In this document: positions 1 through 35,972 of the stretch, piece by piece
How positions within the stretch are numbered: position 1 is the stretch's first letter
Layout: the number at the start of each line of letters is the position of its first letter
Source: an uncultured Acidobacteriia bacterium
GTDB lineage: Bacteria; Acidobacteriota; Terriglobia; Bryobacterales; Bryobacteraceae
DNA: 35,972 nucleotides
Assembly: GCA_903828455.1 (NCBI GenBank)
Contig: CAIKMJ010000036.1
Coordinates: forward strand, 1-35,972
Direction of reading: 5' to 3'
Notes under the pieces: generated by a model
The model's database searches: none
What the model was told of the DNA's origin: nothing
The model's input: the letters and a program-made list of their open reading frames with translations, nothing else
Made by a program: the position numbers and the translations under genes

Positions 1-104
1 AATTTTTCATGATTCTGGCGCTCGCGATCACGGCTCTGGTCGCCAACACGGCGGCGACGGCGTATCCGCCGCCCGAGTGCGACGTCTGCCCCTGGGTTCG
101 GTAA
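1..104 (+). CDS. Tiny secreted peptide, copy 1 (5' partial)
   Basis: This is the 3' part of a small gene cut by the window edge. Every base from 1 to 104 is identical to 168-271, where a complete copy with start codon and ribosome binding site is present. The visible part encodes most of a hydrophobic signal-like helix and the tail YPPPECDVCPWVR, ending in TAA at 102-104. Only the first two to three codons are missing. I do not recognise the family. Identity without a silent difference implies a very recent duplication or gene conversion. Confidence 0.6.
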   Translation, partial: FFMILALAITALVANTAATAYPPPECDVCPWVR

Positions 105-160
105 AACCGCCGATCGCAACCAATATCCCGCTGCCATTCAAACATAAAAGGAGACTTCTC

Positions 161-271
161 ATGCGTAAATTTTTCATGATTCTGGCGCTCGCGATCACGG
201 CTCTGGTCGCCAACACGGCGGCGACGGCGTATCCGCCGCCCGAGTGCGACGTCTGCCCCTGGGTTCGGTAA
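161..271 (+). CDS. Tiny secreted peptide, copy 2 (36 aa, unknown function)
   Basis: A 36-residue product begins with MRKFF, continues as a hydrophobic helix (about residues 5-17) and then NTAATA, a good signal-peptidase I context. That would release a roughly 13-residue peptide, YPPPECDVCPWVR, with a CxxC pair, three prolines and one Trp. The start is chosen at ATG 161 because AAAGGAG (147-153) lies at ideal distance; the same frame is open further upstream only because it runs back through copy 1. Function is unknown. A small extracytoplasmic thiol/metal peptide, a signalling peptide or the remnant of a larger family are all possible. Two identical copies argue that the product is real and perhaps dosage-sensitive. 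Confidence 0.6.
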   Translation: MRKFFMILALAITALVANTAATAYPPPECDVCPWVR

Positions 272-276
272 GTCCT

Positions 277-298
277 ATTTGCGGGGCGCGCCGCAAAT
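277..298 (+). terminator. Hairpin after the small-peptide array
   Basis: ATTTGCGG (277-284) pairs perfectly with CCGCAAAT (291-298) around a six-base loop. It starts five bases after the peptide stop codon. No U-tract follows, so it may be a 3'-end stabilising hairpin rather than a classical intrinsic terminator. Confidence 0.45.
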
Positions 299-325
299 GC
301 TAGACTGCCAACAGGCAGGATCAGT

Positions 326-1090
326 ATGCCCCACCGAACAACGGAACTCCTTGTAACAGCCGCCGCGGCGATGGTCGCCGGGCGGCTGTTCTGGTTTGGG
401 CTGGCGCGCCGGTTTCCTGCATTGCTGGCCTGGCTGGCGTGGCAGATGGCCTCTAATGCGGCATTGGCCGTACTTTCGCCGAACGGTCTGCTGTATTTCT
501 GGATTTATGTGGCTTTGTTACCGCTGGAGTGCCTGTTTAGTTTGCTGGCGGTGCGGGAGTTATTCGCACTCGTGTTCGCGGCTTATCCGGGAATTCGCAC
601 GATCGGGCGCTGGGCCATGTACGGCGCGCTCGCTTTATCGGTAGCGGCGACACTGGCGGCCACGCAGATTCTCTGGCACCAGACGGCCAGCGGACGGGCG
701 CATTCGAACATCTACTATGTGCAGCTCGGACATCGTTCGGTGATATTCTGCCTCGCGATCATTATTGCCTCCATACTTTATTCGATTTCCCGGTATCCGT
801 TGCACCTGGGTAAGAATACGTACCTTTCCTGCGCCTGTTTCGGCACCCTGTTTCTGGGGGAGGCGGCACAGTCGCTGCTGGACAGCCTGGCGCCGAAGTT
901 GTTTAACCATTCGATCGACTGGGCCACCAACCTGTTTGTCGCGGCCTGTCTTGCGGCCTGGGCCTTGTGGCTGCAGCCCGCGGAATCGGCCGTCGCAACA
1001 CGCGTGACGTTCGCGTCGCCGGCGGAAGCCGATTTATTGCAGGAGCTGGCCTCGCTCAATCAACTACTATCCCGCGCTGCTCGCCGGTAA
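326..1090 (+). CDS. Multipass membrane protein, unknown function
   Basis: The 254-residue product is very hydrophobic, with about seven predicted membrane spans (roughly residues 6-24, 32-50, 56-84, 96-114, 133-152, 165-180 and 200-217), and a short polar C-terminal helix (about 230-254) likely in the cytoplasm. I recognise no catalytic motif or named family. A weak -10-like TAGACT is at 301-306, about 20 bases before the ATG. It is followed 86 bases later by another unrecognised gene (1177-1677) on the same strand. The later gene has its own promoter, so the two need not be one operon. Coding is supported by length and membrane-protein composition. Confidence 0.7.
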   Translation: MPHRTTELLVTAAAAMVAGRLFWFGLARRFPALLAWLAWQMASNAALAVLSPNGLLYFWIYVALLPLECLFSLLAVRELFALVFAAYPGIRTIGRWAMYGALALSVAATLAATQILWHQTASGRAHSNIYYVQLGHRSVIFCLAIIIASILYSISRYPLHLGKNTYLSCACFGTLFLGEAAQSLLDSLAPKLFNHSIDWATNLFVAACLAAWALWLQPAESAVATRVTFASPAEADLLQELASLNQLLSRAARR

Positions 1091-1116
1091 TAAATCCCAA
1101 ATAATTAAAAGAGTAC

Positions 1117-1145
1117 TTGCCTATTGCCTGCCTTTTCGATATTCT
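1117..1145 (+). promoter_or_regulatory. Promoter of the 1177 gene
   Basis: TTGCCT (1117-1122), a 17-base spacer and TATTCT (1140-1145) give 4/6 matches to each sigma-70 hexamer. The expected start is near 1152, leaving a short leader that contains the AGGAGG-like ribosome binding site at 1160-1165. Confidence 0.45.
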
Positions 1146-1155
1146 CAATATCGAA
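1135..1155. promoter_or_regulatory. Perfect 9-bp-arm palindrome, probable operator
   Basis: TTCGATATT (1135-1143) and AATATCGAA (1147-1155) are exact inverted copies separated by CTC. The palindrome covers the -10 hexamer and the expected transcription start of the 1177 gene, the usual place for a repressor site. The AT-rich sequence stands out from the GC-rich surroundings. An mRNA hairpin is the alternative. Confidence 0.5.
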
Positions 1156-1176
1156 TAACAGGAGGAATTCCCAGTT

Positions 1177-1677
1177 ATGTTATTGCCATTTGTTGCTTTC
1201 CTGGTGTTGATCGCGGCGGCCGCCGGAGTACAGCTGACGATACGCATGCGATCCATGGAACCTGGGGGGGTAACCGTTGCGGCGCCCGTGGCTGGCGAGA
1301 GATATCGCCCGATGCTGCGGCTGCTGAGCGACGAAGACCTGGAGTTTGTTCCCTCACATCTGCGTGCGACAGTCCGCGCCGACCGCCGCATGCTGTTTCG
1401 CCGGTATTTGAAATGCCTGGCCCGCGATTACGGCAGGCTTTTATCGGGAGTGCGGCTGGCCATGGTGCGGTCCGGGATCGAACGTCCCGAACTGGCACGC
1501 GCGCTGGCGAAGAACCGCTTGCTGTTCGCGCTGGCGCTGTGCCGGATTGAATATCGGCTCACGCTGCACGCGGCCGGCCTTGGCCACGTCGACGTCAGCA
1601 ACCTGGTTGAAGCGCTCGACTCTTTGCGCGGTCAGGTGGCGGCGTTTACTCCGACTGCCGCGGGTGCGGCCGCATAG
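1177..1677 (+). CDS. Membrane-anchored protein of unknown function
   Basis: The 166-residue product has an N-terminal membrane segment (residues 1-22) followed by a mostly helical, Arg/Leu/Ala-rich cytoplasmic-type domain (about 50-155). No named domain is recognised. The start is secure: ATG 1177 follows GGAGG at 1161-1165. Its promoter is overlapped by a perfect palindrome, so the gene is probably controlled by a dimeric regulator not encoded next door. It ends only five bases before the stop of the convergent SDR gene. Confidence 0.65.
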   Translation: MLLPFVAFLVLIAAAAGVQLTIRMRSMEPGGVTVAAPVAGERYRPMLRLLSDEDLEFVPSHLRATVRADRRMLFRRYLKCLARDYGRLLSGVRLAMVRSGIERPELARALAKNRLLFALALCRIEYRLTLHAAGLGHVDVSNLVEALDSLRGQVAAFTPTAAGAAA

Positions 1678-1682
1678 CGCGG

Positions 1683-2522
1683 CTACACGCTTCCAGACTC
1701 ACTCTGTCTTTCCTCTGTCCGCCCTTCCTCGGCGATGCTGGCCTCGATGCCGATTCGCCAGGAAGGGTATTGTATTTTGACGCCCAATTCCGCACGAATT
1801 GCGGTCCCATCCACCTTCCTGCCGTGCACCGGAAACTCGGTTCGGACCGGGGCCGGAGCAACCGGTTCTCCTCGCCGTTCCAGCCAGCTCACAATTTCCG
1901 CCGTGGTGGCGGGCTGATCATCGGCGACCGGCCAGGCGCCAGTCAGCGGCGAATTCAGACCGGCGTCGCAGAGCGCGGCTAAGTCATCGACATGGATTCG
2001 GCTGACAATTCCCGAGGCGGCTCCGCGTGGGAGCCGGCCGTCCCGAATTGAAACGTGGACTCCCCTGCCCGGCCCATAGATGGCGGCGGAACGAAGGATC
2101 AGCGTCGACCAGTCATGCGATTGAAGCCAGCGCTCCTCTTCAATACGCGCCATGCCGCGGGAATCGGCCGGTGCGACGGGAGTGGTTTCGGATACGTCAA
2201 TTTGATCGCCATACACGCCGGTAGCCGAAATGTAGACCACACGCCGCGGCGAGATGGCCTCGATCAGGCGATGCAGATTCTCATTCTCCGCCGGAGGCAG
2301 CGGCGGGACGGAGTGCAACAGCGCGGCGCCGGAGGGGAATTGCGACGACAATTCATCGGAAACCGGGGAATTAAAATCGACGCGGACGGCTTTCATACCG
2401 AGCGCGATCAAAGCGGCAAAGCGAGCCGGATCGCGGACGGCCGCGACTACTTTTTCGCCGCGCTGCAGAAGACGCCGCGCAACGCGGCTGCCGGTAAATC
2501 CGAGTCCGAAAATGACGACCAC
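1683..2522 (-). CDS. NAD(P)-dependent SDR/epimerase-like protein (YeeZ-like)
   Basis: The 279-residue protein opens with a Rossmann nucleotide-binding motif, FGLGFTGSRVARR (residues 5-17), and contains YISATGVYGD (about 95-104), the pattern of extended short-chain dehydrogenase/epimerase proteins. A conserved-looking RSAAIYGPGRG follows in the middle. The overall shape resembles the E. coli YeeZ group, whose substrate is not settled. The start is a GTG at 2522 because the dinucleotide-binding strand begins immediately after it. It is a single gene, convergent with 1177-1677 and divergent from the phosphomannomutase. Confidence 0.75.
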   Translation of the reverse strand: MVVIFGLGFTGSRVARRLLQRGEKVVAAVRDPARFAALIALGMKAVRVDFNSPVSDELSSQFPSGAALLHSVPPLPPAENENLHRLIEAISPRRVVYISATGVYGDQIDVSETTPVAPADSRGMARIEEERWLQSHDWSTLILRSAAIYGPGRGVHVSIRDGRLPRGAASGIVSRIHVDDLAALCDAGLNSPLTGAWPVADDQPATTAEIVSWLERRGEPVAPAPVRTEFPVHGRKVDGTAIRAELGVKIQYPSWRIGIEASIAEEGRTEERQSESGSV

Positions 2523-2633
2523 GCTTCCATTGCAGCACGGGTATGGCGATGCGCGTTCGGTGCAGTGCAGATGCAGTTGCGCGGGCCCGGCGGAGCGTAC
2601 ATTCCGATGCAGTCCGCAAGACGGACGTCACGA

Positions 2634-2639
2634 TATACT
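2634..2639 (+). promoter_or_regulatory. -10-like hexamer just before the phosphomannomutase start
   Basis: TATACT lies eight bases before ATG 2648, implying a leader of about two bases. No convincing -35 is seen. No ribosome binding site precedes the ATG, which fits leaderless translation. Confidence 0.35.
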
Positions 2640-2647
2640 GCGCTTGA

Positions 2648-4018
2648 ATGCTGAAGCCATCGATTTTTCGCGAATACGATATTCGCGGCATTGCCGATCA
2701 GGAACTTCTTTCCGAAGACGTAGAGACGCTGGGCCGGGCGCTGGGGACCTGGTTTGTGAGGCACGGCGCGCGGAAGCTCAATCTGGCGCGCGACTGCCGG
2801 CTGAGTTCGGACCGGCTGCACGCCGCGCTGCGCACGGGGTTGCTTTCGACAGGCTGCGAAGTGACCGACCTCGGAGTGGTGCCGACGCCGATCCTTTATT
2901 ACTCGGTCTTTCATCTGCACGCCGACGGCGGGGTGATGATCACGGGAAGCCACAATCCGAAGGACTTCAACGGCTTCAAGGTGATGCACGGCAAGAGCAC
3001 CATTCACGGCGAAGAGATTCAGCAGGTCCTGCGGCTCATACAGGCGGGCGATTTTGAGGCGGCCGAGGGCAGGCTGAGCGAGTACGACGCGGTGACGCCG
3101 TACGTGAACGAAATTGCCGGCCAGTTCAGCTGGAAGCGCCGGATCAAAGTGATCGCCGACGGCGGCAATGGCACGGCGGGCCCGGTATTTCGGCGCATTC
3201 TGGAAAAACTGAATGTGGAACCGGTGGAATTATTTTTCGAAATGGATGGAAATTTTCCGAATCACCATCCGGATCCGACGCAGCCGGAAAATCTGCGGCA
3301 TCTGGTGGGCGGAGTGCTGGCAAGCCGCGCGGACGTGGGGCTGGCGTTCGATGGCGATACGGACCGCATCGGCGCGGTGGACGAAAAAGGCACGGTGCTG
3401 TACGGCGATCAGCTGATGATCATTTATTCGCGCGAGATTCTGTCGCGCAAGCCGGGTTCGACGGTGATTGGCGAAGTGAAGTCGTCGCAGAATATGTACG
3501 ACGATATTCGCGCGCACGGCGGCAACGCGGTGATGTGGAAGACGGGCCACTCGCTGATTAAAGCGAAGATGCAGGAGCTGAGCGCGGAACTGGCGGGCGA
3601 GATGAGCGGACACATGTTCTTCGCCGACCGCTATTACGGGTTCGACGATGCCATGTATGCGGCCTGCCGGCTGCTGGAGATTGTGGCGAATTCCGACCAG
3701 CCGCTTTCGGCCGAACTGGCAGGGCTGCCGCAGACTTTTGCGACGCCCGAGCTGCGCGTGGACTGCCCCGACGACCGCAAGGTCCCGGTGGTGCAGGCGG
3801 TGCTGAAGAAATTCCGCGCCGAATATGAAGTCAACGATACCGACGGCGTGCGCGTGAACTTCGGCAAGGGCTGGGGACTGGTGCGCGCGTCGAACACGCA
3901 GCCTGTGCTGGTGCTGCGCTTCGAGGCGCAGTCGCCGGAGTTGCGCGATCAGTACCGCAAGCTGATGGAAGACGCGGTGATTGAGGCGAGCGGCGGCAAG
4001 CTGACGGCGTCGCACTAG
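2648..4018 (+). CDS. manB: Phosphomannomutase/phosphoglucomutase
   Basis: The 456-residue enzyme interconverts hexose 1- and 6-phosphates, feeding GDP-mannose or UDP-glucose synthesis for LPS and exopolysaccharide. All four family signatures are present: FREYDIRG near the N-terminus, the phosphoserine loop TGSHNPKDFNG with Ser101, the metal-binding loop DGDTDRIG (near residue 237), and the sugar-binding loop GEMSGHMFF. The C-terminal phosphate-binding RASNTQP is also present. Length matches the AlgC/ManB group. Whether mannose or glucose is preferred cannot be read from sequence; algC or pgm would be equally fair names. Its 3' end carries a 22-bp tandem array. Confidence 0.9.
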   Translation: MLKPSIFREYDIRGIADQELLSEDVETLGRALGTWFVRHGARKLNLARDCRLSSDRLHAALRTGLLSTGCEVTDLGVVPTPILYYSVFHLHADGGVMITGSHNPKDFNGFKVMHGKSTIHGEEIQQVLRLIQAGDFEAAEGRLSEYDAVTPYVNEIAGQFSWKRRIKVIADGGNGTAGPVFRRILEKLNVEPVELFFEMDGNFPNHHPDPTQPENLRHLVGGVLASRADVGLAFDGDTDRIGAVDEKGTVLYGDQLMIIYSREILSRKPGSTVIGEVKSSQNMYDDIRAHGGNAVMWKTGHSLIKAKMQELSAELAGEMSGHMFFADRYYGFDDAMYAACRLLEIVANSDQPLSAELAGLPQTFATPELRVDCPDDRKVPVVQAVLKKFRAEYEVNDTDGVRVNFGKGWGLVRASNTQPVLVLRFEAQSPELRDQYRKLMEDAVIEASGGKLTASH

Positions 4019-4064
4019 CGAACTGACGGCGTCGCACCAGCAAGCTGACGGCGTCAAATCAGCG
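3998..4064 (+). repeat. 22-bp tandem array at the manB stop codon
   Basis: CTGACGGCGTCGCA begins at 4001 and 4023, and a diverged copy (CTGACGGCGTCAAA) at 4045, an exact 22-bp period. The first unit is the end of the coding sequence including its stop codon; the other two fill the gap to the convergent tyrA gene. The array looks seeded from the gene end. Confidence 0.8.
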
Positions 4065-4069
4065 AGCAG

Positions 4070-4909
4070 CTAGCGGCGTTCGCGCAGGGAGCGGGCGAAT
4101 TCGGCGCCCTGGCTGAATTCGGTGGCGAAGCCGGCGCGCAGCGACTGCAGCTTTTCAATGTAGGCATCGAGCACGGCCGCAACCTCGGCGCTGTTGGTGT
4201 CGAGGATGTCGCGCCAGAGATCGTAGGAACTCAGGGCGAGACGCGTGGAATCGAGCAGGCCCGGCCCGGCCACGAGCGCGGCCTCGGGTGCTTTTTCTCC
4301 GAGAACGGACGCCAGCGCGGTGGACATGAGCTGCGGCAGGTGCGAACTCCACGCCACCAGACGATCGTGCTTTGCCGGATCGAGAATAATTTCGCGCGCG
4401 CCGATGGCGGAGATCCAGCGGCGAAGTTCGTGATCGATGTCGTCGGTGAGGATCCACGGGCGGCCGCGAAATAATCCGGCTTCGGCCGCTGCTGCGCCGC
4501 GGAGTTCCTTGCCCGCCATGGGGTGTCCGCCGACGAAGCGACAGCGCCGGAGCGAGCGGGCGGCCTCTTCGCAGATGACGCGCTTGGTGCTGCCGGCATC
4601 GGTGACGAGCGTATCGGGGCGAACCAGCGGATCGAGCCGCCGCAGCGTTTCCACGATGCCGAAGATGGGCTGCGAAAGGAACAGCAGGTCGGCGGACGAC
4701 GCCGCCTCTTCGAGCGTTGCGCCGCGGTCAATGGCGCCGCGCGCCTGGCCTTCTGCAATGCTGCGCGGCGAGCTGACGCCGAGAATTGTGCCGGTGAAAC
4801 CGGCCTCGCGGAGGGCAAGCCCGAACGAGGCGCCGATGAGGCCCACGCCGACGATGCCGACGGCGCGCATCGGCCGGGAAGCGGCGGAGGTTGAATCGTC
4901 TAGCGCCAA
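4070..4909 (-). CDS. tyrA: Prephenate dehydrogenase
   Basis: Oxidative decarboxylation of prephenate to 4-hydroxyphenylpyruvate, the tyrosine branch. The protein shows an N-terminal NAD-binding motif VGIVGVGLIGASFG and the prephenate-site motif GGHPMAGKE, with the helical dimerisation domain following. No ACT or chorismate mutase domain is fused; the mutase is the neighbouring gene. The start given is TTG 4909, which overlaps the aroQ stop by 10 bases. An ATG at 4870 would place only two residues before the Rossmann strand and is an equally plausible start. It is the last gene of the aromatic operon. Confidence 0.88.
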   Translation of the reverse strand: MALDDSTSAASRPMRAVGIVGVGLIGASFGLALREAGFTGTILGVSSPRSIAEGQARGAIDRGATLEEAASSADLLFLSQPIFGIVETLRRLDPLVRPDTLVTDAGSTKRVICEEAARSLRRCRFVGGHPMAGKELRGAAAAEAGLFRGRPWILTDDIDHELRRWISAIGAREIILDPAKHDRLVAWSSHLPQLMSTALASVLGEKAPEAALVAGPGLLDSTRLALSSYDLWRDILDTNSAEVAAVLDAYIEKLQSLRAGFATEFSQGAEFARSLRERR

Positions 4910-5208
4910 TGGTCCTTCACCGGGCCGCCGGGCGCCATGGGGTCTTCCTGAATCCGGCGCATTTCCTTCATGATGGCCTCAAAGATATTGCGCAGAGCCA
5001 GTTCGGTGATCGGCCCCCGATTCATTTCCGCAACGTGGGCGAGGACTCGCTCTTCGCGCGCGGGTTCATAGACCGGAAGGCCGGCTTCCTTCTTGATGTG
5101 GCCGATTTCGTGGGCGATCGCGGTGCGGTCGTTGAGGAGCGCCACCAACTGGCGGTCCACCGCATCGATCCGTTCCCGGCGCTTTGCCAGCTCGCTCTGT
5201 GTGTCCAT
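4900..5208 (-). CDS. aroQ: Chorismate mutase, AroQ class
   Basis: A stand-alone 102-residue all-helical mutase converting chorismate to prephenate, the substrate of the TyrA encoded just downstream. Typical AroQ residues are visible: RRERIDAVDRQLVALLNDR in helix 1, then IGHIKKEAGLPVYEPAREE with the catalytic Lys and Arg/Glu positions, and a final helix ending in MRRIQEDP. ATG 5208 is chosen, five bases after the trpA stop codon. A TTG at 5217 in the same frame would overlap that stop as TTGA. Small single-domain size matches the family. Confidence 0.88.
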   Translation of the reverse strand: MDTQSELAKRRERIDAVDRQLVALLNDRTAIAHEIGHIKKEAGLPVYEPAREERVLAHVAEMNRGPITELALRNIFEAIMKEMRRIQEDPMAPGGPVKDHWR

Positions 5209-5213
5209 CGAAC

Positions 5214-6005
5214 TCAAGATAACGCAGTCTTTGCGATGGGTCGCGTGAGGCTGTGCATGAAGCCTTCCAGCTGCGCCGGGTCCTTCTCAATCTGGCGGAC
5301 GATGGCGCTGCCGACGACGACGGCTTCCACCTGGCCGGAGAGAGCGGCCACGTGTTCCGGCGTCGAGATGCCGAAGCCGAGAGCCAGCGGAAGCGTGGTG
5401 AGCGCGCGCATGCGTTCAATGAGCGGCAGAGCGGAATCGGAGATGGTCTGCTGCTCGCCGGTGATGCCGGTGCGCGAGACCAGGTAGATAAAGCCGCTGG
5501 AGTATTCGGCGACCAGTTTGAGGCGGCGGTCGGTGGACGTGGGAGCGGCGAGGAAGACGGTATCGAGGCCGGCTTCGCGCATCACCCTCACGTATTCGCC
5601 GGCCTCTTCGACGCTGGCGTCGGTGAGAAGACAACCGTCGATTCCGGCCGCTTTGGCATCGGCCGCGAGGCGTGCGAAGCCGTAGCGCAGCGCCGGGTTC
5701 AGGTAAGTAAACAGCAGCAGCGGCACTTCCGAGCGTTTGCGGATTTCGCGCGCAATCTCGAGGACTTTCGCCAGCGTGGTGCCGGCGCGGAGCGCGCGAT
5801 CGCCGGCGAGCTGAATCACCGGGCCATCGGCAATAGGGTCGGAGAACGGAACGCCAAGCTCGATGAGATCGGCGCCGCCGCGTTCGAGAGCGGCGACAAG
5901 ATCAGGCGTGGCGGCAGGGCTGGGGTCGCCGGCGGTGAGGTAGGCGACCATGCCGCAGCGCTTTTCCGCTTTGAGTTTTTCGAATAACCGGGAGATGCGG
6001 GTCAC
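5214..6005 (-). CDS. trpA: Tryptophan synthase alpha subunit
   Basis: Cleaves indole-3-glycerol phosphate and passes indole to TrpB. Both catalytic acids fall at the textbook positions, Glu49 and Asp60, inside [18 protein letters not shown]. The phosphate-binding loops and a C-terminal strand/helix ([16 protein letters not shown]) are intact. Length of 263 residues is standard. Translation starts at GTG 6005, which overlaps the trpB stop as GTGA, so it is probably coupled to trpB. That coupling fits the obligate alpha-beta complex. Confidence 0.95.
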
Positions 6006-7198
6006 GCGGCGTCGAGCTCCTTGAGATTTTCCCGATAAATATCGATGTCTTTGTCACCGCGTCCGGAAAGGTTCACGATGAAGGTCTGTCCGGCGGCGGA
6101 GGGCGCGCGGCGGATGGCTTCGGCCACGGCGTGGGCGGATTCGAGGGCCGGAATGATGCCTTCCTTGCGGCTCAGCACGAGCGCGGCGGCGATGGCATCG
6201 GCATCGGAGCAGGAGACGTACTCGGCGCGCGAGCGGTCGTGCAGCCAGGCGTGCTCGGGGCCGACCGAGGCGTAATCGAGACCGGCGGAGACAGAATGCG
6301 TGAGGGCGATCTGGCCGTCGTCATCCTGCAAAAGATAACTGCGCGTGCCCTGCAGGACGCCCGGAGTGCCACCGGCAAAGCGTGCGGCGTGTTCGCCGAG
6401 ACCGGCGCCGCGACCGCCGGCTTCGACACCGACGAGCTTCACGCCATCGTCTTCGATAAAAGGATGGAAGAGGCCGATGGCGTTGCTGCCGCCGCCAACG
6501 CAGGCGATCAGGACATCGGGCAGGCGGCCTTCCGCCTTGAGGAACTGCTGCTTCGCTTCGAGGCCGATGACGCGGTGGAAGTCGCGCACCATGGCCGGGT
6601 AAGGATGTGCGCCGAGCGCGGAGCCGAGCAGATAGTGGGTGGTGGAAACGTTGGTGACCCAGTCGCGCATGGCCTCGCTGATAGCGTCCTTCAGGGTGCG
6701 GCTGCCGCTGGTGACGGGCACGACCTTCGCACCGAGCAGACGCATGCGGAAGACGTTGAGCCGCTGGCGGCGCATGTCTTCCTCGCCCATGTAGACGGTG
6801 CAGTCGAAGCCGAAGAGCGCGCACACCGTGGCCGTGGCCACGCCGTGCTGGCCGGCGCCGGTTTCGGCGATGACGCGGTGCTTGCCCATGCGGCGGGCGA
6901 GCAGGGCCTGGCCGATACAGTTGTTGATCTTGTGCGCGCCGGTGTGAAGCAGGTCCTCGCGCTTGATGTAGATCTTCGCGCCGCCGAGGTGCTTCGTCAG
7001 CTGCTCGGCGAAATAAAGCGGCGTGGGACGGCCGGCATAGGTGGTGAGCAGCTTATCGAGTTCGGCGTGGAAGGCGGGATCTTTCTTCGCGGCTTCGTAA
7101 GCAAGTTCGAGTTCTTCAAGCGGCGACATGAGGACTTCGGGGACGTAGCGTCCGCCGTAGGGTCCGAAGTGTCCGCCCGTGTCTGGTTGTGAGGTCAT
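6002..7198 (-). CDS. trpB: Tryptophan synthase beta subunit
   Basis: PLP enzyme joining indole and serine to make tryptophan. The PLP lysine is Lys90 in HTGAHKINN, the phosphate-binding loop is GGGSNAIG, and the N-terminus [16 protein letters not shown] is diagnostic for canonical TrpB1. The product is 398 residues, as usual. The same frame is open further upstream, but that part lies antisense to nothing conserved and inside trpF; ATG 7198 forms an ATGA overlap with the trpF stop, and homology begins right there. Confidence 0.96.
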
Positions 7199-7803
7199 TG
7201 GGTCGGTGCCTTGCAGCGGTCCGGCGTGTTGCCGCCGAGAGCCGCGTGAATAAATTCTTTCATGCGCGCATGGTCCTTGCGGCCGGGCGACGCTTCGATG
7301 CCGGAGGCGACGTCGACGGCCCACGGCTCGCAGTGACGCCGCACGCGCGCGACGGAGTCGGCGACGTTGTCCGGCGTGAGTCCGCCGGCGAGGATCAGCG
7401 GGTGGGTGAAGGCGGCGGCGCGCGACCAGTCGAACGCCGGGCCGTCGATGAGAATTGCTTCGGCGGGATAGTCGGGTACGCTGTCGCTGGCGGCGCGGAC
7501 GCGGAAGGCGCGCCAGATGCGGATGTTGCGCGGATGCTCGGCAGGCGTTTCCGCGCCGTGCAACTGAGCGACATCGAGGCGAAGCCGGGCGGCGATGCTT
7601 TCGATCACGGCGGGCTTCTCATCGACAAAGACGCCGACCTTCCAGATGCCGGACGGAAGCTGATCGATCCACGGTTCGATGAGGGACGGCTTCGCCGCGC
7701 GCGGGCTGAAATCGGCAAAAACGAAGCCAATGGCGCGCGCGCCGAATTCAACAGCGGCCAGCGCGTCCTCCCGGTTGGTAATGCCGCAGATTTTAACGAA
7801 CAT
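7195..7803 (-). CDS. trpF: Phosphoribosylanthranilate isomerase
   Basis: Amadori isomerisation of phosphoribosylanthranilate, the step before TrpC. The protein begins [10 protein letters not shown] with the catalytic Cys at residue 6, and carries the general acid Asp in [10 protein letters not shown], followed by a phosphate-binding VASGIE. At 202 residues it is a normal single-domain isomerase, not fused to TrpC. Its ATG shares one base with the trpC stop codon, and its stop overlaps the trpB start. Confidence 0.94.
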
Positions 7804-8588
7804 CAGGCCGCCAGTTCCCGCAGGGCCTGCGCCGGGTCGCCCGATTTCACCAGATGCTCACCGACGAGGAAGGCGTCGAAGCCGGCGGCCATGAGACGCC
7901 GCACGTCGGCATTCCGGAAGATGCCGCTTTCGCTGACGCGGACGACATGCGGCGGGATCGAGGCGGCCAGGCTGACGGAAGTATCGAGCGAGACGGTGAA
8001 GGTCCGCAGATCGCGATTGTTGACGCCAACGATCTTCGCCTCCGAGCGGAGCGCGGTTTCCAGTTCAGCTGCGTCATGGACTTCGACGAGCGCGGCCATG
8101 CCGAATTCCTCCGCCAGCTGGCGATAGGCGCGAAGGCGGGCTTCATCGAGAATGGCGACGATCAGCAGAATCGCATCGGCGCCCATGGCGGCGGCTTCCA
8201 GCACGTTGTATTCGTCGATGGTGAAATCTTTGCGGATCACCGGCAGAGTGCAGGCGGCGCGGGCGGCCTGCAAATCGTCCGGGCTGCCCTGAAAGAAGTC
8301 GCGGTCGGTGAGCACGGAAAGCGCCGCTGCCCCGCCCTGTTCGTACTGGCGGGCCAGTTCGGCGGGACGAAAATCGGCCAGCAGAACGCCGCGGCTGGGC
8401 GAGGCCTTTTTGATTTCCGAAATGATGGCGGGCCGTTTGGCGCGGAGGGCGGCGGCGAAGTTGCGCCGGGCGGGCAGGCACGCGGCGGCGCGGCTGCGCA
8501 GTTCGGCGGCGGGAAGGGTGGCGGCGCGCAGCTCGTCCTGCTTGCGGGACACAATGCGGGCCAGAATGTCGGGAGTCACCGGGGGCAA
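7803..8588 (-). CDS. trpC: Indole-3-glycerol phosphate synthase
   Basis: Ring closure to indole-3-glycerol phosphate. Family motifs are EIKKASPSRG, VIRKDFTIDEYNV (catalytic lysines), VGVNNRDL and VSESGI, in the right order for the TIM barrel. It is the first gene of the operon; a divergent gene begins 55 bases away, so trpE, trpG and trpD are not upstream. There is no ATG in frame near the start: TTG 8588 or GTG 8579 must be used. A weak -10-like TACGAT (minus strand, 8594-8599) lies close enough that the mRNA could be leaderless, but no -35 supports it. I see no attenuator-type leader peptide. Confidence 0.93.
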   Translation of the reverse strand: MPPVTPDILARIVSRKQDELRAATLPAAELRSRAAACLPARRNFAAALRAKRPAIISEIKKASPSRGVLLADFRPAELARQYEQGGAAALSVLTDRDFFQGSPDDLQAARAACTLPVIRKDFTIDEYNVLEAAAMGADAILLIVAILDEARLRAYRQLAEEFGMAALVEVHDAAELETALRSEAKIVGVNNRDLRTFTVSLDTSVSLAASIPPHVVRVSESGIFRNADVRRLMAAGFDAFLVGEHLVKSGDPAQALRELAA

Positions 8589-8631
8589 ATTTCATCGTAT
8601 CGCAGCGGGATCGGGTAGGCGCGCATTTCGC

Positions 8632-8637
8632 TACACT
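8632..8637 (+). promoter_or_regulatory. -10-like TACACT six bases before the transglutaminase GTG
   Basis: TACACT, six bases, then GTG 8644. The same hexamer and spacing precede the S9 peptidase start at 26837. No clear -35 is present. Confidence 0.4.
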
Positions 8638-8643
8638 GAAACC

Positions 8644-10731
8644 GTGGTTCCCGCGCCCGGCCGTACGACGGCGTCCGTCGAACGCTACTTTCAGTTCTCG
8701 CTGCTGGGCATGATTGTCAGCGGCTATCTTGCGCTGGCCGGGTCCGGGGCGCTGGACCGGCCGACGCTTGTTCTGACGATCGCCGGGCTGCTGCTGCGGG
8801 CGGCGCAGGTGGCGGGGCTGGTGAAGCTGGAAGTTGCGCCGCGCGTCGCGGGCTTCGGCGCGCTGGCGTACATCGCGTTCTATCCGGTGGATTTCTACTG
8901 GATTTCCGGCGATTTCCTTTCGGCCACGGCGCACATGATTTGTTTCCTCGCGGTGCTGAAGATCCTGACGGCGCGCACCAACCGCGACTACGTGTACACG
9001 GGCGTGATTTCGTTCCTCGAACTGATTGCGGGCGCGCTGCTTTCGCTCGAAGCCGGGTTCTTTGCGTTCCTCGCGCTCTACATTGCGTTCGCCATCGCGA
9101 CGTTCACGAGCGCGGAGATCCGGCGTTGCCTGCAGCGGCACGAAGGATCTCCGGCGCAGCCGGCGCCGCGCATCGGGTGGCGGCTTTCGATGATCGCGGG
9201 GGGCGCAACGGCCGGGATTCTGGTGATCGCGGCCGGGCTGTTCCTCGCCGTGCCGCGAACGGCGCGGGTGGCAGCGTTTCTTTTTCCGAACGCGCCGCGG
9301 CTGACGGGCTTTTCCAATTTCATCGACCTTGGAGGCTTCGGCAAAATCGCGAAGGACGACAGGCCGGTGCTGCATATTCTTTCGTATTCACACGCCTTCC
9401 CGCGCAACATGAAGTGGCGCGGGAGCGCGCTGAGCCTGTTCGACGGGCGGCACTGGTTCGAGCCGCCGCTGCCGGGCCGCGAAATCGAAACCGTGAACGG
9501 ATCGGCCACGGTGGCCGATGAATACCAGCGGTCGCGCACCGATGGCGGACGGCTGCTGTATCGCGTGGATATGCAGAATGCCGATACGCGGACGCTGTTC
9601 GTGGCGGGGATTCCGGAGTTCGTCAATATTGACCGGCCGCGCCTTGTGGTGACGGCGGAAGATGCGATTCACGTGGCCGGAACGCGCAGCGAAAGCCTGC
9701 GCTACGAAGTTTCCGCCCACACCGGGCCGCCGATCGCGTGGCTGCTGACGAGGGCCGAACGGGCCCGCTACCTGCAGCTCCCGGAGCTCGACCCGCGCAT
9801 ACGGACGACGGCGCGGCAATGGGCGGGCGAAGGCTCCGACATGGAGCGCGCGCTGCGCATCCAGCAAAACCTGCAGCGCGGATACGGGTACGTGCTGGAG
9901 GGGCCGGCGCGCGGGGTGAAGGATCCGCTGGCCGATTTCCTGTTTGTCCGCAAGGCGGGGTACTGCGAATACTTCGCCTCGGCGATGGCGGTGATGCTGC
10001 GCGCGAACGGTATTCCGGCGCGGGTTGCGACCGGATTTCAGAGCGGATACCTGAATGAGGTGACCGGCGAGTATGTGATGCGCGCGTCCGATGCGCACGC
10101 CTGGGTGGAGGGGTGGATCGCGGGCGCGGGCTGGACGACGTTCGACCCCACGCCGGCGGCGAGCGCGGGCGCGCGGCCTGGTTTGTTCGATCGCATCCGG
10201 ATGTATGTGGACGCCGCGGATGAGGCGTGGCGGCAGTGGGTGGTTTCCTACGATCTGGGCCGCCAGGTATCGGCGGCCACTCAGTTCGAGACGGCGATGC
10301 GGAACTGGGGACGGGCTGAAGCGAATCCGGCATCGGGCTGGAAGGGGCTCTCGGCGGATGCGTGGAAGCGGCTGGCGTGGGCGGCGGCGCTGGCGGCGGC
10401 CTTCATCGCGATGATTGCCGGGTGGCGCAGATTGTGGCCGCGCTGGAGCCGCCGGGCGCGCATCCGGCGGATTGCGAAGGACGGCTGCGACCCGCGCGAG
10501 GCGGCGCTGCTCTACGAGCGGATGCTGGAACTGCTGGCGCGGCGCGGCTTCGAGAAGCCGGCGTGGTTCACGCCGCGGGAATTCGCCAGCCACCTGCCGG
10601 CCGAAGAAAAGCCGCGCGTTGAGGCATTCACCGAGCTGTATGAAACGGTTCGCTATGGCGGCGATGCCGGCGGCGCGGCGCGCCTCGCGACGATGCTGGA
10701 AGAGTTCGGCGGCAGATTCATCGCTTCGTGA
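8644..10731 (+). CDS. TgpA-like membrane transglutaminase
   Basis: The 695-residue protein has an N-terminal block of about six membrane spans (DUF3488 type, roughly residues 15-215), a periplasmic region, and a transglutaminase-like fold. The Cys-His-Asp triad is visible as Cys441 (GYCEYFASAM), His485 (SDAHAWVE) and Asp501 (TFDPTP). A late membrane segment (about 575-600) precedes a C-terminal DUF4129-like cytoplasmic domain. This is the TgpA architecture, named from an essential Pseudomonas protein whose physiological substrate is unknown. GTG 8644 is chosen because membrane-protein sequence starts soon after and the upstream open frame overlaps trpC antisense. The usual MoxR/DUF58 partners are not adjacent. 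Confidence 0.88.
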   Translation: MVPAPGRTTASVERYFQFSLLGMIVSGYLALAGSGALDRPTLVLTIAGLLLRAAQVAGLVKLEVAPRVAGFGALAYIAFYPVDFYWISGDFLSATAHMICFLAVLKILTARTNRDYVYTGVISFLELIAGALLSLEAGFFAFLALYIAFAIATFTSAEIRRCLQRHEGSPAQPAPRIGWRLSMIAGGATAGILVIAAGLFLAVPRTARVAAFLFPNAPRLTGFSNFIDLGGFGKIAKDDRPVLHILSYSHAFPRNMKWRGSALSLFDGRHWFEPPLPGREIETVNGSATVADEYQRSRTDGGRLLYRVDMQNADTRTLFVAGIPEFVNIDRPRLVVTAEDAIHVAGTRSESLRYEVSAHTGPPIAWLLTRAERARYLQLPELDPRIRTTARQWAGEGSDMERALRIQQNLQRGYGYVLEGPARGVKDPLADFLFVRKAGYCEYFASAMAVMLRANGIPARVATGFQSGYLNEVTGEYVMRASDAHAWVEGWIAGAGWTTFDPTPAASAGARPGLFDRIRMYVDAADEAWRQWVVSYDLGRQVSAATQFETAMRNWGRAEANPASGWKGLSADAWKRLAWAAALAAAFIAMIAGWRRLWPRWSRRARIRRIAKDGCDPREAALLYERMLELLARRGFEKPAWFTPREFASHLPAEEKPRVEAFTELYETVRYGGDAGGAARLATMLEEFGGRFIAS

Positions 10732-10742
10732 CTGCCTCTTAA

Positions 10743-10773
10743 CGGCGCGGTTGCGCAGCCGTATTTCTCCTTT
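10743..10773 (+). terminator. Weak terminator after the transglutaminase gene
   Basis: CGGC-GCG pairs with CGC-GCCG around GTTG with one bulged A (10743-10761), followed by a pyrimidine-rich stretch rich in T. Short and imperfect, but in the right place. Confidence 0.3.
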
Positions 10774-10859
10774 AACAATCCGGGACGAGACTGGCTATTT
10801 AGCTACATCGCAGCGCACAAAGCCGCACGTGCGCATACTTCACCGGAGACATCATCATC

Positions 10860-12122
10860 ATGTTCAGAAACGCGAAGCTCACCCTGGCGTGCTCGCTGCT
10901 CGCCTTTACGGCGGCCGGCAATCTGCTCGCCGCCGACGCAAAGGATCACCATCCGGCTCCGCGGGGGCCGCAGGGCAATATCAATCATGTGTTTGTCGTT
11001 GTGCTCGAAAACGAGGGCTACGACGTGACGTTCGGGCCAACCTCGAAAGCACCCTATCTTTCGAAGACGCTGCCCGCGCAGGGCGTGCTGCTGAATCAGT
11101 ATTACGGGACAGGCCATGTGAGTCTGGATAACTACGTGGCAATGATCAGCGGCCAGGCCGCCACCAATGAAACGCGCAACGACTGCACGGTTTACGCCGA
11201 CTTCAAAATGACCGGCACGACGCCGGACGGCCAGGCGATCGGCAGCGGCTGCGTTTACCCGGCGACGATCCGGACGGTTGCCGATCAGCTGACCTCGGTG
11301 GGGAAGACATGGCGCGGATACATGGAAGATATGGGCAACGACCCGAACCGCGAAGCGGCTACCTGCGGGCATCCGCAGCTGAACGCCACGGATCTGACGC
11401 AGGCGGCGGAAAAGCCGGTGGCGCCGCTGCTGATTGCCGACCAGTACGCAGCGCGCCACAATCCGTTCGTCTACTTCCACTCCATTATCGATTCGCCCGC
11501 GTGCAATACGAATGTGGTGAACCTGAAGCAGCTGACCACGGATCTGAAGAGCGCGGACACGACGCCGAACCTGGTGTTCATCACGCCGAATCTCTGCAAC
11601 GACGGCCACGACGCTCCCTGCGTGACGGGCGATCCGGGCGGCCTCGTTTCGGCCGACGCGTTCCTGCAGAAGTGGGTGCCGCAGATTCTCACTTCGCCCG
11701 CTTATCAGAGCGGAGGGTTGCTGATCGTGACGTTCGATGAAGGCGGACTGAGCGTGGCACCGGACCCGAACACCGCGGGAGCGTTCATCATCTCGGCGCC
11801 CGGGCAGTTCTGCTGCAACGAACAGCCGGGGCCGAATATCGGGACGTTCCCGCAGAGCGCGAAGCTGGGCCCGTACACTCTGACCTACCAGAACTACGGC
11901 GGCGACCGCACCGGCGCCGTGCTGCTTTCGCCGTTCCTGACGCCGGGCACGGTATCTTACACGCCGTTTAATCACTATTCAATGCTGCATACCATCGAAG
12001 ATATCTTCAATCTGGATTACCTCGGCTATGCGGGCCAGCCGGGGATGATCGGATTCTTTGGCTGTGTGACCGCGGACGTCGAAAACAGTGATGCGGGGCA
12101 GTTCGCCCAGTGTAGTAAGTAA
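10860..12122 (+). CDS. Secreted phosphoesterase (AcpA / phospholipase C family)
   Basis: A 420-residue protein with a clear Sec signal peptide (cut about residue 25, after LLAADA). The mature part begins with INHVFVVVLENEGYD, then YYGTGHVSLDNYVAMISGQ and FDEGG, which are the metal- and phosphate-binding motifs of the alkaline-phosphatase-like phosphoesterase family that includes acid phosphatase AcpA and bacterial phospholipase C. Eight or more cysteines in the mature part suit an oxidising periplasm. The substrate may be phosphomonoester or phospholipid; this cannot be decided. GGAG at 10844-10847 precedes the ATG. The stop codon lies inside the first units of a 15-bp tandem array. Confidence 0.85.
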   Translation: MFRNAKLTLACSLLAFTAAGNLLAADAKDHHPAPRGPQGNINHVFVVVLENEGYDVTFGPTSKAPYLSKTLPAQGVLLNQYYGTGHVSLDNYVAMISGQAATNETRNDCTVYADFKMTGTTPDGQAIGSGCVYPATIRTVADQLTSVGKTWRGYMEDMGNDPNREAATCGHPQLNATDLTQAAEKPVAPLLIADQYAARHNPFVYFHSIIDSPACNTNVVNLKQLTTDLKSADTTPNLVFITPNLCNDGHDAPCVTGDPGGLVSADAFLQKWVPQILTSPAYQSGGLLIVTFDEGGLSVAPDPNTAGAFIISAPGQFCCNEQPGPNIGTFPQSAKLGPYTLTYQNYGGDRTGAVLLSPFLTPGTVSYTPFNHYSMLHTIEDIFNLDYLGYAGQPGMIGFFGCVTADVENSDAGQFAQCSK

Positions 12123-12231
12123 CGCCGCGGTAAGTAACGCCGCGGTAAGTAATGCGGCAGTAAGTCAGTCGACGGCAAGTCAATCCGCAGTAAGTCAGTC
12201 TGAAGCCGGTAAGTTGAGTAAGTCAGTCTGC
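12114..12231 (+). repeat. 15-bp tandem array (about 8 units) over the phosphoesterase stop
   Basis: Units start at 12114, 12129, 12144, 12159, 12174, 12189 and 12217, all 15 bp, with one 13-bp unit at 12204. The first unit is AGTAAGTAACGCCGC and carries the gene's own TAA; later units drift (TAAGTCAGT). The first two units differ at one base, the others at more, giving a gradient of decay away from the gene. Confidence 0.9.
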
Positions 12232-12239
12232 AGTTTCAT

Positions 12240-12267
12240 GGCGCGCCTGCCTCGCGGTGGGCGCGCC
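12240..12267. terminator. Strong GC hairpin between convergent genes
   Basis: GGCGCGCC (12240-12247) pairs with GGCGCGCC (12260-12267). The stem continues inward with two G-U and two G-C pairs to a TCGC tetraloop, about 12 bp in all. It lies between the converging phosphoesterase and MFS genes. There is no U-tract on either side. Confidence 0.5.
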
Positions 12268-12290
12268 GTTCTGCGTCAGGCCGCTTTGAA

Positions 12291-13469
12291 TCAGGCGGAA
12301 ACCGGAACATCCGGGTAACGGTAGTGGCCGCGGAGGCGAATGGCGAGGCCGATGAGCAGTTGCAGCAGTCCGGCGGCGCAGACGCCCGGCCAGCCCCAGT
12401 GCGACCAGCCATAGCCGCCCATCGCCGAGCCGACAGCGCCGCCGAGGAAGTACGTCACCATATAGACCATGTTGGCGCGGCTGCGGGCCTCCGGCAGCAG
12501 GGCGTAAATGCGCGTCTGGCTTGCGACGTGGCCGGCCTGAACGCCGAGGTCCAGCAGGATGACGCCCGCGATGAGCCCAGCCATGGAGTGACCGGTGGCG
12601 AGGAAGACGGAGTAGGCAACGATATCGATCACGACGGCGGCGGCGATGGTGAAGCCAGGTCCGCGGCGATCGGCCAGTTTGCCGGCCCGGGGCGCGGCGA
12701 GAATGCCGACCGCGCCGATGAGGCCAAACAGGCCGGCAACCTTCGGGCCGTAGTGCCAGGGCGCGTTGTCCAGATAGAACGCCAGCGTGGCCCAGAATGC
12801 GCTGAAGGCGCCGAACAGAGCTGCGCCGATCAGTGCCGTCTCACGCAGGACAGGCTGCGTGCGGATCAACTGCGCCACCGACTTCAGCAGTTCGCCGTAG
12901 CCGATCCGGTGCGGCGGCCGGTCCGGCGGCAGAATCGAACGCATCACGGCCGCCATGGCGAGCGAGGCCGCGGCGGACATCCAGTAGATGGCGCGCCATC
13001 CCATCAGATCGCCGACGTAGCCGCTGACGAGGCGGCCGAGCAGAATGCCGGAAAGCAGGCCGCCGAGCACGGTGCCAAGCACCTGGCCGCGCTCGGAAGG
13101 TTCCGCCATCTGGGCGGAAAGCGGCAGGATGAGGTGCGAGGCCGTGGCGATCATGCCGCAGCCGAATCCAAACAGGTTGACGAAGAACAAGTTGGGCGCC
13201 AGCGCCATCAGGACGACGGCGATGGCGGCGGCGATATTAATCAGCACAATCAGCGAGCGCCGCGAGAACATGTCGCCGAGCGGGACGAAGGCGAACATGC
13301 CGAGCGCGGTGCCGGCCTGCGTCCAGACCGGCAGGTAGCCGATCTCGCGGTCGGACACGCCCAGCGAGCGGCCCATCATGGAGAGCAGCGGCTGCGAATA
13401 GTACATGTTCGCGACGTTAATCGCGCACGCCACCGCGAGAATGTAGACTGTGCGACGTTGCAGCGCCAT
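12291..13469 (-). CDS. MFS transporter, drug/sugar efflux type
   Basis: A 392-residue major facilitator with about 12 membrane spans. The loop after span 2 reads PLGDMFSRRSLI, the usual MFS signature position, and the pattern is repeated in the second half at GKLADRRGPG. No soluble domain is attached. The substrate cannot be read; efflux of small organics is typical of this 12-span group. ATG 13469 is preferred over TTG 13478 because the TTG lies inside a good -10 hexamer (TATCAT, minus strand 13478-13483), which would place the transcript start one or two bases before the ATG. Confidence 0.85.
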   Translation of the reverse strand: MALQRRTVYILAVACAINVANMYYSQPLLSMMGRSLGVSDREIGYLPVWTQAGTALGMFAFVPLGDMFSRRSLIVLINIAAAIAVVLMALAPNLFFVNLFGFGCGMIATASHLILPLSAQMAEPSERGQVLGTVLGGLLSGILLGRLVSGYVGDLMGWRAIYWMSAAASLAMAAVMRSILPPDRPPHRIGYGELLKSVAQLIRTQPVLRETALIGAALFGAFSAFWATLAFYLDNAPWHYGPKVAGLFGLIGAVGILAAPRAGKLADRRGPGFTIAAAVVIDIVAYSVFLATGHSMAGLIAGVILLDLGVQAGHVASQTRIYALLPEARSRANMVYMVTYFLGGAVGSAMGGYGWSHWGWPGVCAAGLLQLLIGLAIRLRGHYRYPDVPVSA

Positions 13470-13477
13470 CTCACCCA

Positions 13478-13483
13478 ATGATA
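13478..13483 (-). promoter_or_regulatory. -10 hexamer of the MFS gene
   Basis: TATCAT on the minus strand matches 5/6 of the sigma-70 -10 and ends eight bases before ATG 13469. No -35 is evident. It suggests a nearly leaderless mRNA. Confidence 0.4.
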
Positions 13484-13532
13484 GTGAGCGGGCGCGAGCG
13501 GCGCGGCAAGCAGGCGTAACGCGCGGCGGCGA

Positions 13533-14660
13533 TCAGCGAGCGTAATAGCCTTCGCGCGTCTGCACCGTGAGCCCCTTCGGTTTCACGGTGACGGCAAGCT
13601 TGCGGAAGCTGGTGCCGATGTCGGTACGCGAAGGCGTGAAGCCGAGGCTGTACTGGCTGCGAAGTTCTTCCTGCAGGCTCTCGTAGATCTGATCCACGGG
13701 AGTTTTTTTGGTGATCTCGTAGACGGCGCCGCCGGTCTCGCGGGAGATTCGCTGCAGGATGGATTTGCCGTCCGGCCCGGAGCTTCGTCCAAAGGAGCCG
13801 CCGTTGCCTTCCTCGCCCTTGAAGTAAACCGAGTAGACCAGAGTGTCGGCGCGCTGAGCGGCTTCAATGGCCTCGGAGAGGAAGGTCTTGCTGCCGTTAT
13901 CGACGCCGTCCGTGAGAAGGATCAGCGCCTTGCGTCCCTGCTGTGGCCGCATCAGTTCGCTGGACGCCAACAGGATGGCGTCGTACAGGACCGTGCCGCC
14001 GCGCGCTGCCGTTTGGGTCTGGCGCTGCGGATACTGCTGCCGGCTGCGACCGCGCCCGCCCATTCCAGGATAACCGCCGCCCGGATACCCGATGCCGACT
14101 CCGCCTCCCGGGTAGCCCCCTCCGGGATAACCGCCGCCACCGCTGCCCGGATAACTGCCGCCGTTGCCGCGCTGAGTCGTCTGATTGCGATTGACCTGCG
14201 CGAGCTGCACCAGGTCGAGGGCGCGCTGCAGGCGCTGCCGGTCGGCGGTGAAATCCTGCAGAAGTTCTGTTTCGCGATCGAAATGGAGCAGGAAGGCCAG
14301 GTCGCGATCAATACGGAGCACGCGCTCGAGGAATCGGTAGCTGGCATCGCGTTCGTCATTCAGGACAGCGCGCTGGCTCAGGCTGGTATCGATCAGAAGA
14401 CCCAGGCGCAGCGGCATATCGAGCTCGCGGGAAAAATACTGAATGGTCTGCGGGGCACCCTCTTCGGCGAGGTCGAAATCCTCCTTTACCAGATTGTTGA
14501 CGACCTTATGGCTCTTGTCCCGAACCGTCACGAAGACGTTGACCACCTTGACGTCGGAGGAAAACGTCGCATCCGGTTGCTGCGTCTGAGCGCGCAGCAC
14601 TCCGGCAGCGGCGGCGGCGAGAAACGTTCGCCGGGAGATGCCTGAGTAACCACTTTCCAT
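13533..14660 (-). CDS. Tat-exported VWA-domain protein with Gly/Tyr/Pro insert
   Basis: The 375-residue product starts with a twin-arginine signal, ISRRTFLAAAAAG, followed by a small beta domain and a von Willebrand A fold. MIDAS residues are present: DTSLS (91-95) and LLTDGVDNG (about 248-256). Between them, residues 164-218 form a low-complexity insert of repeated GYPGGG and a basic RGRSRQQYPQ stretch. The C-terminus (SLGFTPSRTD, REGYYAR) matches the VWA proteins common in Acidobacteriota. A role in surface adhesion or a protein complex is a guess. ATG 14660 is chosen because the Tat motif follows at once; open sequence upstream to 14756 is not conserved-looking. Confidence 0.82.
   Translation of the reverse strand: MESGYSGISRRTFLAAAAAGVLRAQTQQPDATFSSDVKVVNVFVTVRDKSHKVVNNLVKEDFDLAEEGAPQTIQYFSRELDMPLRLGLLIDTSLSQRAVLNDERDASYRFLERVLRIDRDLAFLLHFDRETELLQDFTADRQRLQRALDLVQLAQVNRNQTTQRGNGGSYPGSGGGGYPGGGYPGGGVGIGYPGGGYPGMGGRGRSRQQYPQRQTQTAARGGTVLYDAILLASSELMRPQQGRKALILLTDGVDNGSKTFLSEAIEAAQRADTLVYSVYFKGEEGNGGSFGRSSGPDGKSILQRISRETGGAVYEITKKTPVDQIYESLQEELRSQYSLGFTPSRTDIGTSFRKLAVTVKPKGLTVQTREGYYAR
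14048..14171 (-). repeat. Gly-Tyr-Pro coding repeat inside the VWA gene
   Basis: About 120 bases encode imperfect repeats of GYPGGG (four or five units) within the VWA domain. Codons vary between units, so the repeat is kept at protein level and is not a fresh slippage product. Confidence 0.75.
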
Positions 14661-14754
14661 AACTAACCCAATGATGCGCACCAAGCGGTTTGCGTTACCG
14701 GAGTCATCCGGATTGGCTGTCCGCTTGCAGTCATAACTCAGAACGAGGTGCCCC

Positions 14755-15243
14755 ATGAAAGTTCACGAAGTGATGACCTGCAATCCCGCTTATTGCCATC
14801 CGGACAGCAATCTGGCGGAAATCGCGGCAATGATGTGGGAACACGGCTGCGGGGTCATTCCCGTGGTCACGGGTTCGGGTATGGTGACGGGCCTGATTAC
14901 GGACCGCGACATCTGCATCGCGCTGGGCACGCGGAATGTGCGCGCCTCCGAAGTGCGGGCGGACGATGTATCGCCGCCCGGCTATTTTGCCTGCAGCCCG
15001 GACGACAGGCTTACGGACGCGCTGGGCGTGATGGCGGCGCAGGAGGTCCATCGCATGCCCGTTACGGACGCAAACGGAAAGCTGGTCGGGATGCTGTCGA
15101 TCGACGACATTATTCTGCGCGCGGGCGAGGACCGTTCGCTGAAGTCCGGCGAGATCATCCAGACGCTGAAAGCTCTTCGCGGCCGGCGCTCACATGAGCC
15201 GGTGATCCGGCGCGAGGCCGCCGACGTGGTCGTGGCGGCCTGA
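14755..15243 (+). CDS. CBS-domain pair protein
   Basis: The 162-residue protein is two CBS motifs in tandem (about residues 6-58 and 73-130). Typical endings are GLITDRDICIA in the first and GMLSIDDIILRA in the second. The family binds adenine nucleotides and acts as an energy or redox sensor, either alone or on a partner. No catalytic domain is fused and no partner is adjacent. It is divergent from the VWA gene, 94 bases away. ATG 14755 has a GAGGTG ribosome binding site. Confidence 0.88.
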   Translation: MKVHEVMTCNPAYCHPDSNLAEIAAMMWEHGCGVIPVVTGSGMVTGLITDRDICIALGTRNVRASEVRADDVSPPGYFACSPDDRLTDALGVMAAQEVHRMPVTDANGKLVGMLSIDDIILRAGEDRSLKSGEIIQTLKALRGRRSHEPVIRREAADVVVAA

Positions 15244-15262
15244 GCGGGACCGGTGGAAGCGG

Positions 15263-15289
15263 TTTCTGAACGCGCTTATTTCTGAACGC
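15263..15289 (-). repeat. 16-bp duplication at the end of the PAL-like gene
   Basis: On the minus strand GCGTTCAGAAA occurs twice, 16 bp apart: once as the last codons of the gene (before TAA) and once just after the stop. Confidence 0.7.
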
Positions 15290-16373
15290 TTTGGGCCGGA
15301 GTCGGCTTGAGGATCAGTTTCTGCGCGCGCCAGTTGAGCAGTTCGCCGACGATCAGCGTATTTTCCGACGGACAGGCAATTTCGTGGATCCAGCCGAATT
15401 CCTTCATCTGGCGGCCCGCGCCGCCGAGGTAGCCGAGAACCTTGCCTTCGAGCGTCATCTTGTAAACGCGGCCGGGGAACGAATCGGAGCTGTATAAATA
15501 CTGCGTGCCGGCGGCGTTGGGCGGCGTGATGCAGACGGTCCACGGCGAGCCGTTCTGGTGGACGCCGGGCTGGTCCTCACCCTGGCGCGGCATGTTGCCG
15601 AGCCACGGCTGTGCGCCGGCCGGAATCGGCACGTCGATTTTGATGGCGCGCAGGAATGTGCCGTCGTGGTCGAAGACCTGGATGCGGCGATTGCCGCGAT
15701 CGGCCACATAGATGTTGCCCCTGGCGTCGGCGGCGATACTGTGCGGCGTGTTGAACTGGCCTTCCGCTTTCCCGAACGTTCCCCACGACTTCACCCAGCG
15801 GCCGTTCTTGTCGTACTTCGCAACGCGCGAATTGACGTAGCCATCGCTGAAGAAGATGTTGCCTTCCGGATCCCAGGTCACGTCGGTGGGCTGGCGGAAC
15901 TGGCCGTCGATGGCCGGAAGCGGCGGATTCACGTGCTTCCAGGGTTCGGTGCTGTCATCGGAGGCTTCCTTCTTGCGACCGAAGGTCATGGTGACCTGGC
16001 CGGCCGGGTTGAACCGCACCATCATGTCGCTGCCCTTGTCGACGACCCAGATGTTGTCGTCCTTATCCACACGCACGGTGTGGGCGAACGACCAGGCGTA
16101 CAGGTTTTTGCCGATCTCACGGATGTACTTGCCGGTGGCGTCGAACTCAAACAACTGCGCGGCTGTGGATGCGTAGGCCGGCCCGCCGACGCCGGTGCGG
16201 GAGAACACGAAAATGTGTCCCTTCGAATTGACGGCGACGCCGGAGACTTCGCCCAGATACAAATCGGTGGGCGTCTTGAGGAAGTTCGGCACGGAGTCGA
16301 AGGCAATCTCGGTCGGCTGCTGCGCATATGCGCCGGCGGCGAGAGCCAGCAGAGCTATCAGGATGTGTTTCAC
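15276..16373 (-). CDS. Secreted NHL propeller, amidating-lyase-like (copy A)
   Basis: A 365-residue exported protein with a signal peptide (HILIALLALAAGAYA) and a beta-propeller of NHL repeats. The series DGYVNSRVAKY, FNTPHSIAAD and VADRGNRRIQVFD is close to the core of peptidylglycine alpha-hydroxyglycine alpha-amidating lyase (PAL), including the Tyr, Arg and His used there. SFAHTVRVD gives a further His. The bacterial role is unknown; the animal partner domain (copper hydroxylase) is not present. GTG 16373 is chosen because the signal peptide follows and GGAG lies eight bases upstream. A related protein is encoded at 33034-34044. Confidence 0.82.
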   Translation of the reverse strand: MKHILIALLALAAGAYAQQPTEIAFDSVPNFLKTPTDLYLGEVSGVAVNSKGHIFVFSRTGVGGPAYASTAAQLFEFDATGKYIREIGKNLYAWSFAHTVRVDKDDNIWVVDKGSDMMVRFNPAGQVTMTFGRKKEASDDSTEPWKHVNPPLPAIDGQFRQPTDVTWDPEGNIFFSDGYVNSRVAKYDKNGRWVKSWGTFGKAEGQFNTPHSIAADARGNIYVADRGNRRIQVFDHDGTFLRAIKIDVPIPAGAQPWLGNMPRQGEDQPGVHQNGSPWTVCITPPNAAGTQYLYSSDSFPGRVYKMTLEGKVLGYLGGAGRQMKEFGWIHEIACPSENTLIVGELLNWRAQKLILKPTPAQSVQK

Positions 16374-16449
16374 GGCAGGTCTCCAGTTCGTTTTGAGGAA
16401 CGCTGCCCAGTTTATCGCAAAGCCGCGGGCATTCCGAACGCGGAGATGG

Positions 16450-18333
16450 TCAGTGACTCGCGGCGTCGATTCCCCGCGCGGCGATCTGTGCAATGTCGAG
16501 CAACTCCGGCGGCTTGCCGGAGACGGTCTTCAAAGCATCGCGGAACATGGAGGCGCAGAACGGGCAGGCCGCGGCGACGGTGGAAGCTCCGGTGGCCACC
16601 AGTTCTTCGGCTCGCGCGAGATTCACGCGGGTGCCCTTCTCCTCGCCAAGAAACATCTGGCCGCCGCCGGCGCCGCAGCAGAAAGAGCGCTCGCGGTGGC
16701 GCGGCGCTTCGAGCAGATCCATGGAGCGCGCCAGCACGTCGCGCGGCTCATCGAAGACGCCGCGGTAACGGCCCAGATAGCAGGGGTCGTGATAGACCAC
16801 GCTTCCCCGCCCCTGCTGGTCGCTCAGCACGGGCAGTTGCGCGCGGTGCCGGGCGAGCAGTTCGGAATGGTGTTCGATCTGCACGGTGGCGCCGGCTTCG
16901 GCCCAGTCCGTGCTCATGGTCCGGACGCAGTGCGGGCAGATGCTGAGCATTTTGCGCACTTTTGAAGCCCCGATGTTGCCGAGGTTTTCTTCGGCCAGCG
17001 TGGTGAAGAGCAGATCGTTGCCGAGCCGCCGCGCCGGATCGCCGTTGCACTTTTCCTTTCGCAACACGCCGAACGTGATGTTGAGATGCCGCAGCACTTT
17101 CACCAGCGCCAGCACGGTTTCGCGGCCGGCCGGATCGTAAGCGCCCATGCAGCCCAGCCACAGGCAGTACTCCTGCGAGCCATCGTAAACGGGCAGTTCG
17201 TTCTTTTCGATGAACTTCTGCCGTTCGCCGGAAGCCATGCCGAGCGAATTGCCGTTGCGCTCCATGGTGAGGAACAGCTTCGTGCCGAACGGGTCTTCCC
17301 AGACGCCGGTGTTGACCGCGCCGCGCCGCAACCCGACGATCGCCGGCAAGTGCTGGATGCCGACCGGACACTGAAACTCGCACGCCCCGCAGGTGGTGCA
17401 CTGGAAGACCGCTTCTTCGGAAACGTGCGGCCCGAGCAGCGGTGCCTCCGAGGCCGGACCTTCGGTATTCAGATACTCGCGCAGACCGAGAATCAGCTCT
17501 TTGGGATTCAGCGTCTTGCCGGTGTTGTAGGCGGGGCAGTGTTCGGAACACCGCCCGCACTCCACGCAACTGAGCGCCTGGAGGGCGGCGATCTGCGTCA
17601 CGTCTCTGCCGGAAACCATGCCGAAATCTTCGTCGCCGGACAGCTTCGGGATGTCGCTGAAGCCGGGCCGCTTCAGAAACACGGTAAAAGGGCTGAGCAG
17701 AAGATGCAGATGCTTGGTCCGCGGAACGAGCGGCAGGAAGACGAGCAGCGCCAGCGTGTGGGTCCACCAGATGGCGCGGGCGGCGGGCGACGTCTCCGGC
17801 GTCGCTCCCGGCGTCGGCTCCGGCCAGCGCAGCGCGGCCAGATAGGTGATCATCAGGGTGAAAATGAGCGCCGCGATGATGCCGGATTCCGGCGAGACTT
17901 TTCCCAGCCAGCGAGGCCGGGCGAGGAATCGGCGCGCCGCCAGATACGCGATCGACACCGCAACGGCCACGGCGAACAGCGAACCGAACGCGAGGTAAAA
18001 CGAGCCGAGCCAGGTGTCGCTGGTAAGAATCGGCACGCCGAAACCGGTGGCGATGTGGTTCACGGTGATGAGTGCGAACGCGAGAAAGCCCCAGAAGACC
18101 AGGGCATGCGCCGTGCCGGCCAGCGGCCGCTGCGCGATGACCTTACTCTGCAGCAGCACTTCGGCGACGAAGCGACGCACCCGGGGCGCGAGCGAGCCCA
18201 GGCGGAAATCCGGATCCGGCTTCGCGCTTTTGAGGATCGAGACCACGCCTCGAAAGCGCAGCCAGAACGCCGCCGCCGAGGCGAGGATCATCATCAACAG
18301 CAGGATTCGTTCGGCAAGCGACGGGAAGGCCAT
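16450..18333 (-). CDS. Membrane Fe-S oxidoreductase, heterodisulfide-reductase-like
   Basis: The 627-residue protein combines about five or six N-terminal membrane spans of the NarI/HdrE cytochrome-b type (residues 1-225) with a soluble HdrD-like part. Two [4Fe-4S] motifs are complete: Cys256/259/262/266 and Cys312/315/318/322. Two CCG-type domains follow, with the pairs GCMG...CNGD...CPHC and HDPCYLG...FCCGAGGG. This architecture passes electrons between a cytosolic donor (often EtfAB or an acyl-CoA route) and the quinone pool. No etf genes are adjacent, so the donor is unknown. Start at ATG 18333 begins the first helix region. Confidence 0.88.
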   Translation of the reverse strand: MAFPSLAERILLLMMILASAAAFWLRFRGVVSILKSAKPDPDFRLGSLAPRVRRFVAEVLLQSKVIAQRPLAGTAHALVFWGFLAFALITVNHIATGFGVPILTSDTWLGSFYLAFGSLFAVAVAVSIAYLAARRFLARPRWLGKVSPESGIIAALIFTLMITYLAALRWPEPTPGATPETSPAARAIWWTHTLALLVFLPLVPRTKHLHLLLSPFTVFLKRPGFSDIPKLSGDEDFGMVSGRDVTQIAALQALSCVECGRCSEHCPAYNTGKTLNPKELILGLREYLNTEGPASEAPLLGPHVSEEAVFQCTTCGACEFQCPVGIQHLPAIVGLRRGAVNTGVWEDPFGTKLFLTMERNGNSLGMASGERQKFIEKNELPVYDGSQEYCLWLGCMGAYDPAGRETVLALVKVLRHLNITFGVLRKEKCNGDPARRLGNDLLFTTLAEENLGNIGASKVRKMLSICPHCVRTMSTDWAEAGATVQIEHHSELLARHRAQLPVLSDQQGRGSVVYHDPCYLGRYRGVFDEPRDVLARSMDLLEAPRHRERSFCCGAGGGQMFLGEEKGTRVNLARAEELVATGASTVAAACPFCASMFRDALKTVSGKPPELLDIAQIAARGIDAASH

Positions 18334-18397
18334 TGGATCTCAACAGCAAATCTATCATTTACCGCCGCCAACCGGACGGCGGGCAGGCTGGCGGCGG

Positions 18398-18423
18398 ATT
18401 GGACTGCCATTTGACAGTCCAAT
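18398..18423. promoter_or_regulatory. Palindrome over the pdxR promoter, probable operator
   Basis: ATTGGACTG (18398-18406) and CAGTCCAAT (18415-18423) are exact inverted copies eight bases apart. The site overlaps the -35 hexamer and half of the spacer, so a bound dimer would block RNA polymerase. The encoded MocR-type protein is the natural candidate to bind it. Confidence 0.65.
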
Positions 18424-18439
18424 TTGGATTAGCTACCAT
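18411..18439 (+). promoter_or_regulatory. pdxR promoter
   Basis: TTGACA (18411-18416, perfect), 17-base spacer, TACCAT (18434-18439). The expected transcript start falls at about 18446, on the GTG start codon at 18445, so the mRNA should be leaderless or nearly so. It is the best promoter in the window. Confidence 0.7.
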
Positions 18440-18444
18440 CGGGC

Positions 18445-19926
18445 GTGGAGATTCGCCCCACTCTCGACCCGGGCTCGGAAGTGCCTTTATACCGTCAGCT
18501 TGGCGTGTATCTGCACAAGCTGATCGAAAACGGCGAACTGCGGCCGGGCGATCGTTTGCCTCCAACCCGCGAATTGGCTGGCCAGCTTGGACTGAACCGT
18601 ACCACCGTATCCGCCGCCTATGAACTGCTGGAAACACAGGGGCTGATCAAGGGCGAGGTGGGCCGCGGCAGCTACGTCTGCGGCACGAAGCGAGCACCGG
18701 CCGCGGGCACGACCCGCGCGACGCCGGAATCGCTGAACTGGGCGCGGCTGCTCACGCCGTCCATTGGACCCGCGGCGGCGACGCCGGCGAGCGACGTCAT
18801 CAGTTTCACCAATTCGCGCCCCGCGGCGAACCTGTTTCCCGTGGACGAATTCCGCGCCTCGTGCCTTGAAGTGCTGGGGCGGGAAGACCTGAAGGCGCTC
18901 CTGCAACTCGGCTCGCCGGGCGGCTACGAACCGCTGCGCCGGTACCTGATGGAACGCGCGGCGGCGCAGGGCCTCGCGGGGCCGGATGACGAGATTCTGA
19001 TCACCAATGGCTGCCAGCAGGCGCTCGATCTGCTGCGCCGCGCCCTGGTGAAGGCGGGCGACCGGGTGGCAATGGAAGATCCGGTTTATCCCGGCCAGAA
19101 GAATCTGTTTCTCGAAGCGGGGGCGGAGCTGACCGGGATTGCGATCGGCGAGGACGGCATCGATCTGGCAGGCCTGCGGCGCGCCTTCGATCGCGGCGCG
19201 CGGCTGCTGGTTGTGACGCCGTCGTTCCAGAATCCAACCGGCGCCACGATTCCCGCCGCCCATCGCGAAACCATTTGCGCGATGGCGCGAGCGGCCGGCG
19301 CCGCCATCGTCGAAAACGACGTTTACAGCGAACTGGCCTGCGACGGCACGCTGCTGCCGCGTCTGAAGCAGTTCGACCCGAATGTGATCCTGCTGGGCAG
19401 CTTTTCCAAGATCGCCTTCCCCGGCGTGCGCGTCGGCTGGATTATCGCCCCGCGCGCCGTGATCGCGCGCGCCACCGAACTGAAGCAGCTCGCCGACCTG
19501 CATACGGACCATCTGGCGCAGGCCTTCCTGCTGCACTTTGCGCGGAGCGGACGGCTGGCCGCGCATGAAGCGCACGTCCTCGAAGCGGCGCGCGGGAAAC
19601 TGCGGGCGCTCGATGAGTCCTGCAGGCGGCATCTGGCCGGCTGCGCGTGGCAGATTCCGGGCGGGGGCATGAACATCTGGATTACGCTTCCCGCGGGCCT
19701 CGATGCCGTTTCGCTGCGGGGCCTCGCGCAACAGGCGGGCATCGATTATCTGCCCGGCCGCTACTTCGCGGTTTCGCATCCGCAGGACGGCGGGCTGCGC
19801 CTGAGCTTCGCGGGCCTTGAGCCGCACGAAATCCGCGAGGGGATCGCGATCCTCGGCGCGGTGATTCAGCGGGCCAACGGTTTGCGCGGCGCCGCGGCAC
19901 AAAGCCCCGCGCTGGCACTTGTTTGA
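18445..19926 (+). CDS. pdxR: MocR/PdxR-type regulator (GntR helix-turn-helix plus aminotransferase fold)
   Basis: The 493-residue protein has a GntR winged helix (residues 1-75, with [18 protein letters not shown] and [14 protein letters not shown]) joined to a fold-type I aminotransferase domain. The PLP lysine is Lys322 in [14 protein letters not shown]. This is the MocR architecture. It sits directly ahead of pdxS and pdxT in the same direction, so I infer it senses PLP and controls vitamin B6 synthesis like PdxR of Firmicutes and Actinobacteria. A palindrome over its own promoter suggests autoregulation. In most known cases pdxR is divergent from pdxST; here it heads the unit. A different amine ligand remains possible. 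Confidence 0.82.
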
Positions 19927-19952
19927 GTTTCGGTTTGAGATTTCGGTTTGGA
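19921..19952 (+). repeat. 12-13-bp repeats at the pdxR stop codon
   Basis: GTTTGAG occurs at 19921 and 19933 and GTTTGGA at 19946, linked by TTTCG. The first copy contains the pdxR TGA. The array fills the gap before the pdxS ribosome binding site (GGAG, 19961-19964). Confidence 0.65.
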
Positions 19953-19970
19953 TTTTCCACGGAGAAAACA

Positions 19971-20858
19971 ATGATTCTGAACGATGAGCAGTTTCGATTA
20001 AAAGTTGGCCTGGCAGAGATGCTGAAGGGCGGCGTCATCATGGACGTCGTCAACGCCGAACAGGCCGTAGTGGCGGAGAAGGCCGGCGCGTGCGCCGTGA
20101 TGGCGCTCGAACGCGTACCCTCCGATATCCGCAAGGACGGCGGCGTGGCGCGCATGTCGCCGGTGAGCAAGATCCGCGAGATTCAGGCGGCGGTTTCGAT
20201 TCCCGTGATGGCGAAGGCGCGCATCGGGCACTTCATGGAAGCGCGGATTCTGGAAGCGCTGGAAGTGGATTACATCGATGAGAGCGAAGTCCTCACGCCC
20301 GCCGATGAAGAGCACCACATCGCCAAGCGCGACTTCAAAGTGCCGTTCGTGTGCGGCGCGCGCAATCTGGGCGAAGCGCTGCGGCGCATTGCCGAGGGCG
20401 CGGCCATGATCCGCACCAAGGGGGAAGCGGGTTCGGGCAACATTGTGGAAGCGGTACGCCACATCCGCACCATCGTGAAAGAGATGAAGCACCTGACCAT
20501 CCTCGGCAAGGAAGAGCTGGTGCATGAGGCGAAGATCCTCGGCGCGCCGCTCGATCTGGTGGAGTGGGTTGCGCAGCACGGCCGTCTGCCGGTGCCGAAT
20601 TTTTCGGCGGGCGGCATTGCCACGCCGGCCGATGCGGCGCTCGTCATGCAGCTCGGCGCCGAGGCCTGCTTCGTCGGCTCCGGCATCTTCAAGAGCGAAG
20701 ATCCGGAAGCGCGCGCACGCGCCATCGTGAAGGCCGCCACGTACTTCAACGATCCGGCGAAACTGCTGGAAGCCTCCGAAGAACTCGGCATGGCGATGCC
20801 CGGCCTCGACATCGCGAAGCTCCCGGAAGGCGAGCTGATGCAGACGCGCGGCTGGTAA
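19971..20858 (+). CDS. pdxS: Pyridoxal 5'-phosphate synthase subunit PdxS
   Basis: The 295-residue TIM-barrel synthase builds PLP from ribose 5-phosphate, glyceraldehyde 3-phosphate and ammonia supplied by PdxT. Motifs [25 protein letters not shown]-type lysine loop ([12 protein letters not shown]) and RTKGEAGSG hold the two catalytic lysines and the phosphate site. ATG 19971 is preferred over open sequence from 19923 because GGAG sits just upstream and homology begins here. It lies 44 bases after pdxR and 5-35 bases before pdxT, depending on which GTG is used. Confidence 0.96.
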
Positions 20859-20860
20859 TC

Positions 20861-20905
20861 GGCGTGAAGACACACGGCGTGAAGACACACGGCGTGAACA
20901 AACGC
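20861..20905 (+). repeat. 15-bp repeat carrying the pdxT start codon
   Basis: GGCGTGAAGACACAC occurs at 20861 and 20876, with a diverged third unit at 20891. Each unit contains an in-frame GTG (20864, 20879, 20894). The array begins two bases after the pdxS stop. Confidence 0.85.
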
Positions 20906-21490
20906 GTCGGAATCCTTGCCCTGCAGGGAGATTTTGAAGCACACGCTCAGGCCCTCGCACGCGCGGGGGCCGAGCCGGTGCTGGTGCGAACGGCTGCCGG
21001 GATGGAGACCGTGGATGGCCTGATCATCCCCGGCGGCGAGAGCACCACCATGCTCAAACTGCTGGAACTGATGGACCTGAAGGAAGCGCTGCGCCGTTTC
21101 GCCGCGCGCCGGCCCGTGTTCGGCACCTGCGCGGGCGCGATTCTGCTGGCCGCGGAGGTGCGGAATCCGGCGCAGGAGTGCTTCGCGCTGCTGGATCTTA
21201 CGGTGGAGCGCAACGCCTACGGGCGGCAGATTGCGAGCAGCATCGCGCAGCTCGAACCGGCGGCCGCTTTTGAGCAGCGGGCGGGCGCGGGCACGCTGGA
21301 AGCGGTCTTCATCCGCGCGCCCATCATTCGCCGCACGGGCCCCGAAGTTCACGTTTTGGCAGAATATAAAGGCAATCCCGTGCTGGTGGAACAGGGCCGG
21401 CACGTGGTCGCAACATTTCATCCTGAACTGACACAGGATTCACGGGTACACGAACTATTCCTGGCCAAAATATCTCCGGAAACGATCTGA
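20894..21490 (+). CDS. pdxT: Pyridoxal 5'-phosphate synthase glutaminase PdxT
   Basis: Class I glutaminase (198 residues) that releases ammonia for PdxS. The nucleophile Cys is in VFGTCAGAILLA, the PGGESTTM loop forms the oxyanion region, and the His-Glu pair is in TFHPEL. Three in-frame GTG codons are possible starts because a 15-bp repeat has copied the start region. GTG 20894 puts only the usual few residues before VGILALQGD; starting at 20864 would add ten residues, two VKTHG repeats. Its TGA overlaps the next gene. Confidence 0.94.
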   Translation: MNKRVGILALQGDFEAHAQALARAGAEPVLVRTAAGMETVDGLIIPGGESTTMLKLLELMDLKEALRRFAARRPVFGTCAGAILLAAEVRNPAQECFALLDLTVERNAYGRQIASSIAQLEPAAAFEQRAGAGTLEAVFIRAPIIRRTGPEVHVLAEYKGNPVLVEQGRHVVATFHPELTQDSRVHELFLAKISPETI

Positions 21491-21900
21491 AGCGGGTTCT
21501 GTTCGTCTGCATCGGCAACACGGTGCGCAGCCCCATGGCGGAGGGCTTTGCCAACCGCTACGGCTCCGACGTGCTGACGGCGCGCAGCTCGGGCCTCGCT
21601 TCCACGCAGAGCCTTGCGCGCGACACGCGGCTCGTGATGCAGGAAATCAACATCGACATTTCGAAGCACGTGCCGCGCCCCTACGATCCGTTCGATGCGA
21701 TCACGTACGATCTGGTGGTGAATATGGCCGGTTACCGGCTGCCTGGCCATCCGCCGAAGGAAGTCATCGAATGGAAGGTGCCGGATCCTTACGGGTCGAC
21801 CGTGGCCGAGTACCGCAAGGCGCGCGACACCATCGAGCAACTCGTGATGCGGCTGATTCTCGACCTGCGGCGGAAGGCCGGCTCCGCGCCGCGCCGCTAG
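21487..21900 (+). CDS. Low-molecular-weight protein-tyrosine-phosphatase/arsenate-reductase-like
   Basis: The 137-residue protein has the phosphatase loop CIGNTVRS (Cys8, Arg14, Ser15; CX5RS) and the general-acid motif VPDPYGST near residue 98. The loop requires the start to lie upstream of GTG 21523, which would cut off the catalytic Cys. No ATG, GTG or TTG is in frame between the preceding stop at 21424 and 21523. CTG 21487 is therefore the likely start; it overlaps the pdxT stop as CTGA and would be translated by coupling. Phosphatase and arsenate reductase share this fold; genomic position after pdxT gives no clear hint. Confidence 0.78.
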   Translation: MKRVLFVCIGNTVRSPMAEGFANRYGSDVLTARSSGLASTQSLARDTRLVMQEINIDISKHVPRPYDPFDAITYDLVVNMAGYRLPGHPPKEVIEWKVPDPYGSTVAEYRKARDTIEQLVMRLILDLRRKAGSAPRR

Positions 21901-21938
21901 CATTCCGCCATAACGGCGTCGTCAACCGCAGCGGCACC

Positions 21939-22008
21939 GCATCCACGTCAAGGCATCGACGCCAGCGCATTCACGGCAAAGCATCGACGGCAACGCACCG
22001 GCGGCAAA
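21939..22008 (+). repeat. 14-bp tandem array, five units
   Basis: Units begin at 21939, 21953, 21967, 21981 and 21995 with consensus GCATCGACGGCAAA. It occupies the middle of the 152-base gap between the phosphatase and hydrolase genes, so here the array is intergenic rather than on a stop codon. Confidence 0.8.
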
Positions 22009-22052
22009 CCGCGCCCGAGCAAACGCGATACATTGGTAGGCCGGTAGTCATC

Positions 22053-23078
22053 ATGAAGCAAAACGAATCGCGCATTACACGACGCAGCCTGGTAGCGGGA
22101 ATCGGGCTCGCGGCCGGAGCAGGTTTGGCCGCGGCGCAGACCAAATCGCCGGCGGCGCCGCTTTGGTCGAAGGAATACACGGCGCAGAAGCCGGCAAAGA
22201 CGGGCCAGGTTTCGCTGGCGCTGTACCGCCGGCGCGCCACGGCGCCGAAGGCCGGCGCAAAGCCGCTGCCGGTGCTGTTCCTCGTACACGGCTCGTCGCT
22301 TTCCGCACGCACCAGTTTCGACGTCACGATGCCGGACGGCACAGACTATTCGCTGCTGAACGCCTTCGCGCGCATGGGCTTCGACGTCTGGACGATGGAC
22401 CACGAAAACTACGGCAAGTCCGGCCAGACCGACAGCAACTCGGACACAGCCAACGGCGTGGAAGATCTGAAGGCCGGTGTTGAACTCGTGGTGCGCGAAA
22501 CCGGGCAGAAGAAGATCCACCTGTTCGGCGAATCCTCCGGCGCCATTCGGGCCGGCGCGTACGCGATGGAGCATCCGGATCGCATCGACCGCCTCGTGCT
22601 CGGCGCCTTCACCTACAAGGGCGATAATTCGCCCACGCTGGCCGACCGAGCCAAACAGCTCGATTTCTACAAGACCCACAATCGCCGGCTGCGCGATCGC
22701 GAGATGATCCGCAGCATCTTCACGCGCGACAAGTCGGGCACCACCGACCCCGCCGTGGCCGAAGTCATGGCCGACATGGAGCTGAAGTTCGGCGACCAGG
22801 TGCCGACCGGAACGTATCTCGACATGACATCGAAGCTACCGCTGGTGGATCCGGCAAAGGTGCTGGCCCCCGTGCTGCTGATTCGCGGCGAATACGACGG
22901 CATCGCCACCATGGACGATATCGGCGATTTCTTCCGCCAGCTGCCCAACGGCGACCGGCAGTTCGTCGTAGTGCCCGCCACCGCCCACTCGCTGATCTTC
23001 GGGCACAACCGGAAGGCCTTCTGGCACGTGGTGCAGGCGTTCCTGAATATGCCGGCCACGGTCGCGGCAACAACGTAG
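22053..23078 (+). CDS. Tat-exported alpha/beta hydrolase
   Basis: A 341-residue protein with a twin-arginine signal, ITRRSLVAGIGLAAG, and a cut after LAAAQ. The hydrolase fold shows the nucleophile elbow FGESSG with Ser161, an acid in RGEYDGIA and His in ATAHSLIF, so the Ser-Asp-His triad is complete. The oxyanion HGSS motif is at about residue 80. The substrate is unknown: ester, lactone or peptide. ATG 22053 is preferred because the Tat motif follows; upstream open sequence runs back through a repeat array and the phosphatase gene. It has no operon partner. Confidence 0.85.
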   Translation: MKQNESRITRRSLVAGIGLAAGAGLAAAQTKSPAAPLWSKEYTAQKPAKTGQVSLALYRRRATAPKAGAKPLPVLFLVHGSSLSARTSFDVTMPDGTDYSLLNAFARMGFDVWTMDHENYGKSGQTDSNSDTANGVEDLKAGVELVVRETGQKKIHLFGESSGAIRAGAYAMEHPDRIDRLVLGAFTYKGDNSPTLADRAKQLDFYKTHNRRLRDREMIRSIFTRDKSGTTDPAVAEVMADMELKFGDQVPTGTYLDMTSKLPLVDPAKVLAPVLLIRGEYDGIATMDDIGDFFRQLPNGDRQFVVVPATAHSLIFGHNRKAFWHVVQAFLNMPATVAATT

Positions 23079-23123
23079 CGAATCCGCGCTGCCGCGTCCG
23101 GCGGTTCGTGGCAAGATGATAGA

Positions 23124-24662
23124 TTGCTGCGCACGGAAAATCCGCGAATTCAGGCGCTGGCGGGCCTGGGAATCTTTCTCGCCGTCAGTCTCCTGTCCTT
23201 CTTTCTGACGGCTGACATTTTCCATCCCTCGATGGATGAGGGCATTTACCTCGAAGGCGCGCACCGCATTCTGCGTGGCGAAGCGCCTTACCGCGATTTC
23301 TTCGCCTACACCGGCCCGCTCGTTTACTGGGTACAGGCGCTGCTCGAAGCCGTCTTCGGCGTCAGCATTCGCTTCCTCCGGCTTCCCACTTCGATTGCGA
23401 TGGGCCTGACGGCGGCGGCGCTCTTCTGGCTTTCGCTGCGCCCGCTCGGATGGAAATTCGCGCTGGCGCTGCCCGCCGCGTTCGCCAGTCTGCGGCTGAC
23501 GCAGGTCCACCACTTCGACGTGAACCATCGCTGGCTGAGCACATCGCTGATGACGATGGGAACGGCCGTAGCCATCGATGCGGTACGCGCGGGCCGCGGC
23601 CGCCGGGCGTGGTTCGGCGCAGGCGCGCTGTTTGCCGCAGCCGCGTGGGCCACGCCGACTTACGTCATCCCGCTGCTGTTGCTTGCCGCGTGGCTCGCTT
23701 TCACTCCCGCGCTGCGCCGCTATATCGTCGCATTCGCCGCGGGCGTTGCGCTGGTCTCCGTGCCCGCCGCCGGATGGCTGGCCGCGCACGGCGCGCTGCT
23801 GCCGATGATCGTGAATCTGGGCTGGGCCGGAAGCCGATACCGAACCGCGAATTCGGTGCCGTACGGTTACTATCCGTTTGCGTTCAATTCGCTCAAGGGT
23901 CCGACGTCCTGGCTGATCGCCATCCAGCCGCTGGTTTCGGTCGTACTCATTCCGCTGACGCTCGCCCTCGGCGCGTGGGAGGTTTACCGGCGGCGCTGGG
24001 GCGCTGCTGAAGCCCTGCTTCTGCTGCTGGCGTTCGGGATGTTTCTCACCAGCTGGCCGCGCTGGGATGTGAACCTGCTGCTCGGCGTGATTCCGCTGTA
24101 TCTGGTGTTGTTCAGCACGTGGGCGCTGCAGCATCTGAACGACAGGCAGCAGAGCGCCGCATTTACCGCGGGGCTGTTGCTGCAGGTCGGCGCAACCACG
24201 TATTGTGCGTTTCTCCTGTTCTGGAGCATCGGCGCGGTGAGCGATTTCCAGTACTTCCCCACGCGCGTGGGCCAGTTGCGCAACGTGCCCGATGACGGGC
24301 AGGCCATGGCGGCGCTGGAACAGGCGATCCCGGCCGGCAGCAGCGCCTACGTTTTCCCCTACATGCCGCTGATGGGCTACATGCTGCGCACGGAAAACCC
24401 GACGTCGTACTCGTACCTGCAGCCCGGCATGATGTCGATCGACGACGAAGGAATTGTCCTGAACGAACTTCGCCGCAAGCCGCCGGAGTACATTCTGCGG
24501 CAGTACATTCCCGACGATCAGGTGCTGGAAGTGTGGCCCAACAGCGACCCCACCGCCATGCGCTTCCCGGCCATTGAAGATTTCATCAACTCCCGCTACA
24601 CCGAAACCGGCCACGTGCAGTGCACGCATTTCGCGATGGTCATTCTGCACCGCCGCGACTGA
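23124..24662 (+). CDS. GT-C-like integral membrane glycosyltransferase (putative)
   Basis: The 512-residue product has about ten to eleven membrane spans and, in the first periplasmic loop, SMDEGIYLEGAHRILRGE: an acidic motif typical of GT-C mannosyl/arabinosyl transferases that use polyprenyl-phosphate sugars. APYRDFFAYTGPLVYW follows, a familiar pattern of the same clan. A soluble C-terminal part (about residues 385-512) probably lies in the periplasm. The donor and acceptor are unknown. TTG 23124 is the only good start before the first helix; no ATG is in frame there. Confidence 0.7.
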   Translation: MLRTENPRIQALAGLGIFLAVSLLSFFLTADIFHPSMDEGIYLEGAHRILRGEAPYRDFFAYTGPLVYWVQALLEAVFGVSIRFLRLPTSIAMGLTAAALFWLSLRPLGWKFALALPAAFASLRLTQVHHFDVNHRWLSTSLMTMGTAVAIDAVRAGRGRRAWFGAGALFAAAAWATPTYVIPLLLLAAWLAFTPALRRYIVAFAAGVALVSVPAAGWLAAHGALLPMIVNLGWAGSRYRTANSVPYGYYPFAFNSLKGPTSWLIAIQPLVSVVLIPLTLALGAWEVYRRRWGAAEALLLLLAFGMFLTSWPRWDVNLLLGVIPLYLVLFSTWALQHLNDRQQSAAFTAGLLLQVGATTYCAFLLFWSIGAVSDFQYFPTRVGQLRNVPDDGQAMAALEQAIPAGSSAYVFPYMPLMGYMLRTENPTSYSYLQPGMMSIDDEGIVLNELRRKPPEYILRQYIPDDQVLEVWPNSDPTAMRFPAIEDFINSRYTETGHVQCTHFAMVILHRRD

Positions 24663-24676
24663 CATCGCTTACGGCT

Positions 24677-24766
24677 GGCCGATGTTCGCCTGACCGATGC
24701 TCGCCTGGCCGATGTTCGCCCGACCGATGTTCGCCTGACCGATGCTCGCCCGACCGATGCTCGTCT
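24677..24766 (-). repeat. 15-bp tandem array, six units, next to the S9 peptidase stop
   Basis: Six consecutive 15-bp units (starts 24677, 24692, 24707, 24722, 24737, 24752) of GRCCGATGYTCGCCY fill almost the whole gap between convergent genes. The last unit runs into the peptidase stop codon (24765-24767). Units differ at only one to four bases. No gene in this gap is likely. Confidence 0.92.
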
Positions 24767-26837
24767 ACCTGCCCGCGGCCGGCGCGCGCACCGGCTGACC
24801 CGGGCGCGTGGCGCGCGCCGGCTCCGGCTTACTGACCGCTTCTTCGCTCAGATTCTCGTTGAACCACGCGATGGTGCGGGTGACCAGATCCTTCACGTGC
24901 GCCGGCTGCCGGATCGCGTGGCCTTCGTCTTTGTAGACCACCAGTTCCGTCTTCACGCCGAGCGTCTTCAGCGCGTGCCAGAACTCTTCCGACTGCGGCG
25001 CCGGACATTCCGCGTCGCTGTCGCCCACCGCAATCAGCGTCGGGGTGTGCGCGTTGAGGATGAAATTCATCGGCGAGCTTTTCGCGTACACCTCCGGCAT
25101 GTCGTAGACCGACGCACCGAAATACGGAATCATCCACTGATCGATCCGGTTCTCGCCGTAGTAGCTTTGCCAGTTGGCAATGCCGGCGCCGGCAAAGGCC
25201 GCGTGGAAGCGCCGCGTCTGCGTCACCGCCCACATCGCCATGTAACCGCCGTAGCTCCAGCCCGCGATGCCAAGGCGGCGCGCATCCACCGGCAGCACCC
25301 GCAGCTGAGTGTCGAGACCGAGCAGAATGTCGCGCAGATCGCCGCGGCCGAAGTCACGAACGTTGGCCTTCGTGAAGGCCTCGCCGAATCCGAAGCTGCC
25401 GCGCGGATTGGGAAAGAAGACGAAGTACCCCTGGCTCGAAAGCACCGTCGCGTCGAACGCGCCCGGCCAGGCCGGCCGCTTCATGCCGGCCGGGCCGCCA
25501 TGTACCGAAACCACCAGCGGATACTTCTTCGCCGGATCGTAATTCAGCGGATAAATCATCCAGCCCTGCACGTCGAAATCGTCGCTGCGCCAGTGAATAC
25601 TTTCCGCCTTGCCCCACATCGGCGTCAAGGACGCGTTGGCGCGCGTCATCTGCGTCCACGCGCCCGCGGCGCCGGCCCACACTTCCGGCGGATTCGTCCA
25701 CGAATGGCGAACCGTCGCCACCACGGCTCCGTCCGCCGACACTGCCACCGGATCGGCGCCCGCCTGCAAAGTCTCGGCGCCCTTCCACACCGTGTTCGTC
25801 TCCCGGGACGCCGGATCCAGCGTGCCAATGGAAGTGCCGCCATCGGCCAGTTCCGCGAACAGAATCTTCCCGGAAGGCAGCCATTTCAGCCACGCTGCCG
25901 AGCCGTATCGTCCCGCCGTGAGATTGCGGGGCGGAAAGCCGCCGGTGCCGGACGGAATCACGAAAATATCGCCGCCCGTCGCGCCTTCGTCGCTCATCAG
26001 CCCGCCGATGAAGGCGATTTGTTTGCCGTCCGGCGAAAAGTGCGGCTCGGCAATCTGCAGCTCGGGTTGGTGTACCGAATGCGGTTCGCCGCCCGCGGCC
26101 CCGACGGTGTAGAGCCCCGCGATCCACCAATTGTTATCGCCGTTGCCCTTCGCCGCGGTATAGACGAGCTGCGCGGCATCGGGCGACCAGTCGTATTCAT
26201 ACACATATGTATCGGCCGGCGTGACTGGCGTCATTTCGCCCGTAGCCGCATCGACCACGACAAGGCGCTGCTCCACGTTCTGCTCGCCCGCCACGCCCGC
26301 GAGCTTCGCAGCCGGCTCACGCGGCCCCGCCGCATGCGTCGCGTTTTCCGTAAACAGCAGCGCGATCTTCGTGCCATCCGGCGACCAGCGCGGCCGCTGC
26401 GGGAATCCCTTCAGCCCGGTCAGCTTTTTCGCCGCCCCGCCGGGCTGCGCCACATAAACCTGCAGCTGGCCGGGCGTCTCGGCATCGGAAAGAAATGCCA
26501 TGCGGCCGCTGTTGGCGGACCACGCCACGCTGTGCGACGCCGCCGCGCTTTTCGAAGCCGCCGAGGCGCTCTTCGTAACTTCGACGCGCCGCGCCCCGGC
26601 CCCGCCGCGCGCCAGTTCCGTCCACCAAATCTCGGTGCCGGTCGCGGGCGAGCCATCCGGATTCCGCAGATTCACCGTCCAGGTGACGTAACGCCCGTCC
26701 GGCGAAACCGAAGCGTCGCGATACTGCGTGGTCCCGTCGATGGTCGCCAGCAGCTGCGGCACCGTCTGCGCCAGCGCTGGCACCGCGACGCATATTGGCA
26801 GTGCCCACAGCAGAAAGATTGCGCTTCGCTTCCTCAC
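24765..26837 (-). CDS. Secreted S9 prolyl-oligopeptidase-type peptidase
   Basis: The 690-residue serine peptidase has a signal peptide (basic VRKR, then [19 protein letters not shown]), an N-terminal propeller of WD40/TolB-like repeats (about 35-390) and a C-terminal alpha/beta hydrolase. Ser528 lies in GWSYGGYM, the acid in GDSDAECP and the His in DEGHAI. It resembles dipeptidyl/acylaminoacyl peptidases that trim short peptides in the periplasm. GTG 26837 gives a standard signal peptide and follows a -10 TACACT by six bases. GTG 26879 would add 14 residues and is less likely. A 15-bp array follows the stop. Confidence 0.88.
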
Positions 26838-26843
26838 AGCCAA

Positions 26844-26849
26844 AGTGTA
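26844..26849 (-). promoter_or_regulatory. -10-like TACACT of the S9 peptidase gene
   Basis: Minus-strand TACACT, six bases, then GTG 26837: the same hexamer and spacing as at 8632-8644. Confidence 0.4.
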
Positions 26850-26894
26850 CCCGGCTTTGCTCTGCTTCAGGAAAAGCACTGCGCCATTACAGGC

Positions 26895-27932
26895 TCAGCG
26901 CGCCGGGCGGCCTTCCATGATGCTCACCGGCCCCGGCGTCGCATGCACCGCCACCAGATCAAATCCTGCGCCGGCGAAAAGACTGCGGTATTCGGCTTCG
27001 GTCCGCTCGCGTCCGCCGGCCACCGCCAGCATTTCGAGATCGAGCATTTTGGCGAAGTCCGGCGCTCCCGGCGGCGTCACCACCATCTCGATCACCAGCA
27101 GCGTACCGTTGCCGCCCATCGCCGTTCGCGTGTTGCGCAGAATCGCCGTCGCCTTCTCGTCATCCCAGTCATGGATGATGTGCTTCATCATGTACGCATC
27201 GGCGCCCGCCGGCAGCGACTGAAAGAAATCGCCCGCCACCACCTCGCATCGATCCGCCACGGGCGAGGCGGCCACCGCGGCGCGTCCGCCCTCGCACACC
27301 GATTCCATGTCGAACAACACGCCGCGCAGGTTCGGGTAGCGCGCCAGCACCGTCCGCAGCAGGAAGCCGTGACCGCCCGCCACATCCACCAGCGTGTTGA
27401 ATTTTCCGAAGTCGTACGTTGCAGCCACCGCCGCGCTCGCCTGCGCCGAAAAGCTCGTCATGGCGCCATTGAAAACGGCCGCCTCTTCCGGATGCGCGCC
27501 GAAATACGCCCAGGCATCCATTCCGAACGCCCGCGAGACCCCCGTTTCACCGGTGCGAACCGAATGCCCCAGTTCGCCCCACGCTCCCCAGAGTCCCGGC
27601 ATCGACATGCACCAGGCGAATTCCCGCACCGACCCGGCAACATCCGATCGCAGGCACTCGGCAACCGCATTCAGCCCGAACACGCCCTCGCGAATCTCTT
27701 CGAAGACGCCAACGCTCGCCAGCGCCCGCAACAAACGGCCCAGCGACCCGGCATGCGCGCCCACCCGCGGCGCCAGGTCGGCCGCCGTCGCCGGTCCCGC
27801 CGCCAACTGATCCGCCAGGCCCAGTTCCGCCGCGACGCCGATCGCCCGCGAAACCCACTTGCCGGTCACCATCTGCAACAACTGCTCTGCCGGATTCGGC
27901 TGCCGCTCCGCACCGTTCATGCTGCCACCCAT
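26895..27932 (-). CDS. SAM-dependent O-methyltransferase (COMT family)
   Basis: A 345-residue class I methyltransferase with an N-terminal winged-helix dimerisation domain (about 1-95) and a Rossmann SAM domain. The SAM motif is [19 protein letters not shown], with the acidic residue at LFDMESV. The catalytic His is in [14 protein letters not shown]. This is the acetylserotonin/caffeate O-methyltransferase family (PF00891), which in bacteria usually methylates aromatic or polyketide hydroxyls. No biosynthetic cluster surrounds it, so the substrate is unknown. ATG 27932 or 27920 are both possible; open frame further upstream is not conserved-looking. Confidence 0.85.
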
Positions 27933-28037
27933 GTCTTTCGCCTTGCCTCCGGGACCAATTCTAGCGAAAGCACCCGCAGAATCAACAGGAAAGCCCCGAT
28001 ACCGCTCCACCGACCATTCCAGTCCGGATTTAACTCA

Positions 28038-28067
28038 TTGACGACAAAAGGAGCCATGCGCTACTAT
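28038..28067 (+). promoter_or_regulatory. isc operon promoter
   Basis: TTGACG (28038-28043), 18-base spacer, TACTAT (28062-28067). The transcript would start near 28074, giving a leader of about 22 bases. Downstream, GGAC and GTCC flank seven bases, a possible but weak IscR half-site pair. Confidence 0.5.
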
Positions 28068-28095
28068 CGATTCAGGACTACTTCGGTCCGGGTTC

Positions 28096-28572
28096 ATGCT
28101 AAAGCTCACCAAAAAGGCCGATTACGGGCTGATTGCCCTGCGCCACCTGGCCTCCGTGCCGGGTCAGACGGCCAATACGCGCGACATCGCCGATGCCTAC
28201 CGGCTGCCGGTGCCGCTGCTGGCCAAGGTGCTGCAGACGCTCACCCGCGCGGGCATCACGCAGTCGGTGGCAGGCACCAACGGCGGATACAAACTGGCCC
28301 GCGAGGCCTCGCGCATCTCGGCGCTCGAGGTGGTGCGCGCGCTGGATGGTCCCGTCATCCTGACCCACTGTTTTACCGAGCACGGCACCTGCGATCAGTC
28401 GGACGCCTGTACGGTGCGCGAACCCCTGCGCCGCGTCCACGAAGCCATACTCGACCTGCTCAACAAGTTCACCATTTCGGACCTCGCGGAATCGCCGGCG
28501 GCGCGCCTGACGCAGCTGCCCGTGCCCGCCGCCGCCATTTCATCGCAATCGGAATTCGAGGCAAGATCATGA
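28096..28572 (+). CDS. iscR: Rrf2/IscR-family Fe-S cluster regulator
   Basis: The 158-residue winged-helix protein ([13 protein letters not shown] at the N-terminus, recognition helix about 38-52) has the cluster cysteines Cys92, Cys99 and Cys105, matching E. coli IscR 92/98/104. The fourth ligand of E. coli, His107, is replaced by Arg108 (CTVREP). Histidines at 91 and 97 are nearby alternatives. It heads the isc operon and its TGA overlaps the iscS start as ATGA. It most likely senses Fe-S status and controls its own operon. Confidence 0.92.
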
Positions 28573-29783
28573 AGACGCCACTTTATCTGGATAATCACGC
28601 CACCACGCGCATGGACCCCCGGGTCCTCGACGCGATGCTGCCCTACTTCACCGAACACTTCGGCAACGCCGCCAGCCGCAACCATGAATTTGGCTGGGCC
28701 GCCGAGCAGGCCGTCGACAAGGCGCGCAAGCAGATTGCCGACCTCATCGGCGCTTCGCCCCGCGAAATCGTCTTCACCAGCGGCGCCACCGAATCGGACA
28801 ACCTCGCCATCAAGGGCGTGGCCGAAATGTATGCCGAAAAAGGCAATCACATCATCACGGCGGCCACCGAGCACAAGGCCGTTCTCGATACCTGCAAGAA
28901 GCTCGAAAAGCACGGCTATCGCGTGACGTATCTGCCGGTGCTGGCCGACGGCCTCGTCGATCTCGACATGCTGCGCGAAGCGATCACCGATAAGACCATC
29001 CTCGTCAGCATCATGTATGCGAATAACGAGATCGGCGTGATCCAGCCGGTTGCCGAAATCGGCAGGCTCTGCCGCGAAAAGGGCGTGCTCTTCCACACGG
29101 ACGGCGTGCAGGCGATCGGCAAAGTGCCGGTGAACGTCGAGACCGACAACATCGACATCATGTCGATCACGGCGCACAAAATGTACGGCCCGAAAGGCGT
29201 AGGCGCGCTCTATGTCCGCCGGCGCAATCCGCGCGTGCAGCTCACCGCGCAGATGGATGGCGGCGGTCACGAACGCGGCATGCGTTCCGGCACGCTGAAC
29301 GTGCCCGGCATCGTGGGACTCGGCGAAGCCTGCGCCATCTGCCACCGTGAAATGGCGACCGAAATGCCGCGCCTGCAGGCCCTGCGCGACCGCCTGAAGA
29401 CGAAGCTGGAAGCCGGTCTCGATGAACTTTATCTCAACGGTTCGTGGGAGCACCGCCTGCCCAACAACCTCAACATGAGCTTCGCTTATGTGGAAGGCGA
29501 ATCGCTGCTCATGGGCATCAGCGACATCGCGGTATCGAGCGGCTCGGCCTGCACTTCGGCGACGCTCGAACCGAGCTACGTGCTCAAGGCGCTCGGCCTC
29601 GGCGACGACATCGCGCACTCTTCGATTCGCTTCGGCATCGGACGCTTCAACACGGAAGAAGAAATCGACTACGTGGCCGCGCGGCTCATCGAAGTGGTCA
29701 CCAAGCTGCGCGAACTTTCGCCGCTCTACGAAATGGCGAAAGAAGGCATCGACCTGAGCAAGGTCCAGTGGGCACACGACTAA
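28569..29783 (+). CDS. iscS: Cysteine desulfurase IscS
   Basis: PLP enzyme supplying sulfur from cysteine for Fe-S clusters. The product is 404 residues, as in E. coli. Lys204 in [10 protein letters not shown] binds PLP, and the sulfur-carrying Cys is residue 328 in [13 protein letters not shown], the same number as in E. coli IscS. The group I loop is full length. The same frame is open for almost 4 kb upstream, but that is antisense to the peptidase and methyltransferase genes; [16 protein letters not shown] at ATG 28569 is the true N-terminus and overlaps the iscR stop. Confidence 0.97.
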
Positions 29784-29810
29784 CAGACGAGAACGAGGGA
29801 GACAATCACC

Positions 29811-30224
29811 ATGGCATATTCCGAAAAAGTTCTGGATCATTACAATAACCCGCGTAACGTCGGGTCGCTCGACAAGAAGTCCGCCAACGTCGGCACCGGC
29901 ATGGTGGGCGCGCCCGAATGCGGCGACGTCATGAAGCTGCAGATTCAGGTCAACGAAGAGAACGGCATCATTGAAGATGCCAAATTCAAGACCTTCGGCT
30001 GCGGCAGCGCCATCGCCAGCTCCTCGCTCGCCACCGAATGGCTCAAGGGCAAGACGGTGGATGAAGCGCTCGCCATCCGCAACACCGACATCGTCAACGA
30101 ACTCAGCCTGCCGCCGGTGAAGATCCACTGTTCGGTGCTGGCCGAAGACGCCATCAAGGCCGCGATCAGCGACTATCGCGCCAAGCAGACGACGAAGACG
30201 GCGGCGGAACAGACGGTTGCCTGA
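29811..30224 (+). CDS. iscU: Fe-S cluster scaffold IscU
   Basis: The 137-residue scaffold has Cys37, Asp39, Cys64 and Cys107, the residues that hold the nascent cluster. LPPVK (100-104) is the chaperone-recognition motif bound by HscA, which is also encoded here. The start has a purine-rich GAGGGAG upstream (29795-29801). The C-terminus has a short Thr/Lys/Ala tail after SDYRAKQ. It lies 27 bases after iscS. Confidence 0.97.
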   Translation: MAYSEKVLDHYNNPRNVGSLDKKSANVGTGMVGAPECGDVMKLQIQVNEENGIIEDAKFKTFGCGSAIASSSLATEWLKGKTVDEALAIRNTDIVNELSLPPVKIHCSVLAEDAIKAAISDYRAKQTTKTAAEQTVA

Positions 30225-30225
30225 A

Positions 30226-30630
30226 GTGGTCGAAGAAGCCAAACCCGAACAGGCAGCGGAGACGGCGGCTCAGCACGCGGCTCAGCACGCCGAACAACAG
30301 CCGGCGCCCGGTATTGCCGTCACGCCGAAAGCCGTGCAGAAGATCCGCCAGACGTTCGCCAAAATGGGCGTCCAGGGCGGGCTGCGGCTCGGCGTGCTCG
30401 GCGGCGGCTGCTCCGGCCTGAGCTATCAGTTCAAGTTCGAGCCGGCGCCGCGCGCGCGCGATAACGTTTATGACTTCGACGGCGTGAATATCTACATCGA
30501 TCCCAAAAGCCTGCTCTATCTGCACGGCATGACGCTCGACTACAAGGAATCGCTCATGCAGTCCGGCTTCGTGTTTGAAAATCCCAACGCGAAGAAGAGC
30601 TGCGGCTGCGGGACGTCGTTCTCGGCATAG
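30226..30630 (+). CDS. iscA: A-type Fe-S carrier IscA (N-terminally extended)
   Basis: The HesB/IscA core (about residues 27-134) has all three conserved cysteines: GGGCSGLSYQF and CGCGTSF. Ahead of it is an extension of about 27 residues rich in Ala, Gln, His and Glu, including a duplicated AAQH. Typical IscA is about 107 residues, here 134. GTG 30226 follows the iscU stop by one base; TTG 30217, overlapping it, would add three residues. ErpA is the alternative name, but the operon position favours IscA. Confidence 0.9.
   Translation: MVEEAKPEQAAETAAQHAAQHAEQQPAPGIAVTPKAVQKIRQTFAKMGVQGGLRLGVLGGGCSGLSYQFKFEPAPRARDNVYDFDGVNIYIDPKSLLYLHGMTLDYKESLMQSGFVFENPNAKKSCGCGTSFSA
30265..30288 (+). repeat. 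12-bp duplication in the iscA N-terminus
   Basis: GCGGCTCAGCAC occurs twice in tandem (30265 and 30277), encoding AAQH twice within the N-terminal extension. Confidence 0.8.
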
Positions 30631-30633
30631 CGC

Positions 30634-31164
30634 ATGACCGCGGACTATTTTGCATTCTTCGGACTGCAGCCGGCTCTCGCCCTTGACCTGAAAGATCTGG
30701 AAAAACGCTTCCTCGATCTCAGCCGCCGGTACCATCCGGATCTGAACGCCCGGAAGCCGGCGGCCGAACGGGAAGCCGCACTCGAAGCTTCCGCCATTCT
30801 GAACGACGCCTACCGCACGCTTCGCGAACCCATTGCCCGCGCCATGTATCTGCTGAAGCGTGAAGGCTTCGACATCGGCGAGCAGACTACCAAAGACGTT
30901 CCGCCCGAACTGCTCGAAGAAGTCTTCGAGCTGAATATGGCGCTCGAAGAACTGAAAGACGGCGACACCGATGCCCTGCCCCAGATCGCGGCGGCTCGCG
31001 AGCGTTTTCTCGCATCGCGCAACGAGGTCGACGGGGAAATCGGGGCGAAATTCGCCGAGTGGGATGCGCAGCACAGCCGCGACACGCTGTCAGCCATCCG
31101 CGGCCTGCTCAACCGCCGCAAGTACATATCGAATCTGATCGAAAAGACCAATGTTCCAGATTGA
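30634..31164 (+). CDS. hscB: J-domain co-chaperone HscB
   Basis: The 176-residue protein has an N-terminal J-domain with the HPD motif at residues 34-36 (RRYHPDLN), then a C-terminal three-helix domain that binds IscU. It brings IscU to HscA and stimulates its ATPase. [15 protein letters not shown] at the N-terminus is typical. It starts three bases after iscA and overlaps hscA by 14 bases. Confidence 0.93.
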
Positions 31165-32992
31165 GTTTGGCGAAAATGACGACAAAGTCGTCGGCATCGA
31201 CTTAGGCACCACCAACAGCCTCGTCGCATGGATGAACCTGACCAAGCCCGAAGTGCTGCCGGGCGAAGACGGCGACAAGCTCGTCCCCAGCGTCGTCTCG
31301 CTCACCACCGACGGCGCCATCATCGCCGGCAACGCCGCGCGCAAAGAGCTGATCGATCATCCCGACCGCACCATTTACTCGGTCAAACGCCTGATGGGAC
31401 GCGGCGTCGCCGACGTTCAGGACGAACTCAAACTCTTCCCGTTCCGCATTGCCGAAGGCAGCGATTCCGTCATCCAGGTCCGGCTCGGCGAAAGGACGTT
31501 CACTCCGCCCGAGGTTTCGGCGTTCGTTCTGAAGCAGCTGAAGAAGAATGCCGAAGCCGCCCTCGGCGCGCCGGTGACCAAGGCCGTCATCACCGTCCCT
31601 GCTTATTTCAACGATGCACAGCGCCAGGCCACGCGCGATGCGGGCCGCATCGCCGGTCTCGAGGTTCTCCGCCTGGTCAATGAACCCACCGCGGCGGCCC
31701 TCGCCTACGGGCTCGACAAGCGCAAGGAAGGCATCATCGCCGTTTACGATCTCGGCGGCGGCACCTTCGACATTTCCATCCTCAGGCTGCACGATGGCAT
31801 CTTCGAAGTGCTCGCCACCAACGGCGACACGCACCTCGGCGGCGACGACATCGATAACCGGCTGATGCGCATTGCGCTCGAAGACATCCAGAGCGAGTGG
31901 AAGGAAGATATTTCGCACTCCGGCGAGGCCGTCCAGACGCTGCGCCGCGACGTGATCGCGGCGAAGGAAGCGCTGTCGTTTGCGCCCGTCGTGCATCTGA
32001 AGTTTTCCTGGAACGGCAAAAGCTACGACCGCGAACTGACCCGCGAGCTTTTCGAAGGGCTGATCAAAGACATCGTCGACCGCACGCTCGGCCCCTGCCG
32101 CGACTGCATGAAAGACGCCGGCGTCACCCCCGAACAGATCGATGAAGTCGTCATGGTCGGCGGTTCCACCCGCATCCCGCTGGTGCGCAGCGCCGTCGAA
32201 GTGCTCTTCCGGGCGCGCCCGCACACGGAACTCAATCCCGATGAAGTCGTCGCCCTCGGCGCGGCGGTTCAGGCCGGCATCCTCTCCGGCACGGTGGAGA
32301 ACCAGCTGCTGCTCGACGTCACGCCGCTCTCGCTCGGCATCGAAATGTACGGCGGCGTGGTGTCAAAGCTGATCCACCGCAACTCCACCATCCCCGCCAG
32401 CGCCGGCGAAGTCTTCACCACCGGCGTCGACGGCCAGACGAACGTTCTCATCCACGTGCTGCAGGGCGAACGCGAACTGGCGAAGGACTGCCGCAGCCTC
32501 GCCCGCTTCGACCTGAAGGGCATCCCGCCCATGCCCGCCGGCATGGCCCGCATTGAAGTCCGTTTCCTGATCGACGCCAACGGTATTCTCAGCGTCACCG
32601 CGAAGGACGCCCGCACCGGCCAGGAGCAATCCATCGAAGTCAAACCTTCTTACGGATTAACCGACGAGCAGGTGGAAGCCATGATCGAAGCCTCCATCGA
32701 ACACGCGCAGGAAGATCTCGACGCCGCGCAGGTCGCCATGGCGCGGGTGGATGCCGACGGTATCCTCGCCGCTGTCGCCAAGGCCCAGCGCGACGCCGCT
32801 TACGACGGGCTCGACGGAGAAGAGCGCGCCTGCATCGAAGCCGCCATCCGCGAAGTGCAGGCCGTTTATCATTCCGACGACCATGAAAAGATTCGCGAGA
32901 AGATCGACTTACTCAACGAAGTGACTCGCGGCCTCGCCGAAACCATGATGAACACGGCCGTCCGCGGCGCTCTGCGCGGCACGCACGTATAA
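31151..32992 (+). CDS. hscA: Hsp70-type chaperone HscA
   Basis: The 613-residue chaperone releases clusters from IscU to target proteins. The ATPase domain shows [24 protein letters not shown] and [11 protein letters not shown]; the substrate-binding domain follows from about residue 385 with [12 protein letters not shown]. It is shorter than DnaK and lacks the disordered tail, as expected of HscA. Position after hscB and the LPPVK motif in IscU support the assignment. It is the last gene of the operon; ferredoxin and IscX are absent. Confidence 0.93.
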
Positions 32993-33002
32993 GTTAGTCG
33001 GA

Positions 33003-33060
33003 CTTACTTTTTCGGCGCGTACTTTTTCGGCGCTTACTTTTTGAGCGCGTACTTCTTGAG
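33003..33060 (-). repeat. 15-bp array copied from the gene end (four units)
   Basis: On the minus strand the last codons and TAA of the PAL-like gene (AAAAAGTAA preceded by AAGAAGTACGCGCTC) continue past the stop as AAAAAGTACGCGCCG and AAAAAGTAAGTCCGA. Units start every 15 bp (33003, 33018, 33033, 33048 in plus coordinates); the last is cut at 13 bases. Confidence 0.92.
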
Positions 33061-34044
33061 ATCCTTCGGCCCCACTTCGGCGCCATAGACGTTGCCGGCC
33101 TTATCCGCCGCAACTCCTTCGGCCGTACTCGAACCGCCGGACGGCGCCGGATCGGGAATATACGCCGTAACCTTGCCGTCCTTCACGCTGCCGATGCGGA
33201 TGCCGCGATGCACGCCGGGATCGTGCCCGTAACCATCCTCTTCGCGCGATTCGGAATCGGAAACATACAAAATATCCTTGGCGATAAAGAGCCCGCTGGG
33301 ACGGCCGAACTGCGTCCATACATCGAGCAGCCTGCCGCTCTGATCGAAGATCTGCAGCCGGTTATTCGAGCGATCCGCCACGAACAGCCGGCCTTTCGAA
33401 TCGAACGCCAGCGCGTGCGGAAAATTAAACTCGCCGGGCGCGGTGCCGGGCTTGCCGAATTCGGTAATGTACCTGCCGTTCTTATCGAACTTCACTACAC
33501 GCGACGCCTTGCAGTTGCAGTTGCTGTGTCCGTCGGCCACGAAGATATCGCCGTTCGGCGCGACAATGGCCGAAGTCGGCGCACCGAAACCTTCGGCGCC
33601 CTCGCCCTGCACGCCCTTCTTTCCCAGCGTCAGCAGCACCTTGCCGTTCGGGTCGAACTTGAACACCTGCAGACCCTTGCCGCCTTTCGCCTGCGCATCG
33701 GTCACCCAGACGTTGCCGTGGCGATCCACCGTGAGCCCGTGCGGCTGCACGAACAGGCCTTTGCCGAAGTGGCGCAGCACGTTGCCGGTCTTCACGTCGA
33801 ACTCGAAGATCGGGTCGAGATCGGAATCGGCGCAACTGTTGGCCCCGCAGCGATCGTAGGCCCACACGTTGCCGTCCGGCCCCACCGTCACGCCCGCCGT
33901 GGCTCCCCATTTGCGTCCGTCCGGCAGATGCGCCCACGTCGCAATGGTCGTGTACGGATTCGGCCCCTCGTTCGGCGCCGGATAGCTCGCTCCCAGCGCA
34001 TAACCTGCAAACGCAAACAGCGCGACTGCGTGAAGTCTTTTCAT
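33034..34044 (-). CDS. Secreted NHL propeller, amidating-lyase-like (copy B)
   Basis: A 336-residue exported protein with a signal peptide (HAVALFAFAGYALGA) and NHL repeats. It is related to the protein at 15276-16373: VADGHSNCNCKASRVVKFD, FNFPHALAFD and VADRSNNRLQIFD align with the PAL core motifs. Here the motif loop carries an extra Cys-Asn-Cys and another Cys pair (CGANSCAD) lies near residue 60. The Tyr of the PAL core is replaced by His. Its ATG overlaps the lpxK stop (ATGA, 34041-34044), so it is probably co-translated with the LPS gene. Lyase activity is unproven. Confidence 0.8.
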   Translation of the reverse strand: MKRLHAVALFAFAGYALGASYPAPNEGPNPYTTIATWAHLPDGRKWGATAGVTVGPDGNVWAYDRCGANSCADSDLDPIFEFDVKTGNVLRHFGKGLFVQPHGLTVDRHGNVWVTDAQAKGGKGLQVFKFDPNGKVLLTLGKKGVQGEGAEGFGAPTSAIVAPNGDIFVADGHSNCNCKASRVVKFDKNGRYITEFGKPGTAPGEFNFPHALAFDSKGRLFVADRSNNRLQIFDQSGRLLDVWTQFGRPSGLFIAKDILYVSDSESREEDGYGHDPGVHRGIRIGSVKDGKVTAYIPDPAPSGGSSTAEGVAADKAGNVYGAEVGPKDLKKYALKK

Positions 34045-35972
34045 GATGGGATCAATCTTATCGTCTTCGCGATCAGTGCTTCGAGTTCGCGCGGCCGGTC
34101 GAACTCAATGGCGATTTCCAGATGAAACAACTGCAGCGGAGCGATCAGCGCTTCGCAGCCGGACGGCAGATTCACCGCATCCTTGGCCGTGGTGAGCAGA
34201 CATTCCGCCCCCAGATCGCGCGCGTGCTGCGCCAAGCGGCGAATCTCCGCCGGCAGGTAGCGGTGATGATCCTCCCAGGTGTGCTGGTCGAGCGTCTCGA
34301 TTCCGAGGCCGCGCAGCGTGCGCCAGAACGATTCCGGATTGCCGAGTCCGCAGAACGCCACGGCGCGCTGACACGGCAGCGCATCCGGCGCAAAGCTTCG
34401 CCCGTCCGGCGCATGCCACGCGCGCGCCACCGTGTTGCCGAAGAAGACCGGCGCATCCGGATTCCGCCGCCGCAGTTCGGCCGCAATCGCCTTTGTATTT
34501 GGCGCCTCCGACGCCCGCGTGATCACGAACGCGTGCGCGCGTTCGAGTCCGGCCAGCGGCTCGCGCAGGCGGCCCAGCGGGATCAGATGCCCGCCGCCGA
34601 ACGGATGCAGCGCATCCACCAGGACCAGATCGAAATCGCGCTCCAGTTGCAGATGCTGGAATCCGTCGTCCAGAATCAGCAGCCCGGCGAGCCGCGCGTT
34701 CACCAGATCCATGCCGGTGCTGAACCGGTCCTTGCCGATGCCCACCGGCGCGCCCGTCGCGCCGCGGAACAACTGCGCTTCATCGCCGGTCACGCCAACC
34801 GGCTTCATCTCGCCGCCATCGGCCAGCACCACGTTCTCATCAGTCGACCTGCCGTAACCGCGCGTCAGCAGTCCGGGCCGCGCGCGCCGCAACATCCGCA
34901 GCAGTTCGATCGCAACCGGTGTCTTCCCCGTGCCGCCCGCCGTGATGTTGCCGACGGAAATCACCGGCACCGGCAGACTCAGCGCCCGCGCCTGCTTGCG
35001 CCAGCGGTCCCGCGCACTGCCGAGCTTCCAGAGAAACGCCAGCGCACTGAGCAGCGCATAGCGCGGCTGCGCCACGCGCGAAACCGGATACCGCGAATCG
35101 TAGAGCGCAAAGATGCGATCCGCCGTCCGGGCCGTTGCCCCGCGCTTTTCCGCCGCTGCCGCCCGCGCGCGCTCGCCGAGGCCTTCCTCCGCCGCCGCCC
35201 GCCGCATCGCCGCCGCCAGTTCGTCGCCGGAAGCAATCCTCAGCAACGCGCGGTGTCGTTCAAAATGCTCTTCAATATCGCGGAAGTTTTCAAGGTGCGG
35301 GCCGGCCACCACGGGCTTGCCGTACATCGCCGGCTCCAGCACGTTGTGCCCGCCCATCGCCGCCAGCGTTCCGCCCATGAAGACGGCCTGCGCGTGTGCG
35401 AAGACGCCGGCCAGTTCACCGATCGAGTCGAGCAGCAGCACATCCGCCGCCGCGTCTTCGAGGGCCGAGCGCCGCGTCCACCGCAGTCCCGACGCCGCCA
35501 GACGCCGGGCCACATCGTCGAAGCGCTCCGGCTTGCGCGGCGCCACAATCAGCCGCCATCCCGCCATCTCGCGCTGCGCCGCGATCACCGCGTCTTCTTC
35601 GGCAAGCGTGCCGTCGAAGGAAGTACTCGCCGCGATCCAGACCGGCCGCGTCTTATCAGCTTCCAGAAACCGCTGCACGGGCGAATCGGCGCCGAGCGTC
35701 ACCGGCGCCAGATCGTACTTGAGATTGCCCGCAACCTCCACGCGATCCGCCGGCGCGCCCGCCGCTTCGAACCGCGCCTTCATCTCCTCCGACTGCGCCA
35801 GCACCGCGTCAGCCAGCCCCAGAGCGGCCGCAAAGAAGACCTTCCAGCGCCGATAAGCCGGAAACGCGCGGTCCGAAATCCGCCCGTTGGCGATCACCAC
35901 CCCGCACCCGAGCCTCGCCGCTTCACGAAACAGATTCGGCCAGATCTCCGTTTCCAGCACCACCAGCACGGA
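34041..35972 (-). CDS. waaA-lpxK: Fused Kdo transferase (WaaA) and lipid A 4'-kinase (LpxK), 5' partial
   Basis: One uninterrupted reading frame encodes two lipid A enzymes. The first part (to about 35095) is WaaA/KdtA: ETEIWPNLFREA, ANGRISDRAF and the nucleotide-sugar motif VLEPAMYGKPVVAGPHLENF. About the first 110 residues lie beyond the window. The second part (about 35095-34041) is LpxK: membrane-type helix RYALLSALAFLW, P-loop NITAGGTGKTP (34921-34953), RGYGR and DDGFQHLQLERD. WaaA adds Kdo to lipid IVA and LpxK phosphorylates its precursor at the 4' position, so the fusion joins two consecutive steps. Separate proteins are usual. Confidence 0.9.
   Translation of the reverse strand, partial: SVLVVLETEIWPNLFREAARLGCGVVIANGRISDRAFPAYRRWKVFFAAALGLADAVLAQSEEMKARFEAAGAPADRVEVAGNLKYDLAPVTLGADSPVQRFLEADKTRPVWIAASTSFDGTLAEEDAVIAAQREMAGWRLIVAPRKPERFDDVARRLAASGLRWTRRSALEDAAADVLLLDSIGELAGVFAHAQAVFMGGTLAAMGGHNVLEPAMYGKPVVAGPHLENFRDIEEHFERHRALLRIASGDELAAAMRRAAAEEGLGERARAAAAEKRGATARTADRIFALYDSRYPVSRVAQPRYALLSALAFLWKLGSARDRWRKQARALSLPVPVISVGNITAGGTGKTPVAIELLRMLRRARPGLLTRGYGRSTDENVVLADGGEMKPVGVTGDEAQLFRGATGAPVGIGKDRFSTGMDLVNARLAGLLILDDGFQHLQLERDFDLVLVDALHPFGGGHLIPLGRLREPLAGLERAHAFVITRASEAPNTKAIAAELRRRNPDAPVFFGNTVARAWHAPDGRSFAPDALPCQRAVAFCGLGNPESFWRTLRGLGIETLDQHTWEDHHRYLPAEIRRLAQHARDLGAECLLTTAKDAVNLPSGCEALIAPLQLFHLEIAIEFDRPRELEALIAKTIRLIPS

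Follow-up and report, generated by a model that had tools for sequence, protein, structure and literature searches.

Tandem duplications of 12-16 bp are a genome-wide feature of an uncultured Bryobacterales-like bacterium

Short tandem arrays, each built from a different unit, occur throughout the sampled chromosome of an uncultured Acidobacteriia bacterium (Bryobacterales-like, Acidobacteriota; GCA_903828455.1), at a non-coding density about 8-10 times that of the sampled relatives. This points to a genome-wide feature arising from a copying error special to the lineage, and not to a special process at gene ends. The genome is a 4.40 Mb draft in 80 contigs, 98.6% complete. Judged by single proteins, the nearest relatives encountered are G004 (phosphomutase, 74% identical) and G010 (aminotransferase, 68%). 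The window discussed first is the stretch CAIKMJ010000036.1 1..35,972 (35,972 nucleotides). Arrays were detected with Tandem Repeats Finder (TRF), at score 30 for the window list. Genes were called with a home-made hexamer caller, whose strand and frame are consistent with every open reading frame in the window that has a profile match.

A preliminary description of the window listed eight tandem arrays, four of them with a 15-bp unit. Seven are recovered by TRF, and the 15-bp unit is confirmed in four of the eight. The remaining candidate, an 11-base word with one repeat at 16 bp (15263..15290, inside a 32-bp convergent gap), is missing from the TRF list and is therefore weak. It was also fair to say that six arrays contain or touch a stop codon. 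Four span one. A 22-bp array of 2.7 copies (3996..4055) covers the TAG of a phosphomannomutase/phosphoglucomutase-like gene (2648-4018, + strand) and occupies most of the convergent gap to 4070. The 15-bp unit GTAAGTAACGCCGCG, in 3.4 copies (12115..12165), covers the TAA of the gene at 10860-12122 (+ strand); an extra degenerate TRF row extends this array to 12200, with similar words found as far as about 12230. An array of 12-13 bp in 2.8 copies (19921..19955) covers the TGA of a GntR/aminotransferase gene and leads to pdxS; the gap before pdxS that holds it is 44 bp here, against 16 bp in G010 and 35 bp in G003. The fourth, a 15-bp array of 3.7 copies on the minus strand (33005..33060), covers the last codons and the stop (33034-33036) of an NHL-repeat protein gene (33034-34044, - strand) together with the DNA downstream.

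Two more arrays lie within 2 bp of a stop. The first is a perfect 15-bp array of 2.6 copies on the plus strand (20860..20898), which starts 2 bp past the pdxS stop and runs into pdxT. The description had one array copying a start codon, and this is it: the called GTG start of pdxT is duplicated in frame, and the N-terminus of PdxT is 10 residues longer than in the G003 homologue. The second is a 15/30-bp array (24675..24763; 5.9 copies of 15) that occupies most of a convergent gap between stops at 24662 and 24765, its end being at most 2 bp from the stop of the convergent gene. The seventh, a degenerate 14/28-bp array (21932..22008), lies 3' of a low-molecular-weight phosphatase gene (21535-21900, + strand). 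Copies match each other at 71-91% in six of the seven TRF-found arrays. The neighbouring genes are metabolic or housekeeping genes, including trp, pdxS/pdxT, HSP70, HscB-like and Fe-S cluster genes. There is also an in-frame coding counterpart, a perfect 12-bp duplication (30265..30290, + strand) within a Fe-S_biosyn-domain gene (called 30226-30630, + strand), in an N-terminal stretch that is missing from a homologue and whose start codon is uncertain.

The census of the same genome covered 1,093 kb (24.8% of 4.40 Mb, a non-random draw), including 131,139 bp non-coding; five loci reading as N (L002, L012, L014, L059, L077; 1.5-3 kb) were left out. It contains 227 arrays, which extrapolates to about 900 for the genome, and intergenic arrays are present in 45 of the 58 sampled loci. 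The picture of arrays confined to gene boundaries does not survive this count, as 122 of the 227 lie mostly inside genes. The other 105 are non-coding (8.0 per 10 kb). Pooling 29 relatives gives 20 arrays in 197,002 bp non-coding (1.0 per 10 kb; binomial P 5e-24), a density probably lowered by an inflated non-coding length, since genes were missed (G118, G027 and G016 come out at 60-75% coding). Of the family-level relatives, 19 of 98 were sampled for array counts. The density count leaves out the genus members G002, G006, G007, G008, G011 and G012, plus G013, G015, G018 and G019; coverage of G003, G004 and G009 was light (38-60 kb), and some stretches had been picked for a protein match there (e.g. 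G001:C20, G009:C58, G014:C39 and many family-level ones).

Counting by gaps of at least 40 bp gives about a sevenfold difference, with 73 arrays in 341 gaps here and 19 in 648 in the relatives. Dinucleotide shuffling of our intergenic segments of at least 40 bp leaves a mean of 1.8 arrays (maximum 3, 10 shuffles) against the 73 real ones, and shuffled segments of the relatives, with N runs removed, give 0-1. Perfect duplications of at least 10 bp show the same excess, both in non-coding DNA (4.5 vs 0.46 per 10 kb) and in coding DNA (0.48 vs 0.11 per 10 kb). Because coding duplications are also raised, relaxed tolerance between genes would be insufficient on its own.

The duplications fall into a narrow size class. 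Among 105 perfect adjacent duplications in our sample, some of them non-independent because one array can give two or more (e.g. L049 18672-18767), 84 have a unit of 12-16 bp, with a peak at 14-15; the relatives' spectrum, whose shape is based on 23 duplications, has 12 in this range (P 0.008). Units of 10-11 bp are almost absent here (2/105) and frequent in the relatives (7/23; P 7e-5). The preliminary description proposed a unit-length bias centred on 15 bp; the bias is real, and the favoured unit is the 12-16 bp class rather than 15 bp itself. Inside genes, a filter for reading frame is seen: all 46 perfect coding duplications are multiples of three, with lengths of 12, 15, 24 or 27 bp and none of 18 or 21 bp, and so are 111 of the 119 units of TRF arrays lying wholly in genes. 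Perfect duplications touching no gene are unbiased (17/48 multiples of three), while wholly intergenic TRF units stand above one third (36/69).

Position relative to genes is also uneven. Array density is highest 15-100 bp past stop codons and lowest just upstream of starts: arrays make up 9.5-9.9% of the non-coding DNA between 15 and 60 bp past stops, and 1.6% of the final 15 bp ahead of starts. Coverage within genes is about 0.4-1.1%, except in the last 15 bp (2.8%). A stop is spanned by 33 arrays and a start by 5 of the remainder. The claimed preference for gene ends is twofold when array centres are compared with random non-coding positions (41% vs 20% at most 50 bp from a stop; 97 arrays). 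Within a given gap it shrinks to a modest bias: random placement of arrays in their own gaps puts 43% at most 50 bp from a stop, against 51% seen (P=0.05), and for gaps up to 400 bp the figures are 54% and 61% (P=0.12). In same-strand gaps the mean array position is 0.39 of the stop-to-start distance (n=58, P=0.0016). Since a duplication spanning the stop keeps the protein intact, tolerance would account for most of this pattern, and the profile reads as one of tolerance, low at ribosome-binding sites and promoters and high past stops. Convergent gaps have the highest density per 10 kb (14.1, against 8.3 for same-strand and 6.0 for divergent gaps). This is no specific evidence for conflict between transcription and replication, because two stops and no start predict it anyway. 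The two processes originally suggested thus fare differently: slippage tolerated between genes agrees with the data if a raised supply is added, and break repair at transcription-replication conflicts gains no specific support.

The units are unrelated in sequence. No 6-mer is found in more than 11 of 104 intergenic units, and in random intergenic windows the maximum is 8-16, so that there is no common motif in this test, which used whole units without separately aligning their boundaries. The earlier statement that the sites share architecture and not sequence is thereby borne out. By this test the arrays do not fit REP/BIME, MITE or other interspersed intergenic families, in which the sites have a sequence in common. 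Compared with random intergenic windows, arrays show a slightly stronger purine and GC skew; adenine is not enriched (20.1% in arrays vs 20.6% in all intergenic DNA), and a test for strand orientation bias of the arrays found none.

Comparison with homologous sites suggests that some arrays are additions. In three comparable gaps the arrays are missing from the relatives' sequences that were viewed. At L044, for example, a 78-bp gap holds an array, and in two relatives the genes there either share 4 bp or are separated by 2 bp; the pdxS-pdxT array is not present in G010. Of 14 coding arrays with a homologue, 9 are net insertions here and 5 are not insertions. Array-free gaps are also somewhat longer here (median 44 vs 30.5 bp in relatives, 22 comparisons). 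In 21 of 36 clean two-copy cases there is an extra match of at least 3 bases beyond the unit, compared with 11% in simulated blunt duplications; such a match may be the remnant of a third copy, and is therefore no proof of microhomology at birth.

On the basis of these observations, we hypothesise that the arrays probably reflect tandem duplication of the slippage type, which would have become more frequent in this lineage and whose products selection would then sift. Duplications of 12-16 bp, tailing off towards about 30 bp, would form at a raised rate anywhere on the chromosome; the likely event is that the nascent strand is misaligned in replication, through slippage or realignment of the template at microhomologies. 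The first duplications would then expand to 3-13 copies by slippage between copies, and decay by point mutation. The positions they occupy would be set by selection: multiples of three would persist in genes, upstream of starts duplications would be purged, and past stops they would be almost free, as the first stop stays in place and the protein is unchanged. Several findings stand against this reading, among them the surplus of multiples of three in wholly intergenic TRF units, the five coding arrays that are not insertions and the longer array-free gaps. Generic slippage also predicts neither the deficit at 10-11 bp nor the peak at 14-15, and among the slippage-suppressing genes tested none was found lost. 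MutS, the PolA 5' nuclease domain, RecJ and the ExoVII large subunit are all encoded here, so that loss of mismatch repair, flap nuclease or single-strand exonuclease was rejected. SbcD has no match in 6 of 13 genomes, including this one and G010, and is uninformative. Y-family polymerases have one match here and 0-2 in the 12 relatives tested.

The size class leaves some room for a dedicated duplication mutator, which we put forward tentatively, as less likely to be right than wrong. A replication or repair activity would have been lost or altered so as to make duplications on a fixed scale of 14-15 bp, perhaps matching the size of a displaced strand or repair patch, in a lineage that would also be without Ku and LigD.

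It is rather unlikely that the duplications come from a particular enzymatic process whose own length scale is about 14-15 bp. With staggered nicks or breaks sealed after fill-in, ligation of a strand-displaced flap that was never removed, or mis-resolved repair patches, for example, the size class would be a stagger or patch length. The sharp lower edge of the 12-16 bp class fits such a process, as does the presence of 12 and 15 bp, and not 18 or 21, among the 46 perfect coding duplications, and 9 of the 36 clean two-copy duplications have no extra match at all. However, neither Ku nor the LigD polymerase, the standard bacterial joining enzymes, has a match in this genome, there is no motif common to the units (with boundaries not separately aligned), growth to many copies requires slippage anyway, and the lower edge might stem from faster loss of shorter units.

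The same enzymes suggest another origin, in which the lineage lost non-homologous end joining and came to mend breaks by an error-prone route, with short tandem duplications left behind. Ku has no match here and is found in 12 of 12 genus relatives (two by partial matches); the LigD polymerase has no match here and is found in 6 of 6 genus relatives tested. But the genes adjoin in G010, so a single assembly gap could hide both even in a 98.6% complete genome. Relatives without Ku show no burst (3 arrays in 52.7 kb of non-coding DNA summed over G014, G016 and G017), and nor do G117 and G027, in which the LigD polymerase alone was looked for and had no match (1 array in 20.5 kb). Alternative end joining, moreover, mostly deletes. 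This origin is therefore improbable.

No better placed is the proposal that the arrays are selected functional elements at gene ends, such as terminators, mRNA 3' stabilisers or protein-binding arrays. Enrichment 15-100 bp past stops and abundance in one lineage would be expected of these. Against this, the units have no common motif and show no more folding than random intergenic DNA (mean unit energy -1.2 vs -1.5 kcal/mol), an equal size class occurs in frame inside genes, and an Rfam scan of the window gave no family at gathering score, with no tRNA in the window either. An artefact of assembly or binning, for which a draft in 80 contigs might argue, is extremely unlikely, because frequent point differences between copies, frame keeping in 46 of 46 perfect coding duplications and spread over 45 of 58 loci make the arrays behave like real DNA under selection.

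Bacterial mutator studies have mostly dealt with point changes and single-unit slips. A chromosome with about 8-10 times the intergenic duplications of its sampled relatives is a natural experiment on how such duplications originate, what activity limits them and where insertions are tolerated. The coverage around stops and starts effectively maps how far gene borders tolerate insertions, the in-frame copies show one way in which proteins can gain new tails and linkers, and a size class this narrow opens the mechanism to testing. If a dedicated mutator is indeed responsible, it would represent a previously undescribed bacterial mutational signature, one that would have left its mark at hundreds of gene ends and as in-frame insertions in proteins.

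Several known systems resemble these arrays in part. Bacterial VNTR or minisatellite loci have units of such size, many of them between genes, and are presumed to arise by slipped-strand mispairing. In the arrays here, too, a unit of more than 9 bp is repeated head to tail. They differ from ordinary VNTRs in their number (about 900 by extrapolation), in their density relative to relatives and in having a preferred unit size. Among the papers listed by searches on tandem repeats in acidobacteria and Bryobacter, none describes such arrays in its title or abstract opening, and the accessible part of the Candidatus Solibacter usitatus paper (PMC3174227) has tandem-repeat searches in methods and references only. 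A survey of short tandem repeats in 117,861 genomes is also genome-wide and, in the portion available, reports frame effects on prokaryotic unit length (PMC12699852); it is limited to units of 1-9 bp, and would therefore have missed the 12-16 bp class. The TAACTGA direct repeats of Beggiatoaceae, from the available text of PMC4679880, are likewise many intergenic tandem arrays in one bacterial genome, but they share one heptamer and lie mostly just before starts, whereas here there is no common sequence and starts are avoided.

The closest known system is the tandem repeats of Borgs, as described in the available sections of PMC9879509. Borgs are extrachromosomal elements, whereas here the arrays belong to a bacterial chromosome: those of the window lie beside metabolic and housekeeping genes, and intergenic arrays are present at 45 of 58 loci. 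Borg arrays are flanked by partial copies and are virtually absent from host genomes (PMC9879509). Their units are perfectly repeated, enriched in adenine and 18-36 nt long in the examples given; here copies are often imperfect, adenine is not enriched and units are mostly 12-16 bp. A family B polymerase is suspected in Borgs, and has no match in this genome, with one weak match across 13 genomes. Nevertheless, both systems have numerous head-to-tail arrays that are independent of one another and differ in their unit, located between genes and inside open reading frames, where the units are multiples of three.

The arrays named in the preliminary description are real, and the phenomenon is of larger extent than was reported there. 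Seven of the eight (at 3998, 12114, 19921, 20861, 21939, 24677 and 33003) were recovered by Tandem Repeats Finder (TRF); the site at 15263 does hold an 11-base word repeated at 16 bp, but no more than one such word. The reported association with gene ends holds in the window, where a stop codon falls inside four arrays, a fifth sits 2 bp downstream of a stop and extends over a start, and another ends beside the stop of a convergent gene. The window is all of contig 36 of the draft genome G000 (4.40 Mb, 80 contigs, 98.6% complete), in which three small contigs of 1.5–1.8 kb (C1, C11 and C13; loci L002, L012 and L014) read as N throughout. Profile matches identify tryptophan and pyridoxal-phosphate synthesis, an iron-sulphur cluster set and an acidobacterial VWA-domain protein in the window, and the closest named records of one window protein are Terriglobia/Bryobacterales metagenome genomes (67, 55 and 48% identity). 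A single reading frame at 34041–35969, running off the contig end, appears to be a KdtA-LpxK fusion, with a partial KDO-transferase-like domain followed through to an LpxK domain in one frame.

Arrays are in excess over the sampled relatives both in and between genes, a division that rests on the calls of a purpose-written gene caller. In 727 kb of G000 there are 83 non-coding arrays (10.4 per 10 kb), and the intergenic segments tested alone gave 73, whereas their dinucleotide shuffles averaged 1.8. Adding 366 kb brings the sample to 1,093 kb, in which 131,139 bp of non-coding DNA contain 105 arrays (8.0 per 10 kb) and 962,311 bp of coding DNA contain 122 that are mostly coding (1.27 per 10 kb); by extrapolation, the whole genome holds about 900. 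The 29 relatives, of which 6 share the genus of G000, 19 its family and 4 its order (11–188 kb sampled each), have 20 in 197,002 bp (1.0 per 10 kb) and 60 in 1,257,850 bp (0.48 per 10 kb), respectively. An array is present in 73/341 gaps of at least 40 bp in G000 (727 kb sample), compared with 19/648 in relatives. Among relatives with non-coding samples above 9 kb, the densest (G020) reaches 3.3 per 10 kb; the 8.0 of G063 (11-kb sample) is one array in 1.25 kb. Two G000 arrays are unusually long, one of 9.8 copies of a 40-bp unit (L016, 4394–4785) and one of 13 copies of a 20-bp unit that spans a stop (L004, 3624–3887).

Perfect adjacent duplications of at least 10 bp were also counted, so as to bypass the TRF consensus step. 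The 59 non-coding cases rise from 10 bp (1) and 11 bp (1) through 12 (4) and 13 (6) to a peak at 14 (12) and 15 (14), then fall to 16 (4), 17 (2), 18 (3) and 19 (3), with a thin tail beyond. The 46 coding cases are filtered by frame, being 46/46 multiples of three: 12 bp (16), 15 (28), 24 (1) and 27 (1). Shuffled intergenic segments gave 0, 0, 0, 1 and 3, and the relatives have 9 in non-coding and 14 in coding DNA. The 12–16 bp class makes up 84/105 in G000 and 12/23 in relatives (Fisher P 0.008), and 10–11 bp duplications 2/105 and 7/23 (P 7e-5), both P values being optimistic because some arrays supply two or more of the duplications. The bias in unit length that had been suggested is thus a narrow class, and not one of 15 bp alone. 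Only 17/48 duplications clear of any called gene are multiples of three, and the 14–15 peak is therefore not a coding shadow. The TRF period is a multiple of three in 36/69 wholly intergenic arrays, some of which may be old gene ends, although this does not fully explain the figure. The units have neither a motif in common nor a strand bias, and their folding is no stronger than that of random intergenic DNA. Among the coding class is a perfect 15-bp duplication of TGTTTCACGTGAAAC (L167, 9853–9882), which resembles parS, the ParB binding site.

In 41% of cases (n=97) the centre of the array is no more than 50 bp from a stop, compared with 20% of random non-coding positions. This preference for gene ends is smaller once the gap is given (51% vs 43%, P 0.05; 61% vs 54% in gaps up to 400 bp, P 0.12). 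In same-strand gaps arrays lie closer to the stop (mean position 0.39, n=58, P 0.0016), and density per 10 kb is 14.1 in convergent, 8.3 in same-strand and 6.0 in divergent gaps. Arrays cover 0.8–1.0% of bases in the stretch 200–15 bp inside gene ends and 2.8% in the last 15 bp; past the stop the coverage is 6.3% (0–15 bp), 9.5% (15–30), 9.9% (30–60), 9.2% (60–100), 7.8% (100–150) and 4.7% (300–500). Upstream of starts coverage declines from 6.1–6.6% (60–200 bp) to 4.4% (30–60), 3.1% (15–30) and 1.6% (last 15), with 0.7% just inside genes. A stop is spanned by 33 arrays and a start by 5 of the remainder (34 and 8 of 227 by a looser count). This is the pattern that tolerance predicts: an excess on the stop side because a duplication across a stop keeps the first stop in place, and scarcity on the start side because a promoter or ribosome-binding site can be damaged by a duplication across it. 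The special process at gene boundaries previously proposed is not needed, and transcription ends may contribute to the making of the duplications.

At some sites arrays have been gained relative to relatives. Among 40 comparisons of conserved neighbouring gene pairs, each with one of six genus relatives, the G000 gap holds an array in 6, representing 3 distinct gaps. In L044, 15-bp units form an array within a 78-bp gap, every copy containing GAATGA or GAATAA; in two relatives the same genes overlap by 4 bp or sit 2 bp apart. The pdxS-pdxT array (20860..20898, + strand; 2.6 perfect 15-bp copies) is not in the relative G010, and makes PdxT ten residues longer than a homologue in G003. The gap before pdxS, with the array at 19921..19955, is 44 bp, compared with 16 bp, array-free, in G010 and 35 bp in G003; it is a weaker case because the G003 gap is known by length, not sequence. 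Array-free gaps are likewise somewhat longer in G000 (median 44 vs 30.5 bp, 22 comparisons). Homologues among the sampled relatives are available for 14/120 coding arrays, in 12 genes: 9, most of them at termini and linkers, are net insertions in G000, and the other 5 are not. In L016 (2109–2291), two adjoining 12-bp coding arrays form some 60 residues of low-complexity sequence, mostly missing from the G010 homologue.

The best account, and probably the right one, is a lineage-specific rise in tandem duplication of 12–16 bp, filtered by selection; replication slippage at a raised rate would make the duplications. Whole units were added, because every perfect coding unit is a multiple of three, which does not hold for the total match length. 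At least 3 extra matching bases extend beyond the unit in 21/36 clean two-copy cases, compared with 11% of simulated blunt duplications; this fits slippage at microhomologies, but also a decayed third copy. G000 has MutS, the PolA 5' nuclease domain, RecJ and ExoVII-L. Searches of G000 gave no match to Ku, present in 12/12 genus relatives, or to the LigD polymerase, present in 6/6 genus relatives tested, which may reflect a recent loss of end joining. The coincidence with the burst is striking, but such an absence is not sufficient, because three Ku-less relatives (G014, G016 and G017) together carry 3 arrays in 52.7 kb. One assembly gap could also hide both genes, since they adjoin in G010.

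The narrow size class and the question of what causes the burst make it worth following. No bacterial chromosome with a burst of this kind was described in the titles and abstract openings of open-licence papers among the matches listed (e.g. the best 15 of 424); given this span, it is weak evidence that a chromosomal burst is new. A tandem repeat census of 117,861 genomes covers units no longer than 9 bp (PMC12699852), and TAACTGA repeats have one sequence common to all (PMC4679880), whereas the units in G000 are unrelated. The tandem repeats of Borg elements are the nearest known system in kind: their units are unique, lie between genes and in frame, in some cases beginning in the end of an ORF, and are virtually absent from host genomes (PMC9879509). 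They differ from the G000 arrays in perfection, adenine bias, unit size and carrier.
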